Shown here one piece after another: positions 1-64,000 of a DNA stretch of 64,000 bases. Position numbers and translations under genes: made by a program. The notes under the pieces are model-generated. The model searched no databases. It saw nothing but the letters and a program-made list of their open reading frames with translations, and had not been told where the DNA came from. Every line of letters starts with the position of its first letter. Position 1 is the stretch's first letter. Location of the stretch: assembly GCF_040499845.1 (NCBI RefSeq), contig NZ_CP159342.1:3100001-3164000 (forward strand), written 5' to 3'. The DNA is from Micromonospora sp. CCTCC AA 2012012. GTDB lineage: Bacteria > Actinomycetota > Actinomycetes > Mycobacteriales > Micromonosporaceae.

Positions 1-259
1 CCTCGTCGCGGCGGCCGGCGAGCGCCCGGCCGAGGATCCGCTCGCCGTGCCCCGCCCCGTACGTGTCGGCGGTGTCGAAGAAGTTCACCCCGAGCTCCAG
101 CGCCCGGCGTACCGCGCGGACCGACTCCTCGTCGTCGACCGCGCCCCAGCCGAGCGGCCGGCCGGCCTCCGCCCACGGTCCACCGATCGCCCAGCAGCCC
201 ATGCCGAGCGCGCTGACCTCGATACCGCTGCGGCCCAACGTCCGCGTGGTGACTGCCAT
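1..259 (-). CDS. Aldo/keto reductase, N-terminal part (runs off left edge)
   Basis: The first 86 residues of an NAD(P)H-dependent aldo/keto reductase are visible; the rest lies left of the window. The beta-barrel opening (TLGRSGIEVSALGMG) is followed by the family signature FFDTADTYG, giving the catalytic Asp (about residue 62) and Tyr (about 67); the catalytic Lys and His would be further on. The ATG at 259 sits 6 nt after a CAGGAT hexamer read on the minus strand (266-271) with no clear ribosome site, suggesting a leaderless transcript. Divergent from the HAD-like gene at 315. Substrate cannot be inferred. Confidence 0.9.
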   Translation of the reverse strand, partial: MAVTTRTLGRSGIEVSALGMGCWAIGGPWAEAGRPLGWGAVDDEESVRAVRRALELGVNFFDTADTYGAGHGERILGRALAGRRDE

Positions 260-265
260 CGCCGC

Positions 266-271
266 ATCCTG
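266..271 (-). promoter_or_regulatory. -10 hexamer CAGGAT of the leaderless aldo/keto reductase gene
   Basis: CAGGAT on the minus strand ends 6 nt before the ATG at 259, the geometry of a leaderless actinobacterial promoter. No convincing -35 seen. Confidence 0.4.
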
Positions 272-314
272 TCACCTCGCCGAGGATGCAGGGCGGGAAC
301 GTCACCCCTGGTGC

Positions 315-827
315 ATGATCGACCACATGAGACGGCTCGGGGTGGACGTCGGCGGGGTCATCATCGAACGGACCGCCGGCGACGACGACACCTCCTTCTT
401 CGGACCGGACTACCTGCGTACGCCCCCGCTGGCGGGGGTCTTCGAGGCGTTGGCCGCGCTGGTGCCCCGCTTCGACGAGGCGTACGTGGTGTCGAAGTGC
501 ACGGAGCCGACCGAGGAGCGCACCCGGCAGTGGCTGGCCCACCACGACTTCCACACCCGGACCGGGATCGGCCCGGACCGGCTGTACTTCTGCCGTACCC
601 GGCCGGAGAAGGGGCCGATCGCGGCGCGGCTGGGGCTGACCCACTTCGTCGACGACCGGCTGGACGTGCTGACCTGCCTCGACACCGTGCCGCACCGCTA
701 TCTGCTGGGCGCACGGGAGGGCGAGGTGACGGGGGTGGAGCAGGCCGGCGTACACCGGGTGGAGAGCTGGCCGGAGCTGGCGGCCACCCTCGCGGCGCAG
801 CTCGCGGCGGACCCGACCGGCGGGTGA
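315..827 (+). CDS. HAD-like hydrolase/phosphatase family protein
   Basis: A 170-residue protein with an apparent compact HAD-like fold: the opening MRRLGVDVGGVIIER has the usual hydrophobic first strand, but the canonical DxD is DVG, so the second Asp is replaced by Gly. Later segments (VVSKC, EKGPIAARLGLTHFVDDRLDVL) resemble HAD motifs II and IV, with a DD pair in the last. Upstream in-frame codons overlap the divergent reductase and are not plausible, so the start is ATG 315 or ATG 327. Role unknown; the altered motif I makes phosphatase activity uncertain. Confidence 0.75.
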   Translation: MIDHMRRLGVDVGGVIIERTAGDDDTSFFGPDYLRTPPLAGVFEALAALVPRFDEAYVVSKCTEPTEERTRQWLAHHDFHTRTGIGPDRLYFCRTRPEKGPIAARLGLTHFVDDRLDVLTCLDTVPHRYLLGAREGEVTGVEQAGVHRVESWPELAATLAAQLAADPTGG

Positions 828-841
828 CCGCCGGTCGCCGG

Positions 842-1471
842 TCAGCGCGGGACGGCGTACGCCAGGGGCGTCGGCGTGGCGCGGCCCGGCCAGGCGCCGG
901 TCAGCGCGGCGACGCCGACCCGCTCCTCCTCGTCGTCCAGGCGACGCCGGACGACCAGTTCGACGGTGTCGGTCAGGATCAGCGCGGGGTCGGCGTCCAC
1001 CACCCGGCGGGGCGCGCCCACCGCGGGGGCCCCGCCCCCACCGGTGCCGGTGACGGTCATGCTCGGCTCGCGGTAGCGGCGCTCGCCGTCGACCTCGAAG
1101 AACTCCGCCGACTGGCCGGTGCCGGCGAGGATGGCCTCCGCCAGCGCCGCCACGTAGACCGGGTCGCCGCAGCCGTCGTAGACCCAGCGCTCACCCAGCA
1201 CCGAGTGGTGGGTGGTGCCGACCAGCCAGCCGTCGGCCCCCGCCAGCGGCGCCCCGCGATAGGTCAGCGGCACCTGGTGCACCGGCCCGTCCCCGGCGCG
1301 GACCAGCATCGTCTCGATCCCGACCTCGCCCGCCGGGTCGTCGAAGCGGAAGGCCGCCACCCGGACCACCTCGGCGCCCGCCGGCCCGTGGAACCAGCGC
1401 CGGCCCGGCAGCCACGCCGCCAGGAGTTCGAGCTTGGTGGGGCTGATCTCCGCCCGGTGCAGCAACGCCAT
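842..1471 (-). CDS. Maltokinase N-terminal cap-like domain protein
   Basis: A 209-residue protein whose start (MALLHRAEISPTKLELLAAWLPGRRWF) matches the N-terminal cap of actinobacterial maltokinases (Mak/Pep2), which intercalates beside the kinase lobe. The kinase domain itself is absent, so this is a stand-alone cap-domain protein and probably not a kinase. Convergent with the HAD-like gene (14-bp gap). The ATG at 1471 lies 7 nt after TACGAT on the minus strand, consistent with leaderless transcription. It might act in alpha-glucan/trehalose metabolism by family association; this is inference only. Confidence 0.75.
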   Translation of the reverse strand: MALLHRAEISPTKLELLAAWLPGRRWFHGPAGAEVVRVAAFRFDDPAGEVGIETMLVRAGDGPVHQVPLTYRGAPLAGADGWLVGTTHHSVLGERWVYDGCGDPVYVAALAEAILAGTGQSAEFFEVDGERRYREPSMTVTGTGGGGAPAVGAPRRVVDADPALILTDTVELVVRRRLDDEEERVGVAALTGAWPGRATPTPLAYAVPR

Positions 1472-1478
1472 GCGCGGA

Positions 1479-1484
1479 ATCGTA
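1479..1484 (-). promoter_or_regulatory. -10 hexamer TACGAT of the cap-domain gene
   Basis: TACGAT read on the minus strand ends 7 nt before ATG 1471; no Shine-Dalgarno between, so a leaderless start is likely. Confidence 0.45.
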
Positions 1485-1563
1485 GAGCCCGGCGCGAGAC
1501 CTCGCCGCCCGGCGTACGTTTGGTGGCCGGGCCCGGGAGGCATTACCGCTGCCGGAGGGCGCG

Positions 1564-2088
1564 ATGACCAGCACGTCGGAACAGATCATCCGGGCGACCG
1601 AGGTACGGCCGGCGCCCCGCTGGGTGGCGCCCGTGTTCGGGCTGCTGGCGCTGCTCACCCTGCCCTGGATCGGCTATCTGGCGTTCACCCTTCCCCGGCA
1701 CACGGTCACCGTGCACTACCGGGCCGCGTGGGTGGGGTTCGACCTGGGCCTGGTGGCGATGCTCGCGCTGACCGCCTGGTACGCGTACCGGGGCCACCGG
1801 CTGGTGGTGCCCGCCGCCGGTGGCACCGCCACCATGCTGCTGGTGGACGCCTGGTTCGACGTCGTCACCACCCCGGGCGGGCCCGACCTGGCGCTGTCGA
1901 TCGCGCTGGCCGCGCTGGTGGAGCTGCCGCTCGCCGCGCTCTGCGTCTGGATCGCCCGGCACGGCGACCGGATGGTGGAGCGCCGGCTGCGGCAGCTCGC
2001 GGCCCGCGCGGAGCTCGCCGCGACGGTGGCCGCGAGCGGCGTCACCGCCCGCCGCCGGCTGGCCCGCCTCCGCGCGCCGCTGCGCTGA
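1564..2088 (+). CDS. Small integral membrane protein, unknown function
   Basis: 174 residues with about four membrane helices (roughly residues 23-46, 56-75, 82-100 and 108-132) and a basic, alanine-rich cytoplasmic tail from about 135. No catalytic motif seen. The start ATG at 1564 follows a GGAGGG at 1552-1557, a good ribosome site. A weak SigB-like element (GTTT at 1518, N16, AGGCAT at 1538) lies upstream on the same strand. Convergent with the HIT gene. Confidence 0.75.
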   Translation: MTSTSEQIIRATEVRPAPRWVAPVFGLLALLTLPWIGYLAFTLPRHTVTVHYRAAWVGFDLGLVAMLALTAWYAYRGHRLVVPAAGGTATMLLVDAWFDVVTTPGGPDLALSIALAALVELPLAALCVWIARHGDRMVERRLRQLAARAELAATVAASGVTARRRLARLRAPLR

Positions 2089-2125
2089 CGGGACCGGCCG
2101 TCCGGCCACCGGCGAAACGGACGGG

Positions 2126-2707
2126 TCAGGCCGGCCAGGCCTTGGCGAACAGGTCGCGGGTGTCGGCGAGCAGCTGCGGCAGGACCTTGGTCCGGCCGAT
2201 GACCGGCATGAAGTTGGCGTCGCCGCCCCAGCGGGGCACCACGTGCTGGTGCAGGTGCGCGGCGATGCCCGCGCCGGCCACGCCGCCCTGGTTCATGCCC
2301 AGGTTGAAGCCGTGCGCGTTGGAGACCTGCCGGACGACCCGCATGGCGTCCTTGGTGAAGGCGGCCAGCTCGGTGGTCTCCGGCGCGTCCAGCTCGGTGT
2401 AGTCGGCGACGTGCCGGTACGGGCAGACCAGCAGGTGCCCCGGGTTGTACGGATAGAGGTTGAGCACGGCGAAGACGTGCTCACCCCGGGCGACGACCAG
2501 GCTGGAGTCCGGCGGCAGCCCGGGGGCCAGGCAGAACGGGCAGCCGGTCGGCTTCTCGTAGCCGCCCTCGGGCCGGTCCTCGCCGGAGATGTAGGTCATC
2601 CGGTGCGGTGTCCAGAGCCGTTCCAGCCCGTCCGCGAGCCCGTTGTCCGGGCCCCGGTCGGTGCCGTCGCCGGTGTCGCTGTCGAAGTGCCGATCCGCCC
2701 CAGTCAC
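2126..2707 (-). CDS. HIT-family nucleotide hydrolase/phosphorylase (Ap4A phosphorylase-like)
   Basis: 193-residue histidine-triad protein. The triad HLHQHVVPRW puts nucleotide-handling histidines at 151, 153 and 155, and a CPFC pair (56-59) could bind zinc. Actinobacterial HIT proteins beside thrS include the mycobacterial Ap4A phosphorylase; ThrRS is itself a source of Ap4A, so the pairing makes sense. The gene follows thrS but is separated from it by a strong hairpin (2764-2791) and has its own TAGGAT hexamer 7 nt before the GTG start, so it is probably transcribed independently as a leaderless mRNA. Confidence 0.88.
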   Translation of the reverse strand: MTGADRHFDSDTGDGTDRGPDNGLADGLERLWTPHRMTYISGEDRPEGGYEKPTGCPFCLAPGLPPDSSLVVARGEHVFAVLNLYPYNPGHLLVCPYRHVADYTELDAPETTELAAFTKDAMRVVRQVSNAHGFNLGMNQGGVAGAGIAAHLHQHVVPRWGGDANFMPVIGRTKVLPQLLADTRDLFAKAWPA

Positions 2708-2714
2708 ACCGCCG

Positions 2715-2720
2715 ATCCTA
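2715..2720 (-). promoter_or_regulatory. -10 hexamer TAGGAT of the HIT gene
   Basis: TAGGAT on the minus strand, 7 nt before GTG 2707 and just past the thrS terminator. Confidence 0.5.
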
Positions 2721-2763
2721 CGGTCCGACCGGTGCCCGCGCCGATCACGGGCACGCGGCCGGC

Positions 2764-2791
2764 GGGGCCCCTTCCCGGCGGAAGGGGCCCC
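2764..2791 (-). terminator. Hairpin downstream of thrS
   Basis: Perfect 12-bp inverted repeat (GGGGCCCCTTCC / GGAAGGGGCCCC) with a CGGC loop, 10 nt after the thrS stop. No U-tract, as is common at this GC content. Confidence 0.7.
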
Positions 2792-2801
2792 GGCTCGCGG
2801 C

Positions 2802-4814
2802 TCAGCTCTCGGCGGAGGGGCCGGCGTTGGTGCGGGAGTTCACCACGTCGAGGATGTGCGCGACCGCCTCGGCCGTCAGTACGCCGTTGCGCTGCGAGCC
2901 GTCCCGGTAGCGGAAGGAGACCGTGCCGGCGGCCACGTCGTCGTCGCCGGCGATCACCATGAACGGGATCTTCTGCTGCTGGGCGTTGCGGATCTTCTTC
3001 TGCATCCGGTCGTCGCCGAAGTCGACCTCGGCCCGGATCCCCTGCCGGGTCAGCGTGCCGACGAACTCCTGGAGGTAGTCGGCGTGGTCGTCGCGGATCG
3101 GGATGCCGACCACCTGCACCGGGGCGAGCCAGGCCGGGAAGGCGCCCGCGTAGTGCTCGGTGAGCACGCCGATGAACCGCTCGATCGACCCGAACTTCGC
3201 GCAGTGGATCATGACGGGCTGCTGCCGGGTGCCGTCCGCCGCCTGGTACTCCAGGCCGAAGCCCTTCGGCTGGTTGAAGTCGTACTGGATCGTCGACAAC
3301 TGCCAGGTCCGGCCGATCGCGTCCTTGGCCTGCACGGAGATCTTCGGGCCGTAGAAGGCCGCGCCGCCCGGGTCGGGCACCAGGTCCAGGCCGGTCTCCC
3401 GGGCACACTGCTCCAGCACCGCGGTCGCCGTCGCCCAGTCCTCGTCGGAGCCGACGAACTTGTCCAACTTGTTCTCGTCGCGGGTCGACAGCTCCAGGTA
3501 GAAGTCGTCGATGCCGAAGTCCTTCAGCAGGCTCAGCACGAACCCGAGCAGGTGCTTGATCTCGCCCGGCGCCTGCTCCTTGGTGCAGTAGGAGTGCGAG
3601 TCGTCCTGCGTCAGGCCGCGCACCCGGGTCAGGCCGTGCACGACGCCGGACTTCTCGTACCGGTAGACCGAGCCGAACTCGAACAGCCGCATCGGCAGCT
3701 GCCGGTAGGACCGCCCGCGCGACCGGTAGATCAGGTTGTGCATCGGGCAGTTCATCGCCTTGAGGTAGTAGTCCGCGCCCTCGAGCTCCATGGGCGGGTA
3801 CATGCCGTCGGCGTAGTAGGGCAGGTGGCCCGAGGTGTGGAAGAGCCCCTCCTTCGAGATGTGCGGGGTCCCGACGTACTGGAAGCCCTCCTCGATGTGG
3901 CGGGCGCGGACGTAGTCCTCCATCACCCGCTTGATCACCCCGCCCTTGGGGTGGAAGACCGCCAGGCCGGAGCCGATCTCGTCGGGGAAGCTGAACAGGT
4001 CCAGGTCCGCACCGAGCTTGCGGTGGTCGCGCCGGGCGGCCTCCTCCAACAGCTTCAGGTACGCCTTCAGCTCGTCCCGGGTCGGCCAGGCGGTGCCGTA
4101 GACCCGCTGGAGCTGCGGGTTCTTCTCCGACCCGCGCCAGTACGCGGCGGCCGAGCGCATCAGCTTGAACGCGCCGATCAGCCGGGTGTTCGGCAGGTGC
4201 GGGCCCCGGCACAGGTCCGACCAGCAGACCTTGTCCTCGGTCGCGGCGAGGTTGTCGTAGATGGTCAGCTCGCCGCCGCCCACCTCCATCACCTCGGAGG
4301 AGTCCAGCCCCTCCCCCTTGACGTCGATCAGCTCCAGCTTGAACGGCTCGGCGGCCAGCTCGGTCCTGGCCTCGTCGAGGCTGCCGAAGCGCCGCCGCCG
4401 GAACCGCTGCCCGGACTTGACGATCTCCTGCATCCGCTTCTCGAGCTTGCCGAGGTCGTCCGGCTGGAACGGCTTCTCGACCGCGAAGTCGTAGTAGAAG
4501 CCGTTCTCGATCGGCGGGCCGATGCCGAGCTTGGCCTCGGGGAAGACGTCCTGCACGGCCTGGGCGAGCACGTGCGCGGTCGAGTGCCGCAGCACGTTGA
4601 GGCCGTCCGGCGAGTCGAGGGCCACCGGCTCGACGCTGACCTCCTGCGCCGGCGTCCAGTCCAGGTCGCGCAGCTGACCCTGCGGGTCGCGGACCACCAC
4701 GACGGCCTTCGGGCCGGTCATCGGCAGGCCGGCCGCGGCCACCGCGTCGGCCGCCGTCGTCCCGGCGGCGACGACGACGGGGTCGGCCACGACGGGGATA
4801 CGGGGTGCGGACAC
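2802..4814 (-). CDS. thrS: Threonine--tRNA ligase
   Basis: 670-residue class II aminoacyl-tRNA synthetase charging tRNA-Thr. Domain order is canonical: N-terminal TGS domain (about 1-65), editing domain (about 70-240), catalytic core with the zinc-binding cysteine in [12 protein letters not shown] and class II motif 2 around [15 protein letters not shown], then a C-terminal anticodon-binding domain from about 560. Full length. GTG start at 4814 is preceded by AGGAGT with 8-nt spacing. No T-box leader is evident in the 180 bases upstream. Confidence 0.98.
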
Positions 4815-5031
4815 GGTGTGACTCCTGTCGTCGATGGGGATCTTCGAGTGCCGGCTGAGCGGCTCCTGCGATGCTATCGGGCGTCCCCCGCGCCCCGTCG
4901 GCCGCGCCGCGCTGTCCCGGTCGGTGGCCCGGACGAGTTCGGCCCCGCGTTGAACCTTTCCGCGTCCCGGGCCGAACTACCGGGTGTGGCCGGCGCCGGA
5001 ACCGGCCGCGTCGAGACGGATGGGGACGACC

Positions 5032-5877
5032 ATGAGGATGACCCGTCGGGGTCGGCGGTGGGCGGGCACGCTGCTGCTGACCGCCGTGCTGGGGCCGGTG
5101 AGCTGGCCCGGTGCCGCACACGCCGCCGAGGTGACGATCTCCACCTCCCCGGCCGAGGTGCACCAGGGCGACGCGGTGGAGGTGGCCGTCGTGCTGCCCG
5201 AGGAGCGGACCGCCAGCCGGACCACCCGGATCGAGCTGCGGATGCCGGCGGACGCGCCGATCGGCGAGGTCTATCCGCTGTCGGTGCCGGGCTGGGCGCC
5301 CCGGATCACCACCCGCACCCTGGACCGGCCGGTCGCCGGGATCCACGCCCCGGAGCTGGACCAGGTGACCGAGGCGGTGACCTGGATCCGGGTGCCGGAC
5401 GCGGCGAGCGGCCCCGCCCGGCTCTCGCTCGGCATGGGCCCGATGCCGGCCACCGACCGGTTGACCTTCCAGGTGGTCCAGACGTACGCCGACGGCACGG
5501 TGGTGCGGTGGGCGGACCCGCCGGGTGGGGCGCACCCGGCCCCGACGGTCACCCTGCTGCCGGCGCTGCCCGGCGCGGGTGGGCACGGCGGCCACGGCCC
5601 GGCCGCCGAGGCACCGGCGGACGCGCCGGCCCGGACGGCGGCCGACACGGACGACGGCCCGAGCGCCGACCTGCTGCTGGGCGGCGGGCTGCTCGTCGGG
5701 CTGGCCGGCGGCGCGGCGCTGGGCTGGCTGTTCAGTCGTCGGCGCCGCACCGCGCTGACCCTCCCCGACGCGGCGGCCGACGACGCCGACCCCACGGAGG
5801 ACGAGCCGCCCCACCGCGGCGACGGTGGCGAGCCGGTCCTCTCGGTGCGCGGCGGCACCCGGGCCGCCGCCCACTGA
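5032..5877 (+). CDS. YcnI-like secreted/membrane-anchored copper-associated protein (DUF1775)
   Basis: 281 residues: Sec signal peptide (about 1-31, ending GAAHA), a beta-rich DUF1775 domain, a His/Ala/Pro-rich linker with GHGGHGP, a C-terminal membrane helix (about 225-243) and an RRRR stop-transfer followed by an acidic cytoplasmic tail. YcnI proteins bind copper through the His left at the mature N-terminus. Here the usual AHA|HVTV reads AHA|AEVTI, so cleavage after AHA leaves no N-terminal His; cleavage two residues earlier would expose one. ATG 5032 is preferred (GGGGA 6 nt upstream) over in-frame ATGs at 5020 and 5038. No copper gene is adjacent. Confidence 0.85.
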   Translation: MRMTRRGRRWAGTLLLTAVLGPVSWPGAAHAAEVTISTSPAEVHQGDAVEVAVVLPEERTASRTTRIELRMPADAPIGEVYPLSVPGWAPRITTRTLDRPVAGIHAPELDQVTEAVTWIRVPDAASGPARLSLGMGPMPATDRLTFQVVQTYADGTVVRWADPPGGAHPAPTVTLLPALPGAGGHGGHGPAAEAPADAPARTAADTDDGPSADLLLGGGLLVGLAGGAALGWLFSRRRRTALTLPDAAADDADPTEDEPPHRGDGGEPVLSVRGGTRAAAH

Positions 5878-5938
5878 CCTCGCCCCGCCCGCTGGCCCGC
5901 CCCGGCACCGGCGGGCTGCCCTGGCGGCGTTCCCGCGC

Positions 5939-5974
5939 GGCCGACACCGCCACGTCGCCGGCCCGGTGTCGGCC
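5939..5974. terminator. Bidirectional hairpin between convergent genes
   Basis: 11-bp perfect stem GGCCGACACCG / CGGTGTCGGCC with a 14-nt loop, lying between the YcnI-like gene and the ADP-ribosylglycohydrolase gene. Confidence 0.6.
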
Positions 5975-6011
5975 CGCCGGGCCCGGTGCGGGCAGGGCAG
6001 GCGGCGGCGGG

Positions 6012-6941
6012 TCAGGCGCGGGCGGGCAGCCAGTCGGGCAGCGGTTCGCGGGCGGCGAGCCAGCCGTCCGGCACGCCGCCCGGCGTGCCGACCCCGGTGT
6101 ACGCGGCCACCACCGCGCCCACGATGGCGGCGGTGGTGTCGACGTCCCCGCCCGCCTCGACGCAGACCCGGATCGCCGCCGGGTAGTCGTCCAGGTGGGT
6201 GGCGGCCACCCAGAGGGTGAAGGGGACGGTGTCCTGGGCGGTCACCCGGGAACCGTTGCCGAGCGCGGCGGCGGCGTCGTCGGCCGGACGGCCGAGCAGG
6301 GCGGCGGCCCGGCGTACCCCGGTGTGCACCTCGCCGGCCGGGTCGAGCGCGGCGGTCACCGCGGCGAGCCAGCGGGCCGGCTCGGGCCGGTCGCCGTCGA
6401 GGCGGGCCCGGGCGGCGAGCGCGGCGGCGACGGCCACCGCCACCGCCCCGGCGATCCCCTCCGGATGCGCGTGGGTGACCTCGGCCGCGGCGCGGGCCTG
6501 CGCGGCGGCCTGCCGGGTGGAGTCGGCGTACCAGGCGCCGAGCGGGCCCACCCGCATCGCCGCCCCGTTGCCGCAGGAGCCCTGCCCGTCGAAGGCCGAC
6601 GCGGCGGCCACCGGCCAGGGCGTGCCGGTGCGGATCAGCCGGAGGATCGTCACCGCCCCGGGCCCGTAGCCGCGGTACGGCTCGCAGCGCTCGGCGAAGT
6701 CCAACGCCAGCCGGTCCCGGTCGATCCGGCCCGTTCCGGCCAGGGCGGCCACCACCGAGCAGGCCATCTCGGTGTCGTCGGTCCACTGCCACGGTGGCGG
6801 CGGCAGCCGCCCGGCGGCGAGGTCGGTCGGCCGACGGCCCGGGACGAAGAACTGCGAGCCGAGCGCGTCACCGACGGAGAGGCCGGCGAGACTGTCGCGG
6901 GCCAGGGTCTCGCGGGTGTCGGGGAAGAGGGTGAACGTCAT
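6012..6941 (-). CDS. ADP-ribosylglycohydrolase family protein
   Basis: 309-residue member of the DraG/ARH fold, hydrolysing ADP-ribosyl bonds with binuclear Mg2+. Metal-binding signatures are present: GLSVGDALG near the N-terminus, WTDDTEM (about residue 52), and the C-terminal GGDVDTTAAIVGAVVAAYTG. In-frame codons continue upstream, but MTFTLFPDTRETLARDS at ATG 6941 is the natural family start. It diverges from the response regulator at 7015. No DraT-like partner is nearby, so it may remove ADP-ribose from proteins or small molecules generally. Confidence 0.9.
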   Translation of the reverse strand: MTFTLFPDTRETLARDSLAGLSVGDALGSQFFVPGRRPTDLAAGRLPPPPWQWTDDTEMACSVVAALAGTGRIDRDRLALDFAERCEPYRGYGPGAVTILRLIRTGTPWPVAAASAFDGQGSCGNGAAMRVGPLGAWYADSTRQAAAQARAAAEVTHAHPEGIAGAVAVAVAAALAARARLDGDRPEPARWLAAVTAALDPAGEVHTGVRRAAALLGRPADDAAAALGNGSRVTAQDTVPFTLWVAATHLDDYPAAIRVCVEAGGDVDTTAAIVGAVVAAYTGVGTPGGVPDGWLAAREPLPDWLPARA

Positions 6942-7002
6942 CGTCGTCCCAGCTTGCCCGGTTCCGGGGAGTGCCGCAACGCGATCAACTTGCCACGCCA
7001 AG

Positions 7003-7008
7003 TACGGT
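7003..7008 (+). promoter_or_regulatory. -10 hexamer TACGGT of the two-component operon
   Basis: TACGGT ends 6 nt before GTG 7015 with no ribosome site between; leaderless start likely. Confidence 0.5.
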
Positions 7009-7014
7009 GCTGAC

Positions 7015-7704
7015 GTGGCCACCGTGCTCCTGGTCGAAGACGATCACGTCGTACGCGGCGCGATGCTGCGGTCCCTCACCGACCGGGGACACGCCGTGCA
7101 CGCCGTGGGCACGGCGCTGGACGCGTTGCGCCGGGTCGCCGCCGAGACGCCCGACCTGGTCGTGCTCGACCTCGGCCTGCCCGACCTGGACGGCTCGGAC
7201 GCGCTGCGGATGCTGCGCGGCATCACCGACGTGCCGATCATCATCGCCACCGCCCGCGACGACGAGCAGTCGGTGGTCCGCCTGCTGCGGGCCGGCGCCG
7301 ACGACTACATGGTGAAGCCGTTCACCGGCGCCCACCTGGACGCCCGGATCACCACGGTGCTGCGCCGGGCCGGCCGGGCCAGCCGGACGGTGCAGCCGGC
7401 CGTGCACACGGTGGGCGGGCTGCGGGTGGACGTGGGTGAGCGCAGCGCGCTGCTGGACGGGGAGCCGCTGGCGCTCACCCGCAAGGAATTCGACCTGCTG
7501 GCGTATCTCGCCGCACGTCCCGGCCGGGTAGTGTCCCGGCGGGAACTCTTGGAGGAGGTATGGCGGCAGCCATCGGTCGGCGAGGACCAGACCATCGACG
7601 TTCACCTGTACTGGCTGCGCCGCAAAATGGGCGAGTCCGCGGCGAAGCCGCGCTACCTGCGCACCGTGCGGGGGGTCGGCTTCCGGCTGGTGGCGCCGGA
7701 CTGA
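7015..7704 (+). CDS. OmpR-family response regulator
   Basis: 229 residues: receiver domain (1-118) with acidic pocket EDD at 8-10, phospho-acceptor Asp52 in LDLGLPDLDG, Thr79 and Lys101 (YMVKPF); linker; C-terminal winged-helix DNA-binding domain (about 130-227) ending in the trans_reg_C signature RTVRGVGFRL. GTG 7015 is the start because the receiver begins VATVLLVEDD immediately there and the TACGGT hexamer sits 6 nt upstream. Its TGA stop overlaps the kinase start, so the two are translationally coupled. Target genes unknown. Confidence 0.95.
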   Translation: MATVLLVEDDHVVRGAMLRSLTDRGHAVHAVGTALDALRRVAAETPDLVVLDLGLPDLDGSDALRMLRGITDVPIIIATARDDEQSVVRLLRAGADDYMVKPFTGAHLDARITTVLRRAGRASRTVQPAVHTVGGLRVDVGERSALLDGEPLALTRKEFDLLAYLAARPGRVVSRRELLEEVWRQPSVGEDQTIDVHLYWLRRKMGESAAKPRYLRTVRGVGFRLVAPD

Positions 7705-9125
7705 GGCCGACGCTGGCCTGGCTGACGGCCGGCATCTGCACGCTGCTCGCGCTCGCCTTCCTCATCCCGCTCGGGCTCAGCCTGCGCGACCAGGCCCGCG
7801 AGGAGAAGCTCGCCGACGCGGCCCGGCGGGCCGCGCTGGTCACCGGCGCGCTCGCGGTCAGCACCGACCCGGCGGTCGTGCAGCGGGCCGTGGCGGCCGC
7901 CGGCGACGACCCCGCCACCCGACCCGTCGTGCACGGGCTCGGCGGCGACGAGTCGGCCGGCCGCGCCGACGCGGCGGCCCTGGCCCGGGCCACCGCCGAG
8001 CGACGGTCGGTGGTCACCGACGTCGACGGGGGCGTGCTCCGGCTGGACCCGGTGGTGCTCGGCGACCGGGTGGCGGTGGTCGAGGTCTTCGTGCCCGACG
8101 CGGTGCTCGACGAGGGCGGCGGCGGGCGCTGGCTGCTGCTGCTCACCGTGGCGGTCGCGCTGGTCGGCGCGGCGGTGATCGTGGTCGACCGGGTCGCCGC
8201 CCGCGCGGTCGACTCGACCGGGGACCTGGTCCGGGCGGCCCTCGCCGTCGGCGACGGCGACTTCGCGGTCCGGGTGGAGCCGAGCGGCCCGCGCGAGCTG
8301 GCCGAGGCCGGGCACGCCTTCAACCGGATGGCCGACCGCCTCGTCGCGCTCCGGACCGACGAGCGGGAACTGGTCGCGGACCTGTCGCACCGGCTGCGTA
8401 CCCCGCTGACCGTGCTGCGGCTGGACGCCGAGGCACTGGAGTCCGACGACACCAGCATCGGGGCGTTCAGCGAGGCGGAGCTGGACCGGCGGCGCGGCAT
8501 CCGGCGGATCCGGCAGGCGATCGTCACCCTGGAGGGCGAGGTCGACCAGCTGATCAAGACCACCCGCAAGGCGGTCACCCACGAGACCGGCCCGGCGATG
8601 TGCGACGTCAGCGAGGTGGTCCGGGACCGGATGGTGTTCTGGGCGGCCCTCGCCGGTGACCAGAACCGTCCGCACCGGGTCAGCGGCGCCCAGCTGCGCA
8701 TCCCCGCCCCGGTGCCGCGCGCCGAGCTGGCCGCCGCCCTCGACGCGGTGATCGGCAACGTGTTCCGCTACACCCCGCAGGGCACCGCCTTCGAGGTGGC
8801 GGTGAGCCGGCGGGACGGCTACGTGGCGATCCGCATCGACGACGCCGGCCCCGGCATCGCCAACCCGGACCGGGCGCTGCGCCGCGGTGCCAGCGACCAG
8901 GGCTCGACCGGGCTCGGGCTGGACATCGCGAAGCGGGTGGCGTTGCAGGCCAACGGCTCGGTGAGCATCGACCGGGCCCGGCTCGGCGGGGCCAGCGTGG
9001 TGATGCTGCTGGCCGACCCGGAGGCGACGCCCCGGCAGGTCAACCGCTTCGGTCTGGTCGGCCGGATGGCCCGGGACGCGCGGGAGCCGAAGCCCGGCGG
9101 GCGGCGCTGGCCCCGGCCGCGCTGA
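7701..9125 (+). CDS. Sensor histidine kinase with HAMP domain
   Basis: 474 residues: TM1 (about 9-28), a short 110-residue extracytoplasmic sensor, TM2 (about 143-163), HAMP (about 164-220), HisKA with phospho-acceptor His230 in DLSHRLRTPL, and HATPase_c with an N-box-like NVFRYTPQGT, DAGPGI and GSTGLGLDIAKRV. No ATG or GTG is available before TM1; the only candidate is CTG 7701, which overlaps the regulator stop as CTGA, an unusual but plausible coupled start. Partner of the OmpR-type regulator just upstream. Signal unknown; the small sensor has no recognised domain. Confidence 0.9.
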   Translation: MRPTLAWLTAGICTLLALAFLIPLGLSLRDQAREEKLADAARRAALVTGALAVSTDPAVVQRAVAAAGDDPATRPVVHGLGGDESAGRADAAALARATAERRSVVTDVDGGVLRLDPVVLGDRVAVVEVFVPDAVLDEGGGGRWLLLLTVAVALVGAAVIVVDRVAARAVDSTGDLVRAALAVGDGDFAVRVEPSGPRELAEAGHAFNRMADRLVALRTDERELVADLSHRLRTPLTVLRLDAEALESDDTSIGAFSEAELDRRRGIRRIRQAIVTLEGEVDQLIKTTRKAVTHETGPAMCDVSEVVRDRMVFWAALAGDQNRPHRVSGAQLRIPAPVPRAELAAALDAVIGNVFRYTPQGTAFEVAVSRRDGYVAIRIDDAGPGIANPDRALRRGASDQGSTGLGLDIAKRVALQANGSVSIDRARLGGASVVMLLADPEATPRQVNRFGLVGRMARDAREPKPGGRRWPRPR

Positions 9126-9220
9126 GCGTGGCTGTGCGCGGGCGCAAGTCTTCCTTAGATCCGGGTTAACGACGCCGGTCCCGCCGGTCCCGGCTGACAG
9201 GATCGACGACGAACCCATCA

Positions 9221-9265
9221 GTTCCGTCGGCCGGAACGCCCCGTAAGACCCTCGGCCGACGGAAC
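9221..9265 (+). terminator. Hairpin after the two-component operon
   Basis: 13-bp perfect stem GTTCCGTCGGCCG / CGGCCGACGGAAC, 19-nt loop, about 95 nt after the kinase stop. Confidence 0.55.
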
Positions 9266-9268
9266 CGT

Positions 9269-9317
9269 GCGCGCGGTGGGGGTCGCGGTCCCCCCACACC
9301 CGGCCTCCACCGCGCGC
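9269..9317. repeat. Second inverted repeat before the small membrane-protein gene
   Basis: GCGCGCGGTGG (9269-9279) pairs with CCACCGCGCGC (9307-9317); an internal GTGGGGG/CCCCCAC pairing competes with it. The two structures are mutually exclusive, as in an attenuator, but no regulatory role can be shown. Confidence 0.4.
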
Positions 9318-9359
9318 CACTCCCCCGTCGAACCACACCCCGGGCGTGAGGTGACCGTG

Positions 9360-9647
9360 ATGACGCCGACCGTCAGCCGGCTGCTCCGCTGGGCCGCCGT
9401 GATCGGACTGGGGATCACCCTCACCCTCGCCGCGTGGCAGGACCCGGTCCTGGCGTACGGGGTGGAGCGGCCGGCGCTCGACGCACCGCTGCCGCGGGTG
9501 CTGGTGACCATCGCGCTGGGCGCGACCGTCGGGTTCGGACTCGTGGCGCACCGACGGCACCGGCCGCTGCGGGTGTCCCGGCGGCCGGTGCCGTCCCGCC
9601 CGGTCAGCGTGTCGCGGCCGCCAGGTAGGCGTCGATCTCGGCGCTGA
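9360..9647 (+). CDS. Small membrane protein, unknown function
   Basis: 95 residues with two hydrophobic stretches (about residues 9-27 and 43-60) separated by a short extracytoplasmic loop, and a very Arg/Pro-rich tail. ATG 9360 is preceded by GTGAGGTGA. The last 44 bp overlap tail-to-tail with the adenosine-deaminase-like gene. No recognisable family; it might be a minor envelope protein. Confidence 0.5.
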   Translation: MTPTVSRLLRWAAVIGLGITLTLAAWQDPVLAYGVERPALDAPLPRVLVTIALGATVGFGLVAHRRHRPLRVSRRPVPSRPVSVSRPPGRRRSRR

Positions 9648-10629
9648 TCCGCGCCTTCTCGACCGGCTCCAGGAACGAGGCGGTCACCGCGTCACGGGCC
9701 AGCCCGGCCAGCCCGTCCGGGCCGAGGCCGAGCAGCCGGGCGGCGACGGCGTACTCGTCGTTGAGGGTGGTGCCGAACATCGGCGGGTCGTCGCTGTTGA
9801 TGGCGACCAGCACCCCGGCCTCGACGAGCCGGGGCAGCGGGTGCTCGTCGATGGTGGCGACCGCCCGGGTCCGGACGTTGGAGGTGGGGCAGACCTCCAG
9901 CGCGATCCGCCGCTCGGCCAGGTACGCCAGCAGCTCCGGGTCCTGCGCGGCGGAGATGCCGTGCCCGATCCGCTCGGCGCCGAGGTCGCGCAGGGCGTCC
10001 CAGACGGTCTGCGGGCCGGTGGTCTCCCCGGCGTGCGGTACGGAGCGCAGCCCGGCCGCCCGCGCCTGGTCGAAGTACGGCGCGAACTGCGGCCGGGGCA
10101 CCCCGATCTCCGGGCCACCCAGACCGAAGCTGATCAGCCCGTCGGGGCGCTCGTCCAGCGCGATCCGCAGGGTCTGCTCGGCGGCGGGCAGCCCGGCCTC
10201 GCCGGGGATGTCGAAGCACCAGCGCAGCGCGATGCCGAAGTCGGCCTCGGCGCGCTTGCGGGCGTCCTCGATCGCCTCGCAGAACGCCGGCGCGGGGATG
10301 CCCCGGTGCACGTGCGAGTACGGGGTGACGGTGAGTTCCGCGTACCGGACCTGCTGGCGGGCCAGCTCCCGGGCCACCTCGTGGGTGAGGATCCAGACGT
10401 CCTCCGGGTCGCGGATCAGGTCGACGACGCTGAGGTAGACCTCGATGAAGTGGGCGAAGTCGCGGAACGCGAAGTAGTCGGCGAGCGCGTCCGGGTCGGC
10501 GGGGACGGGGCTGCGCCCCTCGTGCCGGGCGGCCAGCTCGGAGACGATCCGGGGCGAGGCGGAGCCGACGTGGTGCACGTGCAGCTCCACCTTGGGCAGG
10601 CCGGCGATGAAGGTGGGCAGATCGGTCAC
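9604..10629 (-). CDS. Adenosine deaminase-like hydrolase (possible aminodeoxyfutalosine deaminase)
   Basis: 341-residue zinc amidohydrolase of the adenosine deaminase family (COG1816). Metal ligands and catalytic residues are intact: H17 and H19 (LHVHHVG), H199 and E202 (HAGE), H223 (IGHG), D280-D281 (NSDDPPMF), plus CPTSN. The Asp that in true adenosine deaminases follows HxHL and contacts the ribose 5'-OH is Val21 here (HVHHVG, not HxHLDG). This suggests a 5'-modified adenosine substrate; characterised actinobacterial members of this COG include aminodeoxyfutalosine deaminases of the futalosine menaquinone route. GTG 10629 overlaps the upstream methyltransferase stop (GTGA). Confidence 0.88.
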   Translation of the reverse strand: MTDLPTFIAGLPKVELHVHHVGSASPRIVSELAARHEGRSPVPADPDALADYFAFRDFAHFIEVYLSVVDLIRDPEDVWILTHEVARELARQQVRYAELTVTPYSHVHRGIPAPAFCEAIEDARKRAEADFGIALRWCFDIPGEAGLPAAEQTLRIALDERPDGLISFGLGGPEIGVPRPQFAPYFDQARAAGLRSVPHAGETTGPQTVWDALRDLGAERIGHGISAAQDPELLAYLAERRIALEVCPTSNVRTRAVATIDEHPLPRLVEAGVLVAINSDDPPMFGTTLNDEYAVAARLLGLGPDGLAGLARDAVTASFLEPVEKARISAEIDAYLAAATR

Positions 10630-11420
10630 GGGTTCTCCTCTGCGCGGGTGCCGGTGCGGGCCACCACGAAGATCCGGCGGAACGGGAAGTACACCTGACC
10701 CTGCCGCACCGGGTACGCCCGCGCGAGGCGTACCCCCAGCTCGGCGCGGAAGTCGGCCCAGCCGGCGGCGTCCAGGGCGGCGCGCACGGGGCGCAGCGCC
10801 GTCCCCTCCATCCAGCTCAGCACCGGGTGGTCCGCGTCGGCGGCGGCCGGGAGCAGGTGCACGTAGGTAGTCTCCCAGGCGTCGACCGCGCAGCCGGCAC
10901 CGACCAGCAGCGCCGCGTAGTCGGCCGGGTCGTCGACGGGGTCGGACCGCAGCAGCGGGGTGAGGGTGGCGCGCCACCGGTCCCGCCCGGCGACCTCGCG
11001 CAGCGCCCGGTGCGACGCGGCGGCGAAGTTCCCCGGCACCTGGAACGCCAGCCACGCCCCGGGCGGCAGCTCGCGGGCCCAGCGGGTGAGCAGGTCGCGG
11101 TGCTCGGGGACCCACTGCAGGACCGCGTTGGTCACGACCACGTCGACGTCCGGCCCGGGGTGCCAGGCGCGGACGTCGCCGACGGCGAACGCCACGTCGC
11201 CGGCCAGGGTCGCGGCCTGGTCGATCATCTCCGGGGAGGAGTCGAGCCCGGCGATCCGGGCCGCCGGCCACCGCCGCGCGAGGGTGACGGTGAGGGTGCC
11301 GGGGCCGCAGCCGAGGTCGACCACGGCGCGGGGGCGGTCGGCGGGGATCCGGGCGACCAGGTCGTGGAAGGGGCGGGACCGTTCGTCGTCGTAACGCAGA
11401 TAGGCGGTGGGGTCCCACAT
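10626..11420 (-). CDS. Trans-aconitate 2-methyltransferase-like SAM methyltransferase
   Basis: 264-residue class I methyltransferase. The SAM-binding motif VVDLGCGPGTLT (about 33-44), acidic LDSSPEM, GDVRAWHP and DVVVTNAVLQWVPEH match the Tam family, which methyl-esterifies trans-aconitate, an inhibitory by-product of the citrate cycle. Full length with no membrane segment. ATG 11420 has GGGAGG 6 nt upstream. Its stop overlaps the GTG of the deaminase-like gene by 4 bp, so the two are coupled although no metabolic link is obvious. Confidence 0.85.
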   Translation of the reverse strand: MWDPTAYLRYDDERSRPFHDLVARIPADRPRAVVDLGCGPGTLTVTLARRWPAARIAGLDSSPEMIDQAATLAGDVAFAVGDVRAWHPGPDVDVVVTNAVLQWVPEHRDLLTRWARELPPGAWLAFQVPGNFAAASHRALREVAGRDRWRATLTPLLRSDPVDDPADYAALLVGAGCAVDAWETTYVHLLPAAADADHPVLSWMEGTALRPVRAALDAAGWADFRAELGVRLARAYPVRQGQVYFPFRRIFVVARTGTRAEENP

Positions 11421-11493
11421 GGCAGCCTCCCAAACCGTACGTCCGTCTTGTTGCGACCCTACGGCCCGCCGAGCGGACCGGCAAGGACCTCAC

Positions 11494-11499
11494 TAGGCT
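11494..11499 (+). promoter_or_regulatory. -10 hexamer TAGGCT of the aldo/keto reductase gene
   Basis: TAGGCT ends 7 nt before ATG 11507; leaderless geometry. Confidence 0.5.
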
Positions 11500-11506
11500 C
11501 GGTGGG

Positions 11507-12490
11507 ATGGAACAGCGCAGCTTCGACCGGCTCGGCCGGCACGTCGGCATCGTCGGACTCGGCGCCTGGCAACTCGGCGCCGACTGGGGTCAGGTCAGCG
11601 AGGACGCGGCGATGGCGGTCCTGGCCGCCGCCGTGGAGGCCGGGGTCACCTTCCTCGACACCGCCGACGTCTACGGCGACGGCCGCAGCGAGCAGCTGAT
11701 CGGCCGGTTCCTGCGGGAGCACCCCGGGCACGGGCTGACCGTGGCCACCAAGATGGGCCGCCGGGTCGAGCAGCGACCCGAGGAATACCACCTGGACAAC
11801 TTCCGGGCCTGGACCGATCGGTCCCGGGCCAACCTCGGCGTCGACACCCTCGACCTGGTCCAGCTGCACTGCCCGCCCACCGCGGTCTTCGCCGACGACC
11901 GGGTCTTCGACGCCCTGGACACCCTGGTCGCCGAGAAGCGGATCGCCGGGTACGGGGTCAGCGTGGAGACCTGCGACCAGGCGCTCACCGCCATCGCCCG
12001 GCCCGGCGTGGCCAGCGTGCAGATCATCCTCAACGCGGTCCGGCACAAGCCGCTGGAGCGGGTGCTGCCCGCCGCCGCGGCCGCCGGGGTGGGCATCATC
12101 GCCCGGGTGCCCCTGGCCAGCGGCCTGCTCTCCGGCCGGTACGACGAGCACACCACCTTCCCCGCCGACGACCACCGCACCTTCAACCGGCACGGCGAGT
12201 CCTTCGACGTCGGGGAGACCTTCTCCGGAGTGGACTACGACCTCGGGCTGACCGCCGTGCGCCGGCTCGCCCCGCTGGTCGGCGACGACCGGACGATGGC
12301 CCAGTTCGCGCTCCGCTGGATCCTCGACCAGCCCGGCGTCACCGTGGTCATCCCCGGCGCCCGGGACGCCGAGCAGGCCCGACGCAACGCCGCCGCGGCC
12401 GGTCTGGCGCCGCTGAGCGACACGGAGCTGGCCGCTGTCCGGGCCACCTACGACGAGCTGATCCGCCCGCAGGTGCACGACCGGTGGTGA
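11507..12490 (+). CDS. Aldo/keto reductase
   Basis: 327-residue NADPH-dependent oxidoreductase of the YhdN/IolS-like branch. The catalytic tetrad is visible: Asp51 and Tyr56 in FLDTADVYG, Lys82 in ATKMG, His121 in LVQLHCPP. The C-terminal cofactor segment VTVVIPGARDAEQ is also present. It is a paralogue, not a duplicate, of the partial gene at the left edge. Divergent from the methyltransferase gene; likely leaderless. Substrate (sugar, aldehyde or ketone) not predictable. Confidence 0.93.
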   Translation: MEQRSFDRLGRHVGIVGLGAWQLGADWGQVSEDAAMAVLAAAVEAGVTFLDTADVYGDGRSEQLIGRFLREHPGHGLTVATKMGRRVEQRPEEYHLDNFRAWTDRSRANLGVDTLDLVQLHCPPTAVFADDRVFDALDTLVAEKRIAGYGVSVETCDQALTAIARPGVASVQIILNAVRHKPLERVLPAAAAAGVGIIARVPLASGLLSGRYDEHTTFPADDHRTFNRHGESFDVGETFSGVDYDLGLTAVRRLAPLVGDDRTMAQFALRWILDQPGVTVVIPGARDAEQARRNAAAAGLAPLSDTELAAVRATYDELIRPQVHDRW

Positions 12491-12569
12491 CGCCGGTCCG
12501 GTCCGGTGCGGTGCCCCACCCGGCGCGCGCCGACCGGCATGCTGGAGGCAGTCGTCGGAAGGGAAACGG

Positions 12570-12767
12570 ATGAGGGGCTGGCTTCCGCTCACCCTCGGCC
12601 TGCTGGCCGTGGTGGTCGGTGCGGTGTGGACGGTGCAGGGGCTCGGCTATGTCGGCGGCAGCGTGATGACCGACCAGCGGATCTGGGCGGTGCTCGGCCC
12701 GCTGCTGGTCCTCGCCGGAATCGGCGCGCTCTGGTACGGCATGCGCGCCCGCCGGCCCCGCCCCTGA
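12570..12767 (+). CDS. Small two-helix membrane protein
   Basis: 65 residues with TM helices at about 4-24 and 38-57 and a basic C-terminus. A GGAAGGGAAACGG purine run immediately precedes ATG 12570. Followed directly by a factor-independent terminator shared with the convergent cold-shock gene. Conserved-looking but of unknown function. Confidence 0.7.
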   Translation: MRGWLPLTLGLLAVVVGAVWTVQGLGYVGGSVMTDQRIWAVLGPLLVLAGIGALWYGMRARRPRP

Positions 12768-12782
12768 GCGCGAAGACGCGGA

Positions 12783-12815
12783 AAGCCCCGCTTCCCGGTA
12801 CGGGTTGCGGGGCTT
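12783..12815. terminator. Bidirectional terminator between the small membrane gene and csp
   Basis: 9-bp stem AAGCCCCGC / GCGGGGCTT with an inner CCCG/CGGG extension; lies between convergent genes. Confidence 0.75.
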
Positions 12816-12869
12816 CGCTTCGATCCGGGAAACCGGATCGCACCGGCCGGCGCGGCCGACCGGCACTGC

Positions 12870-13073
12870 TCAGATGGGGCGGACCTGCTCGGCCTGCGGA
12901 CCCTTCTGACCCTGGGCGATCTCGAACTCCACCCGCTGGTTCTCCTCCAGCGTGCGGTAGCCGCTGGTCTGGATGGCCGAGAAGTGGACGAACACGTCAG
13001 CACCCCCGCCGTCGACGGTGATGAAGCCGAAGCCCTTGTCTGCGTTGAACCACTTCACGGTTCCCTGCGCCAT
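12870..13073 (-). CDS. Cold-shock protein (CspA family)
   Basis: 67-residue single cold-shock domain binding single-stranded nucleic acid. RNP1 (KGFGFITV) and RNP2 (VFVHFSAI) are intact and the sequence is typical of actinobacterial CspA-type proteins ([16 protein letters not shown]). A very strong ribosome site (AGAAGGAG) lies 7 nt upstream of ATG. The long leader behind a TACTCT -10 fits post-transcriptional control by temperature. Confidence 0.97.
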
Positions 13074-13240
13074 GTGTATCTCCTTCTAAAACTGGCGGCC
13101 GAGCACGCCGTGCGGCCGATTGGCCGTTTTCGAGCAGCGGTGCCTGAGGCGGCCCCCGGTGAAGGAGACTTCTCTCAACCCACGCTGTCTCGCAACAGCG
13201 TGGAACAGCAAACCACGTAGCGAAAACTCTGCACAGAGTA
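13074..13240 (-). promoter_or_regulatory. Probable long 5' leader and -10 of the cold-shock gene
   Basis: TACTCT (13240-13235, minus strand) is the best -10, giving a leader of roughly 155 nt. The leader contains an 8-bp hairpin CACGCTGT/ACAGCGTG (13181-13202) with a 6-nt loop. Long structured leaders are typical of cold-shock mRNAs; function here is inferred. Confidence 0.45.
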
Positions 13241-13314
13241 CCGGACGAATTTCTCCGACATGTGACCTGACGGATGCGTGAGATCCACTGGGCGGGCCGG
13301 GGGAAGCATGCGAA

Positions 13315-13344
13315 AGGCCCCTTCCCCACGAGGTGGGAAAGGGG
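13315..13344. terminator. GC hairpin with T/A-rich core between divergent units
   Basis: Imperfect stem GGCCCCTTCCCCAC / GTGGGAAAGGGGCC with a GAG loop, one bulge. It lies just past the stop of the DUF4235 gene, reading on the minus strand, so it probably ends the trio operon. Confidence 0.65.
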
Positions 13345-13360
13345 CCCGCGCGACCTGGGA

Positions 13361-13633
13361 TCAGTCGGGCCAGTGGCCGGTCATCCGGCGTACGCCAACG
13401 GCCCCGCCCCGGTCCACGGCGGCCCGGACGACCGCGAAGATGGCGCCCTGCAACGCCGCGGCGGCGAGGATCTCGCCCCAGCGACGGTCCTCGTCGGTGG
13501 CGCTGGGCGCCTCACCGTCGCCGGCCGTGACCTTCCAGACCTGCCGGAAGATCGCCCCGGCGACCGTGCCGGCGGCCAGGCCGAGCAGCACCCCGACGGG
13601 CTTGTAGGCGGCCCTGCCGATTCCCTTGCTCAC
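13361..13633 (-). CDS. DUF4235 membrane protein
   Basis: 90 residues: GTG start (SKGIGRAAYKPVGVLLGLAAGTVAGAIFRQVW), a Gly/Ala-rich membrane helix, a charged loop, a second amphipathic/hydrophobic helix (EILAAAALQGAIFAVVRAAV) and a WPD end, all typical of DUF4235. Last gene of a three-gene operon; its GTG overlaps the upstream stop as GTGA. The trio DUF4235, DUF3618 and holin-like protein recurs in actinobacteria; function unknown, probably envelope homeostasis. Confidence 0.85.
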   Translation of the reverse strand: MSKGIGRAAYKPVGVLLGLAAGTVAGAIFRQVWKVTAGDGEAPSATDEDRRWGEILAAAALQGAIFAVVRAAVDRGGAVGVRRMTGHWPD

Positions 13634-14004
13634 CTGCGCCTCCCCCGGACGATCAGCAGCACCACCACGGTCGCCAGCGCGCCGGCCGCGACCGTCGCCC
13701 ACGGCACCGGGTTGCGCCGGACCGCCTCACCCGTCTCGTACGCCTGGACCCGGGCGACCCGGGCCTTCTCGGTGGCCTGCCCGCGGACCTCGACCGCCTT
13801 CTGCGCGGCCTGACCGCGCATCCGGGCCACGGTCTGGGCGGCCTGCTCGCGCATCCGCTCCTTCGCCTGCTCGGCGGAGTCCTTCAGCCGCGCCTTGACG
13901 TCCGCCTTGGCCGCCAACAACTCCACCGTCTCACCCAGCTCCACCCGGGTACGGCGGATCTCCTCGCGGAGCGCCTCCCGGTCGCCGGTTCCGTTGCCCG
14001 TCAT
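13630..14004 (-). CDS. DUF3618 protein
   Basis: 124 residues. The N-terminus (REALREEIRRTRVELGETVELLAAKADVKARLK) is the DUF3618 signature, followed by a long charged helix with coiled-coil character (about 40-95) and a single C-terminal membrane helix (about 100-118) ending in RGRRR. It overlaps its neighbours by 4 bp on both sides (ATGA and GTGA), so all three are translationally coupled. Confidence 0.88.
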   Translation of the reverse strand: MTGNGTGDREALREEIRRTRVELGETVELLAAKADVKARLKDSAEQAKERMREQAAQTVARMRGQAAQKAVEVRGQATEKARVARVQAYETGEAVRRNPVPWATVAAGALATVVVLLIVRGRRR

Positions 14005-14435
14005 GCCCGCCTCCCGTCCTTCACCGCGGCGGTGACGGTGTCCACGTCCGCGCGGACGCTGCGGACCGCCGCCTCCGGCACCGGCGGGACCGCACGGCTG
14101 ACCTGCTTCTTGCCGACCAGGGCCAGGATCCCGGCGATCACGAAGAGCACCACCGCCACGATCAGGGCGGCCAACCAGGCCGGCATGACCAGGGCCAGCA
14201 GCAGGATCACCGTGGCGACCAGGGCGCCGGCGCCGTAGAGGGCCATCACCCCACCGCCGCCGAAGAGACCGATTCCGATCCCGGCGTGCTTGCCCTTCTC
14301 GGTCAGCTCCGCCCGGGCCAGCGCCAGCTCGTCCCGCACCAGGCGGGAGACCTGCTCGGTGGCCCGCTGCACCAACTCGGCGGTGGACGGCTCGCTCCCG
14401 GTCCGGGACGTGCTGCGACTCGCGACGTCAGCCAT
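14001..14435 (-). CDS. Phage-holin-like membrane protein (holin-X/DUF1469 superfamily)
   Basis: 144 residues: an N-terminal amphipathic helix (about 15-45, STAELVQRATEQVSRLVRDE), two membrane helices (about 55-78 and 84-107) and a polar C-terminus. Despite the family name, no lysis cassette or phage gene is present, so this is a chromosomal stress/envelope protein. First gene of the trio operon; AAAGGAGGA 5 nt upstream of ATG 14435. Confidence 0.85.
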   Translation of the reverse strand: MADVASRSTSRTGSEPSTAELVQRATEQVSRLVRDELALARAELTEKGKHAGIGIGLFGGGGVMALYGAGALVATVILLLALVMPAWLAALIVAVVLFVIAGILALVGKKQVSRAVPPVPEAAVRSVRADVDTVTAAVKDGRRA

Positions 14436-14756
14436 GCTGTCCTCCTTTCATCATCACCGCGCTGTATGCCCGGAGTCGCCGCCCGTCAATCCTGCGCGGA
14501 GCGGCCGGTCCGCCCGGTCGCGCCCGCCCGGCCTCCGGCGCGGGCCGGAGCCGGGGCGTGCGCAGCAGGTCCCCCGGAACGGGCGGAACAAACACGTCCG
14601 GGGCAGATCTCACCCAGCACGGGCGGTCCCGCCCGCGCCGGCACCGTCCGGCAGGTGCAACGGGTACGGTGCCGGCCAGGTCACGCCACCACGACCGACG
14701 GAACGCGCGGAACCCCCGGCGCCGTGGGGCGGCCGGGGGTTCCGGGACGGCTCGGG
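14436..14756. other. Intergenic region of 321 bp
   Basis: No gene seen. It holds the upstream region of the holin-like operon, a 10-bp inverted repeat CCGGCACCGT/ACGGTGCCGG (14638-14647 and 14666-14675) of unknown meaning, and the terminator of the MscS gene at its right end. Confidence 0.6.
14709..14743 (-). terminator. Terminator of the MscS-type gene
   Basis: Perfect 12-bp stem GGAACCCCCGGC / GCCGGGGGTTCC with an 11-nt loop, starting 13 nt beyond the stop. Confidence 0.75.
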
Positions 14757-15953
14757 TCAGCGGCGGGAGTCCGCGTGGTCCTCCCGCCCGACGAACGCCT
14801 CGCTGCGGGCGTCGCCGTCGTCGCTGCCGCCGAAGACCCGGGCGTCGTCCGGCACGTCGGTGTCGGAGAGCCGCCGGACCGGCCGGCGCGGCTGCACCGC
14901 CTGCCAGGGCAGGGTGCCGCTGGCGTCGCCGACCTCGGCGCGCACCCGGGGCATGGCGGTCGGCCGGTGGTCGCGTACCCAGGCCACCAGGTGCTCGCGG
15001 ACCAGGCAGCGCAGGTCCCAGAGGCTGCCCGCGTCCGCCGCGCTGACCAGCGCCCGCACCTGGATCATGCCGCCGGTCGCGTCGACCACCTGGAGTACGC
15101 ACACCCGCCCGTCCCACAGGTCGCTGGACTCCACCAGCCGGCGCAGCTCCTCCCGCATCGCCTGCACCGGCAGCGCCCAGTCGACGTCGAACACGGCGGT
15201 GCCCAGCACCGCCGCCTCGGTCCGGGTCCAGTTCTCGAACGGCCGGCTGGTGAAGTACGAGGTGGGCAGGATCAGCCGGCGGTCGTCCCAGATCTGCACC
15301 ACCACGTAGCTGAGGGTCAGCTCCTCGATCCGGCCCCACTCCCCCTCGACCACGACCACGTCGTCGAGGCGTACCGCGTCGCTGAAGGCGAGCTGGAGGC
15401 CGGCCAGGACGTTGCCGAGCAGGCTCTGCGCGGCCAGGGCGGCCACCACACCGACCACACCGGCGCTGGTCAGCACCCCGGCCCCGATGCCCCGGACGGC
15501 GGGGAAGGTCATCAGCGTCACGCCGACGGCGAGCACCACGATCACCGCGATGGTCAGCCGGCGCAGCAGCACCACCTGGGTGCGGACCCGCCGGGCGTGC
15601 CGGTTGTTCGGCACGTCCACCCGGAACCTCGCCAGCGCGGTGTCCTCGATCACCACCAGCAGCGAGGCGACCAGCCAGGCGGCGGCGGCGATCAGCGCGA
15701 TCACCAGGGCGTGCAGGACGGCCTGCCGCCACGGGCTGCCCACCGCGTACAGGGTGGTGAAGCGGACGACGAGCTGCACGGCGAGCACCGTGCCGGCCAA
15801 CTGGAACGGGCGGTGCGAGTGCTCGGTGAGCTCGGTCATCAGCAGTGAGCGCCGCCCGAGCCGGCGGGTCACCCGGTGCACCACCTCGACCAGCAACAGC
15901 GCGATCGCCGCCGCGGCGAGCGCGGCGACGACCGTCACGAGGTAGCTCTGCAC
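14757..15953 (-). CDS. Small-conductance mechanosensitive channel (MscS family)
   Basis: 398 residues with four or five membrane helices. The pore-lining helix and following beta-domain are recognisable: GVVGVVAALAAQSLLGNVLAGLQLAFSDAVRLDD, then a VEGEWGRIEEL segment, with a C-terminal cytoplasmic alpha/beta domain and a long polar acidic tail. The channel would release solutes on osmotic downshock. GTG 15953, with AGAAGGA close upstream. Monocistronic. Confidence 0.92.
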   Translation of the reverse strand: MQSYLVTVVAALAAAAIALLLVEVVHRVTRRLGRRSLLMTELTEHSHRPFQLAGTVLAVQLVVRFTTLYAVGSPWRQAVLHALVIALIAAAAWLVASLLVVIEDTALARFRVDVPNNRHARRVRTQVVLLRRLTIAVIVVLAVGVTLMTFPAVRGIGAGVLTSAGVVGVVAALAAQSLLGNVLAGLQLAFSDAVRLDDVVVVEGEWGRIEELTLSYVVVQIWDDRRLILPTSYFTSRPFENWTRTEAAVLGTAVFDVDWALPVQAMREELRRLVESSDLWDGRVCVLQVVDATGGMIQVRALVSAADAGSLWDLRCLVREHLVAWVRDHRPTAMPRVRAEVGDASGTLPWQAVQPRRPVRRLSDTDVPDDARVFGGSDDGDARSEAFVGREDHADSRR

Positions 15954-16026
15954 AGGTCCTTCTCCCTCCAGCCGGGCACGTGCGGGCAGTGCCCCATGGT
16001 GCCCGGCGGTCCCGGAATCGACCAGG

Positions 16027-16848
16027 TCAGACCCGGCGGTACCGGGACTGGAGGAAGCAGTAGACCCCGAAGGCGGCGATACCGAGCGCCATCAGCGCCA
16101 GGATCACCGGGCCCCAGGGCTGGTCCCGCATGGTGCGCAGGGCGGCGTCCAGACCGCGGGCCTTCTCCGGGTCGTACTTCACCGCCGCCACGATGATCAG
16201 GATGCCGGCGACGGCGAAGACGGTGCCCCGGGCCGCGTAGCCGGCCATACCCAGGCGGCGGGCCAGGGTGTGCGTCTTCGGGCTCATCTCACCGGTCTTG
16301 AGGTTCTTCTCGAACTTCTTCTTCAGCCCGTAGATCACCATGCCGATGCCGACCAGGGCCAGCACCAGCCCGGCCAGGCCGACCAGCCAGCGGCCCCCGG
16401 TGGAGGTCATCAGCTTCTCCGACAGCGCCTGCTGCTGGTCGGCGGCGTTCGAGCTGGCCTCCTGGAAGACCTTGATCGCGGTCCAGCCGAGCCAGAGGAA
16501 GACCAGGGTGCGGACCACCGAGGCGACCCGCTCGAACAGCCGGTCCTTGTCGCGCAGCCCGCGGTGCCCGATGGCCGCCTCGAACGCCTGCCAGATGGCC
16601 ATGGCGAAGAGGCCGACCGCGATGGTGACCAGCAGGACCTTGCCCATCGGCTGGGCGCCCAGGGTGCGCAGCGCACCGTTCTGGTTGCCCTCCTCGCCGG
16701 ACTTGCCGAAGGCGATCTGCAGCGCGAGCCAGCCGAACAGAAGGTGCACGATCCCGTAGCCGATGAATCCGGCCCGGGTCAACAGTTCGAGCCATCTGCT
16801 GTTCGCGGCCTGCGAGGCGGTGGCTCCGGCGTTCCGGGTGAGTGACAT
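16027..16848 (-). CDS. DUF1206 integral membrane protein
   Basis: 273 residues with three tandem two-helix repeats, each opening with an aromatic/Gly pair such as LTRAGFIGYGIVHLLFGWLAL and GMAGYAARGTVFAVAGILI; this is the DUF1206 architecture. Lysine-rich loop KKKFEKNLK between repeats 2 and 3. ATG 16848 is preferred (GGAG 11 nt upstream); an in-frame ATG exists at 16881. Function unknown; sits among other envelope/stress genes. Confidence 0.85.
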   Translation of the reverse strand: MSLTRNAGATASQAANSRWLELLTRAGFIGYGIVHLLFGWLALQIAFGKSGEEGNQNGALRTLGAQPMGKVLLVTIAVGLFAMAIWQAFEAAIGHRGLRDKDRLFERVASVVRTLVFLWLGWTAIKVFQEASSNAADQQQALSEKLMTSTGGRWLVGLAGLVLALVGIGMVIYGLKKKFEKNLKTGEMSPKTHTLARRLGMAGYAARGTVFAVAGILIIVAAVKYDPEKARGLDAALRTMRDQPWGPVILALMALGIAAFGVYCFLQSRYRRV

Positions 16849-16908
16849 GGCGGCAGAATCTCCGGTTGCGAAGATTTCCAAACGTCGGCCGCCGCCGGCC
16901 CGGGCCGG

Positions 16909-17274
16909 TCAGCCGTTGCCGTTGCGCGCCACCCGGATCTGCACCTGCTGGTCGGTGACGCTGTCCAGGCTGACCTGGAGGCCGCCCACCTCGGCGGCCT
17001 GCTGCCCCATGGTGAGCGAGAGCTGCTCCCCGGCGACCTCGACGGTCACCTGGTCGTCCTGGGCGCCGATCAGCTTGGCCTCGACGCCGAGGATGCTGGC
17101 GCTGGCGTTCACGCCCCGGTCGAAGGTGACCGTGCAGGCGTTCAGGTCGCAGTCGGTGGAGGCGCCCTCCGAGCTGCACCCGGCCAGCAGCGCCGCGCCG
17201 AGCGTGAGGCCGGCCAGCAGACCGGCGGCGCGGCGGAGGACGGACGGCGAGGGGGAGACACGTCGGTTCGTCAC
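16909..17274 (-). CDS. Predicted lipoprotein, unknown function
   Basis: 121 residues: basic start, hydrophobic segment, and a lipobox (AALLAGC, Cys about residue 33) for lipidation and anchoring outside the membrane. The mature part is small and beta-rich with a CDLNACTVTF motif that could form a disulphide. Starts at GTG 17274; upstream in-frame codons run antisense to the aminotransferase promoter region and are not credible. No family recognised. Confidence 0.75.
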   Translation of the reverse strand: MTNRRVSPSPSVLRRAAGLLAGLTLGAALLAGCSSEGASTDCDLNACTVTFDRGVNASASILGVEAKLIGAQDDQVTVEVAGEQLSLTMGQQAAEVGGLQVSLDSVTDQQVQIRVARNGNG

Positions 17275-17370
17275 CCGCCCAAGGGTACGAGACGACGGCC
17301 ACCCCGCCAGCCGGCCGGACGGCGGGGGCGGGCCGGTCACCCGTACCCGGCGCGGACCGGGGTCCCTCCT

Positions 17371-17376
17371 TACACT
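17371..17376 (+). promoter_or_regulatory. -10 hexamer TACACT of the aminotransferase gene
   Basis: TACACT ends 6 nt before ATG 17383; leaderless geometry. Confidence 0.5.
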
Positions 17377-17382
17377 CCCGGG

Positions 17383-18609
17383 ATGGCGTTCGACATCGCC
17401 CGCACCCGGGCCGCGTACCCCGCCCTGACCGAGGGCTTCGTCCACTTCGACGGTGCCGGTGGCACCCAGACCGCCCAGCCGGTGATCGAGGCGGTCAGCG
17501 ACGCGATGCGCGCCGCGATCGGCAACCGCAGCAGTGCCTTCCTGCCCGGCCGGCGGTCGCTGGAGCTGGTGGCCGCCGCCCGGTCGGCGGTGGCGGACCT
17601 GCTCGGCGCCCGGCCGGAGGGGGTGGTCCTCGGGCCGAGCGCGACCGCGCTGACGTACACCCTGGCCCGGACGCTCGGCGCGGGCTGGCGGCCGGGCGAC
17701 GAGGTGGTGGTCTCCCGACTCGACCACGACGCCAACGTCCGGCCCTGGGTGCAGGCCGCCGAGGCGGCCGGCGCGACCGTCCGGTGGGCGGAGTTCGACC
17801 CGGCCACCGGTGAGCTGCCCGCCGACCAGTACGCCGACCTGGTCGGCGAGCGCACCCGGCTGGTCGCGGTGACCGCCGGCAGCAACGCCATCGGCACCGC
17901 GCCGGACGTGGCGGCGATCGCGAAGACCGCGCACGCGGCCGGGGCGCTGGTCTGCGTCGACGGCGTGCACTCGGTGCCGCACGGCCCCACCGACCTCGCC
18001 TCGATCGGGGCGGACTTCCTGGTCACCAGCGCCTACAAGTGGTCCGGCCCGCACCTGGCCGCGATGGTCGCCGACCCGGCCCGCTGGGAGGCGCTGCGCC
18101 CGGCGAAGCTGCTCCCCTCCTCCGACGCGGTGCCGGACCGGTTCGAGTACGGCACGCCGAGCTTCCCGCTGCTGGCCGGGGTGGCCGCCGCGGTGGACCA
18201 CCTGGCCACCCTCGACCCGGACGCGACCGGGAGCCGGGCCGACCGGGTCCGGGCCGGGCTGACCGCCGCGCGGGCCCACGAGGAGCGGGTCTTCGACCGG
18301 CTGCTCGCCGGCCTGACCGCGCGCCCCGACGTCACCGTCCTCGGCTCCCCCGCGCGACGCTGCCCCACGGTGTCGTTCCGCCTCGCCGGCCGCTCCCCGG
18401 CGGAGACGGCGGCGGCGCTGGGCGCGGCGGGCTTCTGCCTCTCCTGCGGCGACTACTACGCCTACGAGTACTTCCAGGCGATGGGGCTGCGGGAGCGCGG
18501 CGGCGCGGTCCGGGCCAGCGTCTACCACTACAACACCACCGACGAGGTGGACCGGTTGCTGGCCGAACTGGACCGGGTGGCCCCCGGTGCGGGGAGAATG
18601 GGCCGGTGA
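17383..18609 (+). CDS. Class V aminotransferase, cysteine desulfurase-like
   Basis: 408-residue PLP enzyme of the fold-type I class V group. Cofactor residues are present: Asp193 and His196 (CVDGVHSVPH) and the Schiff-base Lys219 (TSAYKWSGPH). The C-terminal region has LSCGDYYAYEYF, a Cys near the position of the desulfurase loop, but no isc/suf genes are nearby, so it may be a lyase or desulfurase of unknown substrate. Its stop overlaps the GTG of a GNAT gene. Confidence 0.88.
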   Translation: MAFDIARTRAAYPALTEGFVHFDGAGGTQTAQPVIEAVSDAMRAAIGNRSSAFLPGRRSLELVAAARSAVADLLGARPEGVVLGPSATALTYTLARTLGAGWRPGDEVVVSRLDHDANVRPWVQAAEAAGATVRWAEFDPATGELPADQYADLVGERTRLVAVTAGSNAIGTAPDVAAIAKTAHAAGALVCVDGVHSVPHGPTDLASIGADFLVTSAYKWSGPHLAAMVADPARWEALRPAKLLPSSDAVPDRFEYGTPSFPLLAGVAAAVDHLATLDPDATGSRADRVRAGLTAARAHEERVFDRLLAGLTARPDVTVLGSPARRCPTVSFRLAGRSPAETAAALGAAGFCLSCGDYYAYEYFQAMGLRERGGAVRASVYHYNTTDEVDRLLAELDRVAPGAGRMGR

Positions 18610-18893
18610 GCTTCCTGGTCGAGGAGAACCCCGCCAAGCACCGCTTCGAGATCCTGGTCGACGACGCGCTGGCCGGGTTCACCGCCTACCTGCCGCGCGG
18701 TGAGGTGCTGGTCTTCACGCACACCGAGGTCGACGAGCGGTTCCAGGGCATGGGCGTCGGCGCGGCGCTGATCCGGGGCACCCTGGACCAGCTCCGCGAG
18801 CGGGGCGGCCGGGTGGTGCCGAAGTGCCCCTTCATGGCGGCCTTCATCGACCGCCACCCCGACTACGCCGACCTGGTCGTCCGCGAGCCCTGA
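18606..18893 (+). CDS. Small GNAT-type N-acetyltransferase (YjdJ-like)
   Basis: 95 residues, a minimal GNAT fold: beta strands at the start (FEILVDDALAGFTAYLP), the acetyl-CoA pyrophosphate loop RFQGMGVGAALIRG (family Q/RxxGxG/A) and KCPFMAAFIDRHPDY, which is highly typical of this short COG2388 branch. GTG 18606 overlaps the aminotransferase stop (GTGA), so translation is coupled. Acceptor substrate unknown. Confidence 0.9.
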   Translation: MSFLVEENPAKHRFEILVDDALAGFTAYLPRGEVLVFTHTEVDERFQGMGVGAALIRGTLDQLRERGGRVVPKCPFMAAFIDRHPDYADLVVREP

Positions 18894-18942
18894 CCGTTGC
18901 CGGGCCGGCGGGCGCGCCGCCGTGCCGGCTCCGGTCCGCCGC

Positions 18943-20451
18943 TCAGCGGACGCCGGTGAGCAGTTCGGCGGCGGCGCGGGTGGCGGCCCGGGTCGCGCCG
19001 TGGGTGGCCACGTGCACCCCACCGGTGACCAGCTCCGGCACGCCCAGCTCCACCACGACCGCGTCGGGTCGGGCGGCCAGCGCGCGGCGCACCGCGGCCC
19101 GCATCCAGTCGTGCCGGTGCAGGTCCCGGACCACCAGCACGACGGGACGCCCGGCCGCGTCGGCGAGCGCGTCGGCGGGGGGCTCGTCGGGGGCGTACCG
19201 GGTGGTGGTGGTGCCGGGCAGCAGGGCGGCCAGGGGCGCGGCGAGACCCCACGGGGTCTCCTCGCCGATCGCGATGTTGCGGGGCGGGGCGAACTCCACC
19301 ACGTGCGCCGGCCCGGTCAGCGGCAGGGTGCCGGCGCCGGCCGGGGCGGTGGCCACCCGTACCGCGCGGCGGGCGGCGGCCAGGCCGATCGTCGAGCCGT
19401 CGGCGCCCGGGGTCGGGCCGGCCGGCCGGTCGGCCCGGGCGGCGACGGTCCAGGCGGCGAGCTGACCGACCCGCTTGGCCGCCTCGGCCAGCCGCTCCTC
19501 GGGCAGCTCCCCGGCGACGACCGCCGCCACGATGGCGTCGCGCAGCAGCCGGGCGTCCTGCTCGCCGGCCCGCTCGCCGCCGACGCAGATCGCGTCCGCG
19601 CCCGCGGCGAGGGCCCGGACCGCCGCGCCGGCGAAGCCGTACCGGTCGGCGACGGCCCGCATCTCCACCGCGTCGGTGACCACCACGCCGCCGAAGCCCA
19701 GCTCGTCGCGGAGCAGCCCGCCGAGGATGCGCGCGCTGAGGGTGGCCGGCAGCTCCGGGTCCAGCGCCGGCACCAGCAGGTGGCCGGTCATCACCGCCTG
19801 CACACCGGCGGCGACGGCGGCCCGGAACGGGGCCAGCTCGACGGCGTCGAGGCGGGCCCGGTCGCCGCCGATGCGGGGCAGGTCGTGGTGGGAGTCGACG
19901 TGGGTGTCGCCGTGGCCGGGGAAGTGCTTGGCGCAGGCGGCGACGCCGCCGGCCTGGAGTCCGCGTACCCAGGCGGCGGTGTGCCGGGCGACCAGGGCGG
20001 GGTCGGCGCCGAAGGAGCGGACCCCGATCACCGGGTTGTCCGGGTTGCTGTTGACGTCGGCGTCGGGGGCGTAGTTGAGGGTGACGCCCGCGGCGGCCAG
20101 TTCCGCGCCGAGGTCGCGGGCCACCTCCTCGGTCAGCGCCGGGTCGTCGACCGCGCCGAGGGCCAGGTTGCCGGGGCGCGAGCTGCCCCGGGCGGACTCG
20201 ATCCGGGTGACGTCGCCGGCCTCCTCGTCGATGGCGACGATGACGTCGGGGCGTTCGGCGCGCAGCGTCGCGGTGAGCGCGGCGACCTGCGCCGGGTCGA
20301 CGACGTTGCGGGCGAAGAGCACCACCGCGCCGAGCCCCTCGCCGAGCCACCGGCAGACCCAGGCCGGTGGGACGGTGCCGACGAAACCGGGCTGGAGCAC
20401 GGCCGCCGCGAGTCGCGCCAGCTCGTCCGATGCAGTGTTCCGCTCGCTCAT
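18943..20451 (-). CDS. Glycoside hydrolase family 3, beta-N-acetylhexosaminidase (NagZ-like)
   Basis: 502 residues. The N-terminal TIM barrel carries the NagZ signature KHFPGHGDTHVDSHHDLP (175-192), whose Asp/His dyad supplies acid-base chemistry, and the nucleophile Asp260 in VVVTDAVEM. A second C-terminal domain (about 350-500) follows, longer than in proteobacterial NagZ. No signal peptide, so likely cytoplasmic muropeptide or GlcNAc-oligosaccharide recycling. ATG 20451; an AT-rich promoter/operator candidate lies about 80 bp upstream. Confidence 0.92.
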   Translation of the reverse strand: MSERNTASDELARLAAAVLQPGFVGTVPPAWVCRWLGEGLGAVVLFARNVVDPAQVAALTATLRAERPDVIVAIDEEAGDVTRIESARGSSRPGNLALGAVDDPALTEEVARDLGAELAAAGVTLNYAPDADVNSNPDNPVIGVRSFGADPALVARHTAAWVRGLQAGGVAACAKHFPGHGDTHVDSHHDLPRIGGDRARLDAVELAPFRAAVAAGVQAVMTGHLLVPALDPELPATLSARILGGLLRDELGFGGVVVTDAVEMRAVADRYGFAGAAVRALAAGADAICVGGERAGEQDARLLRDAIVAAVVAGELPEERLAEAAKRVGQLAAWTVAARADRPAGPTPGADGSTIGLAAARRAVRVATAPAGAGTLPLTGPAHVVEFAPPRNIAIGEETPWGLAAPLAALLPGTTTTRYAPDEPPADALADAAGRPVVLVVRDLHRHDWMRAAVRRALAARPDAVVVELGVPELVTGGVHVATHGATRAATRAAAELLTGVR

Positions 20452-20527
20452 GTCGCCGTCGTACCCCCGTCTTCCCCACGGTCCGCCGCCCCGGCGGGTG
20501 CTGCCATGGTCACACCGCGTCCCTAAA

Positions 20528-20549
20528 TAGTCAATAAACCTTACTGTTA
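20528..20549. promoter_or_regulatory. AT-rich imperfect dyad upstream of the GH3 gene
   Basis: TAGTCAATAA and TTACTGTTA form an imperfect inverted repeat around a short AC-rich centre, in sharp contrast to the GC-rich surroundings. It lies between the divergent GH3 gene and a 40-residue gene. It could be an operator for a sugar-responsive (ROK- or GntR-type) regulator plus promoter; inference only. Confidence 0.4.
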
Positions 20550-20589
20550 CCGCCTGGCATCGACCGGTCCCTCGTGGGAGAGTTCCCGG

Positions 20590-20712
20590 ATGGACCCCGC
20601 GCTGCTCGCCGACGCCACGAGCGCCGCCGACATCCCCGGCGTACGCCTGCTCGGCCTGGTGGTCGGCGGCCTCTTCCTGCTGATCGCCATCCGGGCCATG
20701 TTCCGGCGCTGA
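20590..20712 (+). CDS. 40-residue single-helix membrane protein
   Basis: Short ORF: MDPALLADATSAADIPGVRL, then a hydrophobic helix (LLGLVVGGLFLLIAIRAM) and FRR end. A GGGAGAG lies 7-13 nt upstream. The DIPGVxLLGLVVG...AIRAMF pattern is that of small conserved actinobacterial membrane proteins. Function unknown. Confidence 0.6.
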   Translation: MDPALLADATSAADIPGVRLLGLVVGGLFLLIAIRAMFRR

Positions 20713-20791
20713 GACCGGTCGTGGCGGGTTGGCCGGCGGCCCGGCGGGTACCGCTGCGACGGAGAAGGCGCGAACGCGGCGAGGGGGAACG

Positions 20792-21742
20792 ATGAGGATC
20801 GGCTACTTTCTGTCCAGCGAGGAGTACACCCCGGCGGAGCTGCTGGCCCAGGCACGCGGCGCCGAGGAGGCCGGCTTCGAGGCACTGTGGATCTCCGACC
20901 ACTACCACCCGTGGGTCGACGCGCAGGGGCAGAGCCCGTTCGTCTGGTCCACCATCGGCGCGCTCAGCCAGGTCTGCCGGCTGCCGGTGACCACTGCGGT
21001 CACCTGCCCCACCGTCCGCATCCACCCGGCGGTGCTGGCCCAGGCGGCGGCGACCAGCGCGGTGCTGCACGAGGGTCGCTTCGTGCTCGGCGTGGGCAGC
21101 GGCGAGGCGCTCAACGAGCACATCCTCGGCGACGCCTGGCCGCAGACCGACGTCCGGCTGGAGATGCTGGAGGAGGCGGTCGAGGTGCTGCGCGAGCTGT
21201 GGCAGGGCGACTTCGTCAACCACCACGGCAAGCACTACACGGTGGAGCACGCCCGGATCTACACCCTCCCCGAGACGCCCCCGCCGGTCTACGTCTCCGG
21301 CTTCGGCCCCAAGGCGATCGACCTCGCCGCGCGGATCGGTGACGGCTACGTCAGCACGATGCCCGACGGCGACATGGTCCGCCGGTTCCGGGAGAACGGC
21401 GGCGGCGACAAGCCGTGCCAGGCCGGCTTCAAGGCGGCGTACGCCGACAGCGAGGACGAGGGCGTGCGGATCGCGTACGAGAAGTGGCCGAACGCCGGGG
21501 TGCCCGGTGAGCTGTCCCAGGTGCTCCCCTCCCCCCGGCACTTCGAGCAGGCCGCGCAGCTGGTGCGACCGGAGATGATGAAGGAGGCGTTCGTCTGCGG
21601 CAACAGCGTCGACGCCCACCTGGAGATGATCGACAAGTACGCCAAGGCCGGCTTCGACGAGGTCTACGTGGCCAACACGGGCCCGAACTGGCCGGGCCTG
21701 TTCGACCTCTACCGGCGCGAGGTGCTGCCTCGCCTGCGCTGA
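20792..21742 (+). CDS. LLM-class F420-dependent oxidoreductase (FGD-like, TIGR03557 type)
   Basis: 316-residue luciferase-like TIM-barrel protein close to F420-dependent glucose-6-phosphate dehydrogenase: EAGFEALWISDHYHPW, VGSGEALNEH, VYVSGFGPKAIDLAARIGDGY and the C-terminal GFDEVYVANTGPNW are F420-family signatures. It would transfer hydride to coenzyme F420. FGD itself is slightly longer, so the substrate may differ. GAGGGGG sits just upstream of ATG 20792. Confidence 0.9.
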   Translation: MRIGYFLSSEEYTPAELLAQARGAEEAGFEALWISDHYHPWVDAQGQSPFVWSTIGALSQVCRLPVTTAVTCPTVRIHPAVLAQAAATSAVLHEGRFVLGVGSGEALNEHILGDAWPQTDVRLEMLEEAVEVLRELWQGDFVNHHGKHYTVEHARIYTLPETPPPVYVSGFGPKAIDLAARIGDGYVSTMPDGDMVRRFRENGGGDKPCQAGFKAAYADSEDEGVRIAYEKWPNAGVPGELSQVLPSPRHFEQAAQLVRPEMMKEAFVCGNSVDAHLEMIDKYAKAGFDEVYVANTGPNWPGLFDLYRREVLPRLR

Positions 21743-21749
21743 CCGCCGG

Positions 21750-22382
21750 TCAGCGGTCGGCCGGGAGGATCCCGCGCAGCAGCGTGCGCACGAGGTCGTC
21801 GATCGTCCCGGCCGGCACCTCGTCCGGCGCGGCGGGATTGAGCAGCCGCCCGAGCACCAGGTCGTGGCAGACGCCGACCAGCAGCGTGGCGACCGCGTCC
21901 GCGGCCGCGTCGGGCGCGATCCGGCCGAGACCCTGCTCGGCCCGGACGTACCCGGCCACCTCGTCACGGGTGCCCGGGCCGGGCCCGGTCGGGCCGGACA
22001 GCTCGGCGAGGCGGGCGAGGAGCCGGGGCTGGTGCAGCAGGCCGGCGAAGGCCGGCAGGATCGCCGCGTGCAGCGCGAGCGCCCGGGTCAGGTGCACCCG
22101 CAGGTTCGCCTCGACGGTGGCACTGCCCGGCGTCGGGGGCGGCCCGCCCGCCCCGGCCCAGACCGTGCGGACGTGCGCCTGCAACGCGTACGCCAGCAGC
22201 TCCTCCTTGTCGGCGAAGTGGTTGTAGAGCACGCCGTCGGCCACCTGCGCCTCGCGGGCGATGTCGCGTACGGTCAGCCCGGCCGCGCCGCGGCCCGCGA
22301 TCAGCCGCTCCGCGACGGCGATCAGGTGCTCGCGCAGACTCCGGTCGCCGTCGCGCAGGACGGCCGCTCTCCTGGGTGACAT
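21750..22382 (-). CDS. TetR-family transcriptional regulator
   Basis: 210 residues: N-terminal helix-turn-helix (about 20-65; GLTVRDIAREAQVADGVLYNHFADKEELL) and a C-terminal ligand-binding domain. Start ATG 22382 is preferred: TAGGAT ends 7 nt upstream on the minus strand, so it may be leaderless with its own promoter; an in-frame ATG at 22391 is the alternative. It follows a methyltransferase gene whose upstream region carries a double palindrome of TetR type, the probable operator. Ligand unknown. Confidence 0.9.
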   Translation of the reverse strand: MSPRRAAVLRDGDRSLREHLIAVAERLIAGRGAAGLTVRDIAREAQVADGVLYNHFADKEELLAYALQAHVRTVWAGAGGPPPTPGSATVEANLRVHLTRALALHAAILPAFAGLLHQPRLLARLAELSGPTGPGPGTRDEVAGYVRAEQGLGRIAPDAAADAVATLLVGVCHDLVLGRLLNPAAPDEVPAGTIDDLVRTLLRGILPADR

Positions 22383-22389
22383 CACCGCC

Positions 22390-22395
22390 ATCCTA
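22390..22395 (-). promoter_or_regulatory. -10 hexamer TAGGAT of the TetR gene
   Basis: TAGGAT on the minus strand ends 7 nt before ATG 22382. Confidence 0.4.
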
Positions 22396-22432
22396 GGGTC
22401 GGCGGCGGGCGGGCCCGGTGCCCGTCGCCGGG

Positions 22433-23275
22433 TCAGGTGGTCCGGCGGTGCGCGGTGACCAGCCAGGCGGTGCCGCGCAGCCGTACGCCGTCGGGCCGCT
22501 CGTGCCGGCGCAACGCCTGCGCCATCGCCGCGCGTACCCGGGGTCCGGCGTCGGGGTCGGCCCGGTCGAGCTGGTGCCGGATCGGGCCCCAGTCGGCGAG
22601 GAAGCCGGCAGCGTCCCCGGCGTCGCGCCCCCAGACCTGCGGCGCCTCGACGGGCGCGCAGTCGACCCCGGCGAAACCGGCCTCGCCGAGCACCCGGTGG
22701 ACCACGGCCGGGTCGGCCAGCGAGAGCGGCTCGGCCACCGCGGTGCCGACGGTGGGCGGGACGGGCAGGTGGGCGAGCGCGGCGGCGAGCACCCGGCCCA
22801 GGTCGCCGCGGCGCACGTCGTCGAGGCAGACGAAGGCGAGCCGGCCGCCGGGCCGCAGCGCCCGCCGGACGTTGTCGAAGGCGGCCACCGGGTCGGCGAA
22901 GAACATCACGCCGAACCGGCTGAGCGCCACGTCGAAGGTGTCGGCCGGGAAGGGGTGGACCTGGGCGTCGCCCCGGACGAACTCGACGTTCGGCACGCCC
23001 TCGGCGGCGGCGCAGCTCCGGGCCCGGTCGAGCATCGGGGCGGAGAGGTCGACGCCGACGGCGTGCCCGCCGGCGGCGCGGCCGGCCGCGAGCCGGGTGA
23101 GCTGCCCGTTGCCGCAGCCCACGTCGAGGACCCGGTCGCCGGGTCGGACGGCGGCCAGCAGCGGCTCGTTGAAGCCGACGTTGACCGCGTCGTAGCGGTC
23201 GTGGTGGTCGGCCCAGTGCCGACCCTCGTAGCCGTTCCACGCCTCGGACTGGTGCCGGTTGACCACGGTGGACAT
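22433..23275 (-). CDS. Class I SAM-dependent methyltransferase
   Basis: 280-residue UbiE/Coq5-like methyltransferase: SAM motif VLDVGCGNGQLTRLA (about 48-62), acidic VDLSAPML, then FDVALSRFGVMFFADP and a LRPGGRLAFV strand. It opens STVVNRHQSEAWNGYEGRHWADHHDRYD, a common leader of small-molecule methyltransferases. Start ATG 23275 lies 17 bp from the double TetR-type palindrome, so the gene is probably repressed by the adjacent TetR protein. Substrate unknown. Confidence 0.9.
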   Translation of the reverse strand: MSTVVNRHQSEAWNGYEGRHWADHHDRYDAVNVGFNEPLLAAVRPGDRVLDVGCGNGQLTRLAAGRAAGGHAVGVDLSAPMLDRARSCAAAEGVPNVEFVRGDAQVHPFPADTFDVALSRFGVMFFADPVAAFDNVRRALRPGGRLAFVCLDDVRRGDLGRVLAAALAHLPVPPTVGTAVAEPLSLADPAVVHRVLGEAGFAGVDCAPVEAPQVWGRDAGDAAGFLADWGPIRHQLDRADPDAGPRVRAAMAQALRRHERPDGVRLRGTAWLVTAHRRTT

Positions 23276-23292
23276 GCGCGCCTCCCTCGTTG

Positions 23293-23321
23293 TGAACGCT
23301 TGTTCATGAGCGCGCGTTCAT
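23293..23321. promoter_or_regulatory. Double palindromic TetR-type operator
   Basis: TGAACGCTTGTTCA (23293-23306) has perfect TGAAC/GTTCA half-sites around 4 bp. It overlaps by one base a near-perfect palindrome ATGAGCGCGCGTTCAT (23306-23321). Two overlapping sites fit cooperative binding of two TetR dimers, between the methyltransferase gene (minus) and recQ (plus). Confidence 0.75.
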
Positions 23322-23350
23322 AATGAGGGAGGGATCCACGGCAGTCAACG

Positions 23351-23376
23351 GTTTCGACATTGATCGGCCCGGGTAC
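23351..23376 (+). promoter_or_regulatory. SigB/SigF-type promoter of recQ
   Basis: GGTTT (23350-23354), 16-nt spacer after GTTT, GGGTAC (23371-23376), ATG 12 nt later. This exactly fits the stress-sigma consensus and fixes the recQ start at 23389. Confidence 0.7.
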
Positions 23377-23388
23377 CTCCGGCCCTCG

Positions 23389-25020
23389 ATGAAACTGTCC
23401 ACGCACTCGACGACGTTGCGCCGCGCGGCGCGGAGCCTCTTCGGCTGGACCGCGCTGCGGCCCAACCAACTGGCCGCGATGCGCGCGGTGATGAAGCGCC
23501 GCGACGCCCTGGTGGTCCTGCCCACCGGCGCCGGCAAGTCGGCGATCTATCAGATCCCGGCCAGCCTGATCCCCGGACCGACGGTGGTCATCTCTCCCCT
23601 GCTGGCCCTCCAGCAGGACCAGATCGCGGCGCTCAACGAGCGGCAACGCCCCGAGCTGCGGGCCGTGCGGATCAGCTCCGACGAGAGCGCCGCCCAGCAG
23701 GCGGAGGCGATCGAGGAGATCCGCCAGGGGCGGGCGGAGTTCCTCTTCATCACCCCCGAGGCGCTCAGCAACCCGGACCGGATGGCCGAGGTCAAGTCGC
23801 TGAAGCCGGCCCTGGTCGCGATCGACGAGGCGCACTGCATCTCGGCCTGGGGGCACGACTTCCGCCCGGACTACCTGGCGCTCGGCCACCTCATCGACGG
23901 CATCGGCCGGCCGCCGGTGGTGGCGCTGACGGCCACCGCCTCCCCGCCGGTGCGCGACGACATCGTCGCCCGGCTGCGGCTGCGCGAGCCGGAGATCGTG
24001 GTCTCCGGCCTGGACCGGCCCAACCTCTTCCTCGAGGTGGCGCACTGCCCCACCGAGGACTACCGCTGGCGACGGCTGACCGCGCTGCTGCGCGACGACA
24101 AGCGCCCCGGCATCATCTACGTGCCGACCCGGCGGGCCGCCGAGGAGCTGGCCGCCCGGCTCACCGACGCCGGTTGGCCGACGAAGTTCTATCACGGTGG
24201 GATGCCGACCAACGCCCGCCACGAACTGCACGAGGCCTTCCTCGCCGACCAGGTGCCGATCATGGTGGCGACCTCGGCGTTCGGCATGGGCATCGACAAG
24301 CCCAACATCGCCTGGGTGGTGCACACCGCGCTGCCCGACTCGCCGGACAGCTACTTCCAGGAGATCGGCCGCGCCGGGCGGGACGGGGAACCGGCCCGGG
24401 TGCTGCTGCTCTGGCGCGCCGAGGACGTCGGCCTCCAGCGCTACTTCAGCGGCGGCCTGCCCGACGAGACCGAGCTGCGGGACCTGGCCGCGCTGCTGCG
24501 CAGGCAGGCCCGCACCCGCAAGGAGCTGCGCGAGGTGACCGGCCTCGGCCCGCGCAAGCTCGGCCAGTACCTCTCCCTGCTGGAGCAGGTGGGCGCCGCC
24601 GAGCCCCGGGCCAAGCAGAAGATGGGCGCCCCCCGGTACGCCCCGAAGCCCGCCGAGTCGGGCCGGGCCGCCCTCGCCGAGGCGGAACGCCAGCAGACCG
24701 TCACCCGGTCGCGTACCGACATGATGCGGGCGTTCGCCGAGACCACCGGGTGCCGGGGGCAGGCGCTGCTGGCGTACTTCGGTGAGCAGATGAGCGAGGT
24801 CTGCGGGCACTGCGACAACTGCCACGCGGGCACCAGCGTCGCCGGCGACGGGGCGAGCGGTCCCTTCCCGGTGCACAGCCAGGTCCGGCACCCGGAATGG
24901 GGTCCCGGTCTGGTCCTCAGCTACGAGGAGGACCGGATGACGGTGCTCTTCGACGAGGTGGGGTACAAGACCCTGTCGGTCCGCGTGGTGTCCGAACAGG
25001 GCCTGTTGACGCTGGACTAG
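23389..25020 (+). CDS. recQ: RecQ-family ATP-dependent DNA helicase with C-terminal DUF3553/Tudor-like domain
   Basis: 543-residue 3'-5' helicase. Walker A LPTGAGKS, DEAH box (IDEAHCISAWGHDFRPDY), motif III LTATASPPV, motif VI QEIGRAGRDG, and a RecQ zinc cysteine pair CGHCDNC. Instead of the HRDC domain, the C-terminus (about 500-543) is SQVRHPEWGPGLVLSYEEDRMTVLFDEVGYKTL, resembling the Tudor-like end of PcrA/UvrD helicases (DUF3553). An upstream in-frame ATG at 23323 is rejected because a SigB/F-type promoter lies between it and ATG 23389. Confidence 0.93.
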   Translation: MKLSTHSTTLRRAARSLFGWTALRPNQLAAMRAVMKRRDALVVLPTGAGKSAIYQIPASLIPGPTVVISPLLALQQDQIAALNERQRPELRAVRISSDESAAQQAEAIEEIRQGRAEFLFITPEALSNPDRMAEVKSLKPALVAIDEAHCISAWGHDFRPDYLALGHLIDGIGRPPVVALTATASPPVRDDIVARLRLREPEIVVSGLDRPNLFLEVAHCPTEDYRWRRLTALLRDDKRPGIIYVPTRRAAEELAARLTDAGWPTKFYHGGMPTNARHELHEAFLADQVPIMVATSAFGMGIDKPNIAWVVHTALPDSPDSYFQEIGRAGRDGEPARVLLLWRAEDVGLQRYFSGGLPDETELRDLAALLRRQARTRKELREVTGLGPRKLGQYLSLLEQVGAAEPRAKQKMGAPRYAPKPAESGRAALAEAERQQTVTRSRTDMMRAFAETTGCRGQALLAYFGEQMSEVCGHCDNCHAGTSVAGDGASGPFPVHSQVRHPEWGPGLVLSYEEDRMTVLFDEVGYKTLSVRVVSEQGLLTLD

Positions 25021-25083
25021 CCTGACCCGGGCACCGCACCGGTGCCGGGCGACAACGACGACCAGGGCGAGAGGGGCTTGATC

Positions 25084-25587
25084 GTGATCGAGCAGCCGGC
25101 GTACACCGGGTTCGGTTTCACCGACGAGGAGTGGGGGCTGCTGGTCGGCCTCCCGCAGTCGGTGCTGACCGCGGCGAGCGCGGCGGAGTCCGACGGCACC
25201 AGGCGGACCATGGCCGAGAACGCCGCCGGGCTGGAGACGATCGGCGCCGGCCGCCAGTCGGCCAGCCCGCTGGTGGCCGCGGTCGCCGGGGAGATCGTCT
25301 CCCGGGTGGGCGACCCGGAGGCCGGCGAGGAGCTGCCGGTGATCGCGCCGGCCGACCCGCAGGCGATGATCGACGACGTGCTGGTCCGGGCCGGCCAGGC
25401 CGCGGCCCTGCTCGCCGCGAAGGTCGACGAGGGCGAGTCGGGGGCCTACCGGCACTGGCTGGTGGAGATCGCCGAGCAGGTGGTCACCGCCGCGTCCAGC
25501 GGTGGGATCCTCGGCCTCGGCGGCGACGTGGTCAGCGACTCGGAGCGCCGCTTCCGGGACCGGCTCTCCCACGTGCTCAACGACTGA
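25084..25587 (+). CDS. Conserved hypothetical protein, unknown function
   Basis: 167 residues, acidic and helix-rich, with no signal peptide or membrane helix. It begins VIEQPAYTGFGFTDEEWGLLVGLPQSVLTAASAAESDG and ends in a Gly-rich loop (SSGGILGLGGDVVSDSERRF). GTG 25084 is chosen for a GAGAGGGG about 7 nt upstream; GTG 25042 is the alternative. It follows recQ by about 60 bp and may share its transcript. No family recognised. Confidence 0.75.
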   Translation: MIEQPAYTGFGFTDEEWGLLVGLPQSVLTAASAAESDGTRRTMAENAAGLETIGAGRQSASPLVAAVAGEIVSRVGDPEAGEELPVIAPADPQAMIDDVLVRAGQAAALLAAKVDEGESGAYRHWLVEIAEQVVTAASSGGILGLGGDVVSDSERRFRDRLSHVLND

Positions 25588-25636
25588 CGCCGCCCGGCCA
25601 CAGCCGGCGGGGCCGGCACCGGCATGACGGATACTC

Positions 25637-25676
25637 GACGCCCCACGGATGTCGCCCGACGACACCGTGGGGCGTC
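25637..25676 (+). terminator. Terminator after the recQ-associated gene
   Basis: Perfect 12-bp stem GACGCCCCACGG / CCGTGGGGCGTC with a 16-nt loop, 50 bp after the stop. Confidence 0.7.
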
Positions 25677-25712
25677 CTCGATTCCGGAGGGCGACGGACA
25701 AGGGGGTCGCTG

Positions 25713-26756
25713 ATGGACGGCACACTGCACCGGCAGGTCCTCGACACCGGGCTGGTCCCGCCGAAGGACCGGTTCGGCATGTGGCTGGACATGATCGCCG
25801 ACTCGCCGGCGCCGCTGCGGATCCGCAGCGACCACGCGGACGACTTCGTCGCCCGGGCCGAGTTCATCGACCTCGGCCCGATCCGCCTGATCAACTACCG
25901 GTACCCGTCGCTGGAGTGCGTCCGCACCCGCAAGCTGGTGCAGCGCTCCGACCCGGACTACTACCTGCTCGCCCTGACCACCTCCGGCCGGGGGCTGACC
26001 GCGCAGGACGGGCAGCGCAGCGCGCTGGGCGCGCACGAGTTCACCTTCTACGACTGCTCCCGGCCGCACGAGGTGAACCACTACGGCGACGACCACGGCC
26101 GGGAGGCGGCCAGCTCCGTCGTCGCCTTCATCCCGTACGACGCGCTGCCGTTGCCACCGGGGCGGCTCGCCCCGCTCTTCGCCGGCCGGATGTCCGGCAC
26201 CGAGGGGATCGGCGCGCTGGCGGCGCAGTACCTGCTGCAGATCACCGCCCGACCCGAGCAGTACCACGCGGCGGACGCCGGTCGGCTGGCCGGCGTCGGG
26301 CTCGACCTGATCTCCACGATGCTCGGGCGGCACCTGGTCTCCGAGGAGACCGTGCCCACCGAGGTACGGCGTCGCGCCCTGCTCACCCAGGTCCGCTCCT
26401 ACATCCACCAGCACCTGGGCGAGACGACGCTGACCCCGCGGCAGGTCGCCGACGCGCACCACGTCTCGGTCCGGTCACTGCACCGGCTCTTCGAGGCGGA
26501 GGAGACGACCGTCGCCGCGTACATCCGGGACCAACGGCTGGAACGGTGCCGGCGCGACCTCGCCGACCCGGCCCTGCGGGACCGGCCGGTCCAGCTGATC
26601 GCCGCCCGCTGGGGGTTCCGGGACAAGGCGCACTTCAGCCGGGCGTTCCGCGCGGCGCACGAGCTGACCCCGCAGGCGTACCGGGTGCGGGAGCGGGAAC
26701 AGGCACGGATCGTCAACACCGCGGCATCCCTGGTCAACTCCGAGCCGACATACTGA
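25713..26756 (+). CDS. AraC-family transcriptional regulator
   Basis: 347 residues. N-terminal AraC_binding_2-like sensing domain (about 1-215) and C-terminal double helix-turn-helix (about 235-335), with TPRQVADAHHVSVRSLHRLFEAEETT as the first HTH and AARWGFRDKAHFSRAFRAAHELTPQAYR as the second. The terminator at 25637-25676 separates it from the upstream gene, so it is transcribed on its own. No obvious target is adjacent. Confidence 0.92.
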   Translation: MDGTLHRQVLDTGLVPPKDRFGMWLDMIADSPAPLRIRSDHADDFVARAEFIDLGPIRLINYRYPSLECVRTRKLVQRSDPDYYLLALTTSGRGLTAQDGQRSALGAHEFTFYDCSRPHEVNHYGDDHGREAASSVVAFIPYDALPLPPGRLAPLFAGRMSGTEGIGALAAQYLLQITARPEQYHAADAGRLAGVGLDLISTMLGRHLVSEETVPTEVRRRALLTQVRSYIHQHLGETTLTPRQVADAHHVSVRSLHRLFEAEETTVAAYIRDQRLERCRRDLADPALRDRPVQLIAARWGFRDKAHFSRAFRAAHELTPQAYRVREREQARIVNTAASLVNSEPTY

Positions 26757-26816
26757 TTGCGGGCCGGTCGCCGGGACACCGGGTCGGCCCACTGGTAACG
26801 GGGGGCCGTGGCGAGG

Positions 26817-26842
26817 CGCCCGCGACAGTCCCGTCGCGGGCG
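26817..26842. terminator. Hairpin between convergent araC-type and topoisomerase genes
   Basis: 10-bp stem CGCCCGCGAC / GTCGCGGGCG with a 6-nt AGTCCC loop. Confidence 0.65.
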
Positions 26843-26854
26843 GCCGCCCGGTTG

Positions 26855-27838
26855 TCAGGCCTCCTCGAGCAGCGTCAGGACCGCCTTCTCCACGGCCTCC
26901 CGGGGCATCTGCGGCTCCACCGGCGCCAGCGACCCGTCGTGATAGAGATCCACCACGCGGGGATCCACATACGACGTACGGGCCACCGTCGGGGTGTTCC
27001 CGAGCAGCTCGGAGACACTGCGCATCACCGCGGCGACCGCCCGTTTGCGGGCCGTCGCCGACCGCTGCGGGCCGAGCGTGGCCAGTTCGGTCGCCGCCAG
27101 CACCGTCGCGTGCCAGGTACGGAAGTCCTTGGCCGTCATCTCCCCGCCACTGGCGTCGCGCAGGTAGTCGTTGACCTCGTCGCTGCGTACGTCCCGCCAG
27201 CTCCGGCCGTCCCAGTAGCCGAAGAGCCGCTCGGCGGCGCGCCGACGGCGGCGCAGGTTCGTCAGCACCTGGCACAGCTCCCGGTCCTCGATCCGGCGGA
27301 CCTGGTCGATGCCGCCCTTGGCCGGGAACTCGAAGACCACGCAGCCGCCGCGGGAGCGCGCGTGCTCGGGACGGAGCGTGGCGACGCCGAAGGTGGGATC
27401 CTCCCCCACGGCGTACTGGTCGCTGCCGACCCGGAACATGCCCATGTCGAGCAGCCGGGTCACCGTCGCCAGCACCCGGTCGCGGTTGAGCCCCCGACCG
27501 GTCAGGTCGTGGTCCACCCGCTCGCGCAGCGACGGCAGGCGGCGGGCCACCTCCAGGACGTGGTCGAACTTCGCCTCGTCCCGCTTCTCGCGCCACGTCG
27601 GGTGGTAGAGGTACTGCTTGCGGCCGGCCGCGTCGACGCCGGTGGCCTGGATGTGCCCGTTCGGGTACGGCGAGATCCAGACGTCCTGCCAGGCCGGTGG
27701 GATGACCAGGTCCCGCAACCGCGCCAGCACCTCCGGGTCGCGGACCGGCTCGCCGGCCGGATCCAGGAAGAGCCACCCCTTGCCGCGCCGGCGCCGGCCG
27801 TATCCCGGCCGACCCGGATCACTACGCCGTAACCGCAT
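26855..27838 (-). CDS. DNA topoisomerase IB (poxvirus-like)
   Basis: 327-residue type IB topoisomerase that relaxes supercoils through a 3'-phosphotyrosyl intermediate. Visible features: N-terminal DNA-clamp (VIPPAWQDVWISPYPNGHIQATG, HPTWREKRDEAKFDH), catalytic-domain segments FEFPAKGG, EMTAKDFRTWHATV, and the active Tyr (about 290) in TSYVDPRVVDLYHDG. The start overlaps the stop of the upstream GT9 gene by 17 bp, so it is read from the heptose operon. Such enzymes are common in actinobacteria but not essential. Confidence 0.93.
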   Translation of the reverse strand: MRLRRSDPGRPGYGRRRRGKGWLFLDPAGEPVRDPEVLARLRDLVIPPAWQDVWISPYPNGHIQATGVDAAGRKQYLYHPTWREKRDEAKFDHVLEVARRLPSLRERVDHDLTGRGLNRDRVLATVTRLLDMGMFRVGSDQYAVGEDPTFGVATLRPEHARSRGGCVVFEFPAKGGIDQVRRIEDRELCQVLTNLRRRRRAAERLFGYWDGRSWRDVRSDEVNDYLRDASGGEMTAKDFRTWHATVLAATELATLGPQRSATARKRAVAAVMRSVSELLGNTPTVARTSYVDPRVVDLYHDGSLAPVEPQMPREAVEKAVLTLLEEA

Positions 27839-28790
27839 CGGAACCCCGCCCCGATCGCTCGACCTCGCCCACGGCGGCCAGCACCTCGTCCACCGGGACG
27901 GCCACCACCGTCGGACGATCTCCTACCCCGCCGTCGCCGGCCCAACCGTCGACTTCGGACCGACCGGACGCGTCCAGCACCCGGTGCCACGGCCGGTCCG
28001 GGGGCGGCCCCCAGCGGGCCGGGGAGACCGGACCGAAGAGCACCACCGAGGCGGTGCCGTACCCGGTGGCCAGGTGGGCCACGCCGGTGTCGCCGCTGAC
28101 CACCACCCGGGCGTCGGCGACCAGCGCGGCCAGCTCCACCAGGTCGGTGCGGCCGGCGCGGACCGACTCCGGCGGCAGTCCGGCCGCGCGGGCGATCCCG
28201 GCGGCCAGCCCGCGTTCGTCCGCCGAGCCGGTCAGCACCACCCGGTGACCCCGGTCGGTGAGCGCGCGGGCGAGCGCGGCGAAACGCTCCGCCGGCCAGC
28301 GCTTGGCGGGCACCTTGCTGCCGGGATGCAGGACGGTGGCGCCGGCCGGCACCCCGGCCCGGGGCGGACGCCGCAGCGCCAGGTCGGTCGGGTCGGCGGG
28401 CAGGCCGTACCAGTGCAGCAGCCGGCACCAGCGACGGACCTCGTGCTCGTCGTCGTCCCAGCGTGGCCCGTCGGTCCAGCCGGCGGCCGGGTTCGCGAAG
28501 GCCAGCAGGCGACCGGGGCGGGCCGCGGCGAGCATCCGGTGCGACTGCGGCCCCTGCCCGTGCAGGTTCACCGCCACCTCGGGCGGCGGGCCGGGCCAGG
28601 CCGGGCGGTCGGCCAACCCGGCGGTGGGCAGCACCCGGTCGATCCCGCCGACCAGCGCGGCCAGCGGCGCCAGCCACTGCGGTGCGGCCAGCACCAGCTC
28701 CCGGCCGGGGAGACCGGCCCGCAGCCCGCGCAGCGCGGGGACGGCCACCGCGAGGTCGCCGACCCCGAGCGCGCGCAGGGCCAGGATCAC
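27822..28790 (-). CDS. Glycosyltransferase family 9 (heptosyltransferase-like)
   Basis: 322-residue GT-B enzyme. The opening VILALRALGVGDLAVAVPALRGL and C-terminal LHPGSKVPAKRWPAERFAALA and SGDTGVAHLATGYGTASVVLFGPVSPARWGPP are GT9 signatures; GT9 contains the Gram-negative heptosyltransferases WaaC/WaaF. It lies in an operon with ADP-heptose biosynthesis genes, so it probably transfers heptose to a cell-surface acceptor. GTG 28790 overlaps the SDR stop (GTGA), and its 3' end overlaps the topoisomerase gene. Confidence 0.88.
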   Translation of the reverse strand: MILALRALGVGDLAVAVPALRGLRAGLPGRELVLAAPQWLAPLAALVGGIDRVLPTAGLADRPAWPGPPPEVAVNLHGQGPQSHRMLAAARPGRLLAFANPAAGWTDGPRWDDDEHEVRRWCRLLHWYGLPADPTDLALRRPPRAGVPAGATVLHPGSKVPAKRWPAERFAALARALTDRGHRVVLTGSADERGLAAGIARAAGLPPESVRAGRTDLVELAALVADARVVVSGDTGVAHLATGYGTASVVLFGPVSPARWGPPPDRPWHRVLDASGRSEVDGWAGDGGVGDRPTVVAVPVDEVLAAVGEVERSGRGSDAVTA

Positions 28791-29497
28791 GGGTACGACG
28801 ACTCCCGCTCGGCGCAGACGACGAGTTCCCGTACCGCGCACCCGGGCGGCTGGGAGAGGGCGAACATGACCGCGGCGGCGGTGTCGGCGGGCTCGTTGAG
28901 CGCGGCGTCCGGTCCCGGCCGGTACTGCGCGTCCCGCTCGTCGAAGAACGCCGTGCGCATGCCGCCCGGGACGAGCAGGGTGACCCCGACCGCGCCGGCC
29001 AGCTCGGCGGCCAGCGCCCGGGTGAAGCCGACCACCCCGAACTTGGCCGCGCAGTAGGCGGTGGCGTCGCTGACCGCCTTCACCCCGAGCGTGGAGGCGA
29101 CGGTGACGATGCTCCCCCGGGACGCCTCCAGGTAGGGCAGCGCCGCGCGGATCACCGCCGCGGTGGCGAGCAGGTCCACCGCGACGATCCGTTCCCAGGT
29201 CTCCCCCGGCACGTCGGCGAGCTTGCCGGGCACGTCCATGCCGGCGGCGGTCACCACCGCGTCGAGGCCACCGGAGCGCTCGGCCAGCTCCCGGGTGGCC
29301 GACTCGGCGGCCCGGGTGTCGGCCAGGTCGCACTCGACCCACGGCACCCCGTCGGCGGGGCGCTGCCGGTCGAGCACCAGCGGCCGGCCGCCGGCCCGGG
29401 CCACCGCGGTGACCACGGCCGCGCCGAGCCCGCTCGACCCACCGGTGACCAGGACGGTCGGCCCGCCCCCCGGTGGTGGTCCGGTGCGTTCGCTCAT
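28787..29497 (-). CDS. Short-chain dehydrogenase/reductase in the heptose operon
   Basis: 236-residue classical SDR: cofactor loop VTGGSSGLGAAV, AAGMD (replacing NNAG), and the catalytic Ser-Tyr-Lys set around VTVASTLGVK and ATAYCAAKFG. The ATG at 29497 overlaps the upstream kinase/adenylyltransferase stop (ATGA). It is too short to be an HldD-type extended epimerase; it may oxidise, reduce or epimerise the heptose or another sugar in the same pathway, which is inference from position. Confidence 0.85.
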   Translation of the reverse strand: MSERTGPPPGGGPTVLVTGGSSGLGAAVVTAVARAGGRPLVLDRQRPADGVPWVECDLADTRAAESATRELAERSGGLDAVVTAAGMDVPGKLADVPGETWERIVAVDLLATAAVIRAALPYLEASRGSIVTVASTLGVKAVSDATAYCAAKFGVVGFTRALAAELAGAVGVTLLVPGGMRTAFFDERDAQYRPGPDAALNEPADTAAAVMFALSQPPGCAVRELVVCAERESSYP

Positions 29498-30996
29498 CGT
29501 GCCCCCTCCACGGTCGACGGGGTGACCGTCGACCCGCCCGCCGGCTGCGTCACGGTCGCCGCCGGCCACTCGCCGGAGCCCCGGCCCGCCCGCGCCGCCG
29601 CGATCATGTCGGTGGTGGACCGCCCGTCCAGGTACGGCACCACCACGGTGTTGCCGCCCCAGCGGCGCAGGATCTCCGCCTCGGGCAACGATTCGTCGCC
29701 GCCGTAGTCACCGCCCTTGACCCAGATGTCCGGCCGAAGCCAGGACAACGCCGCGTGCGGGGTCGGCTCGTCGAAGATCAGCACCGCGTCGACGCAGCTC
29801 AGTGCGGCGAGCAGCCGACCCCGGTCGCCCTGCGGCACGACCGGCCGGTCGGCCCCCTTCAGCCCCGCCACACTGGCGTCGGAGTTGAGGCAGACGACCA
29901 GGCAGTCGCCGAGCTGGCGGGCGGCCTGGAGGGTCGCCACGTGTCCGGCGTGCAGCAGGTCGAAGCAGCCGCCGGTGGCCACCACCGTGCCGCCCGCCGC
30001 GCGCACCTCGGCGACCACCGCACCGGCGGCGGCCGCCCCGATCCGCTCCCCGCCCCCGGTCGCCACCACCGGGGCCACCGTCGGCACCGGGCGCGGCAGG
30101 GCCGTCGCCACTCCCCCGCCGGCCACGTACGCGGACGCCTCCGCGACCGCCGCCTGCACGGCCTCGGAGACCAGCGCGCCCCGGGCCAGCGCCACGGCGG
30201 CGGTCGCCGCGAACCGGTCCCCCGCCCCGCAGGTGTCCCCCTCGGCGGTGGCCGGGGCGGGCACCATCAGCGGGGTCGACCCGGCGTGGCAGAGCAGCGC
30301 CCCCTCACCGCCCAGGGTCACCGCGACCGCGCCGGCCCGCCACCGCCGGCGCAGCCCCTGGGCCCCCCGCGCCGCGCTGACCAACCGGGACGTGCCGGGG
30401 GTCGGCTTGACCAGCTCCCGCGCCTCCGACTCGTTCGGGGTGACCAGGTGGGTGCCGGGCACCGCCGAGGGGCCGCGCGGATGCGGGTCCCAGACCACCG
30501 GGGCCCGGGTGGCGGCGAGCGCCGCGCGCAGCGCCGGCTGCCGGGCCACGCCCCGGCCGTAGTCGCTGACCAGCACGGCGGAGGCCCGGGCGATCAGGCG
30601 CAGCACCGCCTCCGCCGGTTCACCCGGCACACCGGGCGGGCCGCCCCGGTCGTGGCGCAGCAGCACCCGACCCCGGGCCCGCAGCCGGATCTTCTCCGGG
30701 GTGGCGCCGGCCAGCGGCAGCGCGTACACCTGCACCCCGGCGGCGGTGAGCAGGGCGGTCAGCCGGGCCCCGCCGGCGTCGTCCGCGAGCGCGGTCACCA
30801 GGGCCACCTCGGCGCCCTGGTCGGCGGCGAACACCGCGGCCAGGCCCGCACCGCCGGGGCGGTCGACGTACGTGGTCTCGTCGAGCACCGGCACCGGGCT
30901 GTCCGGACAGAGCCGGTTCACCAGCCCCTCGACGTCCCGGTCCAACAGGGTGTCACCGATCACCACGACGGGTCCCGTCACGCTCGACCTCCTCAT
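29494..30996 (-). CDS. hldE: Bifunctional heptose-7-phosphate kinase / heptose-1-phosphate adenylyltransferase (HldE-like)
   Basis: 500 residues. N-terminal PfkB-type kinase (about 1-320; GGAGLAAVFAADQG, and the anion hole/catalytic DTCGAGDRFAA), then a nucleotidyltransferase (about 355-480) with the GGCFDLLHAGHV signature and KGGDYGGDESLPE. This is the order of HldE, making ADP-D-glycero-beta-D-manno-heptose together with GmhA and GmhB. ATG 30996 overlaps the gmhA stop (ATGA); GTG 30981 with AGGAGG 6 nt upstream is a strong alternative start. Confidence 0.9.
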   Translation of the reverse strand: MRRSSVTGPVVVIGDTLLDRDVEGLVNRLCPDSPVPVLDETTYVDRPGGAGLAAVFAADQGAEVALVTALADDAGGARLTALLTAAGVQVYALPLAGATPEKIRLRARGRVLLRHDRGGPPGVPGEPAEAVLRLIARASAVLVSDYGRGVARQPALRAALAATRAPVVWDPHPRGPSAVPGTHLVTPNESEARELVKPTPGTSRLVSAARGAQGLRRRWRAGAVAVTLGGEGALLCHAGSTPLMVPAPATAEGDTCGAGDRFAATAAVALARGALVSEAVQAAVAEASAYVAGGGVATALPRPVPTVAPVVATGGGERIGAAAAGAVVAEVRAAGGTVVATGGCFDLLHAGHVATLQAARQLGDCLVVCLNSDASVAGLKGADRPVVPQGDRGRLLAALSCVDAVLIFDEPTPHAALSWLRPDIWVKGGDYGGDESLPEAEILRRWGGNTVVVPYLDGRSTTDMIAAARAGRGSGEWPAATVTQPAGGSTVTPSTVEGAR

Positions 30997-31694
30997 CGGG
31001 TCTCCACCTCCCGGGCCGTGCCGTCGCCGAGCACCACCTCGACGCCGGTACGCACGGGTCCGGTCCCGGAGTGTCCGGTCGGCACCCGGCCGGCGAGCGC
31101 CGCCGGCAGGGCCCGGTCGACGTGCTCGCAGAGCACGTGGGTGGCGACCAGGTGCAGCTCCTGCACCACCTGGGTGTCCACCGAGTCGATCGCGAGAGTC
31201 TCGTGGCAGGCGTCGGCGAGGGGGTTGGGGGTGGGGCCGGTGAAGGCCCAGCAGCGCAGTCCGGTGTCGTGTCCGGCCTGGGCGGCGGTGAGGAGGTTGG
31301 TGCTGGTGCCGCTGGTGGACAGGAGCAGGAGGATGTCGTGGGGTCGGCCGTGGGCGCGGACCTGGCGGGCGAAGACCTCGTCGTAGCCGTAGTCGTTGCC
31401 GATGGCGGTCATGGCGGAGGTTTCGGCGTGCAGGGCGATGGCGGAGAGGGGTTCGCGGTCGTCGCGGAGTTTCCCGACGAGTTCGGCGGTGAGGTGTTGG
31501 GCTTCGGCGGCGCTGCCGCCGTTGCCGGCCACCAGCAACCGGCCCCCCTCGGCCAGCCGCTGCGCCAGCTCGTCGCCCCAGCGTTCCAGCAGCTGCGCCG
31601 AGCGACGGAACGGCAGCAGGGCCGCGGCCAGGTTGGCCAGGTGCACGTCGAGCACGCCGCCGTCGACCCCGCCCGTGCCGACCCCCGCCGTCAT
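30993..31694 (-). CDS. gmhA: Phosphoheptose isomerase (GmhA, SIS domain)
   Basis: 233 residues, one SIS domain converting sedoheptulose-7-phosphate to D-glycero-D-manno-heptose-7-phosphate. Signatures: LLVAGNGGSAAEAQHLTAELVGK, AETSAMTAIGNDYGYDEVFARQV and LLLSTSGTSTNLLTAA, with the zinc/substrate His/Glu positions intact. The C-terminus carries about 45 extra residues after the usual end. Codons from about 31205 to 31515 are markedly C-ending compared with the flanks. Its ATG overlaps the upstream glycosyltransferase stop as TGATG. Confidence 0.92.
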   Translation of the reverse strand: MTAGVGTGGVDGGVLDVHLANLAAALLPFRRSAQLLERWGDELAQRLAEGGRLLVAGNGGSAAEAQHLTAELVGKLRDDREPLSAIALHAETSAMTAIGNDYGYDEVFARQVRAHGRPHDILLLLSTSGTSTNLLTAAQAGHDTGLRCWAFTGPTPNPLADACHETLAIDSVDTQVVQELHLVATHVLCEHVDRALPAALAGRVPTGHSGTGPVRTGVEVVLGDGTAREVETR

Positions 31695-32911
31695 CAGGCG
31701 ACCACCCGGGTCGGCCGGCGCACGGCGGCGACCGCGCCGTACACCTCCGCCAGCCGGTCCGCCGTGGTCGACCAGGAATAGCAGCGGCGGGCGCGTTCCA
31801 GGGCCGCCGTGGCGTACGCGAAGCGCCGGATCCGGTCGCCCAGCAGGCGGCGGATCGCGGCCCCGAGCGCCTGCGGGTCCCGGGCCGGCACGAGGTCGCC
31901 GGTCCGCCCGTCGACCACGGTGTCGATGAGCCCACCGACGGCGCTGGCGATCACCGGTACGCCGCAGGCCATCGCCTCCAGCGGGGTGAGCCCGAACGGC
32001 TCGTACCAGGGGGCGGCGACCAGCACGTCGGCGGAGCGGTACCAGCGGCCCATCTCCTCGCGGGGCACCGCGCCGACCAGCCTGACCCGGTCGGCGATGC
32101 CGAGGGACTCGGCGAGGGCCCGCAGCCGCAGCGCGTACGGGTCGGTCTCCAGCAGCCCGGCGGGCGGCCCGCCGACCACCACGCACTCCGCCTCGGGGAC
32201 CTCGGCCATCGCCCGGATCACATCCTGGAAGCCCTTGCGTTCCACCAGCCGGCCGACGGTGAGGATCCGGGGCCGGTCGCCGTCGCGGTCGGCGGCGGGG
32301 CCCAGCGGGGCGAAGGTGCCCAGGTTCACCCCGGAGGGGACCACCGTGATCCGGGTCCGCGGCACCCCCATCCGGACCAGCTCGGCGACCTCGTCCTGGC
32401 ACTGCGCGACCACCCGGTCGACCGAGCGGCCAAGCTCCCGCTCGCGGTCGAGCCGGCCCGGCGGGCTGGTGTCCAGCGCGCCCTGGTGGCGACGCTTCAC
32501 GGTGCCGAGCGCGTGGTAGGTCTGCACCACCGGCACCCCGGTGGGCCGGGCGGCGGCGAGCGCGGCCAGTCCGCTCATCCAGAAGTGCGCGTGCACCACC
32601 TCGGGCTGCCAGTCGCCGGTGCGCCACCGCTCCGCCAGCCACCCCCCGAACTCCGGCATGTACGGCAGCAGGTCGTCCTTGGCGACCGGCTCGGCCGGGC
32701 CGGCGGGCACGTGCACCACGTCGAAGCCGCCGGGCGCGCGGACGGTCACCGGCAGGTCCACCGCGTCCCGGCGGGTGTGGACCCGCACGTCGTGACCGGC
32801 GGCGGCGAGCGCGGCGGAGAGCTCCGCGACATGCGTGTTCTGGCCACCGGCGTCCTCGCCGCCGAGGACGGCGAGCGGGCTGGCGTGCTCCGAGATCATC
32901 GCGATGCGCAT
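31694..32911 (-). CDS. Glycosyltransferase family 4 in the heptose operon
   Basis: 405-residue GT-B retaining transferase. N-terminal MRIAMISEHASPLAVLGGEDAGGQ resembles the MshA/sucrose-synthase-like opening; the C-terminal donor domain has PSGVNLGTF, VGRLVERKGFQDVIRA and the E-x7-E signature EPFGLTPLEA. Donor sugar unknown; operon context suggests a surface heptoglycan. Its ATG lies inside the upstream transferase gene (16-bp overlap). Confidence 0.88.
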   Translation of the reverse strand: MRIAMISEHASPLAVLGGEDAGGQNTHVAELSAALAAAGHDVRVHTRRDAVDLPVTVRAPGGFDVVHVPAGPAEPVAKDDLLPYMPEFGGWLAERWRTGDWQPEVVHAHFWMSGLAALAAARPTGVPVVQTYHALGTVKRRHQGALDTSPPGRLDRERELGRSVDRVVAQCQDEVAELVRMGVPRTRITVVPSGVNLGTFAPLGPAADRDGDRPRILTVGRLVERKGFQDVIRAMAEVPEAECVVVGGPPAGLLETDPYALRLRALAESLGIADRVRLVGAVPREEMGRWYRSADVLVAAPWYEPFGLTPLEAMACGVPVIASAVGGLIDTVVDGRTGDLVPARDPQALGAAIRRLLGDRIRRFAYATAALERARRCYSWSTTADRLAEVYGAVAAVRRPTRVVA

Positions 32912-33870
32912 GTTTCCTCCTCCAGCAGCCGGTCCCAGTCGGCGAGGAATCGGTCCAGGCCGTAGCGGTCCCGGGCGGCCGCCCGGGCCGCCGCGCCCGC
33001 CCGGCGGGCCGCGTCCTGGTCGTCCAGGAATCCCCGGGCCGCGTCGAGCAGCACGTCGACGCGGGTGGAGAGGGCACCCGCAGCCGGTGGCACCGCCTCC
33101 ACGGCCTCGGTGGTGGCGAGCGCGACCACCGGCATCCCCATGGTCATCGCCTCGACCAGGCTGAGCCCGAGCGACGTCCACCGGCACAGGTGCAGGTACG
33201 CCCGCCGCCGCGCCAGTTCCGCGTGCATCACGTGCTGCGGGACGTCGTCGTGACTGGTGATCCGGTCGGCGGGCAGGCCGAGCCGGTCGGCCAGCCCGGT
33301 CACGCCCATGCCGAAGACGTCCAGCGGGGCGAGTTCGGCGAACCGGGGCAGCAGGTCGGTGCCGGTGACCCGCCAGCGGCGGACCGGCTCGTTGATGACG
33401 ACCGCCAGCCGGTCCAGCTCGCCGGTCCACTCGACCGGCGGGGCCACCACGCCGTGTTCGACGACGGCGGTGCGGGTGCCGCCGTTGTCCCAGAACAGCT
33501 CGTTGAAGTGCGTGACGTGGGTGAGCAGCAGGTCGTCCCGGTCGGCCATCGGGTGGCGGGTGTTCGACACGTCGCCCTTGGGGGTGTTGTGCTCGACATA
33601 GATCGCCGGCACGTCCCGGCCGACCCGCCGGCCCAGCCAGTCGCAGGCCAGGTCGAACTCCTCGGGGCGCTGGAGCAGGACGAGGTCCACGTCGGCGCGG
33701 CGCAGTTCCTGCGGGGTCACCTCGACGGCGCTGTCGGGCCACGGATAGGTCCGGGCCCGACCCAGCCCGTACGCGCCCCGGTCGGGGGTGACCGGCACCA
33801 GGTAGCGGTGCTTGCCGTGCACGAAGGAGGTGGTCCACGACCCGTGCACGTGCCAGACGAGGATGTTCAT
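32896..33870 (-). CDS. Glycosyltransferase, GT-B fold, in the heptose operon
   Basis: 324 residues. Begins MNILVWHVHGSWTTSFVHGKHRYLVP, a start typical of glycosyltransferases found next to GmhB/GT9 genes in actinobacteria. C-terminal half has the GT-B donor site: CRWTSLGLSLVEAMTMGMPVVALATTE, with the E-x-n-E Glu in SLVEA. ATG 33870 overlaps the upstream fusion-gene stop (ATGA). Acceptor and donor unknown. Confidence 0.82.
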   Translation of the reverse strand: MNILVWHVHGSWTTSFVHGKHRYLVPVTPDRGAYGLGRARTYPWPDSAVEVTPQELRRADVDLVLLQRPEEFDLACDWLGRRVGRDVPAIYVEHNTPKGDVSNTRHPMADRDDLLLTHVTHFNELFWDNGGTRTAVVEHGVVAPPVEWTGELDRLAVVINEPVRRWRVTGTDLLPRFAELAPLDVFGMGVTGLADRLGLPADRITSHDDVPQHVMHAELARRRAYLHLCRWTSLGLSLVEAMTMGMPVVALATTEAVEAVPPAAGALSTRVDVLLDAARGFLDDQDAARRAGAAARAAARDRYGLDRFLADWDRLLEEETCASR

Positions 33871-35618
33871 CGTGGGCTCCGGCCGGTGACCGGCAGCGGC
33901 GGGCCCGCCGACCGGGCGGCGACCACCGCCTCCGGGCGCGGCGACGCGTCGGGGGGCACGCCGAGCAGGCGCAGCGCCTCCAGGACGCGTCCGGGTTCGA
34001 CGGCGGAGAGGCAGGGGTGCCCGGGCACCGGGCAGCGGGTGGCGCGGGTGTCCCGGCAGGGGGCCGCGGCGTCGCCGAGGCGGACCGCGGGGACCCGGTA
34101 AGGGCCCCACTGTCCGTACGGGACGGTCGGGGCGAAGAGGCTGACCACGGGCACCCCGAGCGCGGCGGCCAGGTGTGCCGGCCCGGTGTTCCCCACCACC
34201 AGCGCGCCGGCCCCGGCGATCACGGTGGCCAGCTCGGCGAGCCCGGTACGCCCACCCAGGTCGACCCCGCCGGCCGCGGCCACCCGGGCGGTCAGGTCCC
34301 GCTCACCGTCGCCGCCGGTGACCAGCACCCGGTAGCCGGCGGCACTGAGCACCCGGACGATCCGGGTGGCCAGCTCGGGCGGGCAGGCCCGGGTAGACAC
34401 CGACGAGCCGGGGTGCAGCACGACGTAGCCGGGCTCGACCGGGGCCGGCGGCAGCGCGTCGACGCGCAGCCGGAGTCCCGGTTCGTCCCCGGCGGGCAGC
34501 GTGAACCCGGCGGCGGCGGCCAGCGACAGCGCCCGTTCGGGTTCGGGTACGCCGACGGGGACGCGGTGGCGGACGTCGAGGAGGCTGCCGGGGTAGTCGT
34601 CGCTGATGGCGCTGATCCGGGGCACTCCGGCCAGGCGCAGGAGCAGGGCCAGGGGTAGTGGGGACTGGTGGTAGCTGGTGAAGACGACGGCTTCGTCGGC
34701 GGCGATCTCGGCGAGCCGGTCGGTGAGGTGGCGGATGTCGGTCGGGTCGACGGGTGCGGGGTCGCCGTCGATCCAGGGCAGCGGCCATTCGATGATCTGG
34801 TCGATGCCGGGGAGGAGTTCGGCGGCGGCGCGTCCGCGGGGGCCGCAGAGCAGCACGACGCGGTCGGCTCCGGCGGCGACGGCGCGGATGCCGGGGCCGG
34901 TGACCAGCACATCCCCGGCCGCGTCGCTGCGGACCACCAGCACCCGGCCCCGCCGACGGGTCGGTGCGGGGCCGGCGACCAGTGCCATCCGGTCGAGGAT
35001 CTCGGTGACCGCGGCGGGCAGGTCGGCCACCACCCGGGGCGCGGCGGCCACCTCGGCCGGGCGGGTTGCCGGGGTGGGCACCATGACGGCGGCGGCGCCC
35101 GCCGCGCCGGCAGCGATCATGTCGGCGCCGATGTCGCCGACCAGCACGCAGCGCCGGGGCGTGGTGCCGAGCGCTGCGGCGGCGGCGTGCACCAGGCCGG
35201 GTGCCGGCTTGCGGCAGGCACAGCCGTCCGGCTCGCCGTGCGGGCAGATCTGCCAGCTGTCGAACGGACCGAGCAGCTCCTCCACCCGGGCGTTGACCCG
35301 GCGCAGCTGGTCGGCGGTGAAGAAGCCCCGGGCCAGTCCGGACTGGTTGGTCACCACGGCCAGCCGCAGCCCCGCCGCCCGCAACCGGTCCAGGGCCTCC
35401 CGGGCGCCGGGCAGCGGGCGGACCTTCTCCGGGTCACCGTTGTAGGGCACGTCCTCGACCAGCGTGCCGTCCCGGTCGAGCAGCACCGCGTCGAAGAGAC
35501 GGGGACCGGGCGGGAACCGGTCAGCACCCGGGTCAACCCGGGCTGACCTGCACTGATCCCGCTCGTGGTCCCGTCGCACGGCGGGCGGGTTCCCGACGCC
35601 CCGAGGAGTAAACATCAT
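33867..35618 (-). CDS. Fusion: heptose bisphosphate phosphatase (GmhB-like HAD-IIIA) + GT9 glycosyltransferase
   Basis: 583 residues, first gene of the operon. Residues about 40-205 are a GmhB-type HAD-IIIA phosphatase: VLLDRDGTLVEDVPYNGDP, VTNQSGLARG, a zinc loop ICPHGEPDGCACRKP and VGDIGADMIAAGAAG. Residues about 225-555 are GT9: VVRSDAAGDVLVTGPGIRAV, VVLHPGSSVSTRACPPELA, GNTGPAHLAAALGVPVVSLFAP. Separate proteins in Gram-negatives, so this couples bisphosphate removal with heptosyl transfer. Codons at about 34530-34915 are unusually C-ending. Start is ATG 35618 or 35615; no strong ribosome site. Confidence 0.85.
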   Translation of the reverse strand: MMFTPRGVGNPPAVRRDHERDQCRSARVDPGADRFPPGPRLFDAVLLDRDGTLVEDVPYNGDPEKVRPLPGAREALDRLRAAGLRLAVVTNQSGLARGFFTADQLRRVNARVEELLGPFDSWQICPHGEPDGCACRKPAPGLVHAAAAALGTTPRRCVLVGDIGADMIAAGAAGAAAVMVPTPATRPAEVAAAPRVVADLPAAVTEILDRMALVAGPAPTRRRGRVLVVRSDAAGDVLVTGPGIRAVAAGADRVVLLCGPRGRAAAELLPGIDQIIEWPLPWIDGDPAPVDPTDIRHLTDRLAEIAADEAVVFTSYHQSPLPLALLLRLAGVPRISAISDDYPGSLLDVRHRVPVGVPEPERALSLAAAAGFTLPAGDEPGLRLRVDALPPAPVEPGYVVLHPGSSVSTRACPPELATRIVRVLSAAGYRVLVTGGDGERDLTARVAAAGGVDLGGRTGLAELATVIAGAGALVVGNTGPAHLAAALGVPVVSLFAPTVPYGQWGPYRVPAVRLGDAAAPCRDTRATRCPVPGHPCLSAVEPGRVLEALRLLGVPPDASPRPEAVVAARSAGPPLPVTGRSPR

Positions 35619-35746
35619 CTTCGGCGGCCCGGTCGGTGCCGTCCCCGCCCGGCCGGTGCTGCCGCCGGCCCGGTCCGGCGTTACCCGCCGCCCCGGAGAA
35701 GCTAACCCGGCGGGCCCGTTACGGGCCGACCGGGCGAGGGTATGGG

Positions 35747-36199
35747 ATGGCGGTGGCGATCGTGGAGAAAGTGATCGAGGCTCCCCCGCAGCAGGTCTTC
35801 GACGTGCTGGCCGACGGGTGGACCTACAGCGACTGGGTCGTCGGCACCGCGCACGTGCGGGACGTGGACGACGCCTGGCCCCGGGTGGGCAGCCAGCTGC
35901 ACCACCGGGCCGGGCCGTGGCCGTTCTCGTTGCAGGACTCCTCGACCGTGCTGGTCTGTGAGCCGCCGAGCAAGATGGTCATCAAGGCGGGGCTCTGGCC
36001 GGCCGGCGAGGCGATCGTGGTCTTCACCCTGGAACCGGTGGGCGACCACGCCACCCGGGTCCGCATCGGCGAGGACTTCGCCGCCGGGCCGCTGCGCTGG
36101 GTGCGCAACAAGCTCAACGACCTGGTGCTGCACCAGCGCAACAAGGAGACGTTGAACCGGCTCTCCGACATCGCCACCCGGCAGAAGGCGGACCGCTGA
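35747..36199 (+). CDS. SRPBCC-family (START-like) protein
   Basis: 150 residues with the helix-grip fold of the polyketide cyclase/dehydrase group: starts MAVAIVEKVIEAPPQQVFDVLADGWTYSDWVVG, ends with a long alpha-helix (LDTLVLHQRNKETLNRLSDIA-like region). No catalytic residue can be assigned; typically binds a hydrophobic ligand. GAGGG 7 nt upstream of ATG 35747. A GGGTAT just before the start is probably not a promoter because it would place the transcript start inside the ORF. Confidence 0.85.
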   Translation: MAVAIVEKVIEAPPQQVFDVLADGWTYSDWVVGTAHVRDVDDAWPRVGSQLHHRAGPWPFSLQDSSTVLVCEPPSKMVIKAGLWPAGEAIVVFTLEPVGDHATRVRIGEDFAAGPLRWVRNKLNDLVLHQRNKETLNRLSDIATRQKADR

Positions 36200-36265
36200 C
36201 CCTCGGGCGCGGGGGCACTCGTTACCCTCTTCGTGAACCCTGTCGGCAAACCGAGGATGTCCGTG

Positions 36266-37033
36266 ATGATCGAACCCGTTCAGTTGCCCTCTCCCTGGCG
36301 GGACGCGCGCCTGACCGTCGTCGTTCCCACCTACAACGAGGCGGGCAACCTCCCGGTGCTGGTCGAGCGGCTCCTCGCGCTCCCGCTGCCGGGGCTCAAG
36401 GTGCTCGTCGCGGACGACAACTCCCCCGACGGCACCGGCGAGGTCGCCGACAAGCTGGCCATCGAGCACCCTGAGCGGATCCAGGTGGTGCACCGGGCCG
36501 GCAAGGAGGGCCTCGGGCGGGCGTACGTGGACGGCATCAGCCGGGCGCTCGACGGCGGCGCGGACTACGTGGCCCAGATGGACGCGGACCTGTCGCACCC
36601 GCCGGAGGCCCTGCCCGGCATGCTCGGCGCGCTCCTGTCGACGCAGGCCGGCGTGGTGATCGGTTCCCGCTACGTGCCGGGTGGACAGCTCGACGAGAAC
36701 TGGCCGCTCTACCGGCGCGCGCTCAGCGGCTGGGCCAACCTCTACGTGCACACCCTGCTGCGGGTGCGGATCCGCGACCTCACCGCGGGCTTCAAGATCT
36801 GGCGGGCCGACGCGCTGCGCGACATCGGGCTGGAGCGGGTGCAGTCCAACGGCTACAGCTTCCAGGTGGAGATGCACTACCTCGCCACGAAGCTCGGGCA
36901 CACCATCCTGGAGGTGCCGATCCGCTTCGAGGAGCGCCGCGAGGGGGCCTCGAAGATGACCACCGCCACCAAGGTCGAGAGCGCGCTGATGCCGTTCAAG
37001 CTCCGCTCCCGGCACCGCAACATCGAGGGCTGA
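36266..37033 (+). CDS. Polyprenol monophosphomannose synthase-type glycosyltransferase (GT2)
   Basis: 255-residue cytoplasmic GT-A enzyme. Motifs: TVVVPTYNEAGNLPVLVERL, VLVADDNSPDGTGEVAD (nucleotide Asp), the metal-binding DADLSHPPE and IGSRYVPGG. This is the DPM1/Ppm1 synthase domain transferring mannose from GDP-mannose to polyprenyl phosphate for glycolipid or glycoprotein mannosylation; the membrane acyltransferase domain fused in some mycobacteria is absent. Start at ATG 36266 with GAGG 9 nt upstream; GTG 36233 and ATG 36257 are alternatives. Confidence 0.92.
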   Translation: MIEPVQLPSPWRDARLTVVVPTYNEAGNLPVLVERLLALPLPGLKVLVADDNSPDGTGEVADKLAIEHPERIQVVHRAGKEGLGRAYVDGISRALDGGADYVAQMDADLSHPPEALPGMLGALLSTQAGVVIGSRYVPGGQLDENWPLYRRALSGWANLYVHTLLRVRIRDLTAGFKIWRADALRDIGLERVQSNGYSFQVEMHYLATKLGHTILEVPIRFEERREGASKMTTATKVESALMPFKLRSRHRNIEG

Positions 37034-37410
37034 CCGGGGCACTGCACCCTCACCCGGCCCGCAGCGCGTCGCCGGAGCCGTACACCGCGAGCCAGCCGGT
37101 GACGGTCGGCAACCAGCACGCTCCGTGATGCCGGCCGTTCCATCAGCCCGCCCTCGCGGGCCCCTTTGCTCTGCAGCCATCAACGCAACACCACCCTGAC
37201 CTGCGGTAGAGCGCCACGCTTCGGTGTGTCGCTGCCCTCGCTTGGTGACGCAGGGTGGCTGCTGCCTGGGTGGCTGCAGAGCAAAGGCGGCAAACCCCGG
37301 CCGTCGCACCACCGGAGCCACCACAGCGCGTCACCGACGCAACAGCGCTCAGCGCACGCGCGCCACCGCGCCACGCGGGCCGCAGCGCGGCGCTTCGGAG
37401 CCGCGCGCGG
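37034..37410. other. Intergenic region of 377 bp containing an inverted-repeat element
   Basis: No credible gene in either strand: the overlapping ORFs have no family resemblance and atypical composition. The left half holds the inverted-repeat element at 37163-37287; the right half is GC-rich, with a CGCGCG-type sequence, and is otherwise featureless. Confidence 0.6.
37163..37287. repeat. 125-bp element with 17-bp perfect terminal inverted repeats
   Basis: CCTTTGCTCTGCAGCCA (37163-37179) and TGGCTGCAGAGCAAAGG (37271-37287) are exact inverses. A second pairing, CCACCCTG (37191-37198) with CAGGGTGG (37251-37258), lies inside, so the whole can fold into a long stem. No target-site duplication seen. 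Either a MITE-like insertion or a structured terminator; origin unresolved. Confidence 0.55.
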
Positions 37411-39027
37411 TCAGCGGTAGATCGCGCGGTGGGCGGCGCCGATCGCCCCGGCGTACAGGCCGCCGGTGAGCGCGCGGTCGCGGGCCAGGGCCGCCCGGGC
37501 GGCGTTCGCCCCCGGCGCGCCGTGCACCCCACCGCCGGGATGCGCCGACGAACTGGCCAGGAAGAGCCGGTCCACCGGGGTGTCCGCGCGGCCCAGGCCG
37601 GGAATCGGCCGCAGGAAGAGCTGCTGGTACGCCGCGGCGGTGCCGCCGCCGAGCGCCCCGCCGACCAGGCTCGGGTCGCCCTTCTCCAGGTCGGCCGGAC
37701 CGGCCACGTGCCGGCCCACGATCAGCGACCGGAACCCGGGTGCGGCCTCCTCCAGCACCTCCTCCATGCGCGTCACGTGCTCCGCGATCTGCTCGGCCCG
37801 CCACTCCCGCCGGAACGGCAGGTGGGTGTACGACCAGAGCGACTCCGTGCCGGGCGGCGAGTGGCTCGGGTCCGCCACCGACATCTGTCCGACCAGCAGG
37901 AACGGGTCCCGCGGCACCTCGCCCCGGGCCAGCTCGGCGGAGTAGGTGGTCAGCCCGTCGAGGTCCGCGCCGAGGTGCACCGTGCCGGCGGTGGCCAGCG
38001 ACCGGTTCTTCCACGGCACCGGCGCGGAGAGCGCCCAGTCGACCTTGAGGGTGGAGCCGTCCCACTTGAAGTGGGCCAGGTCCTCCACCATCCGGGGCGG
38101 CAGCGCCGCGGCGCCGACGAGATCCAGGAAGAGCGCCGGCGCGGGCACGTCGGCGAGCACCGCCCGGCGGGCCCGCCAGGTCGCCCCACCGACCGTCCGT
38201 ACGCCCATCGCGCGCCCCCGGGCGGTGAGCACCCGGTCGACGTGCGCGCCGTAGCTGATCCGGCCGCCCCGCTCGGTCAGCCGGGACACCAGCGCGTCGG
38301 TGATCTTCTGGGCCCCGCCGACGGGCACCGGCCAGCCGACCTGCTGGCCGAGCATGGCGAGCAGCCAGCCGTACACCCCGGAGCCGGCCTCCTCGGGGGA
38401 CAGGTCGGTGTGCAGGGCGCAGCCGGCCAGCAGCGCCGGCCCGCCGGCCCCCTGGAAGAGCTCGTCGCCGAGCTTGCGGACCGGCACGACGAGGCGGCGG
38501 GCCAGGCGCAGTGACCCGGAGACGCGCAGCCGGCGCAGCAGGCCCAGCCCGCCGCGGACCGGCGGGAAGGGCGTGGTGATGGTGTCGAGCATCGGCCCGG
38601 CCACCTCCAGCCAGTCCGTGTACGCGTTGAGCCAGCGGTCCCCGTCGCCGGGCGCGAACGCCTCCAGCGACGTGGCGGTGACGTCGGGGTCCCGGTTGAC
38701 CACCGCGGCCCGCCCGTCGGGCAGCAGGTGTGCCAGCACGTCGGGGGCGTGCGTCCAGGTCAGTCCGTGCCGGTCCAGGTCGAGGCCGCGCAGCACGGGC
38801 GAGGCGTACCCGAGGGGGTAGAAGGAGCTGTAGAGATCGCTGAGGTAGCCGGGGGCGGTGACCTCGGCGGAGCGGACCGCGCCGCCGGGGGCCTGGGTCG
38901 CCTCCAGCACGAGGACGTCCCAGCCCGCGTCGGCCAGCAGGTTGGCGGCGACCAGTCCGTTGTGCCCGGCGCCGATGACGACGGCGTCCGCGGTCTCCGG
39001 GCCGGTCGACATGCCGTTCGACATCAT
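37411..39027 (-). CDS. NAD(P)/FAD-dependent oxidoreductase, phytoene desaturase-like
   Basis: 538 residues. N-terminal Rossmann dinucleotide site VVIGAGHNGLVAANLLADAG and VLEATQAPGGAVRS place it in the CrtI/phytoene-dehydrogenase-like COG1233 group; the C-terminus keeps FLASSSAHPGGGVHGAPGANAARAAL, the FAD-binding end motif. No other carotenoid gene is nearby, so the substrate is unknown. ATG 39027 lies 9 nt after a GTTT-N16-GGGTAG promoter on the minus strand, implying a stress-induced leaderless message divergent from the aldehyde dehydrogenase gene. Confidence 0.88.
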   Translation of the reverse strand: MMSNGMSTGPETADAVVIGAGHNGLVAANLLADAGWDVLVLEATQAPGGAVRSAEVTAPGYLSDLYSSFYPLGYASPVLRGLDLDRHGLTWTHAPDVLAHLLPDGRAAVVNRDPDVTATSLEAFAPGDGDRWLNAYTDWLEVAGPMLDTITTPFPPVRGGLGLLRRLRVSGSLRLARRLVVPVRKLGDELFQGAGGPALLAGCALHTDLSPEEAGSGVYGWLLAMLGQQVGWPVPVGGAQKITDALVSRLTERGGRISYGAHVDRVLTARGRAMGVRTVGGATWRARRAVLADVPAPALFLDLVGAAALPPRMVEDLAHFKWDGSTLKVDWALSAPVPWKNRSLATAGTVHLGADLDGLTTYSAELARGEVPRDPFLLVGQMSVADPSHSPPGTESLWSYTHLPFRREWRAEQIAEHVTRMEEVLEEAAPGFRSLIVGRHVAGPADLEKGDPSLVGGALGGGTAAAYQQLFLRPIPGLGRADTPVDRLFLASSSAHPGGGVHGAPGANAARAALARDRALTGGLYAGAIGAAHRAIYR

Positions 39028-39036
39028 CCGATCCGC

Positions 39037-39062
39037 CTACCCGGCCGGTTACCGGGCGAAAC
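39037..39062 (-). promoter_or_regulatory. SigB/SigF-type promoter of the FAD oxidoreductase gene
   Basis: Minus strand: GTTT (39062-39059), 16-nt spacer, GGGTAG (39042-39037), ATG 9 nt later. The -35 abuts the -35 of the divergent promoter as AAACGCGTTT. Confidence 0.65.
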
Positions 39063-39064
39063 GC

Positions 39065-39089
39065 GTTTGCCTCGACGGGACCGGGGCAT
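39065..39089 (+). promoter_or_regulatory. SigB/SigF-type promoter of the aldehyde dehydrogenase gene
   Basis: GTTT (39065-39068), 15-nt spacer, GGGCAT (39084-39089), ATG 10 nt later. Confidence 0.6.
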
Positions 39090-39099
39090 CCACTGCCGC

Positions 39100-40533
39100 A
39101 TGTACACGGTTGCGCAGCTCATAGGTGGAGTGTGGGGCGCGGGTGGCGCGGGAGGGGAGCTGGTCGTACACGATCCGGCGGACGGCTCCCCGGTGACCAC
39201 CGTGCCGGTGGCGACGGCGGACGAGGTGGCCAAGGCCGTCGAGGCCGCGCGCGGCGCGGCGGCGGAGTGGGCGGCGACCGCCCCGGCGGAGCGGGCCGCG
39301 GCGCTGCACCGCGCCGCGGACGCGGTGGAGGCCGCCGCCGAGGACCTGGCGCGGGCCACCACGGCGGAGATGGGCAAGCCGCTGGACGACGCCCGCGGCG
39401 GTGTCGCGGCCGGCGTCGGCACCCTGCGGCAGTACGCGGAGCTGGGTCCCGTCCGCGGCGGCCGGACGCTGCACGGCGGCACTGACGCCATCGACTTCAT
39501 GGCCCCCGGACCGCGGGGCGTGGTCGCCGCGATCACCCCCTGGAACGACCCGGTGGCGGTCTCCTGCGGGCTGCTCGGCGCCGCGCTGGTCACCGGCAAC
39601 GTGGTGCTGTACAAGCCGAGCGAGCGGACCCCCGGGACCGGCTGGCTGCTGGCGAAGGCCCTCGACTCGGCGCTGCCGGCCGGGGTGCTCTCGCTGCTCA
39701 CCGGCGGCCCCGAGGTGGGCGCGGCACTGGCCGGCCAGGAGGTCGACGTGGTGGCCCACGTCGGCTCCACCGCCACCGGCCGCGCCATCGCCGCCGCCGG
39801 GGCGCGCACCGGCGCGAAGGTGCTGCTGGAGAACGGCGGCAGCGACCCGCTGGTGGTGGACGCCGACGTCGACCCGGTCTGGGCGGCCGAGCAGGCGGCG
39901 CTGGGGTGCTTCGCCAACGCCGGGCAGATCTGCGTGGCGGTGGAACGGATCTATGTGCACCGGGACGTCGCGGAGGACTTCGTGGCCGCGCTGGTGCAGC
40001 GGGCCGAGGCGCTCACCCTGGGCGCCGGCCGGGACCCGGAGACGCAGCTCGGGCCGCTGGTGGACCGGCGGCACCGGGACCACGTGCACGGTCAGGTCAC
40101 CGCCGCGGTGGCCGAGGGGGCGCGGGTGCGGACCGGCGGGACGGTGCCGGACGGCCCCGGGGCCTTCTATCCGGCCACCGTGGTGACCGACTGCCGGCAC
40201 GAGATGACGCTGGTCCGCGAGGAGACGTTCGGGCCGGTCGCCCCGGTGATCGTGGTCGACTCGTTCAGCGAGGGGCTGCGCTGCGCCGCCGACTCGCCGT
40301 ACGGGCTGGCGGCCACGGTGCTCACCGGGTCGATGAGTCACGCCCAGCGGGCCTGGCGGGAACTGCCGGTCGGCACCGTCAAGATCAACGCGGTCTTCGG
40401 CGGCGCGCCGGGCGGTGCCGCGCAGCCGCGCCAGGGCAGCGGCCAGGGCTTCGGGTACGGCCCCGAGCTGCTGGACGAGTTCAGCACGGTCAAGGCGGTG
40501 CACATCGAGGCGCCCGGGGGCGGCCACTGGTGA
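39100..40533 (+). CDS. Aldehyde dehydrogenase family protein
   Basis: 477-residue NAD(P)+-dependent dehydrogenase. Catalytic Cys278 (NAGQICVA), general base Glu244 (LLENGGSDP, where most relatives read ELGG), TPWND, YKPSE and ETFGPVAPV are visible. The C-terminus is ordinary for the family. The promoter is SigB-like with only 10 nt between -10 and ATG, suggesting induction by stress, perhaps to remove reactive aldehydes. Followed by a strong terminator before the convergent ChaB gene. Confidence 0.92.
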   Translation: MYTVAQLIGGVWGAGGAGGELVVHDPADGSPVTTVPVATADEVAKAVEAARGAAAEWAATAPAERAAALHRAADAVEAAAEDLARATTAEMGKPLDDARGGVAAGVGTLRQYAELGPVRGGRTLHGGTDAIDFMAPGPRGVVAAITPWNDPVAVSCGLLGAALVTGNVVLYKPSERTPGTGWLLAKALDSALPAGVLSLLTGGPEVGAALAGQEVDVVAHVGSTATGRAIAAAGARTGAKVLLENGGSDPLVVDADVDPVWAAEQAALGCFANAGQICVAVERIYVHRDVAEDFVAALVQRAEALTLGAGRDPETQLGPLVDRRHRDHVHGQVTAAVAEGARVRTGGTVPDGPGAFYPATVVTDCRHEMTLVREETFGPVAPVIVVDSFSEGLRCAADSPYGLAATVLTGSMSHAQRAWRELPVGTVKINAVFGGAPGGAAQPRQGSGQGFGYGPELLDEFSTVKAVHIEAPGGGHW

Positions 40534-40548
40534 CCCGTCGACCGACGA

Positions 40549-40582
40549 CGGGAGCCCGGGACCGGCTGGTCCCGGGCTCCCG
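40549..40582. terminator. Bidirectional terminator, 15-bp perfect stem
   Basis: CGGGAGCCCGGGACC / GGTCCCGGGCTCCCG with a GGCT loop, between convergent genes. Confidence 0.85.
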
Positions 40583-40593
40583 TGTGTCGTACG

Positions 40594-40998
40594 TCAGCGG
40601 CCGCCGCGCGCCTTGCGGGTCGCGTTGGTGTTGGCCTTCTCGATGGCCTTGACCAGTTCCGGCTTGGTCATCCGGGACCGGCCCGGCACGTCCAGCTTCT
40701 TCGCCACCTCCATCAGGTGGTCCTTGGTGGCGTTGGCGTCCACGCCGCCGGCGGTGGGTGCCCGCCGGGCCGGTCCGCCGCCCTCGGCCTGCCGGTCGCT
40801 CGGGCCCTTGCGGCCCTTCGGCTCCCAGTGGTCGCCGACCTTCTCGAACTCGTGCTTCACGGCGGCGAACGCGGTGCGGTGGGCCCGCTCTCCCTCGCCG
40901 TACGTCTCCACCGCCGAGTCGTGCGTCTTCTCCCATGTGCGCTGGGCCTTCTCCGGGGAGCGCCGCAGCGTGCTGGGCAGTACCTCGCGCCCGGGCAT
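40594..40998 (-). CDS. ChaB-domain protein with C-terminal Rho-N/SAP-like domain
   Basis: 134 residues: N-terminal ChaB domain (about 1-60; LPSTLRRSPEKAQRTWEKTHDSAVETYGEGERAHRTAFAAVK), a basic Pro/Gly linker, and a C-terminal Rho-N-like helix-extended domain (NATKDHLMEVAKKLDVPGRSRMTKPELVKAIEKAN) of the kind that binds nucleic acid. Common stress-associated architecture in actinobacteria. Two good purine-rich ribosome sites upstream (GGAGGAGGA and AGGAGGTGA). Promoter is SigB-like (GTTT-N15-GGGAAC) and divergent from that of yihY. Confidence 0.88.
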   Translation of the reverse strand: MPGREVLPSTLRRSPEKAQRTWEKTHDSAVETYGEGERAHRTAFAAVKHEFEKVGDHWEPKGRKGPSDRQAEGGGPARRAPTAGGVDANATKDHLMEVAKKLDVPGRSRMTKPELVKAIEKANTNATRKARGGR

Positions 40999-41034
40999 CT
41001 CGTCCTCCTCCGCGTCAACGGGTCACCTCCTGAG

Positions 41035-41059
41035 GTTCCCGCCCGGGACCGGGACAAAC
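41035..41059 (-). promoter_or_regulatory. SigB/SigF-type promoter of the ChaB/Rho-N gene
   Basis: Minus strand GGTTT (41060-41056), 15-nt spacer, GGGAAC (41040-41035); one mismatch in the -10. Confidence 0.5.
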
Positions 41060-41068
41060 CGGCACCCC

Positions 41069-41094
41069 GTTTGTCGATTTTTCGCCCGGGGTAC
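41069..41094 (+). promoter_or_regulatory. SigB/SigF-type promoter of the YihY gene
   Basis: GTTT (41069-41072), 16-nt spacer, GGGTAC (41089-41094), 53 nt upstream of ATG 41148, so a normal leader follows. Confidence 0.65.
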
Positions 41095-41147
41095 CGGCTC
41101 TGGCACGCGGCGGGGGTGCGCCCGGGCGCGGGACACAGGGAGCGGTC

Positions 41148-42125
41148 ATGGCAGCGACGAGTCAGCCGGTGGTCACCGACCGGCAGCAGGCCCGGATCCC
41201 CCGCCGGATGCGCCAGCTGAGCTGGGCGACCTGGCGCGGGGTGCTGGTCCGCAGCGGGCGGAACTTCGTCAAGGACAACTGCGCGGACTGGGCCGCCGCG
41301 CTCACCTACTACGGGGTGCTGGCGCTCTTCCCCTCCACCATCGTGGTGGTCGCGCTGGTCGGTCTCGTCTCCGACGGGGAACGGACCGTGGACACCCTGA
41401 TCGGGCTGGCCCGGGACGTGGGCGCCGGCTCGGTGGTCGGCAACGAGGGCTTCGTCGACGTGATCCGCGGCGTGGTCGACCAGCAGAGCTCGGCGCGGGT
41501 GCTGCTGAGTTTCGGTCTGCTCGGCGCCCTGTGGTCGGCGTCCGGCTTCATCGGGGCGTTCACCCGCGCCTCCAACGCCATCTACGGCGTCGAGGAGGGG
41601 CGGCCCTTCTACCGGCTGCGGCCGTTGCAGATCGGGCTGGCCGGGTTGTCGCTGCTGCTGCTGGCGGTGGTGGCCGTCGCGCTGATCGTCAGTGGTCCGG
41701 TGACCGACGCGGTCGGCGACCTGGTGCACGCCGGCGGGTTGGCCCGTACGGTGTGGAGCGTGGCGAAGTGGCCGGTGCTCGCCCTGCTGATGATGACCCT
41801 GCTGTCGCTGCTGTTCTGGATCGCCCCGAACGTGCGGCAGCCCCGGTTCCGCTGGCTCACCCCGGGTGGCGGCCTCGCCCTGCTCGCCTGGGTGCTCGCC
41901 TCCTTCGGCTTCGGCCTCTACGTGTCGAACTTCGCCTCGTACGACGTGACCTACGGCAGCCTGGGCGCGGTCATCGCCTTCCTGGTCTGGCTCTATCTGT
42001 CGAACTGCGCGTTGATGCTCGGTGTCCAGGTCAACGCCGAGCTGCAGCGCGGCCGGGTGCTCCAGTCCGGCGCCGGTGACCCGGGCGAGCCGGTGCTGCC
42101 GCCCAAGGCCCCGGCCGATTCGTGA
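41148..42125 (+). CDS. YihY/BrkB-family inner-membrane protein
   Basis: 325 residues with six membrane helices. YihY signatures: DNCADWAAALTYYGVLALFP near residue 44, WSASGFIGAFTRASNAIYGVEEGRP, and GAVIAFLVWLYLSNCALMLGVQVNAEL at the C-terminal side. Family members are sometimes mislabelled ribonuclease BN; transport function is unproven. Long basic N-terminus. Stress-sigma promoter upstream; GGG...GGAGC purine stretch near ATG 41148. Confidence 0.9.
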   Translation: MAATSQPVVTDRQQARIPRRMRQLSWATWRGVLVRSGRNFVKDNCADWAAALTYYGVLALFPSTIVVVALVGLVSDGERTVDTLIGLARDVGAGSVVGNEGFVDVIRGVVDQQSSARVLLSFGLLGALWSASGFIGAFTRASNAIYGVEEGRPFYRLRPLQIGLAGLSLLLLAVVAVALIVSGPVTDAVGDLVHAGGLARTVWSVAKWPVLALLMMTLLSLLFWIAPNVRQPRFRWLTPGGGLALLAWVLASFGFGLYVSNFASYDVTYGSLGAVIAFLVWLYLSNCALMLGVQVNAELQRGRVLQSGAGDPGEPVLPPKAPADS

Positions 42126-42155
42126 CCGGATGACCGGCTTCACGGTCCGGCCCCG

Positions 42156-42180
42156 GTTTACCGGCCGCCCGCTCGGGCAT
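42156..42180 (+). promoter_or_regulatory. SigB/SigF-type promoter of the DUF2795 gene
   Basis: GGTTT (42155-42159), 15-nt spacer after GTTT, GGGCAT (42175-42180), ATG 10 nt later. Confidence 0.6.
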
Positions 42181-42190
42181 CCCAGACGGC

Positions 42191-42607
42191 ATGGAACGTG
42201 GCAGCAGCAAGCACTCACCCAGGGTCGACGAGCAGATGAGCCAGGAGGTCGCCGGGCTCGTCCAGGGTCCGGGGACCGGCGGCTCCCGGGTGGACGAGTT
42301 CCGTCAGCCGGAGCCGGCGGGCGAGGACCAGCCGGAGGCGACCACCGCCCCGGCCGGCGAGCTGCGCACCGGTGCCCCGCAGGGGATGAGCTCGCAGGAC
42401 GTGGAGGCGCGCAGCCGCCTCGGCCGGTTCATCACCATGACCGCCCTGCCCGGTGACCGGGAGGCGCTGGTCGCCAACGCCCGCGAGAACGAGGCCCCGG
42501 CCGACATCGTCGCGGCGTTGGAGCGACTGCCGGAGGGCACCCGTTACCAGACGATTTCCGAGGTGTGGGCCGCCCTCGGGCACAAGAACGAGACGACGCG
42601 CTGGTGA
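42191..42607 (+). CDS. DUF2795 protein
   Basis: 138 residues. Disordered N-terminal half rich in Gln/Glu/Pro, then the DUF2795 domain (about 75-135; RLGRFITMTALPGDREALVANARENEAPADIVAALERLPEGTRYQTISEVWAAL), a small helical repeat found in stress loci. ATG 42191 lies 10 nt after a SigB-like -10, fitting a leaderless start; ATG 42236 is the alternative. The SRPBCC gene 52 bp downstream is likely co-transcribed. Confidence 0.85.
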   Translation: MERGSSKHSPRVDEQMSQEVAGLVQGPGTGGSRVDEFRQPEPAGEDQPEATTAPAGELRTGAPQGMSSQDVEARSRLGRFITMTALPGDREALVANARENEAPADIVAALERLPEGTRYQTISEVWAALGHKNETTRW

Positions 42608-42659
42608 CCGGATCGGCCCACGATCCGGAGCGTCACCGGCGGCAGAGGAGGAAATCCTG

Positions 42660-43121
42660 ATGAGCGGCGTAATGGAGCACGTGGACGTCTCCGTCCCGAT
42701 CCGGACCGCGTACGACCAGTGGACCCAGTTCGAGGAGTTCCCCCACTTCATGGAGGGGGTCCAGGAGGTCCGGCAGCTCTCCGACACGATGACCCACTGG
42801 ACGGTGGAGATCGCCGGGGTCAAGCGCGAGTTCGACGCCGAGATCACCGAGCAGCTGCCCGACGAGCGGGTCGCCTGGAAGTCCACGGGCGGCACCCAGC
42901 ACGCCGGTGTGGTGACCTTCCACCGGTTGGACGAGAACGACACCCGGGTCACCCTCCAGCTGGAGTTCGAGCCGCACGGTGTGGTCGAGAAGGCGGGCGA
43001 CAAGCTGGGCGTCGTCGACCGCCGGGCCAAGGGCGACCTGGAGCGGTTCAAGCAGTTCATCGAGCGGCGCGGCCAGGAGACCGGTGCCTGGCGCGGCTCG
43101 GTGGACCGACCCACCCCGTGA
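42660..43121 (+). CDS. SRPBCC-family (cyclase/dehydrase-like) protein
   Basis: 153 residues: SGVMEHVDVSVPIRTAYDQWTQFEEFPHFMEGVQEVRQLSDTMTHW is a very typical cyclase/dehydrase opening, with a C-terminal helix DRRAKGDLERFKQFIERRGQETGAWRG. Helix-grip fold for a small lipid-like ligand; enzymatic activity not implied. Strong AGGAGG 6 nt upstream of ATG 42660. Likely in the SigB-type operon with DUF2795. Confidence 0.9.
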   Translation: MSGVMEHVDVSVPIRTAYDQWTQFEEFPHFMEGVQEVRQLSDTMTHWTVEIAGVKREFDAEITEQLPDERVAWKSTGGTQHAGVVTFHRLDENDTRVTLQLEFEPHGVVEKAGDKLGVVDRRAKGDLERFKQFIERRGQETGAWRGSVDRPTP

Positions 43122-43174
43122 TCTGCTGATCCCCCGCACACGACACGTCCGACGGCGGTGGCCCCCCGGCGGCC

Positions 43175-43199
43175 GTTTGCGATCACCGGCCCCGGGTAC
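43175..43199 (+). promoter_or_regulatory. SigB/SigF-type promoter of a small acidic gene
   Basis: GTTT (43175-43178), 15-nt spacer, GGGTAC (43194-43199), ATG 9 nt later. Confidence 0.65.
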
Positions 43200-43208
43200 C
43201 GCAACGGA

Positions 43209-43472
43209 ATGACCGACAACGACAGCCACGTCTGGCGCGACGAGGACCGCACCCCCCTGCACGAGCTGGACCGGGCGATCGCCCGGTCGACCCTCGACGG
43301 GCAGGCCGACGACGTCACCGGCAACGACGCGGGTGAGGAGGCCGCCTTCGGGCACGGGCCGGAGGCGGTGGACCGGGGCGCCGGACCGGAGGCCGAGCGG
43401 CGGGAGATGACCGACGCCGACCGCGCCTACCGGCCCTCGACGACGGGACGGACCGGCCCGGACAGCATGTGA
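43209..43472 (+). CDS. Small acidic hydrophilic protein, unknown function
   Basis: 87 residues, rich in Asp/Glu/Arg/Gly, with no membrane segment or Cys; probably intrinsically disordered. ATG 43209 is supported by the GTTT-N15-GGGTAC promoter ending 9 nt before it, implying a leaderless stress mRNA. No family recognised. The 18-bp minisatellite lies about 70 bp downstream. Confidence 0.6.
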   Translation: MTDNDSHVWRDEDRTPLHELDRAIARSTLDGQADDVTGNDAGEEAAFGHGPEAVDRGAGPEAERREMTDADRAYRPSTTGRTGPDSM

Positions 43473-43542
43473 GCCGGCCGCCGGGCGCCACCGGGCGCCC
43501 GACCCGGCACGCCCGCCTCGGCCCGGCGGCACGCGGGGCCGA

Positions 43543-43686
43543 GGCGGCGCGGCTCAGCCCGGCGGCGCGGCTCAGCCCGGCGGCGCGGCTCAGCCCGGCG
43601 GCGCGGCTCAGCCCGGCGGCGCGGCTCAGCCCGGCGGCGCGGCTCAGCCCGGCGGCGCGGCTCAGCCCGGCGGCGCGGTTCAGCCC
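43543..43686. repeat. 18-bp minisatellite, eight head-to-tail copies
   Basis: Unit GGCGGCGCGGCTCAGCCC repeated exactly eight times; units 1-7 are identical and the last differs by a C-to-T at 43679. The unit is a multiple of 3, so open frames run through (AARLSP on plus, AAGLSR on minus). Each copy also carries a TGA in one minus frame. Probably expandable by slippage. Confidence 0.95.
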
Positions 43687-43931
43687 GCCGTGGCGGCGGA
43701 CCCCGCGACCCGCTCCCCCGGCCCGCCGGGGGCGACCGGGGCGACGGGGGCGCCGACCGGGACGCCCGGCGTCATCGCCGGCACGACCCGGGCCGCCGCG
43801 ACGGGAACCGGGGCCCGACCCCGCCAGGCGCGCACGCTGAGCGCGAACGCGGTCGCGAGGGCGAGCTGGGCCGCCGCGACGATCCCGTGCCCCCGCCGCC
43901 AACTCAGGCCGGCCCCGAACGGCCCGGTCAT
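43680..43931 (-). CDS. Putative small membrane protein ending inside the minisatellite
   Basis: 83 residues with one hydrophobic helix (about 16-33; GIVAAAQLALATAFALSVRAW) and a Val/Pro/Ala-rich tail. It stops at the TGA within the last 18-bp repeat copy. No good ribosome site; ORFs in the other frames are low-complexity readings of the repeat. Real but uncertain; function unknown. Confidence 0.4.
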   Translation of the reverse strand: MTGPFGAGLSWRRGHGIVAAAQLALATAFALSVRAWRGRAPVPVAAARVVPAMTPGVPVGAPVAPVAPGGPGERVAGSAATAG

Positions 43932-44108
43932 GATCAGCGGGCCGATCGCCGCCGATCCCGCCGTATCAGGTCAGATCGGCGGACGGCTCCGATTGGATCC
44001 CCCGAATCGGTAAAAAATGCGGTCCAGACGGTTGAGGAAACGGACAGCCCATCCAGAATCGGCCGAACGGGTGACGGCAGAGCGGGGGCTTCGCGCAAGA
44101 CTTTCGGG

Positions 44109-44321
44109 ATGCAACAGGGCTCCGGCATTCTCACCCCACGTCAGCGTCGCCTGGCCTGGCTGGGCTTCCTGCTCGCCGCCGTTCAGGCACCCGTCGCCGC
44201 GAAATTCGTGGCGGACAGCTCCTGGCTGTTCAGCCTCTGCGTCGCGCTGATGGTGGCGACCGTGATCATCGCGGACGACGCCTCCCGGCGGCAGCCGGCG
44301 CAGGCCCGCTCCTCCGACTAG
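44109..44321 (+). CDS. Small membrane protein, unknown function
   Basis: 70 residues: basic start (MQQGSGILTPRQRRLAWLG), helix 1 (about 19-33), helix 2 (about 40-58) and a polar tail. The upstream 100 bases are unusually AT-rich (GGTAAAAAATGCGG) as for a promoter, though no clear hexamers stand out. The stop overlaps the convergent gene by 4 bp. Confidence 0.5.
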   Translation: MQQGSGILTPRQRRLAWLGFLLAAVQAPVAAKFVADSSWLFSLCVALMVATVIIADDASRRQPAQARSSD

Positions 44322-44764
44322 GCGTCCCCGCCGGGGCGCGCCTCGTGCCCCGGCCTCCCGTGGGTGCGGCGGCGCTCCTTCATCTCCGCCTCGTACAGGT
44401 GGCGTCGGCCGTCGACCAGCTCGTCACGGGCCTGGCGGTCCAGCTCGCGGAAGAGCGCGTAGTAGCCGTCGTCGAAGTCCTCGACGATCTGGAACGTCCA
44501 GCGTCCGGCGATCACGTTGCGCCCCAGCAGGTCCCGGCCGATCCGTTCGGCGATCCCGTCGTGCCCGGCCTTGCGGAAGAGCTCCACCGCGTCGTCGAGC
44601 ATCAGGTCGGCGTGACCCACGAGCTGGTGCAGCGAATAGAGGTGGCCGCGTACCCGCTCCACGGTCTCCAGGGCCTCGCTCAGCTTGCCGAGCGCCTCGA
44701 CCGTGTCGTCGCTCACGCCGGCAGGTCGCCGGTGCGCCTCGTCGGGTCCGTCGACGTGTCCCAT
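44318..44764 (-). CDS. Hypothetical protein, helical, unknown function
   Basis: 148 residues, largely alpha-helical and acidic/basic mixed, no signal or membrane segment. It contains LSEALETVERVRGHLYSLHQLVGHADLMLDDAVELFRKAG, an amphipathic run that could be coiled coil or a helical bundle. ATG 44764 is supported by GGGGAGG 6 nt upstream. No family recognised. Confidence 0.75.
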   Translation of the reverse strand: MGHVDGPDEAHRRPAGVSDDTVEALGKLSEALETVERVRGHLYSLHQLVGHADLMLDDAVELFRKAGHDGIAERIGRDLLGRNVIAGRWTFQIVEDFDDGYYALFRELDRQARDELVDGRRHLYEAEMKERRRTHGRPGHEARPGGDA

Positions 44765-44914
44765 TCCGGTCCTCCCCGGGTCGGCTGCGCGGGTTCGCGT
44801 GGTTTCCCTTCTGCCCCCTCCCGGCCGGGTCAATCCCGTCGGGGGACGCCGGACGACCGGCGGCGGACCCCGCCATCGGCCGGTCGGCCGAGGTCGCGCC
44901 GGTCGCGCGACGAT

Positions 44915-44920
44915 TAGCCT
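44915..44920 (+). promoter_or_regulatory. -10 hexamer TAGCCT
   Basis: Ends 8 nt before ATG 44929; leaderless geometry. Confidence 0.45.
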
Positions 44921-44928
44921 CGGTCACC

Positions 44929-45288
44929 ATGCGTGTGCCGTACAACCGGGTCGTGACCCGTTCCGCCGCGGGCTCCGCGCGGTCCGCCCTCGCCGTGCTC
45001 ACCGCCTCCGTCGGCACGGCGGGCCTCGCCGCGGCCGCCGCCCGCCCCGGCCTGCTGGCCATGGTCGACCAGCACGCGGCCGCCGTCCGGGACAGCCTCG
45101 GCGGCGACCGCCGGCCCCTGACGGTGGCCGCGCTCGCCGGGTACGCCGAAGGCGTCCGCTCGGCCGCCCTGGAGCACGGCTGGCAGCCCCCGGCCGACCT
45201 GGACTGGTCGGAGCCGGACTGGCTGCGGCTGCGCCTGCTGGCGGTCTGCGCGCTGGCCCGGTCGCTGGACCCGCGGCACCTGGCCTGA
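44929..45288 (+). CDS. Conserved hypothetical protein (DUF6401-like)
   Basis: 119 residues: Ala-rich N-terminal region with a weak hydrophobic helix (about 17-37), then a helical domain with a repeated Asp/Glu/Trp pattern (PADLDWSEPDWLRLRLLAVCALA). The sequence resembles a short family common in Micromonospora; annotation as DUF6401 is a guess. Likely leaderless from TAGCCT. Function unknown. Confidence 0.65.
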   Translation: MRVPYNRVVTRSAAGSARSALAVLTASVGTAGLAAAAARPGLLAMVDQHAAAVRDSLGGDRRPLTVAALAGYAEGVRSAALEHGWQPPADLDWSEPDWLRLRLLAVCALARSLDPRHLA

Positions 45289-45346
45289 ACACGGCGGAGG
45301 GCGCCCGCGATCACCCCGCGGACACCCTCCCTCGCAACCCCCCGGA

Positions 45347-46192
45347 TCAGCCGTTCGGCCGCCGGAACTGCTGGGTCTGGTCGCCCATCGGACGGGCACC
45401 GGTCATCGAGGACTCCGGCATCACCTGGGTCCGCTGACCACCCCGGTCGGCCATGTGGCGCTCGTAGTCGCTGCGCCCGGCGCCCTGCGCCTGACGGTTC
45501 TCCCGGATCGCCCGGGACTCCTCGGCGGCCCGGTCGAGCCAGCCGTCCCAGCGGCTCTGCATCGGCTTCACCAGACCACCGCCGACGCCGACGATCAGGA
45601 TGCCGGCCACCGTGGCGAGCACCGCGATCAGCACCGGCGTGGTGACGGTGGTGGCGATGCCCACCTGGTTGAGCGCGGCGATCACACCGAGCGCCAGGAT
45701 GAAGACCGCTACCAGGTCACCGAGGATCTTGCCGTAGGAGAGCCCACCCAGCGCGCCGGTGACCAGGTCCCGGACGGCGTTGGCGATGGCGGCGGCGACG
45801 ACCACGATGACGATCGCCACGAACGCCCGCGGCAGCCAGGAGATCACTCCCCGGATCAGGTCACTGATCGCGTTGGGTCCCCACACCCCGAAGGCGAACT
45901 GCAGGGTGAACAGCAGCACCGCGTAGTAGGCCAGTTTGGCCAGGATGTCGCTGGCGTCGTACTTCGTTCTCTCGAGTGCGCGTTTGATGCCACCACGTTC
46001 GACCGCGCGGTCGAACCCCACCCGTTCCAGTGCGGCGTCCACGATCTTGAGGACGGCTCGGGCGATGAGCCACCCCACCACGAGGATCACGATGAACGCG
46101 ATGGCCCTCGGGATGAAGAGCAGCACCGACCTCCAGAAATCGGTCAGGGCGGCACCGATGTCGGCCTGCCCGACCGCGACGGTCCTAGGCAT
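45347..46192 (-). CDS. Mechanosensitive-channel-like protein with TM_helix repeats (CmpX-type)
   Basis: 281 residues: about five membrane helices in two TM_helix repeats (VLLFIPRAIAFIVILVVGWLIARAV and ISWLPRAFVAIVIVVVAAAIANAVRDL), a conserved GGIKRALERTKYDASDILAKLAYYAVLL loop, then a polar Arg/Gln/Gly tail. Related to small MscS-like proteins without a full MscS beta-domain. AGGAAGGGA upstream of ATG 46192; a weaker SigB-like promoter lies about 40 nt upstream. Confidence 0.85.
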   Translation of the reverse strand: MPRTVAVGQADIGAALTDFWRSVLLFIPRAIAFIVILVVGWLIARAVLKIVDAALERVGFDRAVERGGIKRALERTKYDASDILAKLAYYAVLLFTLQFAFGVWGPNAISDLIRGVISWLPRAFVAIVIVVVAAAIANAVRDLVTGALGGLSYGKILGDLVAVFILALGVIAALNQVGIATTVTTPVLIAVLATVAGILIVGVGGGLVKPMQSRWDGWLDRAAEESRAIRENRQAQGAGRSDYERHMADRGGQRTQVMPESSMTGARPMGDQTQQFRRPNG

Positions 46193-46229
46193 GGGTGTCC
46201 CTTCCTGTCGCGTGAATTGCGACGCCCGC

Positions 46230-46254
46230 ATACCCGGTCGTCCCGGTGGCACGC
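46230..46254 (-). promoter_or_regulatory. Weak SigB-like promoter of the TM-helix channel gene
   Basis: Minus strand GCGT (46254-46251), 15-nt spacer, GGGTAT (46235-46230). The -10 is perfect; the -35 matches only the loose GNNT form. Confidence 0.35.
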
Positions 46255-46382
46255 CGCACCGGCCACCAGCAATTTCCCGACAGCGCCGCCGAAACCGGCC
46301 CTGACCTGCCGTTCTGCCCATGTTCCGCGACCGGGACGGCCGGTCACCGGGCATGATCGGAACGTCCCCGGGACGCTCCGGT

Positions 46383-46388
46383 TAGGCT
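46383..46388 (+). promoter_or_regulatory. -10 hexamer TAGGCT of the SpoIIE-type gene
   Basis: Ends 6 nt before ATG 46395; leaderless geometry. Confidence 0.5.
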
Positions 46389-46394
46389 GCGTTC

Positions 46395-48533
46395 ATGCCA
46401 GGCACGGTCGGGCGCGTCCCCACACCATCGGCTCCCGCTCCGGGAGCAGCAGCGGACTGGGACGTCACCGGCTCCGCCTCCGCCGCCGTGCTGGCCCACC
46501 CGTGGGCCGACACCCCGCTCGGCGCGCCCGAGGGGTGGGACCCGGCCCTGCGGGCGGTGGTCGACCTGATCCTCGCCTCGCCGGTGCCGATGGCCCTGCT
46601 CTACGGCGACGACCTCGTGATGCTCTACAACGACGGCTACGCCGAACTGATCGGTGCCCGGCACCCGGAGGCGCTGGGGCATCCCGCGGCCGAGGTCTTC
46701 GCGGACCTCTGGGACGATCCCGGCACCGGAGACGTGCTGCGGCGGGCGTACCGGCACGGGGAGTCCTTCCTCGCCCGGGAGGCCGTGCTCCCCATCCACC
46801 GGCACCTGCCCGAGGGGACGGGCGAACCGGTCTTCACCCGCGGCCACTCCCCGGTCCGGGACAGCGCCGGGCGGATCGTCGGGGTGCTCACCGTCGCCGC
46901 CCAGACCACCCAGCTCACCGACCAGCTGCAGAGCCTGAGCGACTTCGCCGCCGCGCTCTCCGGCACGCTCACCCTGGACGACGTCGCCCGGGTGACCCTG
47001 CGCTACTGCCTCGACGCCTTCGACGCGGACCGGGTCTCGCTCGCCGTCGACGAGGGCTCGGCCTGGCGGATGGTCCGGCGGCTGCGGGGGGAGCTGCTGG
47101 ACGAGGCGGACGAGCGACTGCCGCCGCTGTGGCGCCGGATGACCGCCGAGTCCCCCTTCCCGGTGGTGACCACCGCCCGCAGCGGGGTGCCGTACTTCGC
47201 CACCGACGGGCAGCCGCTGCGGGAGCACGCGGCGGACCGGCACGACGAGAAGGTCCGGGCGATCGCCGCGCTGCCGCTGCGCTCCTCGGTGATCCGGGGT
47301 GCCCTGACGGTCGGCTACCAGGTGGCGCACACCTGGTCGGCGGCGGAGCGGGCGCTGCTGGCCGCCTCGGCGGAGCTGATCGGCCAGGCCGCCGAGCGGG
47401 CCCGCCGGTTCGAGACCCAGCACGGCACCGCCCAGCTCCTGCAACGCAGCATGCTGCCGGACCAGTTGCCGGACCTGCCCCGGCTGCGGATCGCCGCCCG
47501 CTACGAGCCGGGCGTGGACGGCAACGCGGCGGGTGGCGACTTCTACGACGCGTTCGTGCTGCCCTCCGGGGCGCTGGCCGTCGTGCTCGGCGACGTGGCC
47601 GGCCACGACCTGCGGGCCGCCGCGCGGATGGGCCAGGTCCGCGCCGCGCTGCGGGCGCTCGCCCTGTCCGACCCGCGACCGGACGCGGTCCTCGCCGGCC
47701 TGGACCGGCTGGTCGCGAGCCTGGGCGTCGAGTCGGGTACGCACGAACTCTTCGTCACGGTGGTGTTCGGCGTGATCGAGGTGGACCGCCGGACGGTCAC
47801 GCTGGCCAGCGCCGGGCACCCCGCGCCGCTGATCCGCCGCTGCCCGCCGGAGGGCCCGCCGGTCGCCGAGTACGTCGACGTGCCGCCCGGCGCTCCGCTG
47901 GGGCTGGGCAGCCGGCCCCCTACCGTCACGGTGCCCTTCGCGCCGGGCGACACCCTGCTGCTCTACAGCGACGGGGTGGTCGAGCGCCGGTGGCAGGGGC
48001 TCGCCGACGGCCTCGGCGGGCTGGCTGCGGCGCTGAGCGGGGCGAACAGCGGTGACCCCCGGGCGCTCTGCGCGGTGGCGACCGCCGCGGTGCCCGGCGC
48101 CACCGAGGACGACGTGGCCGTGCTGGCGGTGGAGCACGCGGTCAAGCCGAGCCGCTCGGCGGGCATGGAGGTCCCGGCGGAGCCGACCGCGCCGAGCCGG
48201 GTGCGGCACTGGCTGACCGCCCAGCTCACCGAGTGGCGGGTGCCGGAGAGCGTGATCGGCGCGGCGGTGCTCTGCACCAGCGAGCTGACCACCAACGCCC
48301 TCCTGCACGCGGGCACCGCCGCCCGGGTGGAGATCGACCTGAGCGCCGAACGGCTGCTGGTCTCGGTGGCCGACTCGGGCACCCGGGGCACGGTGACCCG
48401 GGCCCAGACGGACACGCTGAGCAGCCGGGGACGCGGCCTCGGGTTGATCGAGGAGCTCAGCGACGCGTGGGGCACCGACCCGACGGTGCGCGGTTCGACC
48501 GTCTGGTTCGAGATCCTCATCCCCGCCTCGTGA
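46395..48533 (+). CDS. SpoIIE-type PP2C phosphatase with PAS, GAF and HATPase domains
   Basis: 712 residues. PAS-like sensor (about 60-150), GAF (about 165-340), SpoIIE/PP2C phosphatase (about 350-560; GGDFYDAFVLPSG, VLGDVAGHD, LLYSDGVVER), and a C-terminal anti-sigma-like HATPase (about 590-705; CTSELTTNALLHAG, SRGRGLGLIEELSD). It would dephosphorylate an anti-anti-sigma factor and may itself bind one, in partner-switching control of stress sigma factors. ATG 46395, leaderless. No target is adjacent; the sigma factor at 62092 is a plausible endpoint. Confidence 0.93.
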   Translation: MPGTVGRVPTPSAPAPGAAADWDVTGSASAAVLAHPWADTPLGAPEGWDPALRAVVDLILASPVPMALLYGDDLVMLYNDGYAELIGARHPEALGHPAAEVFADLWDDPGTGDVLRRAYRHGESFLAREAVLPIHRHLPEGTGEPVFTRGHSPVRDSAGRIVGVLTVAAQTTQLTDQLQSLSDFAAALSGTLTLDDVARVTLRYCLDAFDADRVSLAVDEGSAWRMVRRLRGELLDEADERLPPLWRRMTAESPFPVVTTARSGVPYFATDGQPLREHAADRHDEKVRAIAALPLRSSVIRGALTVGYQVAHTWSAAERALLAASAELIGQAAERARRFETQHGTAQLLQRSMLPDQLPDLPRLRIAARYEPGVDGNAAGGDFYDAFVLPSGALAVVLGDVAGHDLRAAARMGQVRAALRALALSDPRPDAVLAGLDRLVASLGVESGTHELFVTVVFGVIEVDRRTVTLASAGHPAPLIRRCPPEGPPVAEYVDVPPGAPLGLGSRPPTVTVPFAPGDTLLLYSDGVVERRWQGLADGLGGLAAALSGANSGDPRALCAVATAAVPGATEDDVAVLAVEHAVKPSRSAGMEVPAEPTAPSRVRHWLTAQLTEWRVPESVIGAAVLCTSELTTNALLHAGTAARVEIDLSAERLLVSVADSGTRGTVTRAQTDTLSSRGRGLGLIEELSDAWGTDPTVRGSTVWFEILIPAS

Positions 48534-48575
48534 GTCGACGCGTCGGCACGGAGCCGGCGGGGTAGGAGAACGGGC

Positions 48576-49253
48576 ATGCCTTCCGACAACCGCAGCGGCG
48601 TCCTCCTCGACGTGGACGGAACCCTGGTCGACACCACGTACCTGCACACGGTGAGCTGGTGGGAGGCGCTTCGGCAGGCCGACCACCTGGTCCCGATGGC
48701 GCTCATCCACCGCTCCATCGGGATGGGCTCGGACAAGCTCCTCGACCACCTGCTGGGCCCGGAGCGCGACCGGGACGGCGACGAGAAGCTGCGCGACGCG
48801 CACGACAGCCTCTACGCCGAGTACTGGCAGCGGTTGGCGCCGCTGCCCGGCGCGGTGGAGCTGCTGCGGGCCTGCGCGGCGCGGGGGCTGCGGGTGGTGC
48901 TGGCGACCTCGGCGGCCGAGCACGAGGCGGCGGCGTTGCGCCGGGTCCTCGACGCCGACGACGTCATCGACACGGTCACCTCCTCGGCCGACGCGCAGGA
49001 GAGCAAGCCGGCGCCGGACATCCTGGTGGCGGCGCTGGAGCAGTCGGGACTCCGAGCGGAGCGGGTGGTCTTCGTCGGCGACTCGGTGTGGGACGTCGCG
49101 GCGGCCGGCAAGCTGGACATCCCCTGCATCGGGCTGACCTGCGGCGGCACCAGCCGGGCCGAACTGGCCGGCGCGGGCGCCGTGGCCGTCTACGACGACC
49201 CGGCCGCCCTGCTGGCCGGCCTCGGCGAGAGCGCCGTCGCGGACCTCCCCTGA
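48576..49253 (+). CDS. HAD-family phosphatase (phosphoglycolate phosphatase-like)
   Basis: 225 residues with all HAD motifs: LLDVDGTLVDT (nucleophile and second Asp), VLATSA, SKPAPDI (Lys), VFVGDSVWDVAAA. A helical cap lies at about 15-80. Resembles beta-phosphoglucomutase/phosphoglycolate phosphatases; substrate unpredictable. TAGGAGA just before ATG 48576; 42 bp after the SpoIIE gene, possibly one transcript. Confidence 0.92.
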   Translation: MPSDNRSGVLLDVDGTLVDTTYLHTVSWWEALRQADHLVPMALIHRSIGMGSDKLLDHLLGPERDRDGDEKLRDAHDSLYAEYWQRLAPLPGAVELLRACAARGLRVVLATSAAEHEAAALRRVLDADDVIDTVTSSADAQESKPAPDILVAALEQSGLRAERVVFVGDSVWDVAAAGKLDIPCIGLTCGGTSRAELAGAGAVAVYDDPAALLAGLGESAVADLP

Positions 49254-49382
49254 CCCACGGCGGCGTCCCGGGGGCGTGACCGGACGCACCCGGGACAAGC
49301 CGGACACCCAGGCATAGCCGACTGCGGCACGGGGCACTGGTGACCACCTGCCCGCGCCGCGGGCGGCGGGAAGGGTGGTGCC

Positions 49383-50672
49383 GTGGAACCGGTGGATGTC
49401 GCGTTCGCGCTGGTGGGTGTCGGTGCCCTGCTGGCAGGAATCCTGCCGCGGCTGCTGGAGCGCCGCCCGCTGTCCATGCCGATCGCCTTCCTCGGCCTGG
49501 GAATGCTGGTCTTCCTGCTCCCCACCGGCCTGCCCACGCCCGACCCGCTGCGCTGGCCGGAGATCACCACCCACCTCACCGAGGTCGGCGTGATCGTCGC
49601 CCTGATGGGTGCCGGCCTCAAGATCGACCGTCCGTTGAGCTGGTCGCGCTGGTCGTCGACGTGGCGGCTGCTGGCCATCGCCATGCCGCTCTGCATCGCG
49701 GCGGTGGCCCTGCTGGGCTGGTGGTGGGCCGGGCTGGTGCCGGCCGCGGCGCTGCTGCTCGGTGCCGCGCTCGCCCCCACCGACCCGGTGCTCGCCGCGG
49801 ACGTGCAGGTGGGCGAGCCGACCGACGCGGAGGACTCCGAGGACGAGGTGCGGTTCGCACTGACCTCCGAGGCGGGGCTCAACGACGGTCTGGCCTTCCC
49901 CTTCGTGTACGCCGCCATCGCGATCGCCACCACCAGCCTGGCTCCCCGCGACTGGATGGCCCACTGGTTCACCGTCGACGTGGTCTGGAAGCTGGCCGTC
50001 GGGGTCGGCGGCGGGCTGCTCATCGGCTGGCTGCTCGGCAAGCTCTTCTTCCGGGCACCGAGCGAGTTGCGGCTGGCCCGGCACGCCGAGGGCTTCCTCG
50101 CGCTGGCCGCCACCTTCCTGGCGTACGGGCTGGTCGAGGTGGTCGGCGGGTACGGCTTCCTGGCCGTCTTCGTCGCCGCCCGGGCGATCCGGGCCGCCGA
50201 GCGGACCCACGAGTTCCACTCGGTGCTGCACGACTTCGCCGAGCAGATCGAACGGCTGCTCACCGTGCTGTTGCTGCTGCTCTTCGGTGGTGCGGTGATC
50301 GGCGGCCTGCTCGCCCCGCTGACCTGGCGGGCGGCGCTGATCGGGCTGGCGCTGGTCTTCGTGATCCGGCCGCTGACCGGCTGGCTGGCGCTGCGCGGGG
50401 CACCGGGCCGCGCGTCCGAGCAGTGGGTGATCGCCCTGTTCGGCATCCGGGGCGTCGGCTCGTTCTACTACCTCGCGTACGCCACCAGCAAGACGGACTT
50501 CCCCCAGGCCGACCTGATCTGGGCGACGGTGGGCCTGGTGGTGATCGTCTCGGTGGTGGTGCACGGCGTCGCGGCCACGCCGGTGATGCAGTTGCTCGAC
50601 CGGTCGGGCAACCGGACGCAGGACCCGTCAGAGCGCGAGAGCGCACCCGCCCTGGGCGGCGCCCGGAGCTGA
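49383..50672 (+). CDS. Cation:proton antiporter (CPA1 family)
   Basis: 429 residues with about 12 membrane helices. The transport core signatures AAALLLGAALAPTDPVLAADVQVG (T-D-P) and EAGLNDGLAFPF (the Asp pair of antiporters is ND here) are visible, consistent with Na+/H+ or K+/H+ exchange. Starts at GTG 49383 with GGAAGGG upstream. Its last 45 bp overlap the convergent RsbA-like gene. Confidence 0.93.
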   Translation: MEPVDVAFALVGVGALLAGILPRLLERRPLSMPIAFLGLGMLVFLLPTGLPTPDPLRWPEITTHLTEVGVIVALMGAGLKIDRPLSWSRWSSTWRLLAIAMPLCIAAVALLGWWWAGLVPAAALLLGAALAPTDPVLAADVQVGEPTDAEDSEDEVRFALTSEAGLNDGLAFPFVYAAIAIATTSLAPRDWMAHWFTVDVVWKLAVGVGGGLLIGWLLGKLFFRAPSELRLARHAEGFLALAATFLAYGLVEVVGGYGFLAVFVAARAIRAAERTHEFHSVLHDFAEQIERLLTVLLLLLFGGAVIGGLLAPLTWRAALIGLALVFVIRPLTGWLALRGAPGRASEQWVIALFGIRGVGSFYYLAYATSKTDFPQADLIWATVGLVVIVSVVVHGVAATPVMQLLDRSGNRTQDPSERESAPALGGARS

Positions 50673-51623
50673 CGCCGGGGCGGCCGGGGGCAGTTCCAGG
50701 TGCAGCCGCACGGTGGTCGTACCGTCCGCCGCGCGGATGTCGACCAGGTCGCAGAGCTGCTGGACCAGGAGCAGGCCGCGCCCCCGTACGCTGTCGGCCG
50801 GCGGTGGCACCCGCCCGGCGAGCGGGTCGCGCAGTTCGCCGCGGCTGGTCACCTCGCAGAGCAGTTCCCCCGCCGCCACCCAGCACCGCACGACGGCGGG
50901 GGGCGCGGCGTGGGTGAGGGCGTTCGACGCCAGTTCGGTGACTGCGATCCGCAGGTCGTCGAGGCGCTCGCCGGTGAGGCCGGCGGCGGTGGCCACGGCG
51001 GCGACCGCGGCGCGCAGCGCACCGAGATCGGCCGACTCGACCGGCCGGGTCACCGCGTACGGCGGGGGTGCCGGGAGCGGGGCGGCGAGCCGGGTCAGCA
51101 CGTCGTGGGGAGACAGGTGGTCCGGGCTGAGCCGGGCCACTCCCCCGGCGACCAGCCAGCGGTGGGTACGCCGGATGTCGGCGAGCGCGTCGGCCGGCAG
51201 TCGGGTGCGGTCGAAGAGGCACCGGGTGGCCAGCTGCTGCCCGGCGAAGACCAGGTCGAGCGCGGCCTCGTGCCCCACGCAGTGCCGGAACGCCGCCGGG
51301 CGGCGGTCCGGCCACAGCCATTCCCCGATGATCCGCGTCCGCCGGCCGGGGAAGCGGTGCAGCGTGCCGGGGATGATCGCGGCGGGGTTGCGCCCGAGCA
51401 CCGCCAGGTCGGCGAACTCGATCCCGTCGAGCCCGGTGAGGGCCGCCCGGACCGATGCGAGCCGGTGGGTGGGGACGGCGACCAGGACGGGCTCGCCGGC
51501 GGCCCGCCCCTCCGCCGCGAAGGCGCGGATCGCGTCCAGGTAGTCGCGGTCGTCGGCGTAGAGCAGCGCGTCGTGCCGGAGCCCGTCCGGCGGAGACGCC
51601 GACGGGCCGTCGTCGGTCACCAC
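50628..51623 (-). CDS. MEDS-domain anti-sigma-like regulator (RsbA-type)
   Basis: 331 residues: N-terminal MEDS sensory domain (about 15-170; RHDALLYADDRDYLDAIRAFAAEGRAAGEPVLVAVP) and C-terminal HATPase (about 210-315; IAVTELASNALTHA, SVRGRGLLLVQQLCDLVDI). Such proteins sense environmental cues and act as anti-sigma or anti-anti-sigma kinases. No cognate STAS-domain gene is adjacent. Start GTG 51623 or 51620; a TATCGT-like -10 lies about 50 nt upstream. Confidence 0.88.
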   Translation of the reverse strand: MVTDDGPSASPPDGLRHDALLYADDRDYLDAIRAFAAEGRAAGEPVLVAVPTHRLASVRAALTGLDGIEFADLAVLGRNPAAIIPGTLHRFPGRRTRIIGEWLWPDRRPAAFRHCVGHEAALDLVFAGQQLATRCLFDRTRLPADALADIRRTHRWLVAGGVARLSPDHLSPHDVLTRLAAPLPAPPPYAVTRPVESADLGALRAAVAAVATAAGLTGERLDDLRIAVTELASNALTHAAPPAVVRCWVAAGELLCEVTSRGELRDPLAGRVPPPADSVRGRGLLLVQQLCDLVDIRAADGTTTVRLHLELPPAAPASAPGAAQGGCALAL

Positions 51624-51722
51624 GTCCCCCGCCGACCGCCGACTCCGTTCACGTCCCGCCCACCTCCCCCGCCCGTACGATAACTCGCCGGTGACCCATG
51701 ATGCCTCGCGCAGCGGGGTCGG

Positions 51723-52691
51723 TCAGCGACGGTCCGCGATTAACCGGTCCACCAGCGCCCGACCCAGGTCCCGGCCGGAGCGCCAGGCGCTCTGCACCCG
51801 GGGCTTGCCGAAGGCGTCCCCGGCGATGCCAATGCCGTCGGCGTCCAGGTGGTACGTGCCGTCCCCGCCCGCCGCCGGCTTCGCGTACGTCCAGCGGTGC
51901 ACGTGGGTCAGCTCGGCCGGCTCGGGCAGACCGAGCAGGTCGCGGACGGCCTGCTCGACGGCCGGGCCGGCGGCGGAGGGCTGGAGCAGGTGGCCGGCGG
52001 CGAACTCGGCCGTGGTGTGCGCGACCAGCACCGGCGCGCCGTCGCCCCGCCGGTCGCCGTCGTCGCAGACCAGGCTCAGCACCGGGTGGTCGTTGACGAA
52101 CGCGCCGCGGAAGTCCGCCCAGCGCCGGGTCGGGAAGCGCAGCACCCCGGTCAGCGCGGGTGACCACTGCTGACCGGCCACCGCGCGGGTGGCCGCGGCG
52201 AGCGCCGGGTCGAGCAGCAGGGCCGCCTGCGGGCCGGGCATGGCGAGCACCACCGCCTCGCACGGCCGGCCGTCCACCGCCGGCCCCGGCTCGACGCCGA
52301 GGACCAGCCGGTCCACCAGCACGGGCAGGTCCCGGGCCAGGTGTTCGACGAGCGAGCGCAGGCCTCGCGGGGCGGCCCAGCGGGTCGGCCCGGGCACCTC
52401 CCGGCGGCCCTCCGGCCCGTACGCGACGAAGGTGTCGGTCCATTCGCGGGCCAGCCCGGCGGCCCGCCAGTCCTGCGCGACAGCGGCGAAGTCGGGGTCG
52501 CTGACGGTGAAGTAGGCCGCGCCGAGGTCGGCCGGGCGGCCGTCGAAGCGTTTGCTTGCCATCCGCCCGCCGGCGACCCGGGCCCGTTCCCGGATCTCCA
52601 CCGGGATGCCGGCCGCGGCCAGTTCGGCGGCGCACGCCACCCCGGCGATCCCCGCGCCGACCACCACCACACCCGCTCGTCCCGCCGTCAC
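51723..52691 (-). CDS. Renalase-like FAD-dependent amine-oxidase-type oxidoreductase
   Basis: 322 residues: GAGIAGVACAAELAAAGIPVEIRERARVAGGRMASKRFDG (Rossmann site and the GGR end) and a C-terminal FAD site VQSAWRSGRDLGRALVDRL with IGIAGDAFG. This is the renalase/COG3380 subgroup. Start GTG 52691, with TACGAT ending 6 nt upstream on the minus strand (52703-52698), so leaderless; in-frame upstream codons are not credible. Substrate unknown. Confidence 0.88.
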   Translation of the reverse strand: MTAGRAGVVVVGAGIAGVACAAELAAAGIPVEIRERARVAGGRMASKRFDGRPADLGAAYFTVSDPDFAAVAQDWRAAGLAREWTDTFVAYGPEGRREVPGPTRWAAPRGLRSLVEHLARDLPVLVDRLVLGVEPGPAVDGRPCEAVVLAMPGPQAALLLDPALAAATRAVAGQQWSPALTGVLRFPTRRWADFRGAFVNDHPVLSLVCDDGDRRGDGAPVLVAHTTAEFAAGHLLQPSAAGPAVEQAVRDLLGLPEPAELTHVHRWTYAKPAAGGDGTYHLDADGIGIAGDAFGKPRVQSAWRSGRDLGRALVDRLIADRR

Positions 52692-52697
52692 CGGATG

Positions 52698-52703
52698 ATC
52701 GTA
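52698..52703 (-). promoter_or_regulatory. -10 hexamer TACGAT of the renalase-like gene
   Basis: Minus strand; ends 6 nt before GTG 52691. Confidence 0.5.
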
Positions 52704-52725
52704 TGCGGCGGTGGCGGTGCGACCG

Positions 52726-52751
52726 GCATGAAGGGGCGACACCCGGGGTAC
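52726..52751 (+). promoter_or_regulatory. Candidate SigB-like promoter of the DUF3072 gene
   Basis: GCAT (52726-52729), 16-nt spacer, GGGTAC (52746-52751). Perfect -10, loose GNNT -35. Confidence 0.4.
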
Positions 52752-52782
52752 TGGTACACCTGTTCGAGGAGAGGTGATCATC

Positions 52783-53004
52783 ATGGCTGACCGCAACAGC
52801 AGCACGGACGGCGCGAACCCGCAGGCCGCCATCAAGGACCCCGACGAGTGGGTCACCGGCGAGGAGCCGCCGACCGCCGCTCAGGAGTCGTACCTGCACA
52901 CCCTGGCCCGGGAGGCCGGCACGGAGGTGCCGGACGACCTGACCAAGGCGGAGGCGTCCCGGCGGATCGACGAACTCCAGGAGGAGACCGGGCGCGGGCA
53001 GTGA
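52783..53004 (+). CDS. DUF3072 protein
   Basis: 73 residues, acidic and hydrophilic, typical DUF3072: DEWVTGEEPPTAAQESYLHTLAREAG, DLTKAEASRRIDELQEETGRG. Good ribosome site (AGGAGAGGTG) before ATG 52783. A GGGTAC element upstream fits stress-sigma control. Function unknown; usually seen in stress loci. Confidence 0.85.
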   Translation: MADRNSSTDGANPQAAIKDPDEWVTGEEPPTAAQESYLHTLAREAGTEVPDDLTKAEASRRIDELQEETGRGQ

Positions 53005-53005
53005 C

Positions 53006-53506
53006 TCAGCGCGGGGGCAGGCGGTGCAGCTCGACCTCGTCGAGCCGCCCCGCCGCCACCCGCGCGGTCAGCCAGGTGAAGCAGGGCTGGGCCCGCCGGT
53101 CGGTCGGCGAGCCCGGGTTGAGCAGCCGCAGGCCACCCGGCGCGACGCTGTCCCACGGGATGTGCGAGTGACCGAAGACCAGCAGGTCGCAGTCGGGGAA
53201 GCGGGCGGCGCAGCGCTCCTCGCGCCGCTCCTTCGGGCCGGTCTCGTGCACCACCGCCACCCGTAGGCCCGCCAGCTCGACCCGGGCCACCTCGGGCAGC
53301 CGGGCACGCAGCGCCGGCCCGTCGTTGTTGCCGTACACGCCGACCAGCCGCCGGGCCCGGGCCTCGACCGCGTCGAGCAGGTGGACGTCGACCCAGTCCC
53401 CGGCGTGCAGCACCACGTCGGCGGCGTCGATCGCGGCCCACAGCGGTGTCGGCAGGTCGCGCGCCCGCTTCGGTACGTGCGTGTCGGCCGTGATCACCAG
53501 CTGCAT
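53006..53506 (-). CDS. Metallophosphoesterase (YfcE/MJ0936-type)
   Basis: 166-residue calcineurin-like phosphodiesterase with all metal ligands visible: TADTHVPKR (D-x-H), HAGDWVD, GVYGNND and VFGHSHIP, in that order. Likely a small phosphodiesterase acting on nucleotides; natural substrate unknown. CAGGAT ends 6 nt before ATG 53506 on the minus strand, a possible leaderless start. One base separates its stop from that of the convergent DUF3072 gene. Confidence 0.92.
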   Translation of the reverse strand: MQLVITADTHVPKRARDLPTPLWAAIDAADVVLHAGDWVDVHLLDAVEARARRLVGVYGNNDGPALRARLPEVARVELAGLRVAVVHETGPKERREERCAARFPDCDLLVFGHSHIPWDSVAPGGLRLLNPGSPTDRRAQPCFTWLTARVAAGRLDEVELHRLPPR

Positions 53507-53540
53507 CCCTCGATCCTGCCAGGGCAGCCGGCTCGTCGCC

Positions 53541-54320
53541 TCAGGCGCCCTGACCCTGGTTCTGCATGAGGCCGCCGTCCATGAAGTACGTCGACCCGGT
53601 CACGTAGTCGGCGTCGTCGCTGGCCAGGAAGACGGCGAGCTTGGCGATCTCCGCCGGCTCCGCGGCCCGCTTCCAGGGGATGCTCTGCACCTGCTCCTCC
53701 AGATAGGCCGGGTCGTCGATGGCCCGCTGGTTGAACGGGGTGAGCACCATGCCGGGCCCGATGTTGTTGACGTTCATGTGCATCGGGGCGACCTCCAGGG
53801 CGAGGCTCTTGGCGAATTCGAGCATCGCGCCCTTGCTGGAGTCGTAGTCGGCGCCCCCGGCCCGGGCCACCTCCTGGTGGATCGAGGTGATGTTGATGAT
53901 CTTTCCGTGTCCGCCCTGGTCACGGCGGTGCCGGACGAACCGGCGCGAGCAGAAGAACGTGCCGTACACGTTGGTGCGGATGGCCCGGTCCCAGGTCTCG
54001 GTGTCCAGGTCGACGACCGGGATGCCGGAGGCGTCCACCCCGGCGTCGTTCATCAGGATGTCGAGGGTGCCGAACTCCGCGAGGGCCTCGTCGAACATCG
54101 CCTCGACCTGGTGCTCGACGCTGATGTCGCCCTGCACCACGACGGCCCGCCGGCCGGTCTTCTCGATCTCCGCCCTGGTGTGGTTCGCCCCGGCGTGGTC
54201 CTCCAGGTAGTGCACCACCACGTCGGCCCCCTCCCGACCGAACTCGATCGCGGTGGCCTGTCCGATGCCCGAGTCGGAACCGGTGATGATGGCGGTCCGG
54301 CCGGTGAGTCGTCCGGTCAT
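53541..54320 (-). CDS. Short-chain dehydrogenase/reductase (glucose 1-dehydrogenase-like)
   Basis: 259 residues. TGSDSGIGQATA cofactor loop, ILMNDAGVD (the family NNAG reads NDAG), and catalytic Ser/Tyr/Lys (ITSIHQE, YDSSKGAMLEF). Ends TGSTYFMDGGLMQNQGQGA, with a mass of Gln/Gly. Resembles glucose/ribitol dehydrogenases. ATG 54320 overlaps the upstream GH15 stop (ATGA), so it is co-expressed with the glucoamylase/trehalase gene. Substrate unknown. Confidence 0.92.
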   Translation of the reverse strand: MTGRLTGRTAIITGSDSGIGQATAIEFGREGADVVVHYLEDHAGANHTRAEIEKTGRRAVVVQGDISVEHQVEAMFDEALAEFGTLDILMNDAGVDASGIPVVDLDTETWDRAIRTNVYGTFFCSRRFVRHRRDQGGHGKIINITSIHQEVARAGGADYDSSKGAMLEFAKSLALEVAPMHMNVNNIGPGMVLTPFNQRAIDDPAYLEEQVQSIPWKRAAEPAEIAKLAVFLASDDADYVTGSTYFMDGGLMQNQGQGA

Positions 54321-56134
54321 CTGCGTGCTCCCTCCGTGGCGGGCGCGGTGGTCGCGCCCATTCGCCCGGCGGCCTCGGTGAGCCGTCCGGCGGCGTTGAT
54401 CAGGCCGATGTGCGAGAAGGCCTGGGGAAAGTTGCCGAGTTGCTCGCCGGTGGCCTGGTCGATCTGCTCGGCATAGAGCCCGAGGTCGTTCACCCGGGCG
54501 GCGAGCTGGTCCAACAGCCGCCCGGCCCGGTCCAGCTCGCCGGCCTCGGCGAGGCAGCCGACCAGCCAGAACGAGCAGATGACGAAGCCGGCGGGGTCGC
54601 CGTCCCAGCGCCGCAGCAGGCCGTCGTGGGACAGCTCCCGTTCCACCACGTCCACCGTGGCACGCATCCGGGGGTCGTCCGCCGGGAGGAAGCCGACCAG
54701 CGGCATGATCAGCACCGAGGCGTCCAGCTCGTCGGAGTCGAAGGCCCCGGTGTACGCGCCCAGCCGGTCGTTCCAGCCCCGGGTCAGCACCGCCGCGCGT
54801 ACCTCGTCCCGGGCGGCCGCCCAGCGCGCCACGTCGGCCGGCTCGCCGATCCGTGGCCCGAAGCGGACCGCCCGGTCCAGCGCGGTCCAGCACTGCACCT
54901 TCGACGACAGGTAGTGCCGTTCGGCGTCCCGCGCCTCCCACATCCCGGCGTCCGGGCGGTGCCAGTCGAGCACCGCCTGGTCGGCCAGGGCGTGCAGCAG
55001 GTGGCGCACCTCGGGCGACATCGGGTCCAGGTAGTGCCGCATCAACCAGGCGGCGTCGAGGATGTCGCCGAGCACGTCGGTCTGCCGCTGCCGCCACGCG
55101 TCGTTGCCGACGAGGACCGGTCGACTGTGGGCGTAGCCGGCGAGGTGGTCGAGGGAGTGTTCGGTGAGGTCCCGTTCCCCCTCGACGCCGTACATGATGG
55201 GCACCGGCGCGTCGTCGATCCGGCCCATCGCGCGGGCCACCCAGGCGAACTGGCGGTTGGCCTCGTCGGGGCAGGCGGCCCGCCAGAGCGCCTGGAGGGT
55301 GAGGCTGAAGTCGCGGACCCAGACGTAGCGGTAGTCGTAGTTGCGGTCGCCGCCCAGCTCCTCGGGGAGCGAGGTGGTCGCCGCCGCGACGATCGCGCCG
55401 CTGGGCTGGTAGGTCATCCCCTGCACCACCATCGCGCTGCGCCGGACCTGGTCGCGGTGCAGGCCGCGGTAGTCGTGCAGGCCGGCCCAGGACCGCCAGC
55501 CGGCGACGGCGTCGGCGACCACCCGGTCGGCGTCGGGCAGGGTGGGTTCCCCGCCGTCGTAGGTCGGGGCGTACCCCAGGGTGAAGCCGTGCACGGAGCC
55601 GGCGCGGGCGGTGAACTCCCCGGTGGCGCCGCCCTCGGCGCAGCGCAGCGGGGGGTCGGCGCGCAGGTCGAGCCGGGTCGCGCCGGCGGTCGCCCCGATC
55701 ACCCCGCCGGTGTCGGTGAGATAGCCACGGACCCGGCCGTACTCGAAGCGGGGTTGGTAGTCGACCCGCATCGGCACCTCACCGGTGAGCCCCTCGACGA
55801 GCCGGGCGAGGACCCGGGGCGAGCGCAGACCGATCTCGTGGCCCCGCGCGCCGGGCTCCAGCGCGAGGGCGTCGGTCACCGCGACCGCACCGGTAGCGGT
55901 GGTGAAGACCGTCCGCAGCACCAGCGAGTCGTCCAGATAGGACCGGGTGGTGGTGTACGCGTCGACCGGCCGGATGCTCCAGTGCCCGGCCCGGTCGTCG
56001 AGCAACCGCCCGAAGACCGACGGCCCGTCGAAGCGGGCGGGGCACCACCAGTTCACCGCGCCGTCCCGGTCCACCAGCACCGCGCTGCGACCGTCGGCGA
56101 GAAACCCGTGCGCGCTGATCCATCCCCGATCCAC
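54317..56134 (-). CDS. Glycoside hydrolase family 15 (glucoamylase/trehalase-like)
   Basis: 605 residues. N-terminal beta-sandwich (about 1-220; GFLADGRSAVLVDRDGAVNWWCPARFDGPSVFG) and (alpha/alpha)6 catalytic barrel (about 240-595; NYDYRYVWVRDFSLTLQAL is the first motif, GMWEARDAERHYLSSKVQCW the second with a likely catalytic Glu, ending GNFPQAFSHIGLINAA). No signal peptide, so intracellular alpha-glucan or trehalose breakdown. GTG 56134 sits just after a GGGTAG element (56148-56143) on the minus strand. Confidence 0.93.
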   Translation of the reverse strand: MDRGWISAHGFLADGRSAVLVDRDGAVNWWCPARFDGPSVFGRLLDDRAGHWSIRPVDAYTTTRSYLDDSLVLRTVFTTATGAVAVTDALALEPGARGHEIGLRSPRVLARLVEGLTGEVPMRVDYQPRFEYGRVRGYLTDTGGVIGATAGATRLDLRADPPLRCAEGGATGEFTARAGSVHGFTLGYAPTYDGGEPTLPDADRVVADAVAGWRSWAGLHDYRGLHRDQVRRSAMVVQGMTYQPSGAIVAAATTSLPEELGGDRNYDYRYVWVRDFSLTLQALWRAACPDEANRQFAWVARAMGRIDDAPVPIMYGVEGERDLTEHSLDHLAGYAHSRPVLVGNDAWRQRQTDVLGDILDAAWLMRHYLDPMSPEVRHLLHALADQAVLDWHRPDAGMWEARDAERHYLSSKVQCWTALDRAVRFGPRIGEPADVARWAAARDEVRAAVLTRGWNDRLGAYTGAFDSDELDASVLIMPLVGFLPADDPRMRATVDVVERELSHDGLLRRWDGDPAGFVICSFWLVGCLAEAGELDRAGRLLDQLAARVNDLGLYAEQIDQATGEQLGNFPQAFSHIGLINAAGRLTEAAGRMGATTAPATEGARR

Positions 56135-56142
56135 GACGGTGC

Positions 56143-56168
56143 CTACCCGGCCCGCCGGGGCGGCATGC
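56143..56168 (-). promoter_or_regulatory. Candidate SigB-like promoter of the GH15-SDR operon
   Basis: Minus strand GCAT (56168-56165), 16-nt spacer, GGGTAG (56148-56143), GTG start 8 nt later. The -35 is only GNNT. Confidence 0.4.
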
Positions 56169-56257
56169 GCCGCCCGGGGTGGGCAATCCGGCCGCCCGAT
56201 GGCGCGTTACCGCCCGGCGACGGTGGGAAGGCGGCACGTTGACGAAGGAGGATGCTC

Positions 56258-56845
56258 ATGACCAGACCCTCGACTCCGACCGCGGCCTGGCAACCCGGGA
56301 TGCCGGGCAGCGACAACCTCCCGTCCGGTCCGGCCGGCCGGCCGGCCGCGCCCAGCGGGGACGGCCACGGACCACAGGCGGGTCAACCGACCGTGACGAT
56401 CGGGTCGTACCCGGACTATCCGTCCGCGCAGCGGGTGGTGGACTATCTCGCCGACAACCGGTTCCCGGTGGAGCGAACCTCCATCGTCGGCACCAACCTG
56501 ACCCTGGTGGAGACCGTGATGGGTCGGATGACCAACGGCCGGGCGGCGATGATCGGCGCCGGCACGGGCGCCTGGTTCGGCCTCTTCATCGGGCTGTTGT
56601 TCGGCATCTTCACCGCCGGCAACTGGGTGGCGGTGATCCTGGTCGGGCTGGTGATCGGCGCGATCTGGGGCGCGGTGTTCGGCGCGGTGGCGCACGCCAT
56701 GACCGGGGGTCAGCGCGACTTCACCTCGGCCAGTTCGCTGCGCGCCGGCCAGTACGCGGTGACCGTGGACGCCGGCCTGGCCGACCAGGCGCGGCAGTTG
56801 CTGGGTCGGATGCACCTCACCCCGACCGGCGCGACCGCCCGCTGA
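56258..56845 (+). CDS. General stress protein 17M-like membrane protein
   Basis: 195 residues: Pro/Gly-rich N-terminus, the 17M-like ferredoxin-type fold (about 48-80; IGSYPDYPSAQRVVDYLADNRFPVERTSIVG), then two adjacent glycine-rich membrane helices (about 95-145) and a C-terminal beta-alpha segment. This is a common actinobacterial stress protein design. AGGAGG 6 nt upstream of ATG 56258. Function unknown; ends at a strong terminator. Confidence 0.88.
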   Translation: MTRPSTPTAAWQPGMPGSDNLPSGPAGRPAAPSGDGHGPQAGQPTVTIGSYPDYPSAQRVVDYLADNRFPVERTSIVGTNLTLVETVMGRMTNGRAAMIGAGTGAWFGLFIGLLFGIFTAGNWVAVILVGLVIGAIWGAVFGAVAHAMTGGQRDFTSASSLRAGQYAVTVDAGLADQARQLLGRMHLTPTGATAR

Positions 56846-56859
56846 CCGCTCAGCCCCTC

Positions 56860-56894
56860 CCGACGCCCCGGCGCAGTCCGCGCCGGGGCGTCGG
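56860..56894. terminator. Bidirectional terminator, 15-bp stem
   Basis: CCGACGCCCCGGCGC / GCGCCGGGGCGTCGG with AGTCC loop between convergent genes. Confidence 0.85.
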
Positions 56895-56900
56895 CGCACC

Positions 56901-57488
56901 TCAGTCGTGGTACGTCAGCTCCCCGGCCCGGATCGGCGTGGCCACCCGGTTCTCCGCGGGGGCGAGCGGGCAGGCCCACCGGTCGTCGTACGCGCAGCTC
57001 GGGTTGTAGAGGTAGTTGGCGTCGAGCCGGACCCGCCCGCCGGGCAGCACGGTCAGCCCCCGCCCGAAGGTGCCCTTGACGGTGTCGGTGAGATAACGCC
57101 CCCCGCCGTACGTCTCCCGTCCGCTGGTGCCGTCGCGCACCGGCACGAAGAGTCCACCCCCGTACGCCTCGATCCACCACAGGGTCAGCGGCCCCCAGGG
57201 GGTGTCGGCGACCGCCACCCGGCGGTAGTGGACCACCCCGTCGGGGCCGCCGGTGTCGATGCGCTCGGCGCCGGAGGCGGGACGCAGCGGCGCCTCGACC
57301 ACGGCGGCCGGGTCCGGCGGGAACCAGCGCAGGCCGGTGAACCCGGGCCGGTCGGCCGCCGGCACGGGGCTGGCCGGATGGGTACCGAACAGCTCGTCGC
57401 GGGCCGCGCGGAAGCCGGTCAGGTCGAGGTCGGACAGGTGCAGCCGGGCCACCCGTTCCCGCCAGTCGAGCACATCGAGATCGTCCAC
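56901..57488 (-). CDS. DUF1684 protein
   Basis: 195 residues of the DUF1684 family: DLTGFRAARDELFGTHPASPVPAADRPGFTGLRWFPP and the hallmark NYLYNPSCAYDDRWACPLAPAENR with its two Cys, plus RETYGGGRYL. Beta-rich, no signal peptide. GGGAGGTGG 5 nt before ATG 57488. The promoter region is shared with the divergent MarR gene, with matching AAATTTG motifs on each side. Molecular function unknown. Confidence 0.88.
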   Translation of the reverse strand: MDDLDVLDWRERVARLHLSDLDLTGFRAARDELFGTHPASPVPAADRPGFTGLRWFPPDPAAVVEAPLRPASGAERIDTGGPDGVVHYRRVAVADTPWGPLTLWWIEAYGGGLFVPVRDGTSGRETYGGGRYLTDTVKGTFGRGLTVLPGGRVRLDANYLYNPSCAYDDRWACPLAPAENRVATPIRAGELTYHD

Positions 57489-57514
57489 CTCCCGACCCTA
57501 CCGGTCGGCGCTCG

Positions 57515-57594
57515 TTCAAATTCTGATATCGCCTTCGTCAACCACCACCGACGCCTTGACCAGCGCCCTCAGGGGGGACTTGTTGAAATTTGAA
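57515..57594. promoter_or_regulatory. Paired AT-rich motifs between the DUF1684 and MarR genes
   Basis: TTCAAATTC (57515-57523) and GAAATTTGAA (57585-57594) are inverted copies of a RAATTTGAA-type box, about 60 bp apart, flanking the divergent promoters. Both genes may be controlled by the MarR protein; inference. Confidence 0.5.
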
Positions 57595-57602
57595 ATAAGA
57601 GC

Positions 57603-57608
57603 TACTGT
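57603..57608 (+). promoter_or_regulatory. -10 hexamer TACTGT of the marR gene
   Basis: Ends 6 nt before GTG 57615; the putative operator box overlaps just upstream. Confidence 0.5.
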
Positions 57609-57614
57609 CTCCCC

Positions 57615-58109
57615 GTGACCGAGAGCCTGAGCCCCGAGCGGATGGCCGCCTGGCGCGCCTACATCGAGTCGAGCCAGCGGTTGTTCACCCAGCTCGAGGA
57701 GGACCTGCGCGCGGCCGGCGAGCTGAGCTTCGCCGACTACCACGTGCTGGTGCTGCTCTCCGAGGCGCCGGGGCAGCGACTGCGGATGGGCGAGCTGGCC
57801 GGCCGACTGGTCTTCTCGCCCAGTCGGCTGACGTACCAGATCTCCTCGATGCAGAAGCGCGGCCTGGTCGCCCGGCAGGCCTGCCCGGACGACCGCCGGG
57901 GCAGCGAGGCGGTGCTGACCGCCGCCGGGCTGCTCGCCCTCCGGGACGCCGCGCCGCAGCACCTGGCGTCGGTGCGCACCCACCTCATGGACGACCTCGA
58001 CGACGCCGAGGTCGCCTGCCTCACCCGGGTCTTCGAACGGATCGGCCGGCGCCTGCGCGCCGCCCGCGACGCGTCGTCCACCCCGGCCGACCACCAAGGA
58101 GCCCTCTGA
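57615..58109 (+). CDS. MarR-family transcriptional regulator
   Basis: 164 residues: winged helix-turn-helix (about 38-105; GELAGRLVFSPSRLTYQISSMQKRGLVARQACPDDRRGSEAVLTAAG). GTG 57615, probably leaderless from TACTGT. It ends in TGATG, overlapping the pirin gene start, so it is the likely regulator of that enzyme and of the divergent DUF1684 gene; the AAATTTG boxes upstream would be its operators. Confidence 0.92.
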   Translation: MTESLSPERMAAWRAYIESSQRLFTQLEEDLRAAGELSFADYHVLVLLSEAPGQRLRMGELAGRLVFSPSRLTYQISSMQKRGLVARQACPDDRRGSEAVLTAAGLLALRDAAPQHLASVRTHLMDDLDDAEVACLTRVFERIGRRLRAARDASSTPADHQGAL

Positions 58110-59095
58110 TGCCCGCCATCACCGTCGACGACGTCCTCGTCCTGCCCCGCCTCCCCCGGCTCGACGAGTCCACCACCTTCCGGCCGGTCCGCCGGCTGAC
58201 CACCGCGCCCAGCGGTTACGAGGGCGAGGGCTTCCCGGTCCGCCGGGCCTTCGCCGGCGTGCCGCTGACCGAGCTGGACCCGTTCATCCACCTCGACCAG
58301 ATGGGCGAGGTCGACTACGCGCCGGGCGAGCCGAAGGGCACCCCCTGGCACCCGCACCGCGGCTTCGAGACGGTGACCTACATGATCGACGGGATCATGG
58401 ACCACCAGGACTCGCTGGGCGGCGGCGGCACCATCACCGACGGCGACACCCAGTGGATGACGGCCGCCAGCGGGCTGCTGCACATCGAGGCGCCGCCGGA
58501 GCACCTGGTGGCCAGCGGTGGCCTCTTCCACGGCCTCCAGCTCTGGGTCAACCTGCCCCGGGCCGCCAAGATGAACCCGCCGCGCTACCAGGACATCCGC
58601 GGCAGGGAGTCGGCGCTGCTGACCACCCCCGACGGGGGCGCGCTGATCCGGGTGATCGCCGGTGAGGTCGCCGGGCACCGTGGCCCGGGTTCCACCCACA
58701 CCCCGATCACCATCACGCACGTGACGCTCCAGCCCGGCGCCGAGCTGAGCCTGCCCTGGCGGCCCGACTTCAACGCGCTGGTCTATGTGCTGGCCGGCCG
58801 GGGCACCGTCGGCACCGACCGCCGCCCGATCCACCTGGGTCAGCTCGCGGTGCACGGCCCGGGCGACGCCCTGCGGGTGACCGCCGACGCGCAGCAGGAC
58901 GGCAACACCCCCGCCCTGGAGCTCTACATCATGGGCGGGCTGCCGATCCGGGAGCCGGTGGCGCACTACGGCCCGTTCGTGATGAACACCCGGGACGAGC
59001 TGGTCCAGGCGTTCGAGGACTTCAAGGCCGGCAAGCTCGGCGTGGTCCCGGCGCAGCGGCTGCCGCACACCGGCGGCGAGGACGCCCGTCCCTGA
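58109..59095 (+). CDS. Pirin-family protein (bicupin)
   Basis: 328 residues. The pirin N-terminal cupin signature GTPWHPHRGFETVTYMIDG has two of the metal-binding His (WHPHRG), followed by HQDSLGGGGTI..GDTQWMTAASGLLHIE with the rest (His/Glu). A C-terminal second cupin follows (about 185-300). Bacterial pirins bind Fe and some are quercetinases; the function here is unknown. ATG overlaps the MarR stop (TGATG), so the two are translationally coupled. Confidence 0.93.
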   Translation: MPAITVDDVLVLPRLPRLDESTTFRPVRRLTTAPSGYEGEGFPVRRAFAGVPLTELDPFIHLDQMGEVDYAPGEPKGTPWHPHRGFETVTYMIDGIMDHQDSLGGGGTITDGDTQWMTAASGLLHIEAPPEHLVASGGLFHGLQLWVNLPRAAKMNPPRYQDIRGRESALLTTPDGGALIRVIAGEVAGHRGPGSTHTPITITHVTLQPGAELSLPWRPDFNALVYVLAGRGTVGTDRRPIHLGQLAVHGPGDALRVTADAQQDGNTPALELYIMGGLPIREPVAHYGPFVMNTRDELVQAFEDFKAGKLGVVPAQRLPHTGGEDARP

Positions 59096-59100
59096 CCGTC

Positions 59101-59131
59101 ACGGGCGTCCCGGTGGCACCGGGGCGCCCGT
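59101..59131. terminator. Terminator between the pirin gene and a convergent small gene
   Basis: ACGGGCG-t-CCCGG / CCGGG-g-CGCCCGT, one mismatch, TGGCA loop. Confidence 0.7.
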
Positions 59132-59180
59132 CGGCGACTCCGGCACGGCGTCGGACGCGCCGCGCCGGAGCGATCGGTGC

Positions 59181-59309
59181 TCAGGAGACGGCGAAGATGC
59201 CCGCCACCCCGAGGATCACCATCAGCAGCACCGCCAACAGCGCGCCGCGTTCGCCCTCGACCGCCTGGTCGCGGTACTCGGTCACGGCGTTCGTCGTCTC
59301 GGCGGGCAT
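59181..59309 (-). CDS. 42-residue single-helix membrane protein
   Basis: Charged N-terminus (PAETTNAVTEYRDQAVEGERG) then one helix (ALLAVLLMVILGVAGIFAVS). Very good ribosome site (AGGAGG 7 nt upstream of ATG 59309). Divergent from the phospholipase D-like gene. Function unknown. Confidence 0.7.
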   Translation of the reverse strand: MPAETTNAVTEYRDQAVEGERGALLAVLLMVILGVAGIFAVS

Positions 59310-59433
59310 GGTGTTTCCTCCTTGAGTTCTCGCGTCTGAGGGGTCCGGTCGGGTGCCACGGCGGCGCACGTCGTGCGGAGCCGTCGCGGTGGCCCTACCG
59401 TGAGGACGTTGTCGACCTCGGGAGGGGAGGTAC

Positions 59434-61023
59434 GTGACGATGCAGGACTGGTTCCTCACCGCAGCGGAACGCGCCAACCCGGCATCAGAGTTACCCGTCT
59501 GGACGACGGGAAACCTCGCCGAGCCGCTCATTCACGGCGCGGCGTACTTCGACCGCCTGGTCAGCGAGGTCGAGGCGCTGGAGGCCGGCGACCATCTCTT
59601 CTTCACCGACTGGCGGGGCGACCCCGACCAGCGGATGCGGCCGGACGGGCCGACGGTGACCCAGCTCTTCGCCCAGGCCGCTCAGCGCGGGGTGGTGGTG
59701 AAGGGCCTGATCTGGCGCTCCCACCTCGACGCGCTCTCCTACAGCGAGGCGGAGAACCGCGACCTCAGCGAGGCGATCTGCGCCGCCGGTGGCGAGGTGC
59801 TGCTCGACCAGCGGGTCCGGCGCGGCGGCTCGCACCACCAGAAGCTGGTGGTGCTGCGCCACCCCGACGCCCCGGAGCGCGACATCGCCTTCGCCGGCGG
59901 GATCGACCTGTGCCACAGCCGGCGCGACGACGCCGACCACGCGGGCGACCGCCAGGCCGTCGCCATGTCGCCACGGTACGGCCCGCACCCGCCCTGGCAC
60001 GACGTGCAGCTCGCGGTCCGCGGCCCGGTGGTCGGGGCGCTGGACACCACCTTCCGGGAGCGGTGGACCGACCCGATGCCGCTGGACTCGGAGAACCCGC
60101 TGGCCTACCTGCGGGACCGGCTGCGCGGCGCGGACCTGACCCCTGACCCGCTGCCCGACCAGCCGGCCGACCCGCCGCCCTGCGGCCCGCACCGGATCCA
60201 GGTGCTGCGCACCTACCCGGCGGTCCGCCCCCGGTACTCCTTCGCCCCCGACGGCGAGCGGACCGTGGCGCGGGGCTACACCAAGGCGGTCCGGCGGGCC
60301 CGAAAGCTGATCTATCTGGAGGACCAGTACCTCTGGTCCAGCGAGGTGGCCGAACTCTTCGCCCAGGCCCTGCGGGAGCACCCGGAGCTGCACCTGGTGG
60401 CCGTGGTGCCGCGCCACCCGGACGTGGACGGCCGACTCGCCCTGCCGCCGAACATGGTGGGTCGGGAGCAGGCGCTCTCGCTCTGCCAGCGGGCCGCCCC
60501 GGACCGGGTGCACGTCTTCGACGTGGAGAACCACGAGGGCACCCCGGTCTATGTGCACGCCAAGGTGTGCGTGATCGACGACGTCTGGTCGAGCGTGGGC
60601 AGCGACAACCTCAACCGCCGGTCCTGGACGCACGACAGCGAGCTGTCCTGCGCGGTGCTGGACGACACCCGCGACGATCGGGCCCCCGCCGACCCGGCCG
60701 GACTGGGCGACGGGGCCCGGGTCTTCGCCCGGGACCTGCGGCTACGGCTGTGGCGCGAGCACCTGGACCGGGACCCGGACGGCGCCGAGGACCACGACCT
60801 GCTCGACCCGGAGACCGCCGTCAAGGCGATCACCGGCGCGGCCGAGGCGTTGCAGCGCTGGCACGACGGGGGTCGGGTCGGGCCCCGCCCGCCGGGGCGG
60901 CTCCGCCCGCACCACCCGGAACGGCTGTCCTGGCGCACCCGGGTCTGGGCGTTGCCCGCGTACCGGCTGGTCTACGACCCGGACGGCAGGCCACTGCGGG
61001 CCCGCCGGGCGGGGACGTGGTGA
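59434..61023 (+). CDS. Phospholipase D-like protein
   Basis: 529 residues with two HxKxxxx(D) motifs: HHQKLVVL (His135, Lys137) and YVHAKVCVIDDVWSSVGSDNLNRRSW (about residue 373 on), the typical PLD pair. Long and without a signal peptide, so a cytoplasmic phosphodiesterase or phosphatidyltransferase. GTG 59434 (GGAGG 8 nt upstream) or ATG 59440. Its last 52 bp overlap the convergent DUF2071 gene. Confidence 0.9.
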   Translation: MTMQDWFLTAAERANPASELPVWTTGNLAEPLIHGAAYFDRLVSEVEALEAGDHLFFTDWRGDPDQRMRPDGPTVTQLFAQAAQRGVVVKGLIWRSHLDALSYSEAENRDLSEAICAAGGEVLLDQRVRRGGSHHQKLVVLRHPDAPERDIAFAGGIDLCHSRRDDADHAGDRQAVAMSPRYGPHPPWHDVQLAVRGPVVGALDTTFRERWTDPMPLDSENPLAYLRDRLRGADLTPDPLPDQPADPPPCGPHRIQVLRTYPAVRPRYSFAPDGERTVARGYTKAVRRARKLIYLEDQYLWSSEVAELFAQALREHPELHLVAVVPRHPDVDGRLALPPNMVGREQALSLCQRAAPDRVHVFDVENHEGTPVYVHAKVCVIDDVWSSVGSDNLNRRSWTHDSELSCAVLDDTRDDRAPADPAGLGDGARVFARDLRLRLWREHLDRDPDGAEDHDLLDPETAVKAITGAAEALQRWHDGGRVGPRPPGRLRPHHPERLSWRTRVWALPAYRLVYDPDGRPLRARRAGTW

Positions 61024-61718
61024 GCCGGCACCGGCTCGGTCGGCGCCCCGTCGAGCACCCTCTGGGCGGGGTACGCGAAGGACATCCGGGGGGAATAGAA
61101 GCCCCTGGCGATGGTGAGCGGATTCCCCGGCCGCAGCGGATAGGCGGAGTGCTCCGGCGCGAGGAACTCCACCGACTCGATCTCGAACGGCGACACCGGC
61201 TCCGCCACGTACGGGTAGTCGGCGACGAGCAGCTCGCCGTTCCGGGCGGTGAGATAACGGTGGTGCCCGCTGTGGCTGACGTGGGTGGTCTGTCCCGCCC
61301 GCCCCCGTACCCGGATCAACGGCGTGCCGTCGGCGGTCCGGGTCTCCGTGCTCAGCTCGCCCCGGCGGACGTCGACGCCGGTCCACCCGGCGACGGCGGG
61401 GGCGCCCCGGGCGGCGGCGTAGTCCCGGACCAGCGGGCTGGAGGCCAGGTAGTGGGTCCACCAGCCGCTCGGCGTGTCCGCGCCGGGCAGGTCCAGGTCG
61501 GCCAGGGAGACCCCCAGGTAGGTGAGCGAGTACGCCCCGAAACCGGAGGTCTGGCTCTCGTCGTCCACCTCGTACTGGCAGAGGAAGACCTGCCGGTCGG
61601 GGTGCGGTCGCAGGCCGGCGGGGACGAACGCCGCGACCGCGTCGGGGTCCGCCGGCAGCCAGCTCAACAGCAGGACACGGGCGTTGACGACGAGTTGCGG
61701 GGCGGCGGGATCCAGCAC
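60972..61718 (-). CDS. DUF2071/acetoacetate-decarboxylase-superfamily protein
   Basis: 248 residues, beta-rich. LDPAAPQLVVNARVLLLSWLPADPDAVAAFVPAGLRPHPDRQVFLCQYEVDD matches acetoacetate-decarboxylase-like proteins; the essential decarboxylase Lys is not obvious here, so activity is uncertain. A GRFYSPRMSF-like segment occurs late. GTG 61718 with GGAGG 4 nt upstream. It diverges from the sigma gene across 373 bp. Confidence 0.75.
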   Translation of the reverse strand: MLDPAAPQLVVNARVLLLSWLPADPDAVAAFVPAGLRPHPDRQVFLCQYEVDDESQTSGFGAYSLTYLGVSLADLDLPGADTPSGWWTHYLASSPLVRDYAAARGAPAVAGWTGVDVRRGELSTETRTADGTPLIRVRGRAGQTTHVSHSGHHRYLTARNGELLVADYPYVAEPVSPFEIESVEFLAPEHSAYPLRPGNPLTIARGFYSPRMSFAYPAQRVLDGAPTEPVPAHHVPARRARSGLPSGS

Positions 61719-62091
61719 GGTGCCTCCGTAGACGTGTACCCGCGACGCTACGGGCGGTCCCGCGGACGGGACAACGACGGAAAGCCGACACTCGTGCCCG
61801 ACTGTCGGATTTCACGTTGACCGGTCGACGCCCGTGGGCGGGCCGGACGGACACGACGAATCGTCGTCCGGATGCGGGATTACCGTCGTCCGTACCGGTA
61901 ACAGAGATCGCAAACCCTCGTCACCGTGTCCGTTTCTTGCGCTTCCTGCCTGAAAATCACTTAAGTACATCATACTTTCGGCTAGATTTCGTCAGGCCGA
62001 TCAGGCTAAGGTGGGTCCCGAACGGACTACCTGAAGCTAAACCAGAGCGTCACGTCTTTTTTCCGCGGACGAGGTGCAGGGAGGACCACCC
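61719..62091. promoter_or_regulatory. Intergenic region upstream of the sigma factor gene
   Basis: No gene. Contains a perfect 7-bp palindrome ACGACGAATCGTCGT (61853-61867) and a relatively AT-rich stretch (61961-62040) with hexamers such as CATACT and TAGATT. The sigma promoter is likely here, but no GTTT..GGGTA self-promoter is seen. Confidence 0.5.
61853..61867. repeat. Palindrome upstream of the sigma factor gene
   Basis: ACGACGA-A-TCGTCGT, candidate operator; about 225 bp from the sigma start. Could also be a chance GC palindrome. Confidence 0.4.
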
Positions 62092-62916
62092 ATGACCGCG
62101 CAAACCGTCACCGAGCAGGCGGCCACCACGCCGTCCACCACGGAGAAGCTCGACCCCCGGGCCCTCACCGACAGCGCCGCCGACCTGCTCAACGCGATGG
62201 CCGCGCTGCCCGCGAACCACCCGTCGCGCGCCGCGATGCGCGACAAGGCGATCGAGGCGTGGCTGCCGCTCGCCAACCACCTCGCCCACCGCTACAGCGG
62301 CCGGGGCGAGCCCACCGACGACCTGGCGCAGACCGCCGCCGTCGGCCTGATCAAGGCGATCGACAAGTTCGACCCCACCCGCGGCGTCGACTTCGCCGGC
62401 TACGCCATCCCGACCATCATCGGCGAGCTCAAGCGGCACTTCCGCGACCGCACCTGGGACATCCGGGTGCCGCGTCGCCTCCAGGAGCTGCGGCTGGCCA
62501 TCTCCGACGCCAACAGCACGCTGCTGCAGAGCCTCGGCCGCTCGCCGACGGTCGCCGACATCGCCGCCCACCTCAAGCTCACCGAGGAAGAGGTGCTGGA
62601 GGGCCTGGAGGGCGCCCGCGCCTACAACGCGGTCTCGCTCTCCACGCCGACCGGTGACGGCGAGCGGGCGACCGAGCTGGGCGACATGCTCGGCGGCGAG
62701 GACAGCGAGTTCGAGCTGGCCGAGCTGCGGGTCGCGCTGGGCCCGGCGCTCGCCACCCTCGACGAGCGCGAGCAGAAGATCCTCACCCTGCGCTTCTACG
62801 GCAACCTGACCCAGTCGCAGATCGCCGAGCAGATCGGCGTCTCGCAGATGCACGTGTCCCGGCTGCTCGCCCGGGCGCTGACGAAGCTGCGGGGGCAGCT
62901 CGACGGAACGTACTAG
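62092..62916 (+). CDS. RNA polymerase sigma-70 family, group 3 (SigF/SigB-type)
   Basis: 274 residues: region 2 (about 55-130; LANHLAHRYSGRGEPTDDLAQTAAVGLIKAIDKFDPTRGVDFAGYAIPTIIGELKRHFRDRTW), region 3 (about 131-190) and region 4 (about 215-270; DEREQKILTLRFYGNLTQSQIAEQIGVSQMHVSRLL). The SigF/SigB/SigG stress-sporulation group. No adjacent anti-sigma or anti-anti-sigma gene. GGGAGG 7 nt upstream of ATG. Terminator at 62967-62999. This is the natural candidate to read the GTTT-N15/16-GGGTA promoters in the window. Confidence 0.95.
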   Translation: MTAQTVTEQAATTPSTTEKLDPRALTDSAADLLNAMAALPANHPSRAAMRDKAIEAWLPLANHLAHRYSGRGEPTDDLAQTAAVGLIKAIDKFDPTRGVDFAGYAIPTIIGELKRHFRDRTWDIRVPRRLQELRLAISDANSTLLQSLGRSPTVADIAAHLKLTEEEVLEGLEGARAYNAVSLSTPTGDGERATELGDMLGGEDSEFELAELRVALGPALATLDEREQKILTLRFYGNLTQSQIAEQIGVSQMHVSRLLARALTKLRGQLDGTY

Positions 62917-62966
62917 GGGGTGGAGACGGTGGCCGGGTCGGCGGGCCCGGTCACCGTCACGTCCAC

Positions 62967-62999
62967 ACGGCCCGGTCGGCGGTTCGCCGACCGGGCCGT
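62967..62999 (+). terminator. Terminator of the sigma factor gene
   Basis: 14-bp perfect stem ACGGCCCGGTCGGC / GCCGACCGGGCCGT with a GGTTC loop, 50 bp after the stop. Confidence 0.8.
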
Positions 63000-63088
63000 T
63001 CCGTGTCCCCCGCCCGACGCCGGTCGGGGAGAGTGCCGCTGACGGTGGCGTCGCGTGCCCGCCGAGCGGCGGGTGCGAGAGTGGGGAC

Positions 63089-64000
63089 GTGCTCTCCGAC
63101 GTACCCCTCGACCTGCCGGTCCGCCCGGTGCTGCCGGCGCTGGTCGCGGCGCTGCGGGACGCGGGCAGCGCCGTCCTGGTGGCGCCGCCCGGCACCGGCA
63201 AGACCACCCTCGCCCCGCTCGCCGTCGCCGACGAGGTCACCGGCCGGGTGCTGGTCGCGCAGCCCCGCCGGGTCGCCGCCCGCGCCGCCGCCCGCCGGAT
63301 GGCGGACCTGCTCGGCGAGCGGGTCGGCCACCGCATCGGGTACGCCGTCCGCGGCGAGCGCCGGGTCGGCCCGGACACCCGCGTCGAGGTGGTCACCACC
63401 GGTCTGCTGCTGCGGCGGCTGCACCACGACCCGGAGCTGCCCGGGGTCGGCGCGGTGCTGCTCGACGAGTGCCACGAACGGCAGCTCGACGCCGACCTGG
63501 CCCTCGCCTTCACGGTGGAGGCCCGGGGCACACTCCGCCCCGACCTGTGGCTGCTGGCCATGTCGGCCACCCCGCAGGCGGACCGGTTCGCCGCGCTGCT
63601 CGGCGACACCGGGCGACCCGCGCCGGTGATCCGGGCGGAGGCGGCGCTGCATCCGGTGACCCGGATCTGGACGCCGCCACCCCGGCCGGTCGGCGCGCCC
63701 GGCGCGGGACGGGTGGACCGGGCGCTGCTCGACCACGTGGCCGCCACGGTCCGGCGGGCGCTCGCCGAACGCGACGGTGACCTGCTCGTCTTCCTCCCCG
63801 GCGCCGGGGAGATCGCCGCCGTCACGGGTCGGCTGGCCGACCTGCGGGACCGGGTCGACGTGCTGCCGCTGCACGGCCGGCTTCCCGGCGCGGCGCAGGA
63901 CGCGGCCCTGCGACCCCCACCGTCCCGGCCGGACGCCGGACCCGACGCGGGCGGGACCGACCGCCGTCGGGTGGTGCTGGCCACCGCGGTGGCGGAGAGC
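63089..64000 (+). CDS. hrpB: ATP-dependent RNA helicase HrpB, N-terminal part (runs off right edge)
   Basis: The first 304 residues of a DEAH-type helicase: APPGTGKTT (Walker A), RRVAARAAARRMA, VEVVTTGLLLRRLHHD (motif Ib-like), DECHE (motif II DExH), AMSATPQADRFA (motif III) and the second-domain start PLLVFLPGAGEI-like segment. GTG 63089 is the likely start. HrpB acts in RNA or ribosome processing; exact role is not established in actinobacteria. Continues beyond the window. Confidence 0.9.
   Translation, partial: MLSDVPLDLPVRPVLPALVAALRDAGSAVLVAPPGTGKTTLAPLAVADEVTGRVLVAQPRRVAARAAARRMADLLGERVGHRIGYAVRGERRVGPDTRVEVVTTGLLLRRLHHDPELPGVGAVLLDECHERQLDADLALAFTVEARGTLRPDLWLLAMSATPQADRFAALLGDTGRPAPVIRAEAALHPVTRIWTPPPRPVGAPGAGRVDRALLDHVAATVRRALAERDGDLLVFLPGAGEIAAVTGRLADLRDRVDVLPLHGRLPGAAQDAALRPPPSRPDAGPDAGGTDRRRVVLATAVAES

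Follow-up and report, generated by a model that had tools for sequence, protein, structure and literature searches.

The window analysed here is a stretch of 64,000 nt from Micromonospora sp. CCTCC AA 2012012 (NZ_CP159342.1, assembly GCF_040499845.1, positions 3,100,001-3,164,000 of the forward strand), in which genes for a RecQ-family helicase, an oxidoreductase, an aldehyde dehydrogenase (ALDH), a ChaB protein, a YihY protein, a DUF2795 protein and a small acidic protein are each preceded by a short bipartite element (Table 1). The RecQ protein itself scores under the NCBIfam equivalog cut-off for recQ and over that for the RecQ subfamily. Seven such elements had been proposed by a sequence-only reading of this DNA, and all seven are present, with spacers of 16, 16, 15, 15, 16, 15 and 15 nt in the order of the genes just named; the distance of 9-12 nt from the -10 to the start codon, claimed for five of them, was measured as 12 (recQ, start at 23389+), 9 (39027-), 10 (39100+), 10 (42191+) and 9 nt (43209+), the leaders of chaB and yihY being longer. 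The oxidoreductase and ALDH elements are divergent, with 2 bp between their -35 boxes, and those of chaB and yihY also lie back to back, with their -35 boxes 9 bp apart. The original list, correct as far as it went, left out an eighth site (35613-35589, minus strand) although its rule covers it, and two weaker elements occur at 14593-14569 (minus, GGGGAC) and 59514-59491 (minus, N14, GGGTAA).

Table 1. Predicted promoter elements and genes of the window (positions within the 64,000-nt stretch)
Feature	Position	Strand	Details
recQ promoter	23351..23376	+	GTTT-N16-GGGTAC, 12 nt before ATG 23389; 55/55 genus orthologues
RecQ-family helicase, 543 aa	23389..25020	+	DEAD, Helicase_C, RecQ_Zn_bind, DUF3553
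Eighth candidate element	35589..35613	-	GTTT-N15-GGGAAC, 9 nt before in-frame GTG; pattern match
FAD-dependent oxidoreductase	37411..39027	-	Amino_oxidase; top NCBIfam match CrtO, far under cut-off
Oxidoreductase promoter	39037..39062	-	GTTT-N16-GGGTAG, 9 nt before ATG; 19/19 genus loci
ALDH promoter	39065..39089	+	GTTT-N15-GGGCAT, 10 nt before ATG; 19/19 genus loci
Aldehyde dehydrogenase	39100..40533	+	Aldedh
ChaB + Rho_N protein	40594..40998	-	Family match
chaB promoter	41035..41059	-	GTTT-N15-GGGAAC; 29/30 genus loci
yihY promoter	41069..41094	+	GTTT-N16-GGGTAC; 30/30 genus loci
YihY/BrkB membrane protein	41148..42125	+	Family matches
DUF2795-gene promoter	42156..42180	+	GTTT-N15-GGGCAT, 10 nt before ATG; 30/30 genus loci
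DUF2795 protein	42191..42607	+	Family match; SRPBCC gene next
SRPBCC (Polyketide_cyc) protein	42660..43121	+	Family match
Small-acidic-protein promoter	43175..43199	+	GTTT-N15-GGGTAC, 9 nt before ATG; 30/30 genus loci
Small acidic protein, 87 aa	43209..43472	+	Pfam and NCBIfam: no match
SigB/SigF/SigG-family sigma factor, 274 aa	62092..62916	+	Candidate reader of promoters; orthologue in 59/61 genus genomes

The pattern GTTT-N15/16-GGG[TCA]A[CTG] matches eight times in the window, compared with means of 0.33 and 0.08 and maxima of 2 and 1 in Markov simulations of order 1 and order 3, respectively (60 per order), and when spacers from 5 to 30 were scanned, matches were found only at 15 (five), 16 (three) and 23 (one). 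A genome-wide pattern scan likewise gave counts well above the reversed-pattern control, with 48 matches versus 6 for the strict form GTTT-N15/16-GGGYAY and 119 versus 24 for the relaxed GGGNA form, while across 61 genomes of the genus the strict form averaged 37.7 per genome against 5.5 for the control and exceeded it in 61/61. Some of these matches are clearly not promoters, as would be expected if the pattern were simply thrown up by GC-rich sequence: four of the 48 strict matches are an identical 26-mer, one copy of which lies inside a 16S rRNA gene (Rfam), as by their identity the other three presumably also do, and 16 of 103 own-genome sites (a set that includes the four 16S copies) fall inside predicted coding sequence. 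The low share of coding hits nevertheless speaks for promoters, 89% of the 164 kb measured being coding according to a crude gene finder that missed the ALDH strand in one run. For the seven sites, such a chance origin is contradicted by their conservation, since in the genus orthologues and loci counted not only the element but also its spacer and its distance to the start codon stay constant while the flanks vary, and we consider chance a negligible explanation. By sequence, then, the seven elements are real, intergenic and conserved together with their downstream genes, and their form (-35 GTTT or GNNT, -10 GGGNA, spacer of about 14-17) bears out the proposed assignment to the well-known SigB/SigF stress type, with which published forms agree.

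Mycobacteria, Actinoplanes and Streptomyces offer close parallels. The SigF regulon of Mycobacterium smegmatis uses GTTT-N14-19-GGGTA (PMC4694148), and the sigma-H(As) motif of Actinoplanes sp. SE50/110, derived from mapped 5' ends with EMSA, has a GTTT -35 and a GGGTA -10 at an average distance of 14.6 nt, although the main text of that report differs from the present case in naming no recQ or helicase (PMC11205660). In S. coelicolor, promoters of the SigB homologues have a GTTT/GNNT -35 and a -10 in which GGG and A hardly vary; GTTT is more conserved at SigF, SigH and SigN promoters, and cross-recognition is wide. That species has nine such homologues as against the three found in the genome studied here, and the main text of the paper is without recQ (PMC8346170).

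Across the family, the recQ element is present in 71/80 named family loci and absent in nine, mainly Actinoplanes relatives, and a significant upstream match was found in 15/25 relatives from other families, often 8-12 nt before the start of recQ, which suggests a leaderless mRNA. Among the 103 own-genome sites, an ATG lies 9-10 nt after the -10 in 19, against 2.2 expected, and 8-12 nt after it in 22, a spacing that would fit either no leader or one of a few nucleotides; many transcripts, that of recQ included, are probably leaderless or nearly so. We do not claim that the regulon is specially enriched in leaderless genes: even though five of the seven sites qualify, 22/103 is close to the share of leaderless genes reported for M. 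tuberculosis, about a quarter (PMC3898074).

That RecQ would be a notable target of a stress sigma factor, as had been suggested, is weakened by an M. smegmatis delta-sigF array that already contains one: the RecQ helicase gene MSMEG_5399, a possible orthologue, is about 8-fold lower in the sigF mutant, in which the ChaB gene MSMEG_1802 is reduced as well (PMC4694148). That array lists recQ within MSMEG_5402-5399 and states the position of the consensus for MSMEG_5402 (PMC4694148), so that recQ is probably read there from an upstream gene, whereas Micromonospora recQ has a predicted promoter of its own. What the present sequences add is the range over which the recQ element is kept, in the family and outside it. 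In a family-f2 genome (L323), the neighbours of recQ appear, on inspection of the sequence, to differ from those in the MSMEG_5402-5399 operon. A literature search for recQ with SigB and osmotic stress in Streptomyces found nothing, and the SIGffRid study places an S. coelicolor recQ homologue under a different, DNA-damage-type motif (PMC2375139). This placement, like the nine family loci that are without the element, counts against the reading favoured here.

Three SigB/F-type sigma genes, the one at 62092 and two more, were found in the genome, and the segment SQMHVSRLL occurs in region 4 of all three. The sequence-only reading had pointed to the 62092 gene; its product does belong to the SigB/SigF/SigG family, and its role as the regulator is unsupported. 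Control by this sigma alone would fit with its wide occurrence in the genus (Table 1), its position near recQ and yihY where contigs allow (e.g., G050), and two genomes, G015 and G043, that are without it and likewise without the recQ orthologue and yihY; this joint loss could, however, stem from shared synteny, and G013 has the sigma (86%) yet neither recQ nor yihY. Moreover, G015 and G043, also without its 78% paralogue, retain GTTT-N15/16-GGGNA upstream of the ALDH, chaB, DUF2795 and acidic-protein genes, together with an overall motif excess (29 versus 11 and 28 versus 8), and because these promoters persist there we reject the 62092 sigma as sole controller, an explanation that seems quite unlikely.

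In G015 and G043 no SigB/F-type gene was found other than the homologue of sigma-SsdA (1339760-1340896 in the genome studied here), which could be the main reader under the control of its partner SipA. In Actinoplanes missouriensis, a member of the same bacterial family, sigma-SsdA recognizes GnTT-n14-CGGGTA, as proved by in vitro transcription (PMC10733313), a motif with which our elements agree. Common to both organisms are a sigma factor with a STAS domain, C-terminal in the Micromonospora protein, and a nearby STAS/RsbW-like (HATPase) protein; the published Micromonospora arrangement has one gene, ctaD, between the two (PMC10733313), and here too a single gene, of 666 codons, separates them. 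About 19 relaxed sites lie inside the 84 kb surrounding the sigma gene. Against a leading role for this factor, recQ is absent from the six targets with named functions among its seventeen probable ones in A. missouriensis, the 11 others being hypothetical (PMC10733313), and the region-4 segment is identical in the other two sigma genes; we regard such a role as unlikely.

We therefore favour, with a probability of about 0.9, the reading that these SigB/SigF-type promoters belong to a regulon for general stress (or for the stationary or spore stage) in Micromonospora and are read by at least one of the three sigmas, whose reading of these promoters most likely overlaps. Polymerase with one or several of these factors bound would recognize GTTT-N15/16-GGGNA, and transcripts, that of recQ among many, would begin at or almost at the start codon; sigma dependence, induction by stress and these transcript starts we infer. 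A Pfam search with 20 of 62 predicted downstream proteins matched 19 at E <= 0.001, one of them (DUF5699) under the Pfam cut-off. The families found downstream are stress-type families, and judged by them the set of predicted targets resembles a general stress regulon.

More tentatively, leaderless stress-sigma control of a short RecQ may be an old, widely kept trait of Actinomycetes and, at the same time, the back-to-back promoters 2 bp apart may form a mutually exclusive oxidoreductase/ALDH switch. The analysis yields a predicted stress regulon for Micromonospora that is conserved and can be tested, and the promoter pair with the 2-bp gap is a simple natural setting in which to look for mutual exclusion between two holoenzymes. 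The analysis also takes one mycobacterial array result further, towards a connection between RecQ helicase and the general stress response that seems to be old and that points to repair of DNA in cells that are stationary or dormant.

The SigB/SigF-type promoter elements that the sequence-only reading placed before the genes for RecQ, an oxidoreductase, an aldehyde dehydrogenase (ALDH), ChaB, YihY, a DUF2795 protein and a small acidic protein were all seven found in the window as described, and a further site obeying the same rule, omitted there, lies at 35613-35589 (minus strand). GTTT-N15/16-GGG[TCA]A[CTG] has 8 matches in the window, against Markov means of 0.33 at order 1 and 0.08 at order 3 (60 simulations each). 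A pattern scan of the host genome (6.73 Mb, single contig) bore out this excess: the strict form GTTT-N15/16-GGGYAY occurs 48 times versus 6 for the reversed pattern, the relaxed GGGNA form 119 times versus 24, and the strict form, with a mean of 37.7 against 5.5, exceeds its control in 61 of 61 genomes of the genus. Four of the 48 strict matches are one identical sequence, of which one copy lies inside a 16S rRNA gene (Rfam) and the other three presumably do as well; the occurrence of the pattern in this gene is chance, and masking is advisable in such scans.

Equal density in coding sequence, named beforehand as an outcome that would speak against promoters, was not seen among the 103 of the 119 relaxed sites examined with a simple codon-score gene finder. 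Predicted coding sequence, 89% of the 164 kb measured, holds 16 of them, and an ATG lies 8-12 nt past the -10 in 22 (5.4 predicted from offsets 13-37), at a distance of 9 or 10 nt in 19 (2.2 predicted likewise). These counts are approximate, since the finder learned from just seven genes of the window and picked the wrong strand at ALDH, and since the set includes the four 16S copies. When 20 of the 62 predicted downstream proteins were searched against Pfam, 19 had a match at E <= 0.001, the families being PRC, Hva1_TUDOR, transaldolase, FMN reductase, PEBP, mechanosensitive channel helix, Pyr_redox_2, AI-2E transporter, DUF2231, CsbD, beta-helix, hemerythrin, thioredoxin, ZIP, ATP-dependent DNA ligase, MFS, VTT, DUF6158 and DUF5699 (the last under its own cut-off). 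Many of these, such as CsbD, are typical members of general stress regulons; MFS, beta-helix and AI-2E have no specificity for them.

The recQ promoter is fixed within the genus. An orthologue of 86-100% identity is present in 55 of 61 genomes, and in all 55, including one (L079) whose anchor is shifted, a GTTT-N16-GGGNA element stands 12 nt before the ATG; three of the remaining six genomes offer nothing closer than a 67-69% relative, and the last three lack both. No such element was found at seven loci of that relative or at two paralogues of the host, negatives that are weak for three of these nine loci because one (L144) begins within the gene and the paralogues align just from residues 14 and 21. 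Among 80 named recQ loci the element occurs in 71 (54/54 of L198-L251, 17/26 of L252-L277), counting L242 with an N15 spacer, L251 with 11 nt to the start and L202, whose match begins at residue 3; it is absent from nine, namely L273, which is the 68% relative, and eight from records whose titles name Actinoplanes or Paractinoplanes-like genera. Across the 54 rows of Micromonospora type, information reaches 1.5-2.0 bits at -38 to -33 and -18 to -12 and stays at or below 0.6 bits at -60 to -41, with conservation also in parts of the stretch from the -10 to the ATG. A separate draw of genomes from the family gave the same picture, with no element at L192, L196 and L197 and the -10 part only, with a poor -35, at L188 and L195. 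By eye, Actinoplanes-type recQ genes (L266, L268, L271, L277 and others) lack the stress-type element, and L271 has near its start a TAGCCT-like hexamer, which may be a changed promoter. Inverted GAAC/GTTC-type repeats at window 23290-23325, between the recQ promoter and a divergent gene, look by eye like a repressor site.

Beyond the family, the closest RecQ relatives (about 45-52% identity) that a class-wide draw gave from other families were scored over 160 upstream positions with a matrix from 66 host sites (recQ excluded), whose -35 part was set by hand for GNNT-like boxes. Of 25 loci scored out of 27 (L303 and L314, too near a contig end, were excluded), 15 reached p < 0.05 versus windows of their own locus (1.25 expected, members of one family not being independent), spread over eight families (f2, f9, f11, f14, f17, f23, f29, f36) and including two, L301 and L302, whose -10 lacks GGG; the other 10 showed nothing significant. 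The -35 box is often altered (GGTT, GCGT, GACT, GATT), and an in-frame start lies 8-11 nt past the -10 at L300, L302, L304, L306, L309, L322 and L323. That RecQ would be a notable stress-sigma target loses force, since entries for the M. smegmatis sigF mutant include MSMEG_5399, 'ATP-dependent DNA helicase RecQ' (-3.01/-3.11 log2), as well as ChaB MSMEG_1802 (-4.71/-4.70), in a table that lists SigF consensus sites (PMC4694148). With these and the published Actinoplanes motifs, for sigma-SsdA proved through in vitro transcription (PMC10733313) and for sigma-H(As) from mapped 5' ends and EMSA (PMC11205660), the promoter set belongs to an already known kind. The S. coelicolor recQ homologue, to which the SIGffRid report assigns a DNA-damage-type motif (PMC2375139), counts against a universal stress-sigma rule for recQ.

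The islet, as we call the remaining genes at about 37-43 kb of the window, is also conserved. A YihY match of some kind occurs in 59 of 61 genus genomes, and in the best 30 loci the yihY, DUF2795 and acidic-protein promoters are each present in 30/30 and that of chaB in 29/30. The oxidoreductase/ALDH region, taken from 20 genomes of which one was lost to a contig end, keeps both elements in 19/19 with an unchanged 3-nt offset between -35 starts (the ALDH -10 reads GGGGAT in L343). Start codons of these two genes (39027 and 39100) are 72 bp apart, the gap being nearly all promoter, and two polymerases at this pair, with its 2-bp gap, should be mutually exclusive. Random placement of 103 sites would give roughly 0.004 such back-to-back pairs no more than 10 bp apart, an estimate that takes no account of how the sites cluster in intergenic DNA. 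Directly past the islet, an 18-bp GC-rich unit is repeated in tandem at 43543-43687 (8.1 copies, 99% matches).

Coordinates of sigma genes, paired promoters and 16S-type pattern matches
Feature	Position	Identity	Detail
SigB/F-type sigma gene 1	genome 3162092 = window 62092		
SigB/F-type sigma gene 2	genome 1925817	78%	
SigB/F-type sigma gene 3	genome 1339775	48%	sigma + STAS protein
Promoter pair	window 39062/39065		back to back, 2 bp between -35 boxes
Promoter pair	window 41059/41069		back to back, 9 bp between -35 boxes
Third promoter pair	genome 35764/35774		back to back
16S-type strict matches	L001 949-974; genome 1541596, 2922357, 5479604		pattern scan, Rfam for one copy

The sigma factor encoded at 62092 had been implied to be the regulator. 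Three SigB/F-type sigma genes were found in the genome, whose products have the region 4 segment SQMHVSRLL in common; near the third, one gene away, lies a STAS + HATPase gene, an arrangement like the ssdA-ctaD-sipA locus reported in Micromonospora (PMC10733313). Around this SsdA-like gene, C1:1293259-1377009 (L151-L155) forms a second dense cluster of about 19 GTTT-N15/16-GGGNA sites in 84 kb, with haem-oxygenase-like, CDGSH, Pyr_redox_2, AI-2E transporter, DUF2231 and DUF4383 genes nearby. The second sigma gene adjoins one for a 1500-aa protein (L278, genome 1919000-1933000) that contains GAF, histidine kinase and response-regulator domains as well as seven HAMP stretches. Two genomes of the genus, G015 and G043, have a single SigB/F-type copy of 49-50% identity, like the SsdA type, and neither a recQ orthologue nor yihY; they retain the ALDH, chaB, DUF2795, SRPBCC and acidic-protein genes, with GTTT-N15/16-GGGNA 5' of the ALDH, chaB, DUF2795 and acidic-protein genes and no promoter match on the oxidoreductase side. 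In these two and in G013 (loci L380 for G013, L381 for G015 and L382 for G043), yihY is gone from between chaB and DUF2795, and the flanking genes and promoters are kept. Because islet promoters persist in G015 and G043 without a copy of the 62092 type, that factor is not their sole reader across the genus. S. coelicolor is described as having nine overlapping SigB homologues (PMC8346170), and in Micromonospora, too, overlapping recognition by several sigma factors would be the most likely arrangement.
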